From Cetobacterium sp. ZOR0034 (GTDB taxonomy: Bacteria; Fusobacteriota; Fusobacteriia; Fusobacteriales; Fusobacteriaceae), in assembly GCF_000799075.1 (NCBI RefSeq), contig NZ_JTLI01000003.1, forward strand, positions 1 to 48,017: a DNA stretch of 48,017 nucleotides. Reading direction: 5' to 3'. Below the pieces are notes generated by a model. The model was not told the DNA's origin, ran no database searches, and saw only the letters and a program-made list of their open reading frames with translations. Shown one piece after another: positions 1-48,017 of the stretch. The stretch's first letter is position 1, and every line of letters starts with the position of its first letter. A program made the translations under genes and the position numbers.

Positions 1-76
1 GCGTCATTAGCTCAGATGGTAGAGCACACGACTTTTAATCGTGTTGTCACTGGTTCGAGCCCAGTATGACGCACCA
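1..76 (+). tRNA. tRNA-Lys (anticodon TTT)
   Basis: The acceptor stem GCGTCAT pairs perfectly with ATGACGC, followed by an encoded ACCA end. The D-arm begins TAGCTCAGATGGTAGAGC, the anticodon loop reads CTTTTAA around TTT, and the T-loop is GGTTCGAGCCC. This tRNA decodes AAA/AAG lysine codons. The gene begins at the first base of the window, so its promoter, or an upstream tRNA in the same cluster, is not visible. Confidence 0.97.
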
Positions 77-89
77 ATAGAAAATTTTA

Positions 90-114
90 AGATGTAGAGA
101 TACATCTTTTTTTT
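90..114 (+). terminator. Rho-independent terminator of tRNA-Lys
   Basis: A stem of AGATGTA and TACATCT with a GAGA tetraloop is followed directly by a run of T. It lies 13 bases after the tRNA CCA end. Confidence 0.85.
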
Positions 115-128
115 ATTTTTTAAATATA

Positions 129-166
129 ATAAAAAAATAACTTCTACAAATTATGTAAAAGTTATT
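129..166 (-). terminator. Terminator of the phosphonate operon (minus strand)
   Basis: Read on the minus strand, AATAACTT and AAGTTATT form the outer stem with a further TAC/GTA inner stem, followed by TTTTTT. It sits just after the stop codon of the DeoR-type regulator and would end the whole minus-strand cluster. Confidence 0.75.
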
Positions 167-173
167 GAGAAAT

Positions 174-941
174 TTAATAGATTTTGACATTAAAGTTTTT
201 AGAAATTTTCTTTAGAAAATCATGCTCGGGATTACTAGCAATTATTGTATCGACAGAATCTAGATTACAAACTTTGTAAAACTTTGTAGAGTTAAACTTT
301 TCCTCTGTAATCATAAAAATATTTTCAGAACAGTGTTTTAAAACTTCTGCTGTCACATGTGCCTCATCACAGTTGTGAGATGTGATACCTTTTTCAAGAG
401 ATACACCATCTAAAGTTAAAAAAGCTTTATTGAAGAAATAATCTCCAATTGATAGTGCAACTTTTGTTCCAGAAGTTGAAAGAAGATTAAATTTTACCTC
501 TCCACCCATAAAGAAAATTCTATGAGTGTTTTCTGTGTTACTAAAAATTTTAGTAAACTCAATAAGTGCTGCTAAAGAAACAGTTACAATTTTTAGATTT
601 TTTTTAGTTTTTAAATGAGGAATAAGTTTTGTAACAGTAGTTCCAGCATCTAAAAAGATACAATCACCATCTTGAATAAGATCAGCAGCTTTTTTTCCAA
701 GCAGATCTTTCTCAGTCGAGAAAAGCTCCTCTCTTATAGAGTAACTTTCATCTACAGAGGAGCTTTTAATAGCTCCCCCATAAACTTTTTGTATATCCAT
801 ATTTTCAGCTACAATATCCTCTAAATCTTTTCGAATAGTTTCCATAGTGACACTGTATTTTTCTGATAACTCTTTTACATAAACGATATTCTTTTGATTT
901 AATTCCTCTAAAATATGTTGTCTACGTTGATTCATCAGCAT
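174..941 (-). CDS. DeoR/GlpR-family transcriptional regulator of the phosphonate cluster
   Basis: This DNA-binding regulator of about 255 aa is the last gene of the phosphonate cluster. The N-terminus is a DeoR winged helix-turn-helix (RRQHILEELNQ followed by TMETIRKDLED). The rest is the DeoR sensor domain, with the GDCIFLDAGTTVTKLIPHL motif typical of the sugar-phosphate-binding fold. I start at the ATG at 941 because GGAG at 950-953 lies 8 nt upstream. A longer frame reaches 980 but has no such site, and an ATG at 935 is the alternative. Its ribosome-binding site lies inside the 3' end of phnW, so the two are probably translated together. It probably senses a pathway intermediate and controls the cluster; ligand and operator are unknown. 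The family is clear, the target is inferred from position. Confidence 0.88.
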   Translation of the reverse strand: MLMNQRRQHILEELNQKNIVYVKELSEKYSVTMETIRKDLEDIVAENMDIQKVYGGAIKSSSVDESYSIREELFSTEKDLLGKKAADLIQDGDCIFLDAGTTVTKLIPHLKTKKNLKIVTVSLAALIEFTKIFSNTENTHRIFFMGGEVKFNLLSTSGTKVALSIGDYFFNKAFLTLDGVSLEKGITSHNCDEAHVTAEVLKHCSENIFMITEEKFNSTKFYKVCNLDSVDTIIASNPEHDFLKKISKNFNVKIY

Positions 942-945
942 AAGC

Positions 946-2058
946 TTATCTCCAGAACATAGATTTTTGGATAGAGTCAATTAAAGTTTCGATATCTGTT
1001 GAGTAAACCTCTCCGATATTTCCAATTCTAAAGCTTTCCTCTTTAGTTAACTTACCAGGGTAGATAACAAATCCGTGCTCTTTTAGCTTTGAATAGAAAG
1101 TTTCAAACTTATACTCAGGGTGATTAGGAGCATAGAATGTAGTTATAATAGGTGATTGTTGGTCTAAAGATATAATAGCATCAAATCCTAAATCAGCCAT
1201 TCCTTTAACAAGTTTATCTTGGTTCTCTTTATATCTTGCCTCTCTAGCTTTTACTCCTCCTTCAGCCTCTAATTCTAATAGAGCTTGATAGAATGCTCTA
1301 ACAACGTGAGTTGGTGAAGTGAATCTCCATTTTCCATTTCCACTTTCCATAACTTTCCATTGGTCAAAGATATCTAAAGAGTGAGAACGAGCTTTTCCTT
1401 CACACTTTAATAGCTCAGATTTTTTAGCTACGATAAATCCAAACCCAGGAACACCTTGAATACATTTGTTAGCTGAACTGATTAGGAAATCAATTTTGTG
1501 CTCAGGTACATTAAAATGAATTCCACCGAAACTTGACATAGCATCTACGATGAAAGTCTTGTTGTATTTTTTTACAATCTCTCCAATCTCTTTAATTGGG
1601 TTTAAGATTCCTGATGTAGTTTCACAGTGAACAACAGCAACATGAGTAATCTCTGTATCCTCTTTTAAAATAGCCTCTAAGTGTGCTAAATCATAAGTTT
1701 CAGTTTGCTCAATTTTATAGATAGCATTTTTAACTCTAGCTACATCACAGATAGTTTTCATTCTGTCTCCATAAGCACCGTTAGAAAGAATTAAAATCTT
1801 TTCATTATCTCCAACAGTTGAAGTTAAAACAGCCTCAACAGAGAAAGTTCCGCTTCCTTGCATAGGAATCATAGTGTAGTCATCTCCAGCTTCAGCTACA
1901 TCTAAAACTCTTTTTCTCATATCTTGAACTAAAGAGTTGTATTCGTTATCCCAAGTACACCAGTCTTTAAGCATAGCTGATCTAACTCCAGAAGATGTCG
2001 TTAATGGTCCTGGTGTTAAAAGGATGTATGGTCTATCTGTTAAATTGTTGTTATTCAT
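946..2058 (-). CDS. phnW: 2-aminoethylphosphonate--pyruvate transaminase (PhnW)
   Basis: PhnW is a PLP enzyme that moves the amino group of 2-aminoethylphosphonate (AEP) to pyruvate, giving phosphonoacetaldehyde and alanine. The 370-aa protein begins with the family hallmark RPYILLTPGPLTTS. It has the PLP-binding Asp at 172 (FIVDAMSSFGG) and the Schiff-base Lys at 198 (SSANKCIQGVPGFGF), close to the positions known for Salmonella PhnW. I start at 2058 (MNNNNLTDRP) because GGAGG lies 8 nt upstream. The frame is open to 2091 but that start has no ribosome-binding site. The start overlaps the end of the upstream lyase gene by 8 nt. Its product is the substrate of PhnX, two genes upstream in the same transcript. 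Confidence 0.96.
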   Translation of the reverse strand: MNNNNLTDRPYILLTPGPLTTSSGVRSAMLKDWCTWDNEYNSLVQDMRKRVLDVAEAGDDYTMIPMQGSGTFSVEAVLTSTVGDNEKILILSNGAYGDRMKTICDVARVKNAIYKIEQTETYDLAHLEAILKEDTEITHVAVVHCETTSGILNPIKEIGEIVKKYNKTFIVDAMSSFGGIHFNVPEHKIDFLISSANKCIQGVPGFGFIVAKKSELLKCEGKARSHSLDIFDQWKVMESGNGKWRFTSPTHVVRAFYQALLELEAEGGVKAREARYKENQDKLVKGMADLGFDAIISLDQQSPIITTFYAPNHPEYKFETFYSKLKEHGFVIYPGKLTKEESFRIGNIGEVYSTDIETLIDSIQKSMFWR

Positions 2059-3406
2059 TGTTATTTCCTCCAAAAAGTTTTGTATTTTCAATTTTTATGC
2101 TCTCTTCAAGAATCTCTAGAGCTTTTTCCAATTCAGGTTTTTCTATAATAAGTGGTGGTGATAGAGTTAAAATTCCACCAGAAACTTTAAAGCTAAGCCC
2201 AGAGTGAAGGCAACTATAAAGTATTCTATCGGCTTCAGAGTCAGCTTTCTCTTTAGTGCTTCTATCTCTAACAAGCTCTACTGCAAATAGCAATCCAATT
2301 GCTCTCACATCACCAATAATCTCATATCTATCTTTCAGCGTGTTTAATTTTTCTAAAAGGAATTTCTCCATCTCAGATGTTTTTTCTAAAATCTTATTGC
2401 TATCAATAAAATCGATTGCGGCATTAGCAGCAGCACATCCAACTGATGATTTTTCATGAGTGTAGTGTCCTAAAGATGTGTATTGTCCAATGTTGAACTC
2501 ATCTTTTGTCAAAAGAGCTGAGATTGGGAATATACCTCCTCCAAGTCCTTTTCCAATAACAACCATGTCAGGCTCGATATCGTAGTGTTCAAAGGCAAAG
2601 AACTTTCCTGTTCTACCCATAGCTATAGCAGTTTCATCTAAAACTAAAAGAGTATTGTGTTTAGAACAGATATCTCTTATTCCTCTCATAAGTTTGTATG
2701 AAGGAATTTCTACCTCTGTATTTCTGATTGTTTCCATAAAAAATGCTGCGATATCTCCATGCTTTTCTAAAGTGTAATCTAAGATGTTTAAAAAAGTATC
2801 CTCATCAAACATAGGCCTGTAAGAGTTATATGGAACTAGATGCTCACATCCAGCTAAAAGTCCACCGATACCATTTCTAAAATGTGCTGTTCCACCTAAA
2901 GAGATTGCATCAATAGATGCTCCATGAAAAGAGTCCCAGAAAGAAAGGAAACCATCTTTTTTAGTTACAAGTCTTGCTAGTTTCATAGCCATTCCGATAG
3001 AAGATGTTGCACCTGGTGAGAACAGAACTTTATTTAAAACACCATTTGTTTTATCAGCAAGCTTTTGAGCCAAAGTTATAGCTGAGTTATTCGTATATCT
3101 TCTTGGCGAGAATGGAAGAGTTTCCATCTCATTGATGATAGCTTTTTTTACATCTTCATTTCCAAATCCAACTTGGTGGACATTATTTCCATGAAAATCC
3201 ATATATATTTTTCCAGAGATATCCTCTAAGTATATCCCTTTTGATTTTTTTAAAACATTTAAGCATGGTGTTGAAAGAGATTGATGAAGAAAAATCTCTT
3301 CATCATCTCTAAGAACATTGTTAGTTTCAAAGTCTATATTTTTTTCTTGCCACTTTTTACGGTTCTGAGAGGTATTGATATCTCCTTCAGATGTAATTTT
3401 ATTCAT
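2051..3406 (-). CDS. pbfA: Class-III PLP enzyme, probable (R)-1-hydroxy-2-aminoethylphosphonate ammonia-lyase (PbfA-like)
   Basis: This fold-type-I PLP protein of 451 aa belongs to the class-III aminotransferase family. It carries the PLP Asp257 (LLVLDETA) and Lys286 (VVIGKGLGGG). The N-terminal stretch with GDINTS, FLHQSLSTPCLN and MDFHGNNVHQVGFG is what I know from the PbfA subgroup. PbfA converts (R)-1-hydroxy-2-aminoethylphosphonate to phosphonoacetaldehyde and ammonia, feeding the same PhnX step as PhnW. It is placed between phnX (TAATG overlap at 3406) and phnW (8-nt overlap), a context typical for PbfA. A generic omega-aminotransferase is the alternative. The PLP motifs are seen directly; the exact substrate is inferred from subgroup and neighbours. 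Confidence 0.8.
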   Translation of the reverse strand: MNKITSEGDINTSQNRKKWQEKNIDFETNNVLRDDEEIFLHQSLSTPCLNVLKKSKGIYLEDISGKIYMDFHGNNVHQVGFGNEDVKKAIINEMETLPFSPRRYTNNSAITLAQKLADKTNGVLNKVLFSPGATSSIGMAMKLARLVTKKDGFLSFWDSFHGASIDAISLGGTAHFRNGIGGLLAGCEHLVPYNSYRPMFDEDTFLNILDYTLEKHGDIAAFFMETIRNTEVEIPSYKLMRGIRDICSKHNTLLVLDETAIAMGRTGKFFAFEHYDIEPDMVVIGKGLGGGIFPISALLTKDEFNIGQYTSLGHYTHEKSSVGCAAANAAIDFIDSNKILEKTSEMEKFLLEKLNTLKDRYEIIGDVRAIGLLFAVELVRDRSTKEKADSEADRILYSCLHSGLSFKVSGGILTLSPPLIIEKPELEKALEILEESIKIENTKLFGGNNNE

Positions 3407-4212
3407 TAGATAACCTCTTCAGCGTTCATTCTAGCGTTTATAACATCAATTATATGTGGTAAGTCTCCAACTTCTTCAACAATATAGTCAGCTCCAGCTG
3501 CGTATAATCTTTTTGCAGCAGCATCCATCAATTTTTTTAATTCAGTACTATCCATAGATTCTACTTCATCTTTAGAAAGACCTAATTCACTTCCACCTTT
3601 TAAGATTCCAACAGCCCAAACTCCAGCATTTTTTCCCTCTTTCATATCAACAGTAGTATCTCCAATTTTTATAACAGAGTGTCTACTTGGAATTGCTAAA
3701 GTTATCATATTTTGGAAAATCATATATGGATGTGGTCTCCCTGCAGGAACCTCAGTTGATGTGATTCTAAAGTCAGGACAGTAACCAAACTCTTTTGCTT
3801 TTGGAGCAACGATATCTAACATCTCTTTTGTATATCCTGTAGTACTTCCAATTTTAATTTTTCTAGCTCTTAATTCAGCTTGAAGTTCTAACATTCCAGG
3901 AACTGGTTCTGCAAAGTTTTCTAAAGAAGCGAATAGAACCTCTTCAAATCTTTCGTATAAAGAGTTGATATCATCCATTGTGTATTCTCTATTAAATTTC
4001 TTTAACCATAAAGCATGTATTCTCTCCATTTTTAATAATGCTTTAATGTGATCTATTTTTAACATTCCCATAGGTTTTCTAGCTTCTTCATAAGTGATTT
4101 CGATTCCATTTTCTTTAAATACTTGAACGAAAACATCAAGTGGTGCGAAACATCCATAGTCTACTGTAGTACCTGCCCAATCAAATATAACTGCTTTAAT
4201 CTCTCTTTTCAT
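3406..4212 (-). CDS. phnX: Phosphonoacetaldehyde hydrolase (phosphonatase, PhnX)
   Basis: PhnX splits the C-P bond of phosphonoacetaldehyde to acetaldehyde and phosphate. The 268-aa protein is a HAD-family enzyme with the phosphonatase motif FDWAGTTVD, in which Asp11 is the nucleophile. Lys52 in GMLKIDHI matches the Schiff-base lysine of the cap domain. The later HAD motifs are TTGYTKEM and KIGDTTVDMKEG. Its start overlaps the permease stop in a TAATG, and its stop overlaps the next start in the same way, so translation is coupled along the operon. It is the phosphate-releasing step for both the PhnW and PbfA-like branches. Confidence 0.96.
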   Translation of the reverse strand: MKREIKAVIFDWAGTTVDYGCFAPLDVFVQVFKENGIEITYEEARKPMGMLKIDHIKALLKMERIHALWLKKFNREYTMDDINSLYERFEEVLFASLENFAEPVPGMLELQAELRARKIKIGSTTGYTKEMLDIVAPKAKEFGYCPDFRITSTEVPAGRPHPYMIFQNMITLAIPSRHSVIKIGDTTVDMKEGKNAGVWAVGILKGGSELGLSKDEVESMDSTELKKLMDAAAKRLYAAGADYIVEEVGDLPHIIDVINARMNAEEVI

Positions 4213-5933
4213 TATTTATTCCTCCCAAAGTATCTTTTTTTTATTAATTCATATATTGCTTTTACTAAAAGGTTCGTCCCAACAATTAGGATTCCCATTG
4301 CTGCTGCTTTAGCTTGATCTCCAACTTCATCAAGGTTTACCATTGCTATAGAAGCAAGAGTAGTTTTTGATGTGTATAGGAAAACTGCTGCTGAAACTGT
4401 AGTCATACAGTTAACGAAGTAGTATATAAAAATCTCACCGATAGTGTGCTTAGTAAGTGGTAGAGTAACATTGAAGAATGTTTTATACCAAGGTACACCC
4501 ATAGATAGAGATACAATTTCAAACTCTTTATCCAACTTTTTCAAAGATGTTGATGCTGTCATAAAAGCAACTGAGAAAAAGTGTACAATGTTTACAAGAA
4601 CTAAAATCCAAAGTGTTCCGTAGATACTATTGAATGGGTTACCTACCCAACCAAGTAGTGGAACTCTTATATAATCCATATTGAAGAAGAAGATATAACC
4701 TAAACCTAAAACCATTCCGGGAAGAGCTAAAGGTACGATAGCAAAGAATTTGATAACATTTCTTAGCTTAGTTAAACTCTCAGTCTTTAAACAGATATAT
4801 GCTCCAAGGTATGCTATAGCTGTTCCAAATAGAGCTGAAAGCAGTGCGATAGTTACCGAGTTTTTATAGAAGTGGAAAGCTCCACCGTTAAAGTCAAAGA
4901 ATTTATAGTTGTTCAATGTAAGCTCAAAATTATAAGGCCACATTTTAACGAAAGATGCAACTGCTGCTGTGATGAAAAGTCCTAAAACACTAAGACCAAT
5001 TAACCAACAGAAACAGTAGAAGAAGATATCTCTTCCAGTAGAGCTTTCAATTCTGTAGTTCATCGACTTTGCATTGAAGGTATCTCTTTGTTTTTTTTCT
5101 AAAGATTTTTCAAAGAAGAAAGATATCACCGCTGGGATAAGTAAAAGTATACTTACAACTGCTCCTCTTCCTAAGTTTTGTTGTCCAATTACTTGCTTAT
5201 AGATATCTGTAGCTAAAACATTGTAGTTTCCACCAACAACTTTTGGAGCTCCAAAATCTGTGAAAGCAAGAATGAATGAAACTGTCGCAGTAGAGAACAC
5301 TGCATATTTACAAGATGGTAAAGTTATAGTGAAGAACTGTTTTAATTTACTTGTTCCAAGAGTTTTCGCAGCTTCATAAAGTCTGTAGTCACTGTTTTGT
5401 AATGCCATTGATATAATCAAGTAAGCTTGAGGTAGAGTATAGATTACCTCACTTATTACGATTCCAGTAGGACCGTAAAGATTTATATCAGTTGCTATAG
5501 CTGGAAAGTTTCCAAAGAAACCAGTTGTAATAACTCCCATTCTTCCGAAAAGATATACAAGTGAAATTCCATGTAACATAGTCGGAGCAAATATAGGTAG
5601 AAGGATTAGAAATCTTAGAATTGTCTTTCCTTTTATATTACTTCTAGCCATTCCGTAAGAGTAACCAAATCCCAAAACTAAAGTTATAATCATAGTTAAA
5701 CTAGCAATTTTAACTGTATTAAAGAATGAAGCCATTACGCCTGGGCTAGTAAGGTACTGCACAAAGTTTTGTAATCCAATAAAGTTTCCAGCATTATCCT
5801 CTGTCGCTTTTATGCTTAAAGTAATCAGAGGAAAGGCTAATGTAACAATGAAAAATGCTACGATTGCCCAAACAATTATATCTCTGACTTTTTCAGAAAG
5901 TAGTTTTTCAGATTTTTTAAAAACTAACTCCAT
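4212..5933 (-). CDS. ABC transporter permease, fused two-domain type (putative AEP transporter)
   Basis: This inner-membrane protein of 573 aa has two permease halves of about six helices each, as in the iron(III)/2-aminoethylphosphonate permease family (PhnU2-like). Each half carries an EAA-type loop that docks on the ATPase: LYEAAKTLGTSKLKQF near residue 185 and FEIVSLSMGVPWYKTF in the second half. The start overlaps the 3' end of the ATPase gene by 10 nt, and the stop overlaps the phnX start. It should move AEP or a related aminophosphonate into the cell with the neighbouring ATPase and lipoprotein. The substrate is inferred from the adjoining phnX/phnW genes. Confidence 0.9.
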   Translation of the reverse strand: MELVFKKSEKLLSEKVRDIIVWAIVAFFIVTLAFPLITLSIKATEDNAGNFIGLQNFVQYLTSPGVMASFFNTVKIASLTMIITLVLGFGYSYGMARSNIKGKTILRFLILLPIFAPTMLHGISLVYLFGRMGVITTGFFGNFPAIATDINLYGPTGIVISEVIYTLPQAYLIISMALQNSDYRLYEAAKTLGTSKLKQFFTITLPSCKYAVFSTATVSFILAFTDFGAPKVVGGNYNVLATDIYKQVIGQQNLGRGAVVSILLLIPAVISFFFEKSLEKKQRDTFNAKSMNYRIESSTGRDIFFYCFCWLIGLSVLGLFITAAVASFVKMWPYNFELTLNNYKFFDFNGGAFHFYKNSVTIALLSALFGTAIAYLGAYICLKTESLTKLRNVIKFFAIVPLALPGMVLGLGYIFFFNMDYIRVPLLGWVGNPFNSIYGTLWILVLVNIVHFFSVAFMTASTSLKKLDKEFEIVSLSMGVPWYKTFFNVTLPLTKHTIGEIFIYYFVNCMTTVSAAVFLYTSKTTLASIAMVNLDEVGDQAKAAAMGILIVGTNLLVKAIYELIKKRYFGRNK

Positions 5934-6901
5934 TCAACTTCGCCTCCTAAAGTTCTTTCAACTTTAAGGAATATATGCTGGTCTTTCTTTAAAGGTATAT
6001 GAGCAATTTTATTTCTACAGATATCAACTTCGATTATGTAGTTCTTTTTATTAACTTTTAATCTGTAGTATGACCCCATATACTCCCACGATTCCAATGT
6101 TCCCATAAAGAAGTTTTCAGTATGCTCATCCGCTAACGAGATATCCTCGGGTCTTGCCATAACTTTTTTTCCATTAATCTCAAACTTATTAACTTTTCCT
6201 ATGAAATCCCCAATAAAGTTATTAGCTGGTTTTTCATAGATATCTTGAGGCGTTCCAACTTGAACAACCTTAGCATTATCCATAACAATTATTCTATCTG
6301 ACATAGAAAGAGCTTCCTCTTGGTCATGAGTAACCATAATAGTTGTGATTCCAAGTTTTTTCTGAAGATCTTTTATATCATTTCTAAGTTTTTCTCTAAC
6401 TTTAGCATCAAGTGCTGAAAGTGGTTCATCTAGTAGAAGTATATCTGGCGAGTAAGATATTGCTCTAGCAAGAGCTACTCTTTGTTGTTGCCCCCCTGAA
6501 AGTTCATTTGGATATTTGTTTTCTTGTCCTCTTAAACCAACAAGCTCAAGAGATTCATCTACCTTTTTTCTAATTATATCTTTTGGTATTTTTTTGTTTT
6601 TCATTCCGTAAGCTATATTTTCACCAACTGTTAAGTTAGGGAAAAGAGCATATGATTGGAATACGATTGACATATTTCTTTTTGATGGGTGTTTCTTTGT
6701 GATGTTCTCATCCTTTAAGAAAATCTCGCCGCTATCAACAGTTTCAAGACCAGCAATTATTCTAAGTAGTGTTGTTTTACCACAACCAGATGGTCCTAAG
6801 AAACAGATAAACTCCCCTCTTTCTATTTCGAAATCTATATTGTTTAATGCTTTGAATTTACCGAAAGTTTTTTCAATATTTTTTATTTTTAAATAACTCA
6901 T
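5924..6901 (-). CDS. ABC transporter ATP-binding protein (putative AEP transporter)
   Basis: This 325-aa ATPase has Walker A at 36-44 (GPSGCGKTT), the Q-loop near 82, the signature LSGGQQQR at 134-141, Walker B ILLLDEP at 154-160 and the switch His192. The C-terminal 100 residues resemble the regulatory domain of PotA/FbpC-type ATPases, as in the PhnT2 family. A strong ribosome-binding site (GAGGGAGGAATTA) precedes the ATG. A 150-nt gap with a terminator and its own promoter separates it from the binding-protein gene, so it starts a second transcription unit. It powers the fused permease encoded directly downstream. Confidence 0.93.
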   Translation of the reverse strand: MSYLKIKNIEKTFGKFKALNNIDFEIERGEFICFLGPSGCGKTTLLRIIAGLETVDSGEIFLKDENITKKHPSKRNMSIVFQSYALFPNLTVGENIAYGMKNKKIPKDIIRKKVDESLELVGLRGQENKYPNELSGGQQQRVALARAISYSPDILLLDEPLSALDAKVREKLRNDIKDLQKKLGITTIMVTHDQEEALSMSDRIIVMDNAKVVQVGTPQDIYEKPANNFIGDFIGKVNKFEINGKKVMARPEDISLADEHTENFFMGTLESWEYMGSYYRLKVNKKNYIIEVDICRNKIAHIPLKKDQHIFLKVERTLGGEVEWS

Positions 6902-6930
6902 TAATTCCTCCCTCTTTCATCATCTACAGT

Positions 6931-7012
6931 TATAATACTATATTAGAGTTAAAAACAAATTAAAACCAAGTAAAACACGAGTAAAACAAAGGTTAAGATT
7001 TTGTTAAAAAAT
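6931..7012 (-). promoter_or_regulatory. Internal promoter with 11-bp direct repeats (candidate Pho box)
   Basis: Six consecutive 11-bp units fill 6947-7012. On the plus strand they begin AGTTAAAAACA, AATTAAAACCA, AGTAAAACACG and AGTAAAACAAA; the last two (6991-7012) are weaker. The minus-strand -10 TATTAT lies at 6932-6937, exactly 9 nt beyond the last repeat, and there is no good -35. Tandem 11-bp repeats that replace the -35 are the layout of PhoB/PhoP-activated promoters. The same arrangement and spacing recurs ahead of the binding-protein gene. Activation by a PhoB-type regulator is inferred. Confidence 0.65.
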
Positions 7013-7036
7013 AAAAGCTACAGATTTCTCTGTAGC
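7009..7036 (-). terminator. Terminator after the AEP binding-protein gene
   Basis: On the minus strand AGCTACAGA and TCTGTAGCT pair around a GAAA tetraloop and are followed by TTTTATTTTTT. It lies 16 nt after the stop of the lipoprotein gene. It should let the binding protein be made in excess over the ATPase and permease. Confidence 0.85.
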
Positions 7037-7051
7037 TAGTTCAAATAAGTA

Positions 7052-8098
7052 TTAGTTTTTTTCTGTTTTTGAACCAAACTTAGCTTCCCAATTCGAAAGA
7101 ATACGATCTTTGTTAGCCGCAGCCCAAGAGAAGTCATTTGCAATAAGTTGAGATATTGGATTTTCAGGGAAACCTTTTGGAGGTTTAACGTCCATCTCTC
7201 TTGAAACGATTGCATATGATTTAGCATACATAGCCATTGCTTCTTCAGATATAGCCCAGTCTAGGAAGATTTTTGCTTCATCTTTTATATCCTTTTTATT
7301 TATAAGAGCGTTTGCTTCTGAATCCCAACCTGATCCTTCTGAAGGGAAGTAAACATTTATAGGTGCTCCTTCATTTTTAATTTTAATTCCAGGGTATCCA
7401 TAAGAGATTCCAATTGGATATTCTCCTGAAGCTGCTGTTTTTGCAGGTTTTGAACCAGAATGAGTATAAACTCCCATGTTTTTATCTAGGTCAGCCATAT
7501 ACTGCCAAGCTTGTTCCTCTCCTAAAAGTTGAACTAAAGCAGAAACAGTTAAGAATCCAGTTCCAGATGAAGCTGGATTTGGCATAGAGATTAATCCTCT
7601 ATATTCAGGTTTTAGAAGGTCGGCGAAGTTTTTAGGTTCCTCTATTCCAAGTTTTTTCATTTCTATAGTATTTACAGAGATTGCTGTCATCCAAGCGTTA
7701 TTACCAACCCATTTAGGATCTTTTCCACTGTTGTCTCTGAATTTTGTGTTTATTTTTTCTATATCTTTAGGTGAGTATGCTTTTAAAAGATTAGCTTCAT
7801 CTAAAACCAATAATCCAGTTGCTGCAGTTCCCCATATAACGTCAGCTTGAGGATTGTTTTTCTCTGCTAAAACTCTAGAGACTATAACACCAGTAGATTC
7901 TCTAACGATATTTAACTTTATATCAGGATATTGCTTTTTGAAAGATGTTAAATATTCTGGTATTTGCTCGTTTTCTAAAGCTGTATAAACTGTTATCTCT
8001 TTGCTTTTATTGTTAGTAGCAGTAGGTTTCTCAGAACTTCCACATCCAACTAAAAGTCCTGCAAAAAGTAGTGAACCAATTATTTTTTTATTAATCAT
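7052..8098 (-). CDS. Lipoprotein substrate-binding protein of the putative AEP ABC transporter
   Basis: This exported binding protein of 348 aa starts with a lipoprotein signal (MINKKIIGSLLFAGLLVGC) whose lipobox Cys19 should be acylated. The rest is a type-II periplasmic binding fold of the iron(III)/PhnS2 group (ITVYTALENEQIPEYL near the start, IDISYGYPG-like ISYGYPGIKIKNEG near residue 230). It should capture AEP or related aminophosphonates and hand them to the fused permease. It is the first gene of the cluster, preceded by Pho-box-like repeats and followed by a terminator. The fold is clear; the ligand is inferred from the phosphonate genes downstream. Confidence 0.9.
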   Translation of the reverse strand: MINKKIIGSLLFAGLLVGCGSSEKPTATNNKSKEITVYTALENEQIPEYLTSFKKQYPDIKLNIVRESTGVIVSRVLAEKNNPQADVIWGTAATGLLVLDEANLLKAYSPKDIEKINTKFRDNSGKDPKWVGNNAWMTAISVNTIEMKKLGIEEPKNFADLLKPEYRGLISMPNPASSGTGFLTVSALVQLLGEEQAWQYMADLDKNMGVYTHSGSKPAKTAASGEYPIGISYGYPGIKIKNEGAPINVYFPSEGSGWDSEANALINKKDIKDEAKIFLDWAISEEAMAMYAKSYAIVSREMDVKPPKGFPENPISQLIANDFSWAAANKDRILSNWEAKFGSKTEKN

Positions 8099-8130
8099 TT
8101 AAATCACCCCATAGTTTATTTTATAAAATG

Positions 8131-8189
8131 ATTATACTTTATTTATGTAAAGAGAAAATAAAGAAAAGGTAAAAGAAAGGTAAAACCAT
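8131..8189 (-). promoter_or_regulatory. Promoter of the phosphonate cluster with four 11-bp repeats (candidate Pho box)
   Basis: Four 11-bp units occupy 8146-8189 (TGTAAAGAGAA, AATAAAGAAAA, GGTAAAAGAAA, GGTAAAACCAT on the plus strand). The minus-strand -10 TATAAT is at 8131-8136, 9 nt from the last unit. The internal promoter at 6931-7012 has the same period, core and 9-nt spacing. The start codon of the lipoprotein gene is about 33 nt downstream of the -10. PhoB-type control fits the phosphate-scavenging role but is inferred. Confidence 0.68.
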
Positions 8190-8422
8190 AAAAAACTATA
8201 TATTAGAAATTAAAAAACTGATATAAAACCAATAAAAACAAAAAAAAGTGAATCTTAGAATATATTAGAATAAAAATTCGAAAAAAAAAGCAATTTTTCC
8301 TAGAAAAAAAATGGAATTCGAGCTATAATTTATAGAAAACTATTTTATTATGAAAAAAAATGATTGAATTTGATGGGAAATGATTAGAGATTTGTTTTTA
8401 TGTGTGCAATTTAGGGGGATGG
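8190..8422 (+). promoter_or_regulatory. Intergenic region with promoter of the GGDEF/EAL gene
   Basis: This very AT-rich stretch lies between the divergent phosphonate cluster and the GGDEF/EAL gene. A -10-like TATAAT lies at 8324-8329, about 90 nt before the start codon, without a convincing -35. I see no terminator, known riboswitch or open frame in the long leader. The ribosome-binding site is AGGGGG at 8413-8418. Confidence 0.4.
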
Positions 8423-11206
8423 ATGAGAGGAATAAGAATACTTATTATTTTCTTAATAAATTTTAGTATGTTGTTTTCAACAGAGAAATATATACCGAAA
8501 AATAGACAAGAAATAGAGTATCTTGAAAAAATTAGAGAAAAAACATTTAAGATGGGAATAGTTCAAAAAAACTATTTTGCATCAGAAAAAATTGATGGAA
8601 TATCTTTAAACGATATAATTGAAGAGATGTTTAGAGATTATTTAGATTTAAATATAATTTTAGAAAAAAGAGAGTGGGATGAAAATCATAGCAAATTTAA
8701 AAATGGTGATTTAGATATAGTAGGTTACTTAACACCGTCAGAGGATAGAAAGAACTATGCTTTATTCACTCAAGGAATTATAGAAGAAAATTTAGTAATT
8801 GTTTCTAGAGATAAAAAGATAGATACAATAGGTGATTTAGATGGATTAAAAGTCTATGTGACTAGAGAAAGTATATATGAAAAATTTTTAGAAAGATTTA
8901 TAGATAAAAATGAAATTCATTTAGAATATATTCCGATATCTGATATAGGAGATGATAGACCATATTCTTATGTAGATTCAGATTTGAATACTATAGGTGA
9001 AAAAAATAAATTAAAAATAGGTAGATTGCCGAATGCTTCTTTAGGTTTTATAAAAGAGCACCATGAACTAGTAAAGATAGTTGATAATGCTTTAGATGAA
9101 AAATATGGATTGATAATAAAAACTTGGTTTGAAAAAAGAAAAGAAAAGATATTTAAATGTAGATTGAATAGTCTTTTAACAAAAGAGGAGAAAAAATATT
9201 TAAATGAGTTACCAGTATTAAGAGTGGCTTATGGTAATATTGAAAAAATTAGTGAGTATTCACCTTTAGAAAATAGATATGTGGGAATAGCTCCAAGAAT
9301 AATAAATTATATTTCAGAAAAAATGGGTATTCAAGTTATCGAAAGAGTTGATTTAAGAAGAGCAAATTGGAGAGGATGGACTCAAAAGTTTCTAGCCAAA
9401 GAGATTGATGTAATGCTTCTTTCTAAAACTCCAGAGCGAGAAAAAATATTTTTATTTACAAATAAACTGTCAGATATGAATGTATACGAGATAACCAATT
9501 TGAATCTTCAAAATAAAAAAAATAAAAAGATAGGAGTAATAAAAGATTCTATTGAAGAGAAAATAGCTAGAGAATATTTTGTAAACAGTGATATTATTCC
9601 TTATGATAATGAAGAAAAAATAAATCAAGATTTAAAAAAAAGAAAACTAAATACGATACTTTCTATAAATGCTGGTAGCTATGATATATCTAAATATAGT
9701 ATAAAAGTTTTAGATGTTGTGCCAATGAATATTGTGTTAAGTAAAGATAATATTATTTTAAGAGATATATTAAATAAAGCTATAAATGAGTTTGTCAATA
9801 TGGATGAATTTATGCAAGATTCTGAGATTACTAGAAAAAAAATTGAAATCTATGAAAAAAGAGTTCATAAAAATTTAATAGCTTTAATAGCTATTAGTTG
9901 TATATTTTTAATTGTCTTAGCAATGCATCAAACTCTAAAAATATTTAAGCATAAGAAAAAAAATAAGGAACTACTTAGAGATGAGTTGACAGGGCTTTAT
10001 AGTAGAAGAGTGTACAATCAATTTTGTAAAAAGAATCAGACTTTAAAAGGGTGTGCTATTCTTTTGGATTTGAATAATTTTAAGATATTAAACGATACAT
10101 ATGGACATGATTATGGAGATAAGATTTTAATAGAAGTTGGAGAGTGTTTAAGAAGAGTTTTTAATGAAGAGCATACATTTAGAATCTCAGGAGATGAGTT
10201 TTATGTTTTTTCAACTTGTATAGAAGATATTGATTTAAAGTTGAAAAAATTAAAAAAATTATTTATAGATTCTCTTTTGCTTAGGAGATATAATATATCT
10301 TTTAGTTTGGGTTATTATTATAAAAAAGAAAATATATCAATGATGGAAGCTTTTAAATATGCAGATATGGCGATGTATTTTGCTAAAAGAGAGAAAAAAG
10401 AGTGGTTTGAAGAAGCGACAGAAGAGTTTATAAATAAAAATGTAAGAAGAAAAAAAATGGAAATACTTTTGAAAAAAGGTTTTGATAGAGAGTTTTATCC
10501 TGTATTTCAAGGAAAATATGATTTGAATACAGGTAAATTGATAGGAGCAGAAGCTTTAACTAGATGGAAAAACTCAGAGTTAGGTTTAGTTTCACCAGTT
10601 GAATTTATTCCTGTTGCAGAAGAGCTTGGAATGATTTATAAGATAGATTATAAAATAGCTGAGCACGCAGTTAAAGAAACTAAAAAACTTTTGATAAAAA
10701 AACAAGTTGATGAGGATTTTAGAATGTCATTTAATATGTCAGCAGAGACGTTTAGAAGAAGTGATGTTGTAAGTTATATTTTCAAAATTTTAGAAAGATA
10801 CTCTTTAGATGGAAAAAATTTAGAAATAGAGATTACAGAAAGTATGTTTTTAACAGATACTAAAGATGTAGTTTCAAAATTAAAAAAGCTAAATGAAAGA
10901 GGAGTATATATATCAATTGATGATTTTACAGCAGGGTATTCAACAGTTGGATTATTGACAACATTACCAATAGATGTAGTTAAATTTGATAGATCTCTAA
11001 TATCTACAATATGTGAGGATTCAGATAAAGGAAGAAGTGTTTATATCGGTCTAGCGAAAATGATAAAGAGTTTAAAACTTAAAGTTGTTGCTGAAGGAAT
11101 AGAGGGAAAAGAGCAATATGAATTTTTAAGAGAGATCGGAATAAATTATGGTCAGGGTTATTATTTAGGAAAACCAGAAAGAATTTTACAAGATAGTAAT
11201 AATTAA
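8423..11206 (+). CDS. Membrane GGDEF/EAL c-di-GMP protein with two periplasmic binding domains
   Basis: This cyclic-di-GMP enzyme has 927 aa. A signal sequence/first helix (residues 1-19) is followed by two SBP_bac_3-like receptor domains (about 25-240 and 255-470), a membrane helix near 483-507, GGDEF and EAL. The GGDEF motif is SGDEF (589-593), a variant known to be active in some cyclases, and I see no RxxD inhibitory site before it. The EAL domain looks catalytic: EAL at 710-712, SFNMSAETF, EITES, IDDFTAGYS, VKFDRSLI, VAEGIE and GQGYYLGKP. It probably senses a small molecule such as an amino acid outside the membrane and makes or breaks c-di-GMP inside. I start at the ATG at 8423. A GTG at 8402 opens the same frame, but AGGGGG lies between the two starts. 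Confidence 0.9.
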   Translation: MRGIRILIIFLINFSMLFSTEKYIPKNRQEIEYLEKIREKTFKMGIVQKNYFASEKIDGISLNDIIEEMFRDYLDLNIILEKREWDENHSKFKNGDLDIVGYLTPSEDRKNYALFTQGIIEENLVIVSRDKKIDTIGDLDGLKVYVTRESIYEKFLERFIDKNEIHLEYIPISDIGDDRPYSYVDSDLNTIGEKNKLKIGRLPNASLGFIKEHHELVKIVDNALDEKYGLIIKTWFEKRKEKIFKCRLNSLLTKEEKKYLNELPVLRVAYGNIEKISEYSPLENRYVGIAPRIINYISEKMGIQVIERVDLRRANWRGWTQKFLAKEIDVMLLSKTPEREKIFLFTNKLSDMNVYEITNLNLQNKKNKKIGVIKDSIEEKIAREYFVNSDIIPYDNEEKINQDLKKRKLNTILSINAGSYDISKYSIKVLDVVPMNIVLSKDNIILRDILNKAINEFVNMDEFMQDSEITRKKIEIYEKRVHKNLIALIAISCIFLIVLAMHQTLKIFKHKKKNKELLRDELTGLYSRRVYNQFCKKNQTLKGCAILLDLNNFKILNDTYGHDYGDKILIEVGECLRRVFNEEHTFRISGDEFYVFSTCIEDIDLKLKKLKKLFIDSLLLRRYNISFSLGYYYKKENISMMEAFKYADMAMYFAKREKKEWFEEATEEFINKNVRRKKMEILLKKGFDREFYPVFQGKYDLNTGKLIGAEALTRWKNSELGLVSPVEFIPVAEELGMIYKIDYKIAEHAVKETKKLLIKKQVDEDFRMSFNMSAETFRRSDVVSYIFKILERYSLDGKNLEIEITESMFLTDTKDVVSKLKKLNERGVYISIDDFTAGYSTVGLLTTLPIDVVKFDRSLISTICEDSDKGRSVYIGLAKMIKSLKLKVVAEGIEGKEQYEFLREIGINYGQGYYLGKPERILQDSNN

Positions 11207-11215
11207 GGAGGAAAA

Positions 11216-11590
11216 ATGTTTGAAGTAAAAAATTATGTTGAAAGTGATTTTAAAGCACTTTTTAATATAAATAGAAATGCATTTAGAAATTACTCTAGAA
11301 AAGAGAGTTTGAATGAATTTAAAAAGTCTATTGAAAATACAGTTGGAAAAGTTTTAGTTTTGCAAAATGAGATAATAGGAGCTGTATTTTTAGAGGCTAA
11401 AGATAGTGAAGGGAATTTTAAAGTAAAAAAGCTATTTATAACACCAAAATATCAAAATAAAGGCTTGGGGTATTTTATTTTGACTCATCTAAAAGAGGAA
11501 GATGAATCTATAAAAAATATCGAATTAGAAATATCTGAAGAGATTTTAAAAGTAAAAAAGTTTTGTGAAAAAATGTTAAAAGAAATATAG
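11216..11590 (+). CDS. Small GNAT-family N-acetyltransferase
   Basis: This acetyl-CoA-dependent acyltransferase of 124 aa has the GNAT acetyl-CoA loop at YQNKGLGYFILTHL, preceded by the beta-strand KVKKLFITPKY. It is shorter than the usual 140-180 aa, so the fold is compact. AAGGAGG lies 6 nt before the ATG and the gene follows the GGDEF/EAL gene by 9 nt, so they may be co-transcribed. The acceptor is unknown. Confidence 0.75.
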   Translation: MFEVKNYVESDFKALFNINRNAFRNYSRKESLNEFKKSIENTVGKVLVLQNEIIGAVFLEAKDSEGNFKVKKLFITPKYQNKGLGYFILTHLKEEDESIKNIELEISEEILKVKKFCEKMLKEI

Positions 11591-11605
11591 AAAAAGAGGT
11601 AAAAA

Positions 11606-11917
11606 ATGAAAAATAAAATATCTGCTTTAGGGCAATATCTAGTTAAGCAAACAGGAAAGAATTTTAATTTTAAAATGATAAAACCTGATGGGTACTATAA
11701 AGGAGTGTTATTCTCTTACGGATTAGATGATTACTTAGTTTCAAGTGATAGAGTTGAACTTTTAAGTACTATCGAGTTAATCTCAATGAAAACAGCAAAA
11801 GATTATCCAGCTAAGCTTGTAAGAAGATACACTCATAGTAAGTTTGAAAAAATTGGAAAGAAAAAAGAGGAAACAATTGTAGTAAATGGAGTTAAATATT
11901 TCATTATTAAATTGTAA
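11606..11917 (+). CDS. Hypothetical protein, 103 aa
   Basis: I do not recognise this protein. It is soluble and basic, with no signal peptide or membrane helix. The stretch DGYYKGVLFSYGLDDYLVSSDRVELLSTIELISMK suggests a small beta-rich fold. AGAGGT lies 8 nt before the ATG, and the gene sits 15 nt after the acetyltransferase, probably as the last gene of that unit. The riboswitch promoter for the next operon overlaps its 3' end. Confidence 0.6.
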   Translation: MKNKISALGQYLVKQTGKNFNFKMIKPDGYYKGVLFSYGLDDYLVSSDRVELLSTIELISMKTAKDYPAKLVRRYTHSKFEKIGKKKEETIVVNGVKYFIIKL

Positions 11918-11940
11918 AAATCTAAAAAAAATGGTATAAT
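11912..11940 (+). promoter_or_regulatory. Sigma-70 promoter of the queuosine-salvage operon
   Basis: TTGTAA (11912-11917) and TATAAT (11935-11940) are 17 nt apart. Transcription would start near 11947, about 20 nt before the riboswitch aptamer. The -35 overlaps the stop codon of the upstream gene. Confidence 0.75.
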
Positions 11941-11965
11941 TTTTATCGAACGAATTTAATAAAGA

Positions 11966-12000
11966 AGATGTTTGGGAGATCCATCTGTAAAAAAAACCAG
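11966..12000 (+). ncRNA. preQ1-I-type riboswitch aptamer
   Basis: P1 is AGATG (11966-11970) with CATCT (11982-11986). Loop L1 is 11 nt; it starts with U and ends with C, the two positions that contact preQ1 in class-I aptamers. The A-rich tail GTAAAAAAAACCAG lets CCA pair with UGG in L1 to make the pseudoknot. It differs in sequence from the common CUAGC form but keeps the architecture. The downstream genes (nucleoside hydrolase and YhhQ-type transporter) fit a 7-deazaguanine ligand. I read it as a ligand-dependent off switch acting on the terminator just after it. Confidence 0.75.
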
Positions 12001-12002
12001 CG

Positions 12003-12031
12003 AAGGGCTAGGTTTATTCTGCCCTTTTTTT
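12003..12031 (+). terminator. Riboswitch-controlled terminator
   Basis: AAGGGC pairs with GCCCTT and is followed by a T run. The competing pairing is AAACC in the aptamer tail with GGTTT in the terminator loop (12011-12015), an antiterminator that would form when the pseudoknot is not occupied. Confidence 0.8.
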
Positions 12032-12060
12032 GTTTTATGGGTCCCAGAAAGGGAGAGATT

Positions 12061-13026
12061 ATGAAAAAAGTAATTATTGATTGTGATCCAGGAATTGATG
12101 ACTCGTTAGCGTTGATTTTAGCTCTAAAATCACCAGAATTAGATGTTGTTGGAATTACAATCTGTGCTGGAAATGTTCCAGTGGAACTTGGAGGAGTAAA
12201 TGCCTACAAAGTTTTAAAACTGATGGATAGAGTGGATATTCCAATCTATTTAGGAGATAATAAGCCTTTAAAAAGAGAGCTTGTTACAGCCCAAGATACA
12301 CATGGAGAGGATGGATTAGGTGAAGTTTTACCTATGATAGAGATTCCAGAAGGAGCTATACAATTAGGAGCTGTGGATTATTTAATTCAGACTTTAAAGA
12401 ATAGTGATGATGTATCGATTATAGCTTTAGGACCAATGACAAATTTGGCAAAGGCTGTGGAGAGAGAGAAAAACATTTTGAAAAAAGCTGAAAGAATAGT
12501 TTCTATGGGTGGAGCTTTTAGAACGAATGGCAACTGTTCACAAGTGGCAGAGTTTAACTATTGGGTTGACCCTCAATCGGTAAACGTAGTTTTTGAAAAT
12601 GTTGATAAGGCGATAGAGCTAATACCTCTAGATGTAACTAGAAAGATAGTTTTAACACCGAATTACAGAGAGTATCTAAGACAGATGAAAAATGATGTAG
12701 CACAGTTTATCTATGATGTAACAGGATTTTATGTGGATTTCCACTGGATGCAAGAGAGAACTTTAGGATGTGTTATAAACGATCCTTTAGCAGTGGCATA
12801 TTTTATAAAACCAGAGTTATGTAAGGGAGTTTTGACGCATTTAGAATGTGTCCAAGATGGACCTGCTATGGGTCAGAGTTTAATAGACATTGGAGATTTC
12901 TATAGAAGAGTTCCAAATGTATTTATAAACACTGAAGTAGATGAAAAAGAGTTCTTTAACTTATTTTTCAAAAGAGTTTTTCCAGAAAATATAAAAGATA
13001 CAGAGATCGTGTTAAAGGGGTATTAA
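12061..13026 (+). CDS. IunH-family nucleoside hydrolase, candidate queuosine hydrolase (QueK-like)
   Basis: This ribohydrolase of 321 aa splits a nucleoside into base and ribose. The calcium-binding signature is DCDPGIDD (residues 7-14), and the later NDPLAV motif supplies another ligand. I start at the ATG at 12061 with GGGAGAG upstream. The frame opens earlier at 11968, but that lies inside the riboswitch. Control by a preQ1-type riboswitch and translational coupling to a YhhQ-type transporter suggest queuosine as substrate, as reported for the QueK branch of this family. Inosine/uridine hydrolysis is the alternative. The family is certain; the substrate is inferred. Confidence 0.9.
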   Translation: MKKVIIDCDPGIDDSLALILALKSPELDVVGITICAGNVPVELGGVNAYKVLKLMDRVDIPIYLGDNKPLKRELVTAQDTHGEDGLGEVLPMIEIPEGAIQLGAVDYLIQTLKNSDDVSIIALGPMTNLAKAVEREKNILKKAERIVSMGGAFRTNGNCSQVAEFNYWVDPQSVNVVFENVDKAIELIPLDVTRKIVLTPNYREYLRQMKNDVAQFIYDVTGFYVDFHWMQERTLGCVINDPLAVAYFIKPELCKGVLTHLECVQDGPAMGQSLIDIGDFYRRVPNVFINTEVDEKEFFNLFFKRVFPENIKDTEIVLKGY

Positions 13027-13027
13027 G

Positions 13028-13732
13028 ATGAATATGGCAGATATATTATTAAGAAATGAAGTATTATGGGCAATAAAATTATTAGTAAGTTTTATAACAG
13101 TTTTAGGAGCATATAAGTGTTTTGGTAAAGTTGGATTATTTGTTTGGATTCCAATATCTATGTTTATAGCCAATGTTGAGGTTATGATTTTAGTTAAGTT
13201 ATTCGGATTGCACGCTTCTTTAGGAAATATTCCTTATGCAAGTGCTTTCCTTGTTACAGATATTCTTTCAGAGAAGTATGGGGAAGAGGATGCGAAGAAA
13301 GCTATATGGATTGGATTCTTTACAAATATAGTTGTAGCTTTAATGATAAACTTTGCACTTATGTTTACACCAGAAGTTGATGGAGTGGAAACATTTGGTA
13401 ATTTAAAATCTATTTTTGGATTGTTCCCTAGATTTATGATAGTTGGATTAGTATCTTACGCTATTTCACAAAATATAGATATCTATCTATATAAAAAGTT
13501 AAAAGAGAAATTCCCTAACCATTTATGGATTAGAAACAATGGAAGTACAATGATAAGTCAGTTAGTAGATAACATTTTATTTACGACATTTGCATTTATA
13601 GGAGTATTCCCAGTTTCAGTTATGTTTGAGATATTCTTAAGTACATATATTTTAAAATGGATAGTAGCAGCTATGGATACACCATTCCTATATTTAGCTA
13701 CGAAAATGGATTCTAAAAAATCGTTATGTTAA
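13028..13732 (+). CDS. YhhQ/VUT-family queuosine precursor transporter
   Basis: This membrane protein of 234 aa has about six helices and the family's ASAFLVTDILSEKYGEEDAKKA segment. Members carry preQ0, preQ1 or queuine into the cell. Its ATG lies one base after the hydrolase stop, with GGGG 7 nt upstream, so the two are translationally coupled. With a queuosine hydrolase as partner, queuine is the most likely cargo. A GC-rich terminator follows at 13740. Confidence 0.9.
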   Translation: MNMADILLRNEVLWAIKLLVSFITVLGAYKCFGKVGLFVWIPISMFIANVEVMILVKLFGLHASLGNIPYASAFLVTDILSEKYGEEDAKKAIWIGFFTNIVVALMINFALMFTPEVDGVETFGNLKSIFGLFPRFMIVGLVSYAISQNIDIYLYKKLKEKFPNHLWIRNNGSTMISQLVDNILFTTFAFIGVFPVSVMFEIFLSTYILKWIVAAMDTPFLYLATKMDSKKSLC

Positions 13733-13739
13733 TATATTT

Positions 13740-13769
13740 GGAGGTTAGAGTTTTCTAACCTCCTTTTTT
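13740..13769 (+). terminator. Terminator of the queuosine-salvage operon
   Basis: GGAGGTTAGA and TCTAACCTCC form a perfect 10-bp stem with a GTTT loop, followed by TTTTTT. It separates this operon from the convergent minus-strand gene ending at 13772. Confidence 0.93.
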
Positions 13770-13771
13770 AT

Positions 13772-14542
13772 TTAAAATCTTAAAGAGAGACAGCTAAGGC
13801 CACCATCAATCTTTTTAAATTCAGAAGTATCGACAGTGATAATTTTATAATTCAACTTTTGAATAGCTTTTTCAATTTGTGGATAACCTTCAGGAACTAT
13901 GATTGTTCCATTTACCCATATACAGTTTGCAGCATAAGCTTCATTTATATCAACAATAATTTTGTTGAACTTTTCAAACTCTTTTTTATTTATAAACTCT
14001 CCTGAAACAAGTAGATTATTATTTTCAATATAATTAACACCAGTTTTTAAATGTAAAACTTCATCTAAAGTAACTTCAGAACCAGATAAGCCATATCTAT
14101 TTAATATAGAGATGAATTGATTAATTCCCTCTTTATTCGTTCTTGCTGATTTTCCAATATAAAAGTGATCTCCAACCATCATAACATCTCCACCTTCTAA
14201 TGTTCCAGGAAATTTTATATATTCAATATTTTCATCTGAATAAAATTGTTTAAGAGCAGGAATAATATATTGAATCTCTTTATTTCTAGATTTAGCACCA
14301 GGATTACTTACGATTGCACATTTTTTGGTTAGAACAGCAGTATCTTCAACAAAACAAGAATCAGGAAATTTTTCTAAAGCTTCCAATTCAATTATATTGA
14401 CTCCACATGATTTTAAAGCTTTTATATAGTTAGAATGTTGCTTTAAAGCAAGTGAATAGTTTGGGGCTCCTAACTCTGGAGAAGAGGTAATACCGTCACA
14501 TATAGTTTTACTTGGTTTTCTAACAATTACATTTTTGAACAT
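13772..14542 (-). CDS. Dimethylarginine dimethylaminohydrolase (DDAH)-family amidinohydrolase
   Basis: This guanidine-group-modifying enzyme has 256 aa. Catalytic residues are visible: Asp61/Glu66 in FPDSCFVEDTAV, His164 in LHLKTGVNYI and the nucleophile Cys251 in GGLSCLSLRF. DDAH enzymes convert methylated arginines, or related guanidines, to citrulline and an amine. AGGAGG precedes the ATG. The gene lies 14 nt after an amino-acid-binding protein gene, so the pair probably imports and processes a basic amino acid or its methylated form. Related arginine-deiminase-like activity is the alternative. Confidence 0.88.
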   Translation of the reverse strand: MFKNVIVRKPSKTICDGITSSPELGAPNYSLALKQHSNYIKALKSCGVNIIELEALEKFPDSCFVEDTAVLTKKCAIVSNPGAKSRNKEIQYIIPALKQFYSDENIEYIKFPGTLEGGDVMMVGDHFYIGKSARTNKEGINQFISILNRYGLSGSEVTLDEVLHLKTGVNYIENNNLLVSGEFINKKEFEKFNKIIVDINEAYAANCIWVNGTIIVPEGYPQIEKAIQKLNYKIITVDTSEFKKIDGGLSCLSLRF

Positions 14543-14556
14543 AATATCCTCCTGAA

Positions 14557-15288
14557 TTAATTTTCTATAAAATATTTTTTATTTAATTTCTTAAAAGTTC
14601 CATTTGATTTTAGAGTTTCTAAAGCTGTATTTATGTTCTTTACAAGAGTCAGATTTTGTTTTCCAACAGCAATAGCGTAGTCCTCTTTTGCTAATTCGTT
14701 ATCAATATATTTTAAATTGGAATTATTTTTAACAAAATTTTTAGCAGGTTCAGAATCTAAAATTACAGCATCTATTTTATTAGCATTTAAAGCCATTATA
14801 GATTCTGAAGTTGTATTGTATCTATAAAGGGTTATAGAGTTGCCCATTTCAGTAGCAATAACATCACCAGTACATCCTAATACCACACCAACTTTATGCC
14901 CTTTTAAGCTTTCAAGAGTACTTAAAGTACTATTTTTATTTACAATTAGTAGTTGTTTTGATGTGTAGTAGGGATTGGAAAAATTAATATTTTTTTTTCT
15001 TTCAGCTGTAACCGTCATTCCAGCAATAATAGCATCTAATTTTCCAGTTTGAAGAGCAGGAATAAGACCATCAAATTGTATGTTTTTCAATACGATTTCT
15101 TTATTCAAAATTTTTCCAATCTCTTTAATTAAATCGATATCAAATCCTTTGATTTCACCATTTTCAATATATTCGAAAGGTGGAAATTCAGTGGCATCTG
15201 TACCAACATAAAGTTTTTCTTGAGCGTAGGTATTTGTTTGTAATAAAAATAAAGGTAGAAATAATAATTTGATAATTTTCTTTTTCAT
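14557..15288 (-). CDS. Amino-acid ABC transporter substrate-binding protein
   Basis: This exported binding protein of 243 aa has a cleavable signal peptide (MKKKIIKLLFLPLFLLQTNTYA, then QEK) and a SBP_bac_3 fold (LYVGTDATEFPPFEYIENGEIKGFDIDLIKEIG, then PYYTSKQLLIV). I start at the ATG at 15288, which has AAAGGAGGG upstream; the frame is open to 15330 without a site. No permease or ATPase lies beside it, so it must work with one encoded elsewhere. Pairing with a DDAH-family enzyme suggests arginine, methylarginine or a similar ligand. The gene is preceded by a leader ORF and two terminator-like hairpins, so it is probably attenuated. Confidence 0.88.
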   Translation of the reverse strand: MKKKIIKLLFLPLFLLQTNTYAQEKLYVGTDATEFPPFEYIENGEIKGFDIDLIKEIGKILNKEIVLKNIQFDGLIPALQTGKLDAIIAGMTVTAERKKNINFSNPYYTSKQLLIVNKNSTLSTLESLKGHKVGVVLGCTGDVIATEMGNSITLYRYNTTSESIMALNANKIDAVILDSEPAKNFVKNNSNLKYIDNELAKEDYAIAVGKQNLTLVKNINTALETLKSNGTFKKLNKKYFIEN

Positions 15289-15313
15289 AGATAAACCCTC
15301 CTTTGAAAGTAAA

Positions 15314-15353
15314 TAAAAAAACAGACTCATACCTTAAAAAGTGTAAGTCTGTT
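15314..15353 (-). terminator. Terminator-like hairpin before the binding-protein gene (leader hairpin 2)
   Basis: On the minus strand AACAGACT pairs with AGTCTGTT, with a further GTAT/GTGT part, followed by seven T. It ends only about 25 nt before the binding-protein start, too close to serve a separate gene, so it probably acts as an attenuator. Confidence 0.75.
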
Positions 15354-15372
15354 ATATTAATATAAATATAAT

Positions 15373-15426
15373 AAAAAATTCGTCTTGAAACTAAAAATTA
15401 ATTAAATAAAAATTTTCTTAAGACGA
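15373..15426 (-). terminator. Terminator-like hairpin overlapping the leader ORF end (leader hairpin 1)
   Basis: On the minus strand TCGTCTT pairs with AAGACGA and GAAA with TTTC around an AT-rich loop, followed by ATTTTTT. The 5' arm contains codons 32-34 of the leader ORF, so a ribosome there would block the hairpin. Confidence 0.65.
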
Positions 15427-15518
15427 GTAAATAAATATATTTTAGACATACAAAATAAGGTCGTTATTAAATTGATATAAAAAATATTAAATTTCCTTAT
15501 TAAAGTTGTCCTTAACAT
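15402..15518 (-). CDS. Candidate leader peptide, 38 aa
   Basis: This short ORF begins MLRTTLIRKF and lies right after a strong promoter, with GGAGGCGA 7 nt before its ATG. Translation ends inside the first of two terminator-like hairpins. It has arginine codons at 3, 8 and 32, the last being CGT at the foot of the hairpin stem. This is the layout of a transcription-attenuation leader for the binding-protein/DDAH operon. It is not clearly enriched for one amino acid, so the trigger is not evident. The peptide is hydrophobic and basic, and a small membrane peptide is the alternative. Confidence 0.5.
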   Translation of the reverse strand: MLRTTLIRKFNIFYINLITTLFCMSKIYLFTRLKKIFI

Positions 15519-15550
15519 ATTTTCGCCTCCTATAAAAATTTATTAGCGTA

Positions 15551-15579
15551 ATAATATCATATCGAAATTTTTTAGTCAA
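15551..15579 (-). promoter_or_regulatory. Promoter of the leader ORF/binding-protein/DDAH operon
   Basis: On the minus strand TTGACT (15574-15579) and TATTAT (15551-15556) are 17 nt apart. Transcription should start near 15545, about 25 nt before the leader ATG. Confidence 0.8.
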
Positions 15580-15683
15580 GAAAAATTAAGCTACTTTTTT
15601 ATTTGATTTTGATTATTAACTATAATTAATAAAATTAATATAAAAGATATATAAAAATATTTTTTCTAAAATAGAACATTTTT

Positions 15684-15735
15684 TTGACTTCTTGAAGTTT
15701 TTTTAAAAAAAAATAAAAAAATTTCAAGTAGTTAA
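15684..15735. repeat. 21-bp imperfect inverted repeat
   Basis: The arms 15684-15704 (TTGACTTCTTGAAG plus seven T) and 15715-15735 are inverted copies matching at 18 of 21 positions around a 10-nt A-rich centre. Two of the three differences would be G-U pairs in RNA. It lies between the divergent minus-strand leader promoter and the start of the defence operon, and could be an operator or a bidirectional hairpin. Confidence 0.6.
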
Positions 15736-15754
15736 AAAATAATAAATATGCTAG

Positions 15755-15850
15755 GATAATAGTAAAAATATTTTATAAAAATAAAATTACGCAGAAAGAA
15801 ATTAAATAGTTAATAAAAATGGCTGATTTTATTGGGATCAGTCTTTTTTT
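15755..15850 (+). promoter_or_regulatory. Candidate promoter and leader hairpin of the defence operon
   Basis: A -10-like GATAAT lies at 15755-15760 without a clear -35. Further on, GGCTGAT (15821-15827) pairs with ATCAGTC (15837-15843), followed by seven T, just 18 nt before the desulfurase start. A terminator in this place would attenuate the operon or end a short leader RNA. The remainder of 15736-15868 is AT-rich with no open frame. Confidence 0.5.
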
Positions 15851-15868
15851 ATTGAGAAGGAGAAAACG

Positions 15869-16996
15869 ATGATTTATTATGATAATGCATCAACAACATA
15901 TCCTAAATTTAGTAGTGTTTATGAAGAAACTATGAAACTATATAGAGAAGTAGGGATTAATTTTAGTAGAAATAATTCAGATAAAAGTAGAAATGCCAGA
16001 GTTATAAAGGAAAATTTAATAGATAACATAAAAAAAATATTCTCAACAAAAAATGAAGTTATATTAAATTCTTCATCAACATTTTCATGTAATGAGATAA
16101 TATTCGGACTAAATTATAACAATATAAAAACAATTTATATTTCACCTTTCGAACACAACTCAATTTATAGAGCTATAAAAAAAATATCAAAAGAAAAAAA
16201 TATAGAATTAAAAATTTTAAAATTTAAAAAATTTGAATTAGATATTGAAGATATGAAATTACAATTTATGTCTCAAAAACCAGATCTGATTATACTTAAT
16301 CATGCTTCCAATGTTTTTGGAAACATTTTACCTGTTCGTGATATTTTTGAGGCTGGAAAAATTTATAATGCAATTACAGTTTTAGATGCAAGTCAAACAG
16401 GAGGTGTTTTAGATTTTTCTGAGATTTCTGGATTGGCAGATTTTATAGTATTTGCAGGTCATAAAAATTTATATGGTCCTTCAGGAATAGGAGGATATAT
16501 TTATAATAAAAAAATTTCTCTAAATCCTCTATTATATGGTGGAACAGGATTTAAATCTGAAGATGAAGAAATGCCAGAGGAGTTACCTGAAAGATTTGAA
16601 GCTGGAAGTCCAAATATTTTAGGGATGATAGGACTTAAAATAGCAACAGATGAATTGATAGAGATAGGAATAGAAAATATAAGATCAAAAAAAGAGAATA
16701 ATTTCAAAAATTTATATGATCTTTTAGAGGAGTATTCATATGATATAAAAATATACTCAGAAAAAGAGAATAATATAGGAGTTTTATCGATAACTGCTTT
16801 TGATTACTCACCTCAAGAGTTAGAAGAGATTATGAATGACAACGAGATTATAACAAGGAGAGGGATGCATTGTGCACCGCTTGCTCATCATCATATAGGA
16901 ACTCAGGATGGAGGAACACTTAGGTTTTCAGTAAGTTACTTTAATAATGATGAAAATTTAGAAGTGTTAAGAGAAACTTTGGATAGTTTATTTTAG
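15869..16996 (+). CDS. Cysteine desulfurase of the phosphorothioation operon (DndA/SspA/IscS-like)
   Basis: This PLP enzyme of 375 aa takes sulfur from cysteine and holds it as a persulfide. The PLP Lys199 is in FAGHKNLYGPSG and the catalytic Cys335 in RRGMHCAPLAHHH. The N-terminus MIYYDNASTTYPKF is typical of the family. As the first gene of a run with DndC/SspD-, DndD- and SspE-like proteins, it most likely supplies sulfur for DNA backbone modification rather than for general Fe-S assembly. AGAAGGAG precedes the ATG. It is 8 nt from the next gene. The enzyme class is certain; the role is inferred from neighbours. Confidence 0.88.
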   Translation: MIYYDNASTTYPKFSSVYEETMKLYREVGINFSRNNSDKSRNARVIKENLIDNIKKIFSTKNEVILNSSSTFSCNEIIFGLNYNNIKTIYISPFEHNSIYRAIKKISKEKNIELKILKFKKFELDIEDMKLQFMSQKPDLIILNHASNVFGNILPVRDIFEAGKIYNAITVLDASQTGGVLDFSEISGLADFIVFAGHKNLYGPSGIGGYIYNKKISLNPLLYGGTGFKSEDEEMPEELPERFEAGSPNILGMIGLKIATDELIEIGIENIRSKKENNFKNLYDLLEEYSYDIKIYSEKENNIGVLSITAFDYSPQELEEIMNDNEIITRRGMHCAPLAHHHIGTQDGGTLRFSVSYFNNDENLEVLRETLDSLF

Positions 16997-17004
16997 GAGA
17001 GGTT

Positions 17005-19644
17005 ATGTTAAATAAAATTAAAAGTATATTTAAAGATGAAGAGTTAGAGAGAGAAATAGAACGTTTAAAAATGGATTTAATAGAAAAGGAATTTCTTTAT
17101 AATGAACTTTTAAAAACAAATATTATTTCTCTTCAAAAAAATAAGGAATTAGAAAAGAGTTTAATTGAAGAAAGAAAAAGAAATGAAAATTTAAAAGATG
17201 AGTATACGAATAAAATCATTGTTGAAATGGATTTGGTTAAAGAATTAAAAAATGAAAAAGTAGAGTTTGAAAAAGAGATATCAGTTTTAAAAGCAGAATT
17301 TCCAAAACTAGAAGCTGCTTATTCTGATGAATATCAAAAACGTTTTAAAGCAAAATTGAAATTAGAAGAAGAAAAATTAGAAAAAAAGATTTTAGAACTT
17401 CAAAATGAATATTCTAAATATTTTTCAGAAGAAACAGAAAAATTTAAACTAAAGATTGAAAGCATAGAGAAAGAGAAAAATGAGTTATATATAAAAACTA
17501 AAGAGATTCAAAAAAATTTTGAAAGACAGAAAGTAGACCTCCAAAAGAGTTTACTTTTAGAAAAGTCAGCTAAAGAAAATCTATCAAAAGAAATATTAAG
17601 TTTAAAAGATAAGTTAACAAAATTAGAAGAGTTAAAAAATTTAAATTATAATTTGAAAGAAGCAAAGCAGGAAGAGCTGTTAGAGTTACTAGAGAAGTTA
17701 AAATTAGAAGAGTTAAAGATAAAAGATTTGACTGCTAGCTATGAATTAAAATTGAAAAAAGAGTTAGAAAAGCTAGAGCAAGAAAAACTAAAGAAAATTA
17801 ATGTGTTGAAAGAGTCAGAGGTTTTAAGAAATAAACTTATTATGTTTACTAAAATAGAAAAAGAATTGATAGATTTAAGAAGAGTCAAAGCTATCAATAA
17901 CCAAGAAAAAGAAATATTATCTAAGCAGAAAGATTCATTATCTGAAGAATTAAAGAATTTAAACCAGAAATTAATTAAAAGTGAAGATTTGAGAAAAAAA
18001 TTAGAAATTAAAAATTTAGAAGAGTTAAGAATAAAAGATAAATTGTTAAAAGAAACAACAGAATTAGATAAAAAATTAAAAATAGAATTGGACAAACAAA
18101 AAAATGAAATACAAACAACTCAATCAAAATTGAATTCGCTTATTATAAATGAAGAGCAAGTTAAAATGGAAGAGTGGAATATAAAATCTTATACGAAAGA
18201 TGACTGGTATAAACTGTATGAAATAGCTAAAGCATTAAAAGTAAAAGAAAATATTGTAAAAGATTTATTCGTATTATGGAGATATAAAGCAACAAATTTA
18301 AAAATATCTGATAGCCAGTATGGTGTAATTTTAAAAAATTATTTTGAATTACGTGAAGTTATAACAAAATTTGAAGTGAAGAAATATGGTGTAAATAATA
18401 CTAAAATGAATTTAAAGAAAGAGAATTCAATAGTTGATTTGCTGAATAAAGTAGAAAAAGAGTTGTTGTATTTAAGAGAGGTAAGAACTAAAGAAAATCA
18501 GGAAAAAGAGAGATTAGCTAGAGAGAGGGATTCATTAATTCAAGAAATAGAGAGTTTTAATAGTAAGTTGAAAGAAGTAAAACTATCAATGTCAGAGGAG
18601 ATAAAAGAGTTATCGGATAAATTAAAAGTAGAAGAGTTAAAAGTAAAAGATTTGACAAGTAATTACGAATTGAAACTGAAAAAAGAGTTAGAAAAGCTAG
18701 AGTTGGAAAAGTTGGAGAAAGAAAAATTATCTAAAGAGAGAGATTCGTTATATCAAGAGGTAGAGAATTTAAATTTCAGCTTGAAAGAAGTAAAGTCATC
18801 AATATCAAAAGAGATAAAAGATTTGACTCCAAAAGAAACTGAAATAACAAAAGATGATGAGCAAAATATAAATTTAGAAATACATATGGTAGACGAAAAA
18901 AAGGCAGATAAATTAGTTGAAACTAACAAACAAAATCTTTTAAGTAGATGGGCAGATAAAGATAAGTTTTTGGAATATAAGGATAATTTAACAGAGTTAT
19001 TAAAAACCTTTAATGGAAATGATTTTAAAGAGATGTATTTAGAAGGTAAGAAAAGAGGAGTTTTAAAATCTCTTAAAGATAGAGATTTTAGCAATATTAT
19101 AACTCGTTTAAAATTGAAACTACCTTTAACAACTATGAGTTTAGAGAAAATAGAAGATTTTTATGAAGGATTAATGAATGATATTTATTCACAAGAGTTC
19201 TCATTGGTAAAAGAAGATGTAGAAAGTACTAAAGAGAGTGAAGAGAAAATAAATGCAGAAGATGAAAATAAATTTGAACGAGAAGAATTTGATATAGAAT
19301 CTTATACAGCAAAGGATTGGTATAGATTTTATCAGATAGCTCAAGAGTTTAAAGTGAAAGATTATCTTCAAAAAGCAATTTTTACTTTATGGAAATATGA
19401 AGAAAGAGATTTGATGATATCAGATAGTCAATATGCAACGATTAGGAGAAATTATTCGGAGTTATATGAGGTTATAAAGAAGTTTGAGTCTGAGAAAAAT
19501 AAAATAGGTATAAACAACAAGATTACAGAGTTAGTTATTGATAAATATACCGAAAATAAAATATTAAAACACGAAATTGAAAAAAAATCTGAAAATTCAA
19601 AAGTAATAGAGTTGGATCAAAATATTGCAGATATATTATTCTAA
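17005..19644 (+). CDS. Unknown coiled-coil protein with a duplicated C-terminal-type module, 879 aa
   Basis: I do not recognise a family. Residues 1-385 and about 475-640 are Glu/Lys/Leu-rich heptads, that is, long coiled coil. A globular module of about 78 residues occurs twice, at 389-466 and 760-838. Both copies share the order (E/D)SYT..DWY..Y.IA...KVK, LW.Y, L.ISDSQY, and end in IKKFE/ITKFE. A separate globular region at about 655-730 starts LLSRWADKDKFLEYKDNL. The coiled coil also carries a repeated 33-residue segment (encoded at 17692-17790 and 18616-18714). No nuclease, ATPase or membrane motif is visible. Position as second gene, 8 nt after the desulfurase and 15 nt before the helicase, says it belongs to the defence operon. 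A scaffold or sensor role is a guess. Confidence 0.85.
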   Translation: MLNKIKSIFKDEELEREIERLKMDLIEKEFLYNELLKTNIISLQKNKELEKSLIEERKRNENLKDEYTNKIIVEMDLVKELKNEKVEFEKEISVLKAEFPKLEAAYSDEYQKRFKAKLKLEEEKLEKKILELQNEYSKYFSEETEKFKLKIESIEKEKNELYIKTKEIQKNFERQKVDLQKSLLLEKSAKENLSKEILSLKDKLTKLEELKNLNYNLKEAKQEELLELLEKLKLEELKIKDLTASYELKLKKELEKLEQEKLKKINVLKESEVLRNKLIMFTKIEKELIDLRRVKAINNQEKEILSKQKDSLSEELKNLNQKLIKSEDLRKKLEIKNLEELRIKDKLLKETTELDKKLKIELDKQKNEIQTTQSKLNSLIINEEQVKMEEWNIKSYTKDDWYKLYEIAKALKVKENIVKDLFVLWRYKATNLKISDSQYGVILKNYFELREVITKFEVKKYGVNNTKMNLKKENSIVDLLNKVEKELLYLREVRTKENQEKERLARERDSLIQEIESFNSKLKEVKLSMSEEIKELSDKLKVEELKVKDLTSNYELKLKKELEKLELEKLEKEKLSKERDSLYQEVENLNFSLKEVKSSISKEIKDLTPKETEITKDDEQNINLEIHMVDEKKADKLVETNKQNLLSRWADKDKFLEYKDNLTELLKTFNGNDFKEMYLEGKKRGVLKSLKDRDFSNIITRLKLKLPLTTMSLEKIEDFYEGLMNDIYSQEFSLVKEDVESTKESEEKINAEDENKFEREEFDIESYTAKDWYRFYQIAQEFKVKDYLQKAIFTLWKYEERDLMISDSQYATIRRNYSELYEVIKKFESEKNKIGINNKITELVIDKYTENKILKHEIEKKSENSKVIELDQNIADILF

Positions 19645-19659
19645 AAAAGGAGAAGTTAA

Positions 19660-21774
19660 GTGAATTTATTTAAAGAGTTAGATTTGAAAACCTCTTATAG
19701 AAGTGATACAGACAACATATATTGTGATTTTTTAGAAAAATGTTTAAAAAATTCTATTTCATATGATAGAGCTGTAGGATATTTTACGAGTGATAGTTTA
19801 TATCTATTATTAGAAGGAGTAGAAAATCTTATAAAAAATAATGGAATAATGAGAGTGGTTACATCTCCACAACTTTCAGAAAAAGATATCTTAACTCTTA
19901 AAACTTTACATAATAAAGAAATTGTTAATCTGAAAATAGAGGAAGAGCTCCAAAAATTTTACTCAGGGAAAGAAGAAGATACAACTAAAATATTTTCATG
20001 GTTAGTTAGTAAAGATATACTTCAAATAAAAATTGCGTATCAAAAAGATTATATTGGAATTTATCATGAAAAGTTTGGGATATTTAAAGATTCAGAAGGG
20101 AATAAAATAGCTTTTTCTGGTTCTGTTAACGAAACCATAGGTGGGATGAGTAGAAACTTTGAATCGATAGATGTTTATTCTTCATCTGATGGAAAAAAAG
20201 ATTTAGAAAGAATAGAGAATAAAGAGATAGATTTTGAAAAACTATGGGGAAATAAGACAAATAAAATAGAAGTTATTGATATAGATGAGGCAATTAAAAA
20301 AAAAATAATCTCGAGAGCTCCAACGAATGAAGAAGTAAGTGTTATATTAAACAGAAAATTTGAGAAAAATAGATTAAATGGATTAGTAAAGCCAGAATGG
20401 TTCAGTGTGAGAGAGTATCAAAAAAATGCTTTTGAAAGTTGGAAAAATAATCAGTTAAAAGGGATATTAGAGATGGCAACAGGAAGTGGAAAAACACTTA
20501 CAGCATTAAATATAATGACAGAGATATCAAAAGACAAAAGGATGTTCTTTGTAGTTGTGTGTCCACAAACGTTTCTAGTTAGACAATGGGCTGAAGAAAT
20601 TAAGGCATTTGGAGTAAAATCAGTTATTTGTAATTCAGAAAACAAAAATTGGAAAGATCAAATAAATGCTAAAATCTTTTTATTAAACGAAGACCAGATA
20701 GATGTTACAGTTGCAGTTGTAACAAATAAAACATTACAAAACGCATCTTTTTTAAGAGCTTTAAAAAGAGTAAAAAAAGAGATGATGATTATTGTAGATG
20801 AGTGTCATAATATTGGAAGTTTTAGCTTTGAAGAGTTTTTAGAGAGAGATGAGTTGAAAAAAAATTCGATAAGACTAGGTTTGTCAGCAACTCCTGATAG
20901 GCAAGGAGATCAAAAAGGAAATGAAGTTATTGAAAAGTATCTAGGAAAAGTTATTTTTCAGTTTTCATTAGATGATGCTATTAAAGGAGGATTTTTAACT
21001 AATTATAAATATTTTCCTTACTTTGTAACTTTAACAGAAGATGAAGAGAGAGAATATATAGAACTTAGCAAAAAAATAGCATCGCTAAGCTTCTCTAAAA
21101 ACTCTAACTTGAAAGATAAAAAGAAAGAATCGACACCTTTGGAGATGTTACTTTTTAAGAGAGCTCGATTGTTGAATTTGACTAATAATAAAATATTGAA
21201 ACTGCTAGAAGTTATTGATGAGTTTAGTTTTAATAATTTGATTTATGTTGGAGCTGGAAAAAGCAAAGAAGAAAGCGAAGATAGAGAACAAAAGTTTATA
21301 GATAAAACGATAGAAACAGTTTCTGAAAAAATGGACTTTAAACTTATGAAATTTACCTCTGAAGAATCTAAGAATGAAAGAGAAATTGTTATACAAAAGT
21401 TTAAAGAGAAGGATATAAATGCTGTTGTGGCTATCAAATGTTTAGATGAGGGAATAAATATTCCATCAATTGAAAGAGCATATATTTTGGGAAGTACAGG
21501 TAATTATAGAGAGTATGTTCAAAGAAGAGGTAGAATACTTAGAAAATCAGAAAATAAGAGTATTGCCGAGATACATGATTTTATAGTTATACCTAGAAGT
21601 TATGAAAGTTATCAACCAATTCAAGATTGTAATTTTAATTTTGAAAAAAAATTAGTGGAAAATGAATTGAAAAGATTAGAAGAATATAATTCATTAGCTT
21701 TAAATAAAAATAGAAATGAAAGTGAGTTAAGAAAAATTAAAGAATTTTATGGAATAGGAGAGGGTAATAAATGA
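19660..21774 (+). CDS. PLD-nuclease/DEAD-type helicase, probable phosphorothioation-linked restriction protein
   Basis: This protein of 704 aa combines a phospholipase-D-like nuclease domain and a superfamily-2 helicase. The PLD motif is HEKFGIFKD at residue 136 with FSGSVNET after it. Helicase motifs are ATGSGKT (273), DECH (380-383), LGLSATPDR and the motif VI YVQRRGRILR. Helicases of this build are found beside dnd genes as restriction factors. It starts with GTG at 19660, preceded by AAAGGAGAAG. Its stop overlaps the next gene's start (ATGA). It probably unwinds or translocates on DNA and nicks unmodified invading DNA. The domains are clear; target choice is inferred. Confidence 0.88.
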   Translation: MNLFKELDLKTSYRSDTDNIYCDFLEKCLKNSISYDRAVGYFTSDSLYLLLEGVENLIKNNGIMRVVTSPQLSEKDILTLKTLHNKEIVNLKIEEELQKFYSGKEEDTTKIFSWLVSKDILQIKIAYQKDYIGIYHEKFGIFKDSEGNKIAFSGSVNETIGGMSRNFESIDVYSSSDGKKDLERIENKEIDFEKLWGNKTNKIEVIDIDEAIKKKIISRAPTNEEVSVILNRKFEKNRLNGLVKPEWFSVREYQKNAFESWKNNQLKGILEMATGSGKTLTALNIMTEISKDKRMFFVVVCPQTFLVRQWAEEIKAFGVKSVICNSENKNWKDQINAKIFLLNEDQIDVTVAVVTNKTLQNASFLRALKRVKKEMMIIVDECHNIGSFSFEEFLERDELKKNSIRLGLSATPDRQGDQKGNEVIEKYLGKVIFQFSLDDAIKGGFLTNYKYFPYFVTLTEDEEREYIELSKKIASLSFSKNSNLKDKKKESTPLEMLLFKRARLLNLTNNKILKLLEVIDEFSFNNLIYVGAGKSKEESEDREQKFIDKTIETVSEKMDFKLMKFTSEESKNEREIVIQKFKEKDINAVVAIKCLDEGINIPSIERAYILGSTGNYREYVQRRGRILRKSENKSIAEIHDFIVIPRSYESYQPIQDCNFNFEKKLVENELKRLEEYNSLALNKNRNESELRKIKEFYGIGEGNK

Positions 21775-21953
21775 GTGCAAAATCAAAAGGACAAGAGTTT
21801 TTTGCAAGTTTAACAAAAGAAGAACAAAATGCGATTATTCAAATAATAAAACTAGAAAATGACCCAGATAGATTAACTAAAAAAGAGAGCACGATAACAG
21901 TTAAACAAATTAAAGAGATAATCGGACAATATTCAATGGAGTGGAATGACTAA
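21771..21953 (+). CDS. Small conserved-context protein, 60 aa
   Basis: This is a short soluble protein of mixed charge (begins MSAKSKGQEFFASL), predicted helical, with no recognisable motif. Its start overlaps the helicase stop in ATGA and its stop overlaps the next start in TAATG, so it is translated together with both. That tight coupling is the main reason to accept it as real. It could be a subunit linking the helicase and the SMC-like ATPase. I cannot assign a function. Confidence 0.7.
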   Translation: MSAKSKGQEFFASLTKEEQNAIIQIIKLENDPDRLTKKESTITVKQIKEIIGQYSMEWND

Positions 21954-23995
21954 TGATATTTAAAAGTATAATTTTAGAAAATTTTAGACCTTATTATGGG
22001 AAAGTTAAATTAGAATTTTGTAATGGTGAAAAAAACATTACACTTTTAAAAGCTGAAAATGGATCAGGAAAAACAACTTTATTACAAGCAATAAGATGGG
22101 GATTATATGGTGGAAATTTAGATTTAACATCAGGAGATCCTAAAAAGTTTGGTGCAAGCAGTTTTATAAATAAAAAATATTTAGAAGAAACAAAAGGAAA
22201 AACATATGCTAAAGTAGAGTTGAATATAGTAGGAAAAGTTTCGGAAGAAAAAGAAGAGCAGGAATATAAAATTATAAGACAGATAAATTTTGAAAATGAT
22301 GTGTATATTGGAGTAGATTTGATTTTAGAATCAAATGCTGGGAAAATAAATCAAAGATCGGAAGCAGGGTGCCAAGAAATAATAAATCGTTTACTACCAA
22401 AAGAAATTAATTTTTTCATTGATGGAGAAAGACTAGAAAAAATAGCTCCTGAAAAAGAAAATCAAAGAAAAGTAAAAAAAGAAAGCTTAGAAGCAATAGA
22501 GGAATCTATAAATAGAGTGCTAGGAATAAAAAGTTTAGAAAATGCGGTTACAGATACTGCAAAGGTATATAGAGATTTAGAAAAAGAATATTCTGAAAGT
22601 AGTAGTGCTAATAAGGATATTGTCGAGTTAGAACAGAAAGTAAAAAAAATAGAAAAAGAATTTGAAGATAAGTTACAAGAGAAAGAGGAAAAACAAAAGG
22701 AAACAGAGCTTCTAGATATAGAAAAAGAAGAGTTGAGCAACAGAATAGATGAAATTTTATTGATAAGTCAAGAAGATGAAAAAAATAAGAAAGTAGTAGA
22801 AATGTTGCAAGATGAAAAAAAAGAGTTAGAAAAATCATTAGAAGCAATTCAGAAAAAGTATAAGGAATTTTTATCAATAAAAGGTGTCGAAGCGATTGCA
22901 CCAAAAATTTTAAATAATGCTTTTAAAGTAATAGAAATAAAGAAAGATAAGGGCGAAATTCCATCGAGATATGAAAAAGAGTTCTTAGAAGAATTGATAC
23001 ATTTAAAAGAGTGTATATGTGGGGCATCTTTAGTTAGTCATACAGATAATTACAGAAAAATAATGCAAAAGTTAGAAAATGCAGCAACAAGAGAAAATAG
23101 AGAGAAAGTTAGCGAAGTGTACTTTATGTTGAGAGATATAGCAAGTGAGGATATTTCAGAGAATGTTAAGCTAATAAAATTAGAAATATCTAAGATTCAG
23201 CATAGAATAGATTATATTGAGCAAGAGTTAGAAGTGTTAGTAAAAGATAGTAACTACGACTTCCAAGTGGAGTTGCAAAATATAAAAAATATATTAATTA
23301 GTAAAGAAGAAATAAAAAAAACACTTCATAAAAGTATTGGAGCCTTAGAAGTTGAGTTAGAAAGAATAGAAAAAGAATTAATTTCAATTAGAATAGAGAA
23401 AACTGAAGCAGATAAAAAGAATATAAAGAGTAAAAGAGAGAGAGAAAAAAGAGATTTTGCGAAAAAGATAATGCTGAATCTTGAAACTCTAAAAAAATAC
23501 AAAGAAGCTCAAGGTAGAGAAGGGCTAAAGAGTAAAATAGAAGAAGTTTACTCTAAAATAAATAAAAAGGGTTATAAAGTTGAATTGACAGAAGAGTTTG
23601 ATTTTAAAGTTTTTGATATTGATGGAAAAGAAGCAGGAATGTCAAAAGGAGAAGCAAAAAATAAAGCTCTAAGTTTCATAGGTGGATTAGTTTACTACGC
23701 AAAAGAGTTAAATAAAGAAAAAAATAAATCTGATTTGGATTCAGATGGAGGAATATACCCACTTGTATTGGATGCACCTTATGGTGATTTAGACAATGAA
23801 TATAGACTAGATTTTACTAAAATGTTACCGGTTTTATCAGAACAAATAATAGTCATGGTTTCATCAGGGCAATGGAATTCAAAGATAGAAGATGTTGTTA
23901 AAGATAGAATAGGAAAAGTATATACTTTAGAAAACGAAAGAAGAACGGGAATAGATAAAAGATACGATATTACAAGAATAAAAGAGGAGATTTAA
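21953..23995 (+). CDS. DndD-like SMC/RecN-type ATPase
   Basis: This 680-aa ATPase has an ABC head split by a long coiled coil. Walker A is AENGSGKTT near residue 35-42. The hinge carries a CICG zinc-hook-like pair at 354-357. The signature region MSKGEAKNKALSFIGGLVYYA and Walker B YPLVLDAPYGDLD (about residue 604) are near the C-terminus. This is the DndD layout; DndD assists phosphorothioation and binds DNA with ATP hydrolysis. Here it lies with the PLD-helicase, not next to the DndC-like gene, so it may instead serve the restriction half. Plain SbcC-like proteins are the alternative. Confidence 0.88.
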   Translation: MIFKSIILENFRPYYGKVKLEFCNGEKNITLLKAENGSGKTTLLQAIRWGLYGGNLDLTSGDPKKFGASSFINKKYLEETKGKTYAKVELNIVGKVSEEKEEQEYKIIRQINFENDVYIGVDLILESNAGKINQRSEAGCQEIINRLLPKEINFFIDGERLEKIAPEKENQRKVKKESLEAIEESINRVLGIKSLENAVTDTAKVYRDLEKEYSESSSANKDIVELEQKVKKIEKEFEDKLQEKEEKQKETELLDIEKEELSNRIDEILLISQEDEKNKKVVEMLQDEKKELEKSLEAIQKKYKEFLSIKGVEAIAPKILNNAFKVIEIKKDKGEIPSRYEKEFLEELIHLKECICGASLVSHTDNYRKIMQKLENAATRENREKVSEVYFMLRDIASEDISENVKLIKLEISKIQHRIDYIEQELEVLVKDSNYDFQVELQNIKNILISKEEIKKTLHKSIGALEVELERIEKELISIRIEKTEADKKNIKSKREREKRDFAKKIMLNLETLKKYKEAQGREGLKSKIEEVYSKINKKGYKVELTEEFDFKVFDIDGKEAGMSKGEAKNKALSFIGGLVYYAKELNKEKNKSDLDSDGGIYPLVLDAPYGDLDNEYRLDFTKMLPVLSEQIIVMVSSGQWNSKIEDVVKDRIGKVYTLENERRTGIDKRYDITRIKEEI

Positions 23996-23996
23996 A

Positions 23997-24527
23997 ATGG
24001 AAGATTTATTTCAAGAGGAGCTAAGAAAAAGAAGACGAGAAGATAAGGAATTAATAGGATTTGGTCATGAAAAAAATTATGATGGCATATATAATGAACT
24101 TTTAAGTCAAAGAGGAGATGGATTCTTTGTATTAAAAAAAGATGTTCATGTTTTAGCAGCTTTGATAGGATTTAATCTATACTCGAATCAACCTAAAGAA
24201 ATTGAAAATCATAAATTAGATAAAGTTGGTTTTAGAGCACTTTCACCTGTCGATTATAGTGAATATTATCATCTTATATATTCAGTTGTTTTATCTTTAA
24301 ATAATAATATTGAGGATATTTTAGATAATAAAAAAGTAGTAGATATATTCAATAACTGTGCTAGTTTAGGGATAGAAAAACTGAGAGACATATTAACTAA
24401 AGATAAAGAGGGATATATTAGAAATTTTGAAGATTTTTTAGAAAGTCCAGAAGATTTTTTAGAAGATATGTTTGATGGCGAAAGAGAAGAAAGAGAAATA
24501 AGAGAAGCTAAAGATATAATTTTCTAG
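23997..24527 (+). CDS. Hypothetical protein, 176 aa, possibly related to Dnd-associated small proteins
   Basis: This is an acidic soluble protein with an Arg/Lys-rich start (ELRKRRREDKELIGFG). The stretch FFVLKKDVHVLAALIGFNLYSNQP reminds me of small proteins annotated as phosphorothioation-associated, in which a similar helix is followed by a charged region, but this is a weak resemblance. It starts one base after the DndD-like stop and so is coupled to it. It probably forms a complex with its neighbours. The biochemical role is unknown. Confidence 0.72.
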   Translation: MEDLFQEELRKRRREDKELIGFGHEKNYDGIYNELLSQRGDGFFVLKKDVHVLAALIGFNLYSNQPKEIENHKLDKVGFRALSPVDYSEYYHLIYSVVLSLNNNIEDILDNKKVVDIFNNCASLGIEKLRDILTKDKEGYIRNFEDFLESPEDFLEDMFDGEREEREIREAKDIIF

Positions 24528-24542
24528 AAAGTGGAGGATACA

Positions 24543-26639
24543 ATGAAAGTAAAGAGGTTAAAGGAGATATTTCAAGACGAAGATGAAGGAAGAATAATAC
24601 TTCCAAATTTCCAAAGAGATTTTGTCTGGGATACAAAGCAACAAAAAGAGTTGTTAGCAACATTTTTGGTGGAATTACCTATAAGTAGTATTCTTTTGTT
24701 AAAAGGAAGTTGCAACGATTTTAATTATAGAAAGTTGTGCTATTCAAACGAAGTTGAATGTGCTAAAGATGAATGTATGTATCTTTTAGATGGTCAACAA
24801 AGAATGTCAACTTTAAAAGCTATGTTTGTTGATTTATTTAAAGGTGAATGGGAGAATAGTTACTCAGATTTATATGGGAAAATAAAGAATAGATGGTTTT
24901 TAAAAGTATCAACTTCAGATGATGAAACAGAGGATATATTTGGTTACAATACTTTAGATTTTGATTATGGTAGTTTGAGAAAATATACACCAAGTGAAAT
25001 AGTGGATTTTATTCAAGAGTATAAAATTCATAAAACAACAAATACAAATTTTTGGTATCATCCAAAATTTAAGTTTGAAAAAACAACTGATTCAGGAAAG
25101 ATAAACGAGTTTGCAAATTTATGTTCTGATCAAAATCTTATTCCACTATTTGGATTAAATGAGAGTAATAAACTTCAGGATAAAGTTGTGGAAAAGATTG
25201 CAAATAAAAGAGCAGATAAAATAATAGATGAGATAGAAGAGTACGAAAACATAAAAAAAATAGAGAAAATAAAATGTTATTTTAAGGATTTTTCTTCTGA
25301 AGTAGATGAAGAAGAATTAATAGATGAATTTGAAACAAGAAAAAATAGTTTAAAGTATGAATTGTCAATGAAATGGAAAACTAAAATTATAAATTTCTTA
25401 GATAAATTAGTAGAACAAGAGGTTTCGATAATTGAAATAGAAAAAAATGAGATAAGTAGAGGAATAGCCATATTCGAAACAATAAATAAAGGAGGAACTC
25501 CTCTAGATAACTATGATTTAATTGTTGCCAAAGCAGCAAAAGACTCTAAATTAGAATCTTTAACTCAAAGAATAAAAAGAATCGTAGAGCAGGGAATAGA
25601 GTTGCCAGAAGATTTTAGAGAAAAAAATTGGAATGGAGTGAATTTTGGTTTAATCGAAGGTCAAGAGGAGCTAAATAAAAGATTTAAAAATCAATATTTA
25701 AATCTACTATCAATTTTTTCTCATGTAAAAGATCCTTTAAAACTAAAATTAGATCATATAAAAAGAGATAAAATATTTGAAATATCTTCAGTAGATATAA
25801 ATTCATTAACTGAAAAAACAATAGTTTCTTTATTAAGAGCATTAGCATTTGTTAATACTAGATTAGGAATAACGAAATTTGGTAACTTCTCATTTGAATT
25901 AATGGTTTTACCTATGGCTTATATATTTTCTGAAGATAAAAATTGGAATGATAAAAAAGTATTAGATAAAGTAGAGTATTGGTATTGGACATCGATATTT
26001 ATAGGAAGATATAGAGAACGTCAAAATATAAGAACCGTAGATGATTTAAAAACTATTTACAAATGGATTGTTCAAGAAAATTTAGACGATTTGAAAGTTA
26101 AAGAATTAGTTTATGAAAATATAGCGAAGGTATTAAATGTAGAGGAGTACTCAGATTTAGAAACATTATTAAATGATTCTAAAACTCCATCTCCAGTTAG
26201 TAAAAATTTATTATATTATATTTTAAGTTTAGAACCATTTGATTTATTACCAGAGAATCATTCGAAAAAACTTAAAGCATTTGAGATAACAGAAGCATCA
26301 GTAGAACTAGAAGATCATCATTTAATACCTTTAGGAACAGGAACTAAATATGGAGAACTGAGTTCTAAAATAAGAAACGATAAGAATCATATTTTAAATA
26401 GTGTTTTAAATAGGACTCTTATAAGTAAAGAAGCAAATAGAAAAATTAGAGATATGGGATTTGAAAAGTATATGCAAGATGTCCAAGATATATCTAGAAT
26501 AGGTCAGATGATAAATAAAGACCTATTACAAAAAGAAAATGAACAACAAGATGAATATTATAGAAGAGTTTTACAAAATAGATTTAATACAATAAAAGAT
26601 ACATTGTTAAGAGAGCTTCACTATTTAAGTGAAAGATAG
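24543..26639 (+). CDS. SspE-like DUF262/DUF1524 (GmrSD-type) restriction protein
   Basis: This protein of 698 aa has an N-terminal DUF262 domain with LPNFQRDFVWD and the DGQQR motif (83-87), which handles NTP and senses modification in SspE. A middle helical part follows, and then a C-terminal HNH-type nuclease like DUF1524, with EDHHLIPL (His592/593) and NHILNSVLNRTLIS. SspE nicks unmodified phage DNA when stimulated by phosphorothioated DNA. DndB also has a DGQxR motif (DGQHR) but lacks this nuclease end, so SspE/GmrSD is the better match. I start at the ATG at 24543, since GGAGG at 24533-24537 lies 5 nt before it. A GTG at 24531 is in the same frame. Confidence 0.85.
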   Translation: MKVKRLKEIFQDEDEGRIILPNFQRDFVWDTKQQKELLATFLVELPISSILLLKGSCNDFNYRKLCYSNEVECAKDECMYLLDGQQRMSTLKAMFVDLFKGEWENSYSDLYGKIKNRWFLKVSTSDDETEDIFGYNTLDFDYGSLRKYTPSEIVDFIQEYKIHKTTNTNFWYHPKFKFEKTTDSGKINEFANLCSDQNLIPLFGLNESNKLQDKVVEKIANKRADKIIDEIEEYENIKKIEKIKCYFKDFSSEVDEEELIDEFETRKNSLKYELSMKWKTKIINFLDKLVEQEVSIIEIEKNEISRGIAIFETINKGGTPLDNYDLIVAKAAKDSKLESLTQRIKRIVEQGIELPEDFREKNWNGVNFGLIEGQEELNKRFKNQYLNLLSIFSHVKDPLKLKLDHIKRDKIFEISSVDINSLTEKTIVSLLRALAFVNTRLGITKFGNFSFELMVLPMAYIFSEDKNWNDKKVLDKVEYWYWTSIFIGRYRERQNIRTVDDLKTIYKWIVQENLDDLKVKELVYENIAKVLNVEEYSDLETLLNDSKTPSPVSKNLLYYILSLEPFDLLPENHSKKLKAFEITEASVELEDHHLIPLGTGTKYGELSSKIRNDKNHILNSVLNRTLISKEANRKIRDMGFEKYMQDVQDISRIGQMINKDLLQKENEQQDEYYRRVLQNRFNTIKDTLLRELHYLSER

Positions 26640-26656
26640 AAAATGAGGATGTAAAA

Positions 26657-28300
26657 ATGGAAAAAAAAGATGTTAAAATTTGTTGGAATGAAATAGATAA
26701 TGTTCCAGTAATTTTAGAAGAGGGTGTGACATCATCATTAAAAGAGGTCGCAAAAGATTTAAGACCAGTATTTTTACAAGAAAAATGGTTATTAATGAAC
26801 TTGTTTCCAGATAGATTAGATGATAAATTCTTAAAAAAATCAGTTTGGGCAACAAAACAGAATAGATATATAGTTGACGGTGAGATGGTTGATTTAATAG
26901 CAACATCAAAATTTAAAAAAATGACTCAATCAGAAATTGAAAATTTAAGGAAAGAAGTGATGAAGTTTTCAATAACAGAGGAGCATTTAGAAGTTGAAAG
27001 AGATTGCTTCGATAAATTTATAAAAGCAAACAGTAGTCGTTTTAATATACTGGTAAAAAGTGAGAATAGAGACGAAGAGGGAGAGTTCATAGGAGCAATT
27101 CCTTTTATCGTTGAAAATGCAGAAAAATATAAAAATAGAATGATGCTAGTATCTTTCTCTGGTGGAAAAGATTCTACAGTTGTTTCTCATTTGGTAAGAT
27201 TGGCTTTAAATAATCAAAGTATTTTACATATATTTGGAGATACAACATTAGAACTGCCTAAGTCATATGAATATGTAGAGAGGTTTAAAGAGGAAAATCC
27301 ATTTACACCATTTTTCGAAGAGAGAAATGAAGAGAATAATTTCTTCGAAATGTGTGAAGAGATTGGACCACCAAGTAGAGTTAAAAGCTGGTGTTGCTCA
27401 ATATTTAAAACTGGACCAATGGGAACAACACTTGCAAATTTTGATGAAAATATAATAACATTTTTAGGTCTTAGAAGAGGAGAGTCAGCGTCTAGATCTA
27501 AATATAAAAAAGTATCTCAAAGTCCAAAAATATTAAAACAGATGGTAGCTTCTCCAATTATAGATTGGTGTGACTTAGATGTTTGGTTATATATGCTAAC
27601 AGAAGAATTAGATTTTAATGATTCATATAGACAAGGATTTGCAAGAGTAGGATGTTGGGTATGTCCAAATAACGGTTCATGGTCTGAACTTCTTTCATCA
27701 ATATATAATTCAGAGGAATATGATAAATGGTATTCATTTTTAATTAATTTTTCTAAAAGAATAGGGAAGTTAGATTATGAGGATTATGTTAAAGATGGTA
27801 AATGGAAAGCAAGACAAGGTGGAGATGGATTAGAAAAAAGTACAGAGATAATTGTAGAGGCTAAAGAGTGTATCAATGAGAAAAATTCAAAAACGTTTGT
27901 ATTAAATAAATCTGTAAACGAAGATTTTATTCAACTTTTCAAGCCGTTTGGAACTATGAAGATATTTGAAAAAAACAAAGCGGTTGAAATAATTTTAATG
28001 GATAGAGGCAACACTCCAATCTTCAAGTTATCTTATAGAGTTGAGGGAACGGAAGTTAAAGTTACAATCATGAAAACTGATGATAAATATATATTCAATA
28101 AAATTCAAAAGCAGTTTAATAAATTTAATAGTTGTCTTTACTGTCAAGGGTGTAACTCGGCTTGTCCGACAGGAGCTATATACGTTAGCAACGGAAAATA
28201 CATAGTAGATGAAAATAAGTGTGTAAACTGCTTAAAATGTATAGATAAATTTGATTCGGGATGTTTAATAGCATCAGCATTAAAAATAAAAAAGAGGTAG
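26657..28300 (+). CDS. DndC/SspD-like PP-loop sulfurtransferase with C-terminal 2[4Fe-4S] ferredoxin domain
   Basis: This protein of 547 aa belongs to the PAPS-reductase/ATP-pyrophosphatase group. The PP-loop SGGKDST is at 168-174, and the family's later Cys motifs (WCCSIFKTGPM, GCWVCPNNGSW) are present. In DndC and SspD this domain activates the DNA backbone for sulfur insertion. The C-terminal 55 residues add a bacterial ferredoxin fold: CLYCQGCNSACP (from residue 493) and CVNCLKC followed by GC. This gives eight cysteines for two [4Fe-4S] clusters. The tail could pass electrons or sulfur. It is followed 2 nt later by the DUF4007 gene. It is the key gene marking this as a phosphorothioation-type locus. 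Confidence 0.9.
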   Translation: MEKKDVKICWNEIDNVPVILEEGVTSSLKEVAKDLRPVFLQEKWLLMNLFPDRLDDKFLKKSVWATKQNRYIVDGEMVDLIATSKFKKMTQSEIENLRKEVMKFSITEEHLEVERDCFDKFIKANSSRFNILVKSENRDEEGEFIGAIPFIVENAEKYKNRMMLVSFSGGKDSTVVSHLVRLALNNQSILHIFGDTTLELPKSYEYVERFKEENPFTPFFEERNEENNFFEMCEEIGPPSRVKSWCCSIFKTGPMGTTLANFDENIITFLGLRRGESASRSKYKKVSQSPKILKQMVASPIIDWCDLDVWLYMLTEELDFNDSYRQGFARVGCWVCPNNGSWSELLSSIYNSEEYDKWYSFLINFSKRIGKLDYEDYVKDGKWKARQGGDGLEKSTEIIVEAKECINEKNSKTFVLNKSVNEDFIQLFKPFGTMKIFEKNKAVEIILMDRGNTPIFKLSYRVEGTEVKVTIMKTDDKYIFNKIQKQFNKFNSCLYCQGCNSACPTGAIYVSNGKYIVDENKCVNCLKCIDKFDSGCLIASALKIKKR

Positions 28301-28302
28301 AA

Positions 28303-29190
28303 ATGAAAATTATAATGAGTGGTCATAGTTCTTTTTATATCAGAGAGAACTGGATAAATAAACTATTTTACAAGGTGTTTGAACAAGATGTAAATAAAAA
28401 AATAGAAAGTTCATTTTTCTCTAAAGCTAACTTAATAAATGCAATAGATATCTTGGGTGTAGGAAGTAAGATGGTAGAATCTATAAAGTTTTGGGCTGAT
28501 TTTTTAGGTATTCTTGAAAAAAAAGCTAAAAGTATAGAGTTAAGTGAAAGTATGAAAGTCGTTTTTGAATTAGATCCATACTTACAAAATAATAACAGTT
28601 TATGGATTTTACATTCAAATATTTTTTTGAAAGAAAAAGAGAAAGCTCTAGTTTGGGAGAAAGCTTTTTCATTACCTGAAGGTGCTACATTTACAAAAGA
28701 GAGTTTGGAAAAGAGTATAGAGCTTTACTATATAGAGAATGGAAGTAAGTTTTCAAGCAGAATGGTTTTAGATACAATAAATGTTTTTATAAAAACATAT
28801 TATAAAGATTCTAAAGAGAGTGTTAATCCAGAAGAGAATATAGTTTCTCCATTTGTAAGATTAAATTATTTAAAAGAGATTAATGGTGAGTTTAAATTTC
28901 AAAATATGGAGAGAAAAGATATTTCTGATTACGTGATATACTATTTACTTTATAAAAAATCTAAAAAGATGGGAATTGTAAATCAAACAACAATAAAAGA
29001 AGCTTACGAGTATGTAAATAAAATAGTGAAGATGAGTTATCTTAATTTTGAGAAAACTATACAGGAGTTAGAGTTCCAAAATGAGTTATCTGTAGATAGA
29101 GCAGCAGGACTACAAAATATAACTATAGATACAAAGAGATATTCAGAGAAAGAAGTCGTAAAAAAAATACTAGAAAGTGAGTTAGTTTGA
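28303..29190 (+). CDS. DUF4007 family protein (SspB-like candidate)
   Basis: This protein of 295 aa has the DUF4007 N-terminal pattern SGHSSFYIRENWINKLFYKV. From memory, DUF4007 proteins accompany PP-loop phosphorothioation genes, and the SspB nickase of the Ssp system is of this kind; I could not check this. No classical nuclease motif stands out. I start at the ATG at 28303, preceded by AGAGGTAG. The frame is open to 28261, but that overlaps the end of the previous gene. The stop overlaps the next start as TGATG. It probably makes or places the nick where sulfur is inserted. Confidence 0.8.
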   Translation: MKIIMSGHSSFYIRENWINKLFYKVFEQDVNKKIESSFFSKANLINAIDILGVGSKMVESIKFWADFLGILEKKAKSIELSESMKVVFELDPYLQNNNSLWILHSNIFLKEKEKALVWEKAFSLPEGATFTKESLEKSIELYYIENGSKFSSRMVLDTINVFIKTYYKDSKESVNPEENIVSPFVRLNYLKEINGEFKFQNMERKDISDYVIYYLLYKKSKKMGIVNQTTIKEAYEYVNKIVKMSYLNFEKTIQELEFQNELSVDRAAGLQNITIDTKRYSEKEVVKKILESELV

Positions 29191-32100
29191 TGGATAAAGT
29201 AATAGAGATTACAAAAGTAGGGTTTTCAGTAAATATTGAGAGAGATTACAAAGATAACGAGAAAATTAATTCATATATTCCTACAGAGAAAAATATAAAA
29301 CTTTTAGCAAAACTTACAAAAGGAGTTTTGAATAAAAAAAATGGATCATATATTTTATCAGGAGCATATGGAAGTGGAAAGTCATATTTTCTTTCGGTAT
29401 TACTAAATCTTTTATCAGTAGAAAATAAAAGTAAGATAGATATATTTTTAAATAGAGCTGAGGAAAAGTTTCCAATAAAAGAGATATATTCAAAATTAAA
29501 TGAACAAAAATATTTAGTAGTATTTGCAAAAGATAGATACTCTAACTATGAAAAATCAGTGCTACACGGGATACTAGAAGTTATAAAAAAGGAAGATTTG
29601 AATATAAGTTTAAATCTGGAAAGTAAAATAATTTTAGATAAAATTGAATCTTGGAAAAAGAACTATTCAGATATAATTTTTAAATTTGAAGAAGCTTTAT
29701 TAAAAAGAGATACAGATTTAGAAAAAATAGAGCTTCAGCTTCAAAATAATAACTCTAATGCTATAAAAATATTTAAAGAGTTATATAAAGAGATTTTTTA
29801 TGGAGAAGAATTTGTAAACTATGAATCTAATTTCCAAATTGTAGACTTACTGAAAGATTTTGAGGAGAAAGTTATTGAAACGACATCATATAAAGGTGTT
29901 ATCTATGTTTTTGATGAGTTTGGAAGATATTTGGAATCAAATATAAACAAAGTCGATGTAAAAGAGATACAGGATATGGCAGAGTACTGTAATTCTGAGG
30001 CTTCATCATATCTATTTTTAATAACTCATAAAGATATTTTCCAGTATACAAATAAATTGAATAGAGAGGATAATATATTTGAATGGGAAAAAGTAAGTGG
30101 AAGATTTCATAAAGAGCAGATGACTTATGACAAAGTTACTTCTTTGAGTATATTGTCACAAGTAGTTTATAAAAAAGAGGGGTTTAAAGAATTCTATAAT
30201 CAGAATATAGATAAGTTTAATAGATATAATAGAAATCTTGGTGAATCTAATATATTAACTGAAAATTTGGATAAGGCAATAAAAGATTTTTATCCTTTAA
30301 ACTATTTAACAGCATACATATTACCTGAGTTATCTCAAAAGATTGCCCAAAATGAAAGAACTATGTTTGCTTTTCTAAGTTCTGGAGATGTTAAAGGTTT
30401 AGAGAGTGTATTAAAAGATGATTTTATAGTGGGACTAGATAGAATATACGATTATTTTGAAGAAAACTTTAAGTTTTTAAATCATGAAAGTTTAGAGTAT
30501 AAAAGTTATTTCAATACTAAAAAAGCTTTAAACTTAGTAAAAGATTTTAATCATATAAAATTCTTGAAAAGTTTAGGAATGTTACAGATATACAATAGAC
30601 CAATTGAGATCCCACCAACAAAGGAGATTTTAAAGTTATCTTTAAATATAGATGAGATTGAATTAGAGAAAATTTTAAAAGATTTAGAAAATGAGAATAT
30701 AATAAGTTTTAAAAGAAATAAGAGACATTACAAGATTGTAGAGGATAGCGATATAAATATTCAAAAGGAGATTAAAGAGTATGTAATAAACAAATTACAC
30801 AGTCTAAATTTGACTGAATCATTGAATAAATTTATAGAGCTCGATTTCTATTATCCTGTTAAATACAATTTTGAAATGGATATAACAAGATATTTCCAGC
30901 AAATATATTTAGATTGTTCAAACATAGGTTATTTAGATAAGTTGAAAGATAAAGTAGATGGTAGGGTTGTTTATTTAACAAATATATCAAAAGCTTTAGA
31001 TTATGATTCTATAAAGACCTCTTTAAAATTAAAAGATATTATTATTGTATCAAATATAAAAAATTCTAATTTAAAAATAGATGGAATTTTAAAGGAGTTA
31101 GAAGCCATTGAATGTTTAGCTTTACTAGAGAAAAATTATAACAATAAGGCTATTTTAGAGGAGTATAGTTTATATAAAGAGGAATTGATTCAAACTTTAA
31201 AAGAGGAACTGAATAGGTATTTCTCTAAAGATGAGAGAGAGATAACGTACTTAGGAAAAACTCAAATAGAGAAAGATTTACTTCAAGTGACATATTATTA
31301 TTTAAATGAAAAATTTAAGAATTATATTCCTATAAACTATGAGTTGTTAAATAAAGATAAAATAAGCACTCCAATGAAAAAGGTTAGGACGACACTTCTT
31401 CAAATGTTGTTAGAAGGAGATAAAAGCTTATTAGAGAATAGTTTCTATTTAGAAACAGGAGCGATAAATTCAGTAGCGAGAACTATTTTAAGTAAAATTG
31501 TATCTATTGATGAAGCAGAGATAATTTTTAAAGATAAATGGCAAGACTTAAGTGTTGAAATTTTAAATAGATTACAAAATGGAGAGTGTGAATTAGAAGA
31601 GCTGTATTTAGATTATACAAGTGATAAAAGAGCTTATGGATTAAGAAGTGGTATTTTTACTTTATTTTTAGGTGTACTTTTAATAAAAAATAAAAATAGT
31701 CTTTTAATAATTGAAAATCAAAATAAACAAAAAGAAAATTTAAGTGGAGATCTGATTGAAAAAATCGAAAAAAATCCTGAGAAGTACTATCTGACTTATG
31801 TTGAGAAAAGTGAAGAAGAGGAAAGATATTTAAATGAGTTGAAGAAAAGTTTAGGAATCTACTTTGTAGATAGTTTAGATATAGAGAACGGTATAGTTGA
31901 AGGATTAAAGAGTTACTTCTACTCTTTAAGTAGATTGATAAACAGAGTTTCATTAGATAATTGTAAACTACTTTCAAAAGTATTTAAAGGTTTATTCCAA
32001 GATAAGGATCCGTATAAGTTTTTATTTGAAGAGTTACCTAAAAGAGCAAGAGCTAAGAATTATGATGAGGTTATCTCTTTAATAAATACTGAGATGACTT

Positions 32101-32591
32101 ATTTAGAGGATGAAAAATTAAAAATTGAAGAGCAATTAAAATTATTAGTAGTCGATGGATTAAAAGGAAGTACAGATTTAAAAGAAGCTTTAGAGAACTG
32201 GCAGAAACAAGATAATATATTGGATAACGGGATTAAAAGTTGGTTAAAAAAATATAGATATATTGGTGATAGAAGATTCATACTGGATATTACTGCTAAA
32301 ATAAAAGGCTTTAGCTATGAAAATTGGTCAAACTTAGAGGATATAACTGATTTTGAAAATAAAATGAAAGAGTTTTTAAGTATAAAGGAAAAGGTTGAGA
32401 ATGTTGAGACTGAAAACTCTGTTCAAATTATATCAAATGGAGAGAGGGTTGTATTAGAAATCATGAAAGAGCATACACCGATAGGAAAGATGCTGAAGAC
32501 AAAGTTAGAAGCGACTATTAAATCTATGGGTATGGCTCTTAAAGAGGAAGAGAAAAAGTCGATTTTATTAGAGATATTGAAGGATATGTAG
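29190..32591 (+). CDS. Large P-loop ATPase (SspC-like candidate; BrxC/PglY-type build)
   Basis: This protein of 1133 aa has one N-terminal ATPase domain: Walker A GAYGSGKSYFL (about residue 58-68) and Walker B VIYVFDEFGRYLES (near 240). The remaining 800 residues are mostly helical, without another motif I can name. Such proteins occur next to DUF4007 genes and resemble large ATPases of the BREX (BrxC/PglY) kind. By position it is the SspC equivalent of the modification complex. I start at the ATG at 29190, which overlaps the stop of the DUF4007 gene; a TTG just before it is the alternative. It is the last gene of the 16.7-kb operon. Confidence 0.82.
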   Translation: MDKVIEITKVGFSVNIERDYKDNEKINSYIPTEKNIKLLAKLTKGVLNKKNGSYILSGAYGSGKSYFLSVLLNLLSVENKSKIDIFLNRAEEKFPIKEIYSKLNEQKYLVVFAKDRYSNYEKSVLHGILEVIKKEDLNISLNLESKIILDKIESWKKNYSDIIFKFEEALLKRDTDLEKIELQLQNNNSNAIKIFKELYKEIFYGEEFVNYESNFQIVDLLKDFEEKVIETTSYKGVIYVFDEFGRYLESNINKVDVKEIQDMAEYCNSEASSYLFLITHKDIFQYTNKLNREDNIFEWEKVSGRFHKEQMTYDKVTSLSILSQVVYKKEGFKEFYNQNIDKFNRYNRNLGESNILTENLDKAIKDFYPLNYLTAYILPELSQKIAQNERTMFAFLSSGDVKGLESVLKDDFIVGLDRIYDYFEENFKFLNHESLEYKSYFNTKKALNLVKDFNHIKFLKSLGMLQIYNRPIEIPPTKEILKLSLNIDEIELEKILKDLENENIISFKRNKRHYKIVEDSDINIQKEIKEYVINKLHSLNLTESLNKFIELDFYYPVKYNFEMDITRYFQQIYLDCSNIGYLDKLKDKVDGRVVYLTNISKALDYDSIKTSLKLKDIIIVSNIKNSNLKIDGILKELEAIECLALLEKNYNNKAILEEYSLYKEELIQTLKEELNRYFSKDEREITYLGKTQIEKDLLQVTYYYLNEKFKNYIPINYELLNKDKISTPMKKVRTTLLQMLLEGDKSLLENSFYLETGAINSVARTILSKIVSIDEAEIIFKDKWQDLSVEILNRLQNGECELEELYLDYTSDKRAYGLRSGIFTLFLGVLLIKNKNSLLIIENQNKQKENLSGDLIEKIEKNPEKYYLTYVEKSEEEERYLNELKKSLGIYFVDSLDIENGIVEGLKSYFYSLSRLINRVSLDNCKLLSKVFKGLFQDKDPYKFLFEELPKRARAKNYDEVISLINTEMTYLEDEKLKIEEQLKLLVVDGLKGSTDLKEALENWQKQDNILDNGIKSWLKKYRYIGDRRFILDITAKIKGFSYENWSNLEDITDFENKMKEFLSIKEKVENVETENSVQIISNGERVVLEIMKEHTPIGKMLKTKLEATIKSMGMALKEEEKKSILLEILKDM

Positions 32592-33090
32592 ATACATTGA
32601 TAACTAAATCCAGTTCAAAAAGTACTCATAATAAAGCACTATATAAATAATAGTTCGATTTTAAAGGCATAGTTTTTTAAAATGATATATTTTCAAAAAA
32701 AGTCCATAAAAATGACGCTTTTATTTTAATTTTAAGGCCATCTAAAAAAAAGGTCCTTAGGTAAATTAGAGTCGAAAAAATACGTCGTGAAAAGTCTTAA
32801 AATACCTTGAAAAGGCCTTCGAAACGCTTATGAAGCATATCTATTAGAGAGGGTTTTCGTGTAGTGTAATCAGATTTAAGAAGATCCTGTTAAAAAAATA
32901 AAACTCATATAGAAGTTTTAGAAAGTTACATTGATAAGATTTTAATCGGAGAAGATATTTAGTAAATCAACTTGATTTATGAAAGAATAATACAGGAGAA
33001 TGATGTCACAGTATTTTTATTGTGGCATTTTTTATGTTATAATAATTTTGAAGTTTAGAAAATAAAATTATAGAAGTTAAAGGAGAACAA
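32592..33090 (+). other. Junction between two defence modules; no intact gene
   Basis: There is no intact ORF in these 499 nt. A hairpin-capable stretch (TAAGGCC with GGTCCTTA) lies near 32735-32762. A short in-frame tail at 32909-32962 reads IEVLESYIDKILIGEDI before a stop, which could be the remnant of a recombinase or another gene, but the match is weak. A terminator lies at 33004-33033 and a -10-like TATAAT at 33038-33043 for the next operon. Confidence 0.5.
33004..33033 (+). terminator. Terminator-like hairpin before the Zorya genes
   Basis: TGTCACA pairs with TGTGGCA (one G-U) around an AT loop and is followed by TTTTTT. It probably insulates the Zorya genes from upstream transcription. 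Confidence 0.7.
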
Positions 33091-35019
33091 ATGAACAGTT
33101 TTTTAAAACAAATAATTACCCCTATGAATATTGGTTTTGGAGTATTAATGTTAGGTTTATTTTTAATATCTCTAAAAAAAATGATTTCAAAGCCGAAAGA
33201 AAGCACAACAATCCCCAACTTGATAGCAGGATTAGGAATCATAGGAACGTTTTTAGGAATTTTTATGGGGTTATTACAATTTGATACCATAAACTTGGAT
33301 AAGAGTATACCAAAACTTTTAGAAGGAATGAGAACAGCCTTCTTTACATCTTTAGTTGGATTAGTTTTATCAAATATTCTAAAATCATTCCAATCAAAGA
33401 AGATAAAAGAAGCAATAAAAAATGAAAAAGAGAATGTTGGAGAGGTTTCTTTAGAAAAAATAGCAACATTAATGTTTGAAATGAAAGAAGCCATTGTTCA
33501 AAGTAATAAACAGGTTGTTGAAGCAATAGTTGATATAAAAGAAAATACACAAAAAACATCAGAGATAAGTAGAGTAGCAATTGAATCTCTAGTACAAGAG
33601 TTAACAGGAGATAAACCTACATCTCTTGTAGGTCAAATGAAAATTTTAAGAGAGAGTATGATAAAAGCTCAAGAAAATGCTCAGGAAAGATTGAATTTGG
33701 GGCTTGAAAATATGGGGAGCCAACTGGATAACTTAGTAAAGACAAATAATGCAATTAGTACAGAGATAGAAAGAGGAAATAATGTTTTAATTGAAGAGTT
33801 TAGAATTTTTGCTAAAAATATGGCAGAAAATAATATGAAAGCTTTTACAGAAGCTATTCAAGAGTGTATAAGAGACTTGAATAATCAACTACAAGAGCAA
33901 TTTGGTGAAAACTTTAAACACTTAAATTATGCAGTGGAAAAATTATTAGAGTGGCAAGTTCATTATAAAGAAACAATTGAAAAGACAAATGATAATCAAA
34001 TAGAACTTTATAATGGAATGATGATGGCCAGAGATTTAATTGTTGAAATAAATGAAAGAAGTTCTTCAATAGTTGAAATTGCAAATAAACTTGGAGATAA
34101 AATAGTAACATTTGATACGCAACAACAAAATTTAAATAATTCAATAGAAGTTTTAAATAAAATTTCTTTAGAAGCAAGAGAGTTAATTCCAAATATAGAT
34201 GTATATATGGCGAATGTCAAAGAAAATATAGTTAAGTCTACAAATAATATTGAGCAGTACATAATAGAAGTAGATAGCAAATTATTAGAACACACAGAAC
34301 TTGCGACAGAAAAGATAACAAACCATGTAGTTACGGCAACGGAAAAAAGTCTTGAAGAAGTTAATAAATCATCTGCTAATATATTAGATAAAATAACTTT
34401 AGTAAATCATGCAGCTATAAGTAAAATATCTAAACTATCTGATTCTTTTGAAGAGCAATCATTAAAAACAATTGAACATATAACAAATATTCAGAATAGT
34501 CTGAAATCTACATCTGATGTTATATTAAATAATTTTACTGAAGTAGCAGAAAAAACTAGTAAAAATATAGATGAAAATAATGCTCAAATTATTTCAGTAA
34601 GAAATTCAATTAAAGAATTAACATACCTATCGACAGAAAGCATAAAAAAACAGCAAGTAGAAGTTATAGCGGCTTTAAAAGATTTAACAGTGAGTATTAC
34701 AGGAGCAAGCGAACTTAATATAAAAGCTATGGAGAATCAAATTGTATCTATAGAAAAGGCGATTGTTAGATTTGAAAATGAAGGATTTACATTAACAAAA
34801 AAAATCTCTGATAATATTCAAGTAATGGTTGAAAATAATAACTCAAATGTACAAACAAGTGTTGAACACTTAAATAAAACTTTAGGAGTAACGTTAAATA
34901 CATCTTTAGAGTCTTTAGGAAATCAATTAGCAGCTATTTCAGAGAAGTTTGTTAGTGATTATACTCCACTGACTATAGAGCTTCAAAAGCTAATTAACTT
35001 GGCAAAAAAGGTAGGGTAA
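33091..35019 (+). CDS. zorA: Zorya defence protein ZorA (MotA/ExbB-like motor subunit)
   Basis: This inner-membrane protein of 642 aa has three predicted helices (about 12-30, 43-63, 82-99) with the MotA/TolQ/ExbB motif LIAGLGIIGTFLGIFMGLL. A long helical, coiled-coil tail of more than 500 residues points into the cytoplasm. In Zorya, ZorA forms a pentamer around ZorB and the tail is thought to signal or recruit nucleases when phage enters. AAAGGAG precedes the ATG. The next gene starts 4 nt after its stop. The tail and the ZorB and HNH neighbours separate it from flagellar MotA and TonB-linked ExbB. Confidence 0.88.
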   Translation: MNSFLKQIITPMNIGFGVLMLGLFLISLKKMISKPKESTTIPNLIAGLGIIGTFLGIFMGLLQFDTINLDKSIPKLLEGMRTAFFTSLVGLVLSNILKSFQSKKIKEAIKNEKENVGEVSLEKIATLMFEMKEAIVQSNKQVVEAIVDIKENTQKTSEISRVAIESLVQELTGDKPTSLVGQMKILRESMIKAQENAQERLNLGLENMGSQLDNLVKTNNAISTEIERGNNVLIEEFRIFAKNMAENNMKAFTEAIQECIRDLNNQLQEQFGENFKHLNYAVEKLLEWQVHYKETIEKTNDNQIELYNGMMMARDLIVEINERSSSIVEIANKLGDKIVTFDTQQQNLNNSIEVLNKISLEARELIPNIDVYMANVKENIVKSTNNIEQYIIEVDSKLLEHTELATEKITNHVVTATEKSLEEVNKSSANILDKITLVNHAAISKISKLSDSFEEQSLKTIEHITNIQNSLKSTSDVILNNFTEVAEKTSKNIDENNAQIISVRNSIKELTYLSTESIKKQQVEVIAALKDLTVSITGASELNIKAMENQIVSIEKAIVRFENEGFTLTKKISDNIQVMVENNNSNVQTSVEHLNKTLGVTLNTSLESLGNQLAAISEKFVSDYTPLTIELQKLINLAKKVG

Positions 35020-35023
35020 TCAA

Positions 35024-35746
35024 ATGAATAAATACATACAAAATGATGATTTTTGGCCGTCTATATCAGACTTGATGTCGGGATTGATGATTATATTTAT
35101 GTTTATCGCAATATCTTTTATGTCACAGGTAGCAAAAGAAAAACAGGGGATGACTGACTTGGCTGAAGAATATAGAAAAATCAAGATATCAATTTACCAA
35201 GAGCTTTTTAAAGAGTTTCAAAGTGATTTAAATGAATGGAATGCTTATATAGATGAAGAAACATTATCAATAAAATTTAGAGAGCCAGATATATTTTTTC
35301 AGCAAGGAAGTAGCGAGTTAAATGATGGATTTAAAAATATATTAAATGATTTTTTCCCAAGATATATAGCAATATTAAATTCTAAAAAATTTGAGTGTGA
35401 AATTGAAGAGGTAAGAATAGAAGGTCATACATCAACAGAGTGGACAAGAAATTCATCTCCTATGGATTCTTATTTTAAAAATATGGAGCTATCACAAAAT
35501 AGAACTAGAACAACTTTGCAATATGTAATGACACTACCTAGAATGAGAAAGCATGAGAAGTTTATGATAGAAAAAGTAACTGCGAATGGATTGTCATATA
35601 GTAAAAGAATTATAACTAAGGGTATAGAGGATAAGAAAATGTCTAGAAGAGTTGAGTTTAGAATAAGGACAAAAGCTGAACAAAAGATAGATCAAATACT
35701 GGCAAAGAATGATAGAGAAAGAGGCGAAAAAAATGAAATTAATTAA
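35024..35746 (+). CDS. zorB: Zorya defence protein ZorB (MotB/OmpA-like)
   Basis: This protein of 240 aa has one N-terminal membrane helix containing the proton-path Asp16 in WPSISDLMSGLMIIFMFIAI, a stretch very typical of ZorB. An OmpA-like peptidoglycan-binding domain follows, with EGHTST, LSQNRTRTT and SRRVEFRI. It anchors the ZorA motor to the cell wall and is driven by ion flow. It overlaps the downstream HNH gene by 14 nt. Confidence 0.9.
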   Translation: MNKYIQNDDFWPSISDLMSGLMIIFMFIAISFMSQVAKEKQGMTDLAEEYRKIKISIYQELFKEFQSDLNEWNAYIDEETLSIKFREPDIFFQQGSSELNDGFKNILNDFFPRYIAILNSKKFECEIEEVRIEGHTSTEWTRNSSPMDSYFKNMELSQNRTRTTLQYVMTLPRMRKHEKFMIEKVTANGLSYSKRIITKGIEDKKMSRRVEFRIRTKAEQKIDQILAKNDRERGEKNEIN

Positions 35747-36581
35747 TTTTAATGAGTTTTTAGCTTTTAAAAAAATAAGAAAAAGTATGGGTATTTCAGA
35801 GGATTTTAAGCCAAATTTTCAGAGTTCAGAAGCTGTTATGAAAGAGCTAAAGCTTAGTAATATAAAAACAAAGGGTTTAGATATATCATTTGATGAATTA
35901 GTTGTAGCAAAAGATAAGACGCTAGAACATAAAGATTTTCCTGGGCAGAAAATGCTTGTGTATATAAGAGACTTTATGGGTGATTATGTAAAGGATGAAA
36001 GTGACAGATCGAATTATCCAAAGTTTCATCTATCTTGGTGTCAAACTTTAAATAAGATGCATGAAAGTAAAAAATATGATAGATATGTTGTGAGTCAAAG
36101 AAACGATGGAATATTTTTACTGAATAAGACGTCGAATGGTAGAGTAGTTAAAAAGGATATTGAGCTAGAGCTATTGGTTTGTAAAAATTGCTTACAAACC
36201 TTAAATTATAAAGGATATAATAGCTCTTATAATTCAAGACTTAATGTTTTTAATAGTTTTAATATAAAAGAGTTTTTAGATGAATATAATACAGAGATTT
36301 ATATAGAACCAACTCATACTTCAAGCTCTCAACCATTAAATGAATATGTAGATGAATGGAGAGAGATAAGTTTCAGATATAAAAAGAGCAAGAGATTTAT
36401 TTGTCAAGATTGTGGAAAAGATTGTTCTAAAGATACAAATGAACTGCATGTCCATCATGTAGATGGAGTCAAATCAAATAATAATCCGTCAAATTTAGAA
36501 GTAGTTTGTGTGAGTTGTCATAGTAAAAAACCTATGCATGGACATATGCTAACTAATCCTAACTTTAGCAGATATATGTAA
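35733..36581 (+). CDS. zorE: HNH endonuclease-domain protein, ZorE-like (type II Zorya)
   Basis: This protein of 282 aa ends in an HNH nuclease: CQDCGKDC (Cys224, Cys227), HVHHVDG (His239-His242), N-P-S-NLEVVC and CVSCH. A second Cys pair (VCKNC) lies earlier. Type II Zorya consists of ZorA, ZorB and an HNH protein ZorE, and this gene order matches. I start at the ATG at 35733 (MKLINFNEFL), preceded by GAGGCG. The frame is open to 35709. It should degrade or nick phage DNA after the ZorAB signal. A lone HNH nuclease is less likely, given the overlap with zorB. Confidence 0.85.
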   Translation: MKLINFNEFLAFKKIRKSMGISEDFKPNFQSSEAVMKELKLSNIKTKGLDISFDELVVAKDKTLEHKDFPGQKMLVYIRDFMGDYVKDESDRSNYPKFHLSWCQTLNKMHESKKYDRYVVSQRNDGIFLLNKTSNGRVVKKDIELELLVCKNCLQTLNYKGYNSSYNSRLNVFNSFNIKEFLDEYNTEIYIEPTHTSSSQPLNEYVDEWREISFRYKKSKRFICQDCGKDCSKDTNELHVHHVDGVKSNNNPSNLEVVCVSCHSKKPMHGHMLTNPNFSRYM

Positions 36582-36605
36582 TTTGTATAAATATTGTTAA
36601 TGAAA

Positions 36606-36634
36606 TTGACAGCGAGTTTTTTTGAATATATAAT
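36606..36634 (+). promoter_or_regulatory. Sigma-70 promoter of the UshA-like gene
   Basis: A perfect TTGACA (36606-36611) and TATAAT (36629-36634) are separated by 17 nt. The start codon is about 52 nt further on. Confidence 0.9.
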
Positions 36635-36686
36635 GTTTTGAACATTATTTGTTCTTCTAGAAAAAAAGGTTTTGGAGGGAGATATT

Positions 36687-38168
36687 TTGAAAAAAATTAT
36701 AAGTGGGTTTTTATTACTTTCATCGATAGTGTTGGCTCAAGAAAAGGCAACATTGCTATATTTTAATGATTCACATGTAATCTATCCAGTGGTGGATAAA
36801 CATGGTGAAAGAGGGGGAGTAGCAAGGGCTAAAACTGTGATAGATAAAGCTCGTAAAGAGAATAAAAATACCTTAGTTCTTCAAGGAGGAGATTTAGGAG
36901 GGGGAGTTTTATTTGGAGCTATTTATCATGGCTTTCCTATGATTGAAGCTTTCAATAAGATTCCGATAGATATCTCTAACTTTGGACAACATGAATTTGA
37001 TTTTGGAGTAACAGAAGCTAGAAATTTAGTAGATAAATCAAACTTTGAATGGATTTCAAGCAATTTAAAAGAGAGTTCAGGAGAAGCATTCAATAAATCA
37101 AAAGAGTATATTGTAAAACAATTTGGAGATTTAAAAATAGGTTTTCTAGGAACTACAGATGGAATGAGTACAACAATCCAGACAACTGAAATTCATCAAG
37201 CTGATATATTTAAGAGTATTGAAGAGAATTTAGGGAAGTTAAAAAAAGAAAAAGTAGATTTTATAGTTTTACTAACTCAATCTGAGCCAGAATTAAATAT
37301 TGAAATTTTAGAAAAATTCCCAGAGATTAACTCAATTTTAGCTGAAGAAAAATCTGAGAAGTACAGCTATGTAACTTATGTAGGAGAAAAACCAATTGTG
37401 TCTCCTCAAGGAAACATGGGATCTATTGTAAAAATTGAAATTATAAAAGAGAATGATGGTAAGATATCACAGAACCTATCATTTATTCCTTTGAATAACT
37501 CTGTAGAATCAGATAAAGAGTTGTTAAAATTGGAGAATTATTATAAAGATAAATTGGAAAAAGATTTAGGGGTTGTGATTGCTGAGGCTAAGATTAAGTT
37601 GGATTCAGGTTTCGGAGAGAATCATCATGCTAGATATGAAGAGAGTAATGTTGGAAATCTAATTGCAGATGCGTATAGAAATCATTTCAAAACTGAGATA
37701 GGATTTATGAATGGTGGAGGACTGAGAGCCAATATAGATGCAGGTGAATTCAAATTAAAGGATGCAATATCTTTACTTCCATTTTCAAATAAAGTTGGTG
37801 CTTTTGAATATACTGGGAAAACAATAGTAGAGGCTATAGAACACGGTGTAAGCAGTGTAGAGAAGAAAGCAGGAAGATTTTTACAGGTATCTGGACTAAA
37901 ATATGAATATAAACCAGACAATAAAGTAGGAGAAAGAGTTCTTTCTGTCACAATAGATGATAAACCAATCCAGTTGGATAAAGTTTATACAGTAGCACTA
38001 CCTCTATATATAAAAAATGGTGGAGATGGATTTGAGATGTTGAAAAATCCAGTTGGAACAGTGGATATAGCTTCAGAAAAAGTTATTGATTCGGATATAT
38101 TCATAGATTATGTAAAAGAGATAAAAGAGCTAAATCCGAAACTCGAAAATAGAATTGTGGTTAAATAA
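36687..38168 (+). CDS. Exported UshA-like 5'-nucleotidase-family protein with altered metal site
   Basis: This periplasmic protein of 493 aa has a signal peptide (MKKIISGFLLLSSIVLA, then QEK) and two domains. The N-terminal calcineurin-like domain keeps DSH (28-30) and GGD (69). It has GQHEFD where GNHEFD is expected, LTQSEPE where a His is expected, and no GHxH motif at all. The C-terminal nucleotidase domain looks normal (SNVGNLIADAYR, NGGGLRANI, NGGDGFEM). It may thus bind nucleotides without cleaving them, or use another metal set. I start at TTG 36687, because GGAGGGAG at 36674 lies 8 nt upstream and would be inside the ORF if translation began at 36672. It shares a near-identical signal peptide with the nucleosidase downstream. 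Confidence 0.85.
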   Translation: MKKIISGFLLLSSIVLAQEKATLLYFNDSHVIYPVVDKHGERGGVARAKTVIDKARKENKNTLVLQGGDLGGGVLFGAIYHGFPMIEAFNKIPIDISNFGQHEFDFGVTEARNLVDKSNFEWISSNLKESSGEAFNKSKEYIVKQFGDLKIGFLGTTDGMSTTIQTTEIHQADIFKSIEENLGKLKKEKVDFIVLLTQSEPELNIEILEKFPEINSILAEEKSEKYSYVTYVGEKPIVSPQGNMGSIVKIEIIKENDGKISQNLSFIPLNNSVESDKELLKLENYYKDKLEKDLGVVIAEAKIKLDSGFGENHHARYEESNVGNLIADAYRNHFKTEIGFMNGGGLRANIDAGEFKLKDAISLLPFSNKVGAFEYTGKTIVEAIEHGVSSVEKKAGRFLQVSGLKYEYKPDNKVGERVLSVTIDDKPIQLDKVYTVALPLYIKNGGDGFEMLKNPVGTVDIASEKVIDSDIFIDYVKEIKELNPKLENRIVVK

Positions 38169-38170
38169 AA

Positions 38171-38200
38171 TACAATTTCGAAAAAAGATTGTTATTTTTT
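38171..38200 (+). terminator. Weak terminator of the UshA-like gene
   Basis: ACAAT and ATTGT can pair around an A-rich loop, followed by TATTTTTTT. The stem is short, so this is a tentative call. Confidence 0.4.
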
Positions 38201-38204
38201 TCTG

Positions 38205-38233
38205 TTGCAAAATAAATATATTCCTGATATGAT
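38205..38233 (+). promoter_or_regulatory. Promoter of the riboswitch-controlled nucleosidase gene
   Basis: TTGCAA (38205-38210) and TATGAT (38228-38233) are 17 nt apart. Transcription would start at about 38240, right at the aptamer. Confidence 0.7.
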
Positions 38234-38240
38234 TTTATAT

Positions 38241-38307
38241 AGCTCATATATACCTCAGATACGGTGAGGAGTCTCTACAATCAACCTTAAATTGATTACT
38301 ATGACTT
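38241..38307 (+). ncRNA. Purine riboswitch aptamer, guanine/hypoxanthine type
   Basis: The three-way junction is clear. P1 is TCATA/TATGA. P2 is CCTCA/TGAGG with loop GATACGG, and J2/3 is AGTCTCTAC. P3 is AATCA/TGATT with loop ACCTTAAAT, and J3/1 is ACT. The two loops match the kissing loops of purine riboswitches. The base equivalent to C74 (38299) is C, which pairs with guanine or hypoxanthine; adenine switches have U there. The expression platform is not obvious. An AGTTTTG/CAAAACT pairing (38344-38350 with 38378-38384) that encloses the ribosome-binding site could control translation. Confidence 0.92.
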
Positions 38308-38384
38308 ATTAAAATAATTTTTAATAACATTATTAGTTTGTAGAGTTTTGGGTATACTTTAACTATAAGAGAGGACACAAAACT

Positions 38385-39170
38385 ATGAAAAAAATTATTA
38401 CAGGCTTTTTAGTATTATCTTCAGTGGCATTTTCAAAGGAAACAATTCTAGTTCAAGGTGCTATGGATATGGAGGTAAATTACTTAATAAAAAGCTTACA
38501 AAATCCAATAAAGAATCATATTGGAGGTTGGACATTCTGGCAAGGAAATGTTGGAGAACATGATGTTATTGTTTCTAGAACAGAAGTTGGATTGGTTAAT
38601 GCGGCAGCAGCAACAGCGATAGGTATTGAAAGATATAATCCTACAATTATTATAAATCAAGGAACATCTGGAGGGCATGATTCATCTCTTCACACAGGAG
38701 ATATTGTTCTTGGAACAGAAGTTGTAAATATTGGTGCTATTAGAACAGAAAGAAAAGAAGAAGGCGTTTCTGAAAATATGAGAGATGGAATATTCTTTGA
38801 TGTTGTTCAAAGGCTTAGAGATAAAGAGGATAAGTTGACGACATATGAAACATTCAAAAGTGATTTATCTTTAATAAAGATTGCTAAAAATATAAAATAC
38901 ACTAATGGAAAAATAGCTGAGGGAGTTATTGGTTCGGCTGATCAATGGAATAGAGAGATTGAAAGAATAAAGTATCTGAATACTACGTTCAAAACGATGA
39001 CTGAAGAGATGGAATCAGTTGCCGTTGCTCAAACTGCAAAAGCTTACAATATTCCATTTTTAGCTGTTAGAGTTCTTTCAAATACAGAAATTCATGATGA
39101 AGAGTTTAATCCTAAAACAGCTCTTTGGTGTCAAGAGTTTACCTTAGATATTATTAAAAATATAAAATAA
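38385..39170 (+). CDS. Exported nucleoside phosphorylase/nucleosidase-family (MTAN-like) protein
   Basis: This protein of 261 aa has a signal peptide (MKKIITGFLVLSSVAFS, then KE) and a PNP/UDP fold. It keeps the MTAN-like motifs GAMDMEV (Glu equivalent to E12), INQGTSGG, TEEMESVAVAQTA (Glu equivalent to E174). The catalytic Asp of MTAN (RAISD) is Asn here (RVLSN). An Asn at that place favours 6-oxopurines in trimeric PNP. With the guanine-type riboswitch upstream, a periplasmic guanosine/inosine nucleosidase is a fair guess. The usual MTA/SAH nucleosidase would be cytoplasmic and keep Asp. GAGAGGA precedes the ATG. Confidence 0.85.
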   Translation: MKKIITGFLVLSSVAFSKETILVQGAMDMEVNYLIKSLQNPIKNHIGGWTFWQGNVGEHDVIVSRTEVGLVNAAAATAIGIERYNPTIIINQGTSGGHDSSLHTGDIVLGTEVVNIGAIRTERKEEGVSENMRDGIFFDVVQRLRDKEDKLTTYETFKSDLSLIKIAKNIKYTNGKIAEGVIGSADQWNREIERIKYLNTTFKTMTEEMESVAVAQTAKAYNIPFLAVRVLSNTEIHDEEFNPKTALWCQEFTLDIIKNIK

Positions 39171-39171
39171 C

Positions 39172-39212
39172 AAAAAATAGAGGGCAATAATCATAAGCCC
39201 TCTATTTTTTTT
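39172..39212. terminator. Bidirectional terminator
   Basis: AAAAAATAGAGGGC and GCCCTCTATTTTTT form a strong stem with an 11-nt loop. Flanking A and T runs make it work in both directions, ending the nucleosidase gene and the convergent HEAT-repeat gene. Between it and 39315 there is only AT-rich sequence. Confidence 0.93.
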
Positions 39213-39315
39213 AAATATGTTTTCAAAATTTTCCAGGATAGTTCTAATGTGAATTCAAATCTTTGTATAGCTCCATCTTTTTGCTATAGAAATACCACCT
39301 TATTTTTTTAGTTTA

Positions 39316-39747
39316 TTATTTTGATAGATATTTATAGATTCCTCTTATCCAGTTATCAAAATACATATGCTCATAAGACATAACATCGTACATTTTAGGT
39401 GAGATTGTTTGGAAGTACTCTTTAAAAAGATCTAAATCTAGAGCTTCCATTCTTGTTTCTCTTTTAATTTTTAAGAACATTTTTCTGATATCATTTGGCG
39501 AATAACCAGTATTCTTTTTTCCAAGATTGATAACCTCACCATTTTTTTTAAGTTTATTTTTTTGACAAAGTAAGAAAGCAGCTTGTTTAACAGCAAATAC
39601 TCTATCAGTTAAAGCTAACCTTATCACAATCTCTTTTAAAGCAGTATATTTCTCATCATTTAAATCATATTCTTTTATTTTATTAATAGCTTCTAATCTA
39701 ACTTTATAAGAAAGTTCATTTTTTAAATCTTTTATAATTGCTTGCAT
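39316..39747 (-). CDS. HEAT-repeat-like protein, 143 aa
   Basis: This small helical protein has paired helices (IIKDLKNELSYKVRLEAINKI, then YTALKEIVIRLALTDRVFAVKQAAFLL) resembling two HEAT repeats, followed by an unrelated basic C-terminal part. HEAT repeats bind proteins or nucleic acids. The particular function is unknown. I start at the ATG at 39747 (MQAIIKDL), with GGAG 5 nt before it; the frame is open to 39765. A TGcTATAAT extended -10 lies upstream at 39783-39788. Confidence 0.75.
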   Translation of the reverse strand: MQAIIKDLKNELSYKVRLEAINKIKEYDLNDEKYTALKEIVIRLALTDRVFAVKQAAFLLCQKNKLKKNGEVINLGKKNTGYSPNDIRKMFLKIKRETRMEALDLDLFKEYFQTISPKMYDVMSYEHMYFDNWIRGIYKYLSK

Positions 39748-39836
39748 TTTATCTCCTTTTTTCACTTAAAGTTTCATATTATATTATAGCATAAAATATA
39801 TTTTAATATATAACTATATATTGTGTTTTTTCAATA

Positions 39837-40016
39837 GAAAAGTATTTAGGAAAATGGTATGAAATAAAACGATTTGATCATAGTTTCGAAAAAGGCTTAA
39901 AAGCAGTAACAGCGGAGTATAGGAAAGAAAAAAATTCTGTATAAATATATGAAAGCATGATTCAAAAAGCTAAAGAGTTGGGATTTGATACAGAGAAATT
40001 GATAGATGGGCAATAA
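39837..40016 (+). pseudogene. blc: Decayed lipocalin (blc) pseudogene
   Basis: In one frame, the first segment (39837-39941) reads EKYLGKWYEIKRFDHSFEKG and LKAVTAEYRKEKN before a TAA at 39942-39944. The second segment (39948-40013) reads on in the same frame with MIQKAKELGFDTEKLIDGQ and a stop at 40014. These match the start and the C-terminal end of bacterial lipocalin Blc, with about 90 middle residues missing and no start codon region left. It is therefore an internally deleted, inactive remnant. Confidence 0.8.
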
Positions 40017-40090
40017 GATTAATATGATATTTTTTACTTTTGCAGTTAATTTAAAAGTAAATTAGAAAAATAAAAAATAGAATAATTTAG

Positions 40091-40140
40091 TTCAAGGAGT
40101 TAGAGTTTTTAAAAGTTTAATTCTTTGAATTTTTTATTTT
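40091..40140 (+). terminator. Terminator upstream of the ula regulator
   Basis: TTCAAGGAGTTA (40091-40102) pairs over 12 bp (two G-U) with TAATTCTTTGAA (40118-40129), followed by TTTTTTATTTT. It may have ended the lost blc transcript and now insulates the ula regulator. Confidence 0.8.
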
Positions 40141-40164
40141 ATAATAACCGTTTTTATTAAAAGA

Positions 40165-40173
40165 TGATATAAT
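40165..40173 (+). promoter_or_regulatory. Extended -10 promoter of the ula regulator
   Basis: TGATATAAT gives an extended -10 (TATAAT at 40168-40173), about 36 nt before the start codon. No good -35 is visible, as expected for an extended -10 promoter. Confidence 0.6.
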
Positions 40174-40208
40174 CAAATTGTTATATTTTAAATTGGGGAG
40201 TGGTGTAT

Positions 40209-42212
40209 ATGATTAGTGGAAAAGGTATTGTTATGATGCAAAATATAATAGAAAATAAGGGAGAAAAAAGTATAAAAGATCTTTCGAATGAATTAGATAT
40301 GGGAGAAAGAGCAGTCAGATATGAAATTGAAAAAATTGAAGAGTATCTAAACTATAAATTTAAAGATAAACTAAATATTGAATTGTCTAAAGGGATAGTT
40401 AGACTTAATAACATTGAAAATATAAAAAATATACTAAGAGATAATTATAGTATAAAATTTTTATCTTCTGAAGAAAGGGAGTTATATATTCTTTTACAAA
40501 TTCTATTTAAAAGATCTATAAATCAAGGTAAATCAGCAGAAGAATTAGATATAAGCAGAAATACATTGAAGCTATACATAAAAAATATAAAAGATTTGTT
40601 GAAAAAATATAATTTAGATTTAGAAGTTTCTGCTAAAAAAGGATTGGTATTAGTTGGAGAAGAGGAAAACATAAGATTATGTACGTTATCATTCTTTGGA
40701 ATTTTAAAAAGTTTAAAAAACTCTTTATTTAAAGAAATTATTAATAAAGAGATATATTTAGATGAGAAAGGGATTATTACATTTATAAATTATTGCCAAA
40801 AACTAATGAATAGGATAATTTCAGATGAAGCATTTGAAATTATTAAAAAATATCTCAAAATGACGATATTAATGTATAAAGATGGAAATACTATTAAGAA
40901 AATTAAGAATGAAAATTTTTTAGAAGAAACGGAAGAGTATAAAGCTATAAAAAAAGCAAGTGCTTTAATAGAATCAAACTATGATATTGAATTGCCAAGA
41001 ATAGAATACTTAAAAATAACAGATTTCTTTTTAGGGAGTCATACATATAATCAAAATTATTCGTATTATGAAAATTGGGTCGAAATGGAAGTTTTAATCA
41101 AAAAACTAATTCAAAACTTTAATAAAAGAATAGATGTAGATATTTCAAAAGATGATTTTCTTTTAGAAGGATTATTAAATCATTTAAAACCAACCATTTA
41201 TAGAATTAAAAATGGAATTCAGTTGGAAAATTCAATTTACTTAGAGGTACTAGAGAGTTATCCTAATCTTTTTAAAATAACAAAAGAAGTTTTGAGTGAG
41301 TTTGAAAATTATATAGGACAAGATTTTTCAAATGATGAAGTAGCATTTATAACCATTCATTTCAAATCTTCTTTAGATAGAAATAGAGTTATCACAAGAG
41401 ATAAGAAAAAAGTGTTATTAGTATGTGGTATGGGATATGGGACTTCAAAACTTTTGGCTCAACAATTGAAAGAATTATTTTCAATAGATATTATTGATAT
41501 AATTCCTAAACATGTGTTAACAACAAGTTTAAATAAAAATGAAATAGATATAATAGTTACTACAGTAGATTTAGAGTTAGCAGATAAAATTGTTCCAATA
41601 CTAAAGGTAAAACCAATATTATCTACTGAAAATATAAATCTATTAAAAAATAATGGTTTTGAAAAACGCAATAAAAAATATCTTTTGTCTGATTTTATGA
41701 ATGAAATACAAAAAAATTGTACAATAAATGACAAAGAAAATATGATTGAATCTTTAAAGAGTATTTTAAATTCAAATTTAATAGATGATATTTCGCCAAA
41801 AAAAATTACAATTTTTGACATGTTAAATAAAAGACAAATATCTTTAGGAGAAATTGCCAAGGATTGGGAAGAGGCGGTAAGAAAAGCTGGAAATCTTCTA
41901 TTAGAGAATAATTGTGTAGAGAAAAGTTATGTTGAAGATATGATTAAATGTATAAAAAATTATGGTAGTTACATGGTTATGGGGAAGAATATTGCTTTTC
42001 CTCATGCAAAAACTGACAACAATGTAAAAAAAACAGCTTTTTCAATACTTACCTTAAAAAATAGTGTTTTATTCCCTGGAGAGATACCAGTAAGAACTAT
42101 AATAGCCTTTAGTTCAAAGGATAATAAAGAGCATTTGGATGGTTTTTTAGAAATAGTTGATGAGATTGAGAAGGTAGATTTTAATATTGAAAAATTTGTA
42201 AAAAAATTTTGA
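40209..42212 (+). CDS. BglG/MtlR-type transcriptional activator with PRD, EIIB and EIIA domains (ula regulator)
   Basis: This regulator of 667 aa has N-terminal helix-turn-helix parts (about 1-150), two PRD domains (about 170-385), an EIIB-like domain with Cys406 (LLVCGMGYGTS) and a C-terminal EIIA-like domain with His599 (AFPHAKTD). Its EIIA part resembles UlaC encoded downstream. Such proteins read PTS phosphorylation state and activate the sugar operon. E. coli uses a DeoR-type repressor (UlaR) instead, so the control differs. I start at the ATG at 40209, 8 nt after GGGGAG; GTG codons at 40200/40203 are the alternative. It should respond to ascorbate uptake. Confidence 0.9.
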   Translation: MISGKGIVMMQNIIENKGEKSIKDLSNELDMGERAVRYEIEKIEEYLNYKFKDKLNIELSKGIVRLNNIENIKNILRDNYSIKFLSSEERELYILLQILFKRSINQGKSAEELDISRNTLKLYIKNIKDLLKKYNLDLEVSAKKGLVLVGEEENIRLCTLSFFGILKSLKNSLFKEIINKEIYLDEKGIITFINYCQKLMNRIISDEAFEIIKKYLKMTILMYKDGNTIKKIKNENFLEETEEYKAIKKASALIESNYDIELPRIEYLKITDFFLGSHTYNQNYSYYENWVEMEVLIKKLIQNFNKRIDVDISKDDFLLEGLLNHLKPTIYRIKNGIQLENSIYLEVLESYPNLFKITKEVLSEFENYIGQDFSNDEVAFITIHFKSSLDRNRVITRDKKKVLLVCGMGYGTSKLLAQQLKELFSIDIIDIIPKHVLTTSLNKNEIDIIVTTVDLELADKIVPILKVKPILSTENINLLKNNGFEKRNKKYLLSDFMNEIQKNCTINDKENMIESLKSILNSNLIDDISPKKITIFDMLNKRQISLGEIAKDWEEAVRKAGNLLLENNCVEKSYVEDMIKCIKNYGSYMVMGKNIAFPHAKTDNNVKKTAFSILTLKNSVLFPGEIPVRTIIAFSSKDNKEHLDGFLEIVDEIEKVDFNIEKFVKKF

Positions 42213-42234
42213 ATAAAATAGGTTCTTTTTTATA

Positions 42235-42262
42235 TTGCAAAAATGAAATATACTTTTAACAT
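42235..42262 (+). promoter_or_regulatory. Candidate promoter of the ula structural genes
   Basis: TTGCAA (42235-42240) and TAACAT (42257-42262) are 16 nt apart in the 83-nt gap between the regulator and ulaG. The -10 is poor, which would fit an activator-dependent promoter. Confidence 0.4.
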
Positions 42263-42295
42263 AAACGAAAACACAACAATCTGGAGGTAAAAAGT

Positions 42296-43360
42296 ATGTC
42301 AAAAATTAGTAAAATAACTAGAGAATCTTGGATATTAAGCACATTCCCAGAGTGGGGAACATGGTTAAATGAAGAAATTGAAAATGAAAATGTTGTACCA
42401 GGAACTGTTGCGATGTGGTGGCTTGGATGTACTGGTCTTTGGATAAAAACAGAAGGAAATACAAGTCTATGTATAGATCTTTGGGTAAAAACAGGAAAAA
42501 AATCGGGAAAGAATCCACTGATGAAGCATCAGCATCAGCATCAAAGAATGATTGGATGTAAAGCACTACAACCAAATTTAAGAAATGTACCTTGTGTTAT
42601 AGATCCATTTGGAATAAAAGAGGTTGATGCAATTTTATCAACTCATGATCACGGAGATCATATTGATGAAAACGTAGCAGCAGCGGTTATGCAAAATTGT
42701 GATTCTTCAGTTCCGTTTATTGGTCCTCAAGCATGTGTTGATTTATGGGTTAGTTGGGGAGTTCCAGAAGATAGATGTATTGTAGTAAAACCGGGAGACG
42801 TAGTAAAAATTAAAGATACAGAGATTATTGCTTTAGATTCTTTTGATAGAACAGAGTTAGTTACAGCTCCAGAAGGAGTTATTTTAAAAGATAAAATGCC
42901 TCAAGATATGGATAAATTAGCTGTTAACTATTTGATAAAAACTCCAGCAGGAAATATATATCACAGCGGAGACTCTCATTACTCTAATTATTATGCAAAG
43001 CATGGGAATGATTATAAAATAGATGTTGCTTTAGGTTCTTATGGAGAAAATCCTAGAGGAATGACAGATAAGATGACATCTGTAGATATGTTAAGAATGG
43101 CGGAATGTTTAAATACAAAAGTAGTAATTCCAATTCATCATGATATTTGGACAAACTTTAAAGCTGATCCGAAAGAAATTTTATATCTATGGAATATGAG
43201 AAAAGATAAATTACAGTATAAATTCAAACCATTTTTATGGGAAGTTGGTGGAAAATTCACATGGCCACTAGATAAAGATAAACTAGAATATATGTACGAC
43301 AGAGGCTTTCATGATGCTTTTGCAATAGAACCTGATTTACCATTTAAATCAATGCTTTAA
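42296..43360 (+). CDS. ulaG: L-ascorbate-6-phosphate lactonase (UlaG)
   Basis: UlaG opens the lactone ring of L-ascorbate-6-phosphate. The 354-aa protein is a metallo-beta-lactamase-fold hydrolase with the motif [10 protein letters not shown], a later HSGDSHYS and IPIHHDIW. Length matches the family. CTGGAGG precedes the ATG. It is the first structural gene, ahead of the PTS genes, and acts on their transport product. Confidence 0.95.
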
Positions 43361-43399
43361 GACTTATAAAAAATAGATAAAGTATAGAGGAGGAGAAGT

Positions 43400-44860
43400 A
43401 TGGGAGTGTTCACAATTTTTGAATTTTTCGTAAATAATATATTAACAAAACCTGAATTCTTTGTAGGAATTTTAGTTTTTATAGGTTATCTTTTATTGAA
43501 AAAACCATTTTATCAAGCTTTTTCTGGATTTATAAAAGCAACTGTAGGATATATGATATTAAACGTTGGAGCAGGTGGACTTGTATCAACATTTAGACCT
43601 ATATTAGCAGGATTAAACGATAGATTTGGACTGAATGCAGCAGTAATTGATCCTTATTTCGGATTGAATGCAGTCAACAGTGCTTTAGAATCTATTGGAC
43701 TTACAACCTCTTGGACGATGATAGCATTATTGATAGGGTTTAGTTTGAATATTGTACTTGTTTTATTTAGAAAATATACAAAAATAAGAACTCTTTTTAT
43801 TACGGGGCATATTATGGTTCAGCAAGCTACTACAGCAACGTGGATAATCTTCTATGCTTTTCCTCAATATAGAAATGCAACTGGCGCAGTAATGATTGGT
43901 CTTTTTGTTGGAACATATTGGGCTGTTGCTACAAACTTAACTGTTGGAGCAACACAAAGACTAACAGATGGAGCAGGATTTGTAATAGGACATCAACAGA
44001 TGTTTGCTATTTGGGCAACAGATAAAATAGCTCCCAAAATTGGAGATGCAAGTAAAAAATTAGATGATTTAAAATTGCCTGAATGGTTATCAATCTTCCA
44101 TGATAATATTGTTGCAACAGGAACCTTAATGATTATATTCTTCGGAACTATTTTAGGAATACTTGGAGAAGACTATATGAGAATAGCAGATGCTAGAAAT
44201 TTTGCACCGAGCTTAAATTTTGTTACATATATAGTGTCAAAATCATTATTCTTCTCTGTTTATCTAGCTATTTTAATGACAGGAGTAAGAATGTTTGTGA
44301 GTGAGCTAACTGAATCTTTCCAAGGTATTTCAAATAGGATCTTACCGGGAGTTATGCCTGCGGTGGATTGTGCAGCAGCTTATGGATTTGGATCTACAAA
44401 TGCAGTATTGTTTGGATTTATATTTGGAGCATTAGGGCAATTCCTAGCAATTGCAGGGTTGCTAATATTTAAATCTCCAATTTTAATAATAACAGGATTT
44501 GTACCAGTATTCTTTGACAATGCTACAATAGCAATATTCGCTGAAAAAAGAGGAGGAGTTAAAGCTGCAATGATTTTACCTTTCATATCAGGAATACTTC
44601 AAGTTTTACTTGGAGGAGTAGCTGTAGCTTTATTTAAACTTCAAGGTTTTGGAGGATGGCACGGAAATATAGATCAAAGTACACTTTGGGTAGGACAAGG
44701 GTTTATAATGAACAATTTTGGTTTAATAGGCTATGCAGTTTGTATAGTTGGGATGTTAATAATACCAATAGTTCAGTATAGAAAAGTTAATAATCATGAG
44801 CTTTACTTTAATAACGAGGTAGAGATTGATGAAGATGAAGTTTTAGAAGCAAGTTATTAA
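43400..44860 (+). CDS. ulaA: PTS ascorbate-specific EIIC permease (UlaA)
   Basis: UlaA is the membrane channel that brings in L-ascorbate while it is phosphorylated by the PTS. The 486-aa protein has about 11 helices. Recognisable segments are GYMILNVGAGGLVSTFRPIL near the N-terminus and FVIGHQQMFAIW in the middle. GAGGAGGAG precedes the ATG. It partners with UlaB and UlaC encoded next. Confidence 0.95.
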   Translation: MGVFTIFEFFVNNILTKPEFFVGILVFIGYLLLKKPFYQAFSGFIKATVGYMILNVGAGGLVSTFRPILAGLNDRFGLNAAVIDPYFGLNAVNSALESIGLTTSWTMIALLIGFSLNIVLVLFRKYTKIRTLFITGHIMVQQATTATWIIFYAFPQYRNATGAVMIGLFVGTYWAVATNLTVGATQRLTDGAGFVIGHQQMFAIWATDKIAPKIGDASKKLDDLKLPEWLSIFHDNIVATGTLMIIFFGTILGILGEDYMRIADARNFAPSLNFVTYIVSKSLFFSVYLAILMTGVRMFVSELTESFQGISNRILPGVMPAVDCAAAYGFGSTNAVLFGFIFGALGQFLAIAGLLIFKSPILIITGFVPVFFDNATIAIFAEKRGGVKAAMILPFISGILQVLLGGVAVALFKLQGFGGWHGNIDQSTLWVGQGFIMNNFGLIGYAVCIVGMLIIPIVQYRKVNNHELYFNNEVEIDEDEVLEASY

Positions 44861-44879
44861 AAATAATGGAGGTAAAATT

Positions 44880-45158
44880 ATGATAAAGTTATTAGCTGTT
44901 TGTGGAAATGGAATGGGAACAAGTATGATGATGAAGATAAAAGCTAAGGGAATACTAGATAAACATAAAATCCAAAATTCATGTGAGAATTGCAGTATAG
45001 GTCAAGCAAAAGCAGCAACATCTATGTATGATATCATTATTGCATCAACACTCTTAGCTTCACAACTAAATCCAAGTGCAAAAACAAAAGTAATTGCTTT
45101 AAAAAATATATTAGATGTAAAAGAGATGGAAGCAAGAATACTGGAAATTTTAAAATAA
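44880..45158 (+). CDS. ulaB: PTS ascorbate-specific EIIB (UlaB)
   Basis: UlaB is the cytoplasmic phosphocarrier of 92 aa. Cys8 in LAVCGNGMGTSMMM is phosphorylated by UlaC and passes phosphate to ascorbate during transport through UlaA. TGGAGG lies before the ATG. A terminator-like hairpin follows, before ulaC. Confidence 0.95.
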   Translation: MIKLLAVCGNGMGTSMMMKIKAKGILDKHKIQNSCENCSIGQAKAATSMYDIIIASTLLASQLNPSAKTKVIALKNILDVKEMEARILEILK

Positions 45159-45166
45159 ATAAAAAA

Positions 45167-45197
45167 AGGAGCGGAGATATTCTGCTCCTAATTTTTT
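45167..45197 (+). terminator. Terminator-like hairpin between ulaB and ulaC
   Basis: AGGAGCGGA pairs over 9 bp (one G-U) with TCTGCTCCT around a 5-nt loop, then AATTTTTT. It lies inside the operon 17 nt before ulaC, so it would lower expression of the downstream genes or protect the upstream mRNA end. Confidence 0.75.
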
Positions 45198-45213
45198 AAA
45201 AAGGAGTAAGAAT

Positions 45214-45654
45214 ATGAATCTAAAAAGTTCTTTAATAGAAAATAATTCAATAGCAATTGGACAGTCAGCAACTTCGTGGAAAGAAGCAATTAAAATATCT
45301 ACAGACTTACTTGTTAAATCTGGAGCTGTTGAGGAAAGATATTATGATGATATTATAAAAAAAACAATAGAATATGGTCCATACTATATAATTATGCCAG
45401 AGGTTGCAATGCCCCACGCAAGACCTGAATCAGGAGTGATAAAAGATAGTTTTAGTTTAGTTACTTTAAAGGAGCCTGTTTTCTTTGGTGAAGATGTAGG
45501 TTATGTAAGTATATTGATTACTCTAGCGGCAACGAGTTCAGATAATCATAATGAATTTGGATTAGTGCAAGTTGCAGATCTGTTTGAAGATGAAGAGAAT
45601 ATCTTAAAAATTAAAAATGCCAAAACAAAAGAAGAAATTTTAAAATTAATTTAA
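45214..45654 (+). CDS. ulaC: PTS ascorbate-specific EIIA (UlaC)
   Basis: UlaC of 146 aa is the mannitol/fructose-type EIIA phosphocarrier. His68 in VAMPHARPESG accepts phosphate from HPr and passes it to UlaB. AAAGGAG precedes the ATG. It closely resembles the EIIA-like tail of the upstream regulator (for example SATSWKEAIK with AKDWEEAVRK), which suggests the tail competes for or senses the same phosphate flow. Confidence 0.93.
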   Translation: MNLKSSLIENNSIAIGQSATSWKEAIKISTDLLVKSGAVEERYYDDIIKKTIEYGPYYIIMPEVAMPHARPESGVIKDSFSLVTLKEPVFFGEDVGYVSILITLAATSSDNHNEFGLVQVADLFEDEENILKIKNAKTKEEILKLI

Positions 45655-45694
45655 TTATAGAAAATTATAAAGTTATATTATAGGAGGAGTTAAA

Positions 45695-46330
45695 ATGAGA
45701 CCATTATTACAAGTAGCTTTAGATAACAATACATTAAGTGATGCATTAAAATCAATAAGTCTTTTAGGGGATGTAGTTGATGTAATAGAGGCTGGAACTA
45801 TTTTATGTTTGCAAGAAGGAATGGAAGCTGTTAGATGTTTAAGAGCTCTTTATCCTGAAAAAACTATTTTAGCAGATACTAAATGTGCAGATGCAGGTGG
45901 AACAGTTGCAAAAAATTGTAAAGTAGCTGGTGCAAATTGGATGACGGTTATATGCTCTGCAACAATTCCAACTATGAAAGCAGCGTTAAAAGAGATTGAT
46001 GATTTACAAGTTGAATTATATGGAGATTGGACATATGATCATGCAAGACAGTGGAAAGAAGCTGGCTTATCTCAAGTTGTGTATCATCAAAGTAGAGATG
46101 CACTTTTAGCAGGAGAGACTTGGGGTCAAAAAGATTTAGAGAAAGTACAGAAATTAATAGAGATGGGATTCAAAGTTTCTGTAACAGGTGGATTAGAATT
46201 AGATACATTAAAACTATTTAAAGGAATGGATATTTATTGCTTTATAGCAGGAAGATCTTTAAGAGATGCTGAATGTCCTAAAAAAGAAGCTCAAAGATGG
46301 CAAGAAGAAATCTTAAAAATTTGGGGGTAG
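45695..46330 (+). CDS. ulaD: 3-keto-L-gulonate-6-phosphate decarboxylase (UlaD)
   Basis: UlaD of 211 aa is a TIM-barrel enzyme of the OMP-decarboxylase superfamily. It forms L-xylulose-5-phosphate from 3-keto-L-gulonate-6-phosphate. The D-x-K-x-x-D catalytic motif is in LADTKCADAGGT. The phosphate-binding loops are VTGGL and AGRSL. AGGAGGAG precedes the ATG. The related hexulose-6-phosphate synthase is unlikely in this context. Confidence 0.93.
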   Translation: MRPLLQVALDNNTLSDALKSISLLGDVVDVIEAGTILCLQEGMEAVRCLRALYPEKTILADTKCADAGGTVAKNCKVAGANWMTVICSATIPTMKAALKEIDDLQVELYGDWTYDHARQWKEAGLSQVVYHQSRDALLAGETWGQKDLEKVQKLIEMGFKVSVTGGLELDTLKLFKGMDIYCFIAGRSLRDAECPKKEAQRWQEEILKIWG

Positions 46331-46334
46331 AAGC

Positions 46335-47204
46335 ATGTATAATTTAGATAAATTTCCTTTAGGAATATATGAAAAAGCTCTTCCCAAAAATATAGCTTGG
46401 AGAGAAAGATTGGAATATGCAAAAAATTTAGGTTTTGATTTTGTTGAAATTTCAATAGATGAAACAGATGAAAGATTGTCTAGATTAGATTGGTCTTTAG
46501 AAGAGAGAAAAGATTTTGTGAACGCTATTTTAGAAAGTGGAGTGAGAGTTCCATCAATGTGTTTTAGTGGCCATAGAAGATTTCCACTTGGTAGTGAAAA
46601 TAGTGAAATTAGAAAAAAATCTTTAGAGCTTATGAAAAAAGCTATCCAACTAGCAGTTGATTTAGGAATTAGAAATATACAGATGGCAGGATATGATGTT
46701 TATTATGAAGATGGAAATGAAAAAACAAGAGAGTTTTATATAGATGGGATGAAACAATCTTTAAAATGGGCAGAGCAAGCCAACGTAATGTTATCAATTG
46801 AAATTATGGATCATCCATTTATGAGTTCGATAACTAAATATTTAGAGTTTGATAAGATTTTAAACTCTCCATTCTTAACAGTTTATCCAGATGTTGGAAA
46901 TTTATCTGCATGGGGAAACAATATCAGAGAAGAGATTTTGAAAGGAAAAAAGAAAATAAGTGCAATTCATTTAAAAGATACTTTAGCTGTCACTGGGTCT
47001 TTTCCCGGAAAATTTAAAGAAGTTCCTTTTGGTGATGGATGTGTAGATTTTATACAATTCTTTAAACTTTTAAAAGAGATAGATTATAGCGGTCCATTAT
47101 TAATAGAGATGTGGACAGAAAAATCAGAAGATCCATTAAAAGAAATTCAAAATGCAAAAAGATGGATAGAAAATAAAATGAAAGAAGGAGGATTCAAATG
47201 TTAG
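46335..47204 (+). CDS. ulaE: L-xylulose/L-ribulose-5-phosphate 3-epimerase (UlaE)
   Basis: UlaE of 289 aa is a xylose-isomerase-like TIM barrel that converts L-xylulose-5-phosphate to L-ribulose-5-phosphate. Typical segments are LGIYEKALP near the start, [10 protein letters not shown] and [12 protein letters not shown] with metal-binding Glu, and IHLKDT and PFGDGCVDF near the end. It starts 4 nt after ulaD and overlaps ulaF by 7 nt. Confidence 0.94.
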
Positions 47205-47905
47205 AGGAGTTGAAAGAAAGAGTTTTAAAAGCGAATTTAGAACTACCTAAAAAAGGTCTAATTACATATACATGGGGAAATGTTAGTGGAATTGATAGAG
47301 AGAAAAACTTGGTTGTAATAAAACCTAGTGGAGTAGAGTATGACAATATGACTGTAGCCGACTTAGTTGTTGTAGATTTAGATGGGAATATAGTAGAAGG
47401 ACACTTGAAACCTTCTTCGGATACACCAACTCATTTGACTCTTTATAAAAATTTCCCTAATATAGGTGGTGTTGTTCATACACATTCAAGTTGGGCTACG
47501 ATTTGGTCTCAAGCTGGAAAAGCAATTCCGGCTTATGGAACAACTCATGCTGATTATTTCTATGGTGATATTCCTTGTACAAGAAAAATGAAAAAAACAG
47601 AGATTGAAGGAGAATATGAATTAGAAACTGGAAAAGTTATTGTTGAAACTTTTAATGAAAATAACTTAAATCCAGATTTTACTCCAGCGGTTTTAGTAAA
47701 CTCTCATGGCCCGTTTGCTTGGGGAAAAGATGCAGGAGATGCAGTTCACAATGCAGTAGTATTAGAAGAGTTAGCTAAGATGGCTTATAATACTGAGAAT
47801 CTGAATAGAGAAGTTGAAAGAATGCAAAACGAACTTCTAGATAAACATTTTTTAAGAAAACATGGAAAGAACGCATATTACGGTCAAGGTACGGAGGCTA
47901 ATTAA
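47198..47905 (+). CDS. ulaF: L-ribulose-5-phosphate 4-epimerase (UlaF/AraD family)
   Basis: UlaF of 235 aa is a zinc class-II aldolase-like enzyme. It forms D-xylulose-5-phosphate, which enters the pentose phosphate pathway. Zinc ligands are in [10 protein letters not shown] and [10 protein letters not shown], and the phosphate-binding TWGNVSG is near residue 25. AraD has the same fold, but the ula context points to UlaF. AGGAGG is inside the end of ulaE, so translation is coupled. The next ATG follows its stop directly. Confidence 0.94.
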
Positions 47906-48017
47906 ATGAAGATATTTATAGATACAGCAAATGTAGATGAGATAAGAGAAGCTAATGATATGGGGGTGATTTGTGGTGTAACTACAAATCCGAGCTTAAT
48001 AGTAAAAGAAGGAAGAG
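47906..48017 (+). CDS. Transaldolase / fructose-6-phosphate aldolase-like protein, 5' part only
   Basis: The first 37 residues ([13 protein letters not shown], then [13 protein letters not shown]) match the small transaldolase/FSA family. These enzymes rearrange sugar phosphates downstream of pentose phosphates, which suits the product of UlaF. The ATG lies directly after the ulaF stop, with GGAGG 8 nt upstream. The window ends inside the gene, so its length and type (transaldolase or FSA) are open. Confidence 0.88.

What the first reader, a model, noticed from the sequence alone, without database searches (positions are those of the whole stretch)
15869..32591. Composite phosphorothioation-type defence operon mixing Dnd-like and Ssp-like parts
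Ten co-directional genes, many overlapping by 1-4 nt, span 16.7 kb. There is a desulfurase, PP-loop DndC/SspD-like protein, DUF4007 protein and large ATPase (modification-type set). There is an SspE-like DUF262/HNH protein, and also a PLD-helicase, DndD-like SMC ATPase and two small proteins (second restriction-type set). Known Dnd and Ssp systems usually carry one restriction arm. Here two appear to be built into one operon, together with an unknown 879-aa protein. I see no dndB or dndE. Motifs are read from sequence; the roles and the comparison with known systems are from memory.
Basis: partly seen in the sequence, partly recalled or inferred. Interest (0 to 1): 0.88.

Follow-up and report, generated by a model that had tools for sequence, protein, structure and literature searches.

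The report
Sulfur-marked DNA defence with swappable weapons
A fish-gut-type bacterium (Cetobacterium) carries an anti-virus operon in which one set of enzymes, predicted to mark the cell's own DNA with sulfur, is joined to two different attack modules, and relatives show that the attack modules can be swapped or lost while the marking set stays.

Summary
In detail: ten co-directional genes fill 15869-32591 with junctions of -4 to +17 nt. They resolve into SspABCD-type phosphorothioate (PT) writer genes (g1, g8, g9, g10), a complete PbeABCD effector (g3-g6), a DUF262/HNH protein of SspE type (g7) and a repetitive coiled-coil protein (g2).

PbeABCD is published as the partner of Dnd PT writers, or solitary or beside methylases. 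I found no held paper that pairs it with Ssp. "Two restriction arms on one writer" is not new in principle: SspE plus SspFGH, and PbeAC plus DndFGH, are published.

New here is the comparison. In Fusobacteriaceae the stretch between sspA and sspD is a swap site: g2+PbeABCD+SspE-like (window, two relatives; a third without g2), SspE-like alone (one), SspFGH (one), or unknown large HTH proteins (two). A second family lineage with order sspDBCA also carries PbeABCD, once with the SspE-like gene. Complete Ssp+Pbe sets lie on two alphaproteobacterial plasmids.

g7 is SspE-like but not proven SspE: its PT-sensing Tyr is Phe, and BrxU scores better. PglZ is absent, so this is not type-4 BREX. DNA sulfur and defence are untested. 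Verdict: new variant of a known kind.

The parts
15821..15850 (+). Leader hairpin plus T-run (terminator-like) upstream of sspA: possible attenuator of the operon
   Evidence: 10-pair stem followed by T7; present before sspA in all five Cetobacterium operons; 4 of 11 pairs change on both sides in 5 sequences, 96.4% of cells paired against 27-62% for slid versions; no Rfam match
15869..16996 (+). g1: SspA-type cysteine desulfurase (375 aa)
   Evidence: Pfam Aminotran_5 9.1e-58; PADLOC DndA 4.1e-22, SspA 6.4e-22; AGHK (PLP Lys) and RRGMHC (catalytic Cys) motifs
17005..19644 (+). g2: 879-aa repetitive coiled-coil accessory protein, function unknown
   Evidence: no PADLOC, Pfam or NCBIfam hit; internal duplication of a domain of about 65 aa; homologues of 440 aa (G002) and 944 aa (G006), absent in G007; conserved C-terminus ADILF
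19660..21774 (+). g3: PbeA (704 aa), HKD/PLD nuclease domain fused to SF2 helicase
   Evidence: PADLOC PbeA 2.6e-224; ResIII 7.9e-27 and weak PLDc_2; HEK..GSVN, GSGKT, DECH, QRRGR motifs
21771..21953 (+). g4: PbeB-position small protein (60 aa)
   Evidence: position and size; same gene in G002, G006, G007; no profile hit
21953..23995 (+). g5: PbeC (680 aa), CxC Zn-hook ABC ATPase related to DndD
   Evidence: PADLOC PbeC E=0, 1496 bits; TIGR03185 DndD 99.8 bits, below its cut-off of 245.85; CICG hook, NGSGKT, PLVLDAP
23997..24527 (+). g6: PbeD (176 aa), the reported DndE cognate
   Evidence: position; alignable with G029, G023, G056, L039 and L040 PbeD; TIGR04062 dnd_assoc_4 hits 6 of the 9 aligned members but not this one
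24543..26639 (+). g7: SspE-like DUF262-DUF1524 (GmrSD/ParB-type NTPase plus HNH nickase), 698 aa from corrected ATG (ORF opens at GTG 24531)
   Evidence: GmrSD_N 2.3e-23, GmrSD_C 0.0071, below cut-off; invariant PNFQR, DGQQR, HH..P over 7 Ssp-linked homologues; PDB profile: BrxU 3.6e-8, SspE 0.083; start corrected
26657..28300 (+). g8: SspD (547 aa), PP-loop/PAPS-reductase with C-terminal 4Fe-4S domain; BrxP-like subset
   Evidence: PAPS_reduct 2.7e-32; PADLOC BrxP 1.4e-88, SspD 1e-11, DndC 3.3e-11; SGGKDS and CxxCxxCxxxC
28303..29190 (+). g9: SspB (DUF4007), probable start 28303
   Evidence: DUF4007 6.1e-48; PADLOC SspB 1.8e-37; GAGG before ATG 28303
29187..32591 (+). g10: SspC ATPase (1134 aa; start TTG 29187 or ATG 29190)
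   Evidence: PADLOC SspC 5.4e-85; Walker A GAYGSGKS and Walker B VIYVFDE

Best explanation
A phosphorothioate-based anti-phage operon. SspA takes sulfur from cysteine; SspD (with a Fe-S domain), SspB and SspC place it in the backbone of the host's own DNA, probably on one strand. Two effector modules use that mark. The SspE-like DUF262-HNH protein (g7) is a nucleotide-hydrolysing nickase that should be switched by sulfur-marked self DNA and nick unmarked phage DNA. PbeABCD (g3-g6), an ABC-ATPase/DndE-like scanner with an HKD-nuclease-helicase, should block replication of, or damage, unmarked invader DNA. The writer is the fixed chassis; effectors occupy a variable slot between sspA and sspD and are gained and lost singly. 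g2 is a dispensable, fast-changing accessory of the Pbe block. Shown here: gene content, motifs, conserved order, modular presence/absence. Inferred from published relatives: sulfur incorporation, PT sensing, phage resistance.
For: Family profiles and intact catalytic motifs for every writer component and for PbeA and PbeC. The full order sspA-(g2)-pbeABCD-sspE-sspD-sspB-sspC is kept in G002, G006 and G007. G010, the closest relative (SspD 99%, SspC 95%), lacks exactly the g2+pbeABCD block but keeps sspE and the whole writer, so Pbe is not needed for the writer to be retained. G020 has SspF, SspG and SspH at the same place between sspA and sspD. G029 carries SspDBCA-PbeABCD-SspE-like in permuted order on a divergent core (SspC 32% identity to the window but SspE-like 57%), so the SspE-like gene moved separately. 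G023 and G056 have SspDBCA-PbeABCD without SspE. Complete Ssp+Pbe sets lie on plasmids of Rhizobium indigoferae and a Sphingomonadaceae bacterium. Each function is demonstrated for relatives (PMC8092258, PMC6459918, PMC9646914). A type II Zorya lies next door, a defence-island setting.
Against: No measurement of sulfur in DNA or of phage resistance. g7 is not matched by PADLOC's SspE model, is closer to BrxU by profile, and has Phe where studied SspE/DndI have the PT-sensing Tyr (PMC9646914, PMC11662687). g6 itself hits no DndE or dnd_assoc_4 model, and its predicted structure was unusable. PbeABCD was characterised only with a Dnd writer, so its use of an Ssp mark is inferred.
Confidence: 0.77

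Rival explanations
1. Two neighbouring but independent systems: Ssp writer + SspE-like forms one PT system, and PbeABCD is a separate unit that uses another mark (methylation) or none and merely sits inside the operon.
For: Over half of published pbeAC pairs lack dndCD, and 155 of 320 solitary ones lie near methyltransferases (PMC6459918); G010 lives without Pbe.
Against: Pbe genes are interleaved between sspA and the rest of the writer with -4 to +15 nt junctions and no methyltransferase lies in the operon. Pbe joins Ssp in at least three different gene orders (Cetobacterium, the sspDBCA lineage, alphaproteobacterial plasmids), which argues for function with Ssp.
Confidence: 0.12
2. g7 is a type IV GmrSD/BrxU-like nuclease against modified phage DNA rather than a PT reader; only Pbe is the PT-linked arm.
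For: Profile nearer to BrxU (3.6e-8) than to SspE (0.083) in PDB sequences; Tyr-to-Phe at the PT-sensing position in all seven members; PADLOC SspE model hits only 2 of 7 members.
Against: The subfamily sits inside or beside ssp operons in seven loci with three different cores (Cetobacterium order, G029, G224), and remains as the only effector in G010. PNFQR keeps the hydrophobic residue and the invariant Gln, and DGQQR and HNH are intact.
Confidence: 0.25
3. PbeC-PbeD (relatives of DndD-DndE) act as an extra specificity or loading factor of the writer, not as an effector.
For: PbeC/PbeD are described as sister to the DndD/DndE modification scaffold (PMC10853773).
Against: The writer is kept whole without Pbe in G010, G020, G024, G052, and PbeA brings a nuclease/helicase. 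In the archaeal system Pbe loss abolishes protection although the writer is separate (PMC6459918).
Confidence: 0.08
4. The cluster is a variant type-4 BREX system (BrxP/BrxC/PglZ/BrxL).
For: g8 best PADLOC hit is BrxP at 1.4e-88; type-4 BREX shares SspB/C/D homologues (PMC12839542).
Against: No PglZ anywhere in the 98% complete genome and no BrxL in the operon; PMC12839542 states that the same Fe-S arrangement occurs in a subset of SspD.
Confidence: 0.03

Closest known systems
SspABCD-SspE (PT-sensing Ssp system; PMC9646914)
   Same: Writer set SspA/B/C/D all present; effector of DUF262-HNH architecture with DGQQR motif
   Different: Adds PbeABCD and g2; SspD carries N-terminal and Fe-S extensions; g7 has Phe for the PT-sensing Tyr and is outside PADLOC's SspE model
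SspABCD-SspFGH, also with SspE (PMC8092258)
   Same: Two effectors on one Ssp writer; a relative (G020) carries SspFGH at the same place
   Different: Here the second effector is PbeABCD, unrelated to SspFGH
DndCDEA-PbeABCD (PMC6459918) / CxC-ABC ATPase systems (PMC10853773)
   Same: Complete PbeABCD in the order A-B-C-D with HKD-helicase, small protein, CxC ABC ATPase and a dnd_assoc_4-type protein
   Different: Writer is Ssp, not Dnd; no DndC/DndD/DndB profile over cut-off in the operon; an SspE-like gene and g2 are added
Type-4 BREX (BrxP-BrxC-PglZ-BrxL; PMC12839542)
   Same: BrxP-like PAPS reductase with 4Fe-4S region, DUF4007, SspC/BrxC-type ATPase
   Different: No PglZ in the genome, no BrxL in the operon

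Membership tests
SspABCD writer | Cysteine desulfurase with PLP lysine and catalytic cysteine (SspA) | tested here: met
SspABCD writer | DUF4007 protein (SspB) and SspC-type ATPase | tested here: met
   DUF4007 6.1e-48; SspB 1.8e-37; SspC 5.4e-85
SspABCD writer | PP-loop/PAPS-reductase SspD | tested here: met
   PAPS_reduct 2.7e-32, SGGKDS; SspD model only 1e-11, BrxP 1.4e-88, so it belongs to the extended Fe-S subset
SspABCD writer | Single-strand PT (CpsCA or other motif) in host DNA | not testable with these tools
   needs mass spectrometry or PT sequencing
PbeABCD | PbeA: PLD/HKD plus SF2 helicase | tested here: met
   PADLOC PbeA 2.6e-224, HKD and helicase motifs
PbeABCD | PbeC: ABC ATPase with CxC hook | tested here: met
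   PADLOC PbeC E=0; CICG at residue 354
PbeABCD | PbeB: small protein between PbeA and PbeC | tested here: met
   60-aa ORF 21771-21953, conserved in three relatives; by position and size only
PbeABCD | PbeD: DndE cognate | tested here: inconclusive
   alignable with dnd_assoc_4 members, 6 of 9 aligned proteins hit TIGR04062 but not g6; structure model unusable
PbeABCD | Adjacent DndCDEA writer (the characterised context) | tested here: not met
   no DndC/DndD equivalog over cut-off in the operon; no second DndD in the genome; writer is Ssp
SspE | DUF262 NTPase with DGQQR and C-terminal HNH/DUF1524 | tested here: met
SspE | Tyr (Y30/Y63 in studied SspE; Y25 in DndI) in the PT-sensing patch | tested here: not met
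   Phe27 (PNFQR) in all seven members; Gln kept
SspE | Match to PADLOC SspE profile | tested here: not met
   none at E<=1 for the window's protein; 2 of 7 homologues
SspE | PT-stimulated GTPase and nickase | not testable with these tools
   needs biochemistry
SspFGH | SspF, SspG and FtsK-like SspH | tested here: not met
   no such profile in the operon; found instead in G020
DndABCDE | DndB, DndC, DndD, DndE set | tested here: not met
   no DndB hit; DndC and DndD models far below cut-off
Type-4 BREX | PglZ | tested here: not met
   no PglZ in the genome

The most novel reading that the evidence does not exclude
SspABCD is a general chassis with an exchangeable effector slot, and PbeABCD is an undescribed effector class of Ssp systems that can read the single-strand Ssp mark. 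That would account for part of the published SspBCD clusters that lack both SspE and SspFGH (PMC8092258). The same slot holds still unknown effectors (large HTH proteins in G024/G052), and g2 is a new accessory component.
Probability: 0.5. Interest if true: 0.7.

Novelty: new variant of a known kind. Interest (0 to 1): 0.6.

Why it matters
Most catalogued SspBCD writers (2,211 of 2,678 in PMC8092258) have no assigned effector. This locus and its relatives show one answer: a fixed writer with an exchangeable effector position, one occupant being PbeABCD, hitherto tied to Dnd. It makes a specific question testable: can Pbe read a single-strand PT mark made by a different writer? Natural variants offer ready comparisons: both effectors, SspE-like only, Pbe only, SspFGH only.

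Tried and rejected
Second arm as SspFGH: rejected for the window, but found in the same slot in G020. BREX type 4, suggested by the strong BrxP hit: rejected by absence of PglZ. Ordinary sulfur metabolism: rejected by linkage to SspB/SspC/Pbe. Another DndD in the genome: none. PDB sequence searches with g7, g10 and the PbeD profile gave nothing useful. g2 in plasmids: none. Leader in Rfam: none. The idea that g2's conserved C-terminus (ADILF) mimics the SSB tail was looked at: the host SSB ends DEDEFPF, so the resemblance is weak and I do not claim it. The one genome-contig scan, with a single protein, returned only two Cetobacterium loci, so breadth rests on the genome search and plasmids.

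Full report
OBSERVATION. Ten + strand ORFs fill 15869-32591. Start codons were adjusted from homologues and ribosome-binding sites: g7 begins at ATG 24543, g9 at ATG 28303, g10 possibly at ATG 29190. Junctions are then 8, 15, -4, -1, 1, 15, 17, 2 and -4 nt. A terminator-like hairpin lies 3' of the operon at 33002-33029 and another in the leader at 15821-15843.

COMPONENTS. g1 is a class-V aminotransferase/cysteine desulfurase with DndA and SspA profile hits and both catalytic motifs. g8 is a PAPS-reductase/PP-loop protein with a 4Fe-4S C-terminus; its best PADLOC hit is BrxP (1.4e-88), then SspD (1e-11). PMC12839542 reports this Fe-S extended architecture both in type-4 BREX BrxP and in a subset of SspD. 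g9 is DUF4007/SspB and g10 is SspC. g3 and g5 are PbeA and PbeC at extreme significance (2.6e-224; E=0) with HKD, helicase, Walker and CxC-hook motifs. g4 and g6 fill the PbeB and PbeD positions and sizes (PMC6459918); g6 aligns with PbeD of other loci, and six of the nine aligned proteins hit TIGR04062 dnd_assoc_4, though g6 itself does not. PMC10853773 identifies PbeD as the DndE cognate. g7 is a DUF262-DUF1524 protein. g2 has no family hit.

g7 IN DETAIL. Seven Ssp-linked homologues share PNFQR, DGQQR and an HH..P HNH motif. SspE and DndI sense PT through a Tyr-Gln patch (Y30/Q31 in StSspE; Y25/Q26 in DndI); here the Tyr is Phe in all seven, the Gln is kept. A profile of the seven matches BrxU (7p9k, 3.6e-8) better than SspE (7drs/6jiv, 0.083), and PADLOC's SspE model misses the window's copy. 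I therefore call it SspE-like, a distinct Ssp-linked GmrSD subfamily, not SspE. If it is a PT reader, whether its resting state is silent (as SspE) or toxic without PT (as DndI) is open.

g2. 879 aa, very rich in Lys/Glu/Leu, coiled coil, with one domain of about 65 aa present twice (near residues 395-465 and 795-865). Among 100 genomes searched, homologues exist in only two besides the window's own: 944 aa in G006, with nearly identical coiled-coil repeats, and 440 aa in G002; G007 has Pbe but no g2. All three proteins end in ADILF. It is an accessory of the Pbe block; a scaffold or trigger-sensing role is a guess.

MODULARITY. In G010 the chromosomal flanks (89.8% identity), sspA (88%), sspE-DBC (95.6%) and Zorya (89.7%) all align, but window 16978-24533, exactly g2+pbeABCD, is missing. 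The higher identity of the sspE-DBC block than of its flanks suggests that it was exchanged by recombination with a break at the start of sspE (inference). G002, G006 and G007 keep the full order. In other genera of the family the place between sspA and sspD holds other genes: SspF-SspG-SspH plus two unknowns in G020 (PADLOC 1.9e-18, 4.1e-32, 1.4e-83; FtsK 5.5e-40), and 389+1070-aa or 970-aa proteins in G024 and G052, the large ones with Sigma70_r4-type HTH. A second family lineage has the order sspD-B-C-A followed by pbeABCD (G023, G056; G034 to its contig end), and in G029 also the SspE-like gene. Between window and G029 the SspE-like protein is 57% identical, while SspC, SspB, SspA, PbeA and PbeC are 29-42%: the SspE-like gene has its own history, so the triple combination was probably put together more than once.

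RECURRENCE ELSEWHERE. Complete Ssp+Pbe sets are on a conjugative Rhizobium indigoferae plasmid (sspABCD convergent with pbe genes) and, as one co-directional run sspABCD-pbeABCD, on a Sphingomonadaceae plasmid. The pairing is not universal: of 16 DUF4007 loci in 389 genomes, the eight with Pbe are all Fusobacteriaceae, and of 20 loci fetched from one other family (f65) none has Pbe, while three have SspFGH-like genes. Shared ancestry explains part of the Fusobacteriaceae count; the different gene orders and the plasmids do not reduce to one event.

MECHANISM. Established for relatives: SspABCD makes single-strand PT; SspE's NTPase is stimulated by PT and licenses nicking (PMC9646914); PbeABCD stops viral replication only when PT is present and, unlike DndFGH, is harmless without it (PMC6459918). 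Inferred here: one Ssp mark licenses both arms. Both SspE and Pbe are described as silent without PT, which would let such effectors be gained or lost without killing the cell; the presence of SspFGH, which is toxic without PT (PMC8092258), in the same slot of G020 shows that this is not a requirement.

PRIOR KNOWLEDGE. Searches of the held papers for PbeABCD with SspBCD or SspABCD, and for PbeA/PbeC with SspB/SspD, found them listed side by side as alternatives in the passages read, not as a pair. A 2020 human-microbiome survey counted pbeA-D with 'PT-modifying genes' without separating dnd and ssp, so unnoticed pairs may be in its data (PMC7464106). Subscription papers, preprints and supplementary tables were not searchable. 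PADLOC already holds a PbeC model that fits g5 at 1496 bits, so close relatives of this protein are catalogued as parts even if the combination is not named.

VERDICT. What stands out is the Ssp-Pbe pairing and the exchangeable effector position.

Noticed in passing
33091-36581: Complete type II Zorya (ZorA 3.1e-73, ZorB 3e-92, ZorE HNH 5.6e-71 in PADLOC) directly downstream; also in G010. A defence island.
   Followed up: partly
15821-15850: Leader hairpin with T-run just before the sspA ribosome-binding site, conserved in five Cetobacterium operons with four covarying pairs: possible transcription attenuator of a PT operon; no Rfam family.
   Followed up: partly
L032:13467-17862 (-) and L034:12948-15860 (-): In G024 and G052 the slot between sspA and sspD holds 389+1070-aa or 970-aa proteins, the large ones with Sigma70_r4-type HTH and essentially no PADLOC match: candidate unknown effectors.
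   Followed up: partly
L099, L101, L108, L112, L113, L114; also L018 and L019 (G024, G052): A second, divergent SspB-like (DUF4007), in most followed by a gene of about 155-185 aa, and an SspC-like large ATPase follow the main Ssp writer in several genomes: possibly another effector module.
   Followed up: no
L041:16745-21324: Treponema saccharophilum plasmid: sspDBCA followed by helicase, ATPase and PLD-family genes, another likely effector set on an Ssp writer.
   Followed up: no
L053:975-6017 (-): G020: 271-aa and 1403-aa proteins of unknown role between SspH and SspD; the large one is a weak SspC relative.
   Followed up: no
13772-15330: Two minus-strand genes (arginine-deiminase/DDAH-like and SBP_bac_3) lie between the conserved vut_1 gene and sspA in the window but not in G010.
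   Followed up: no
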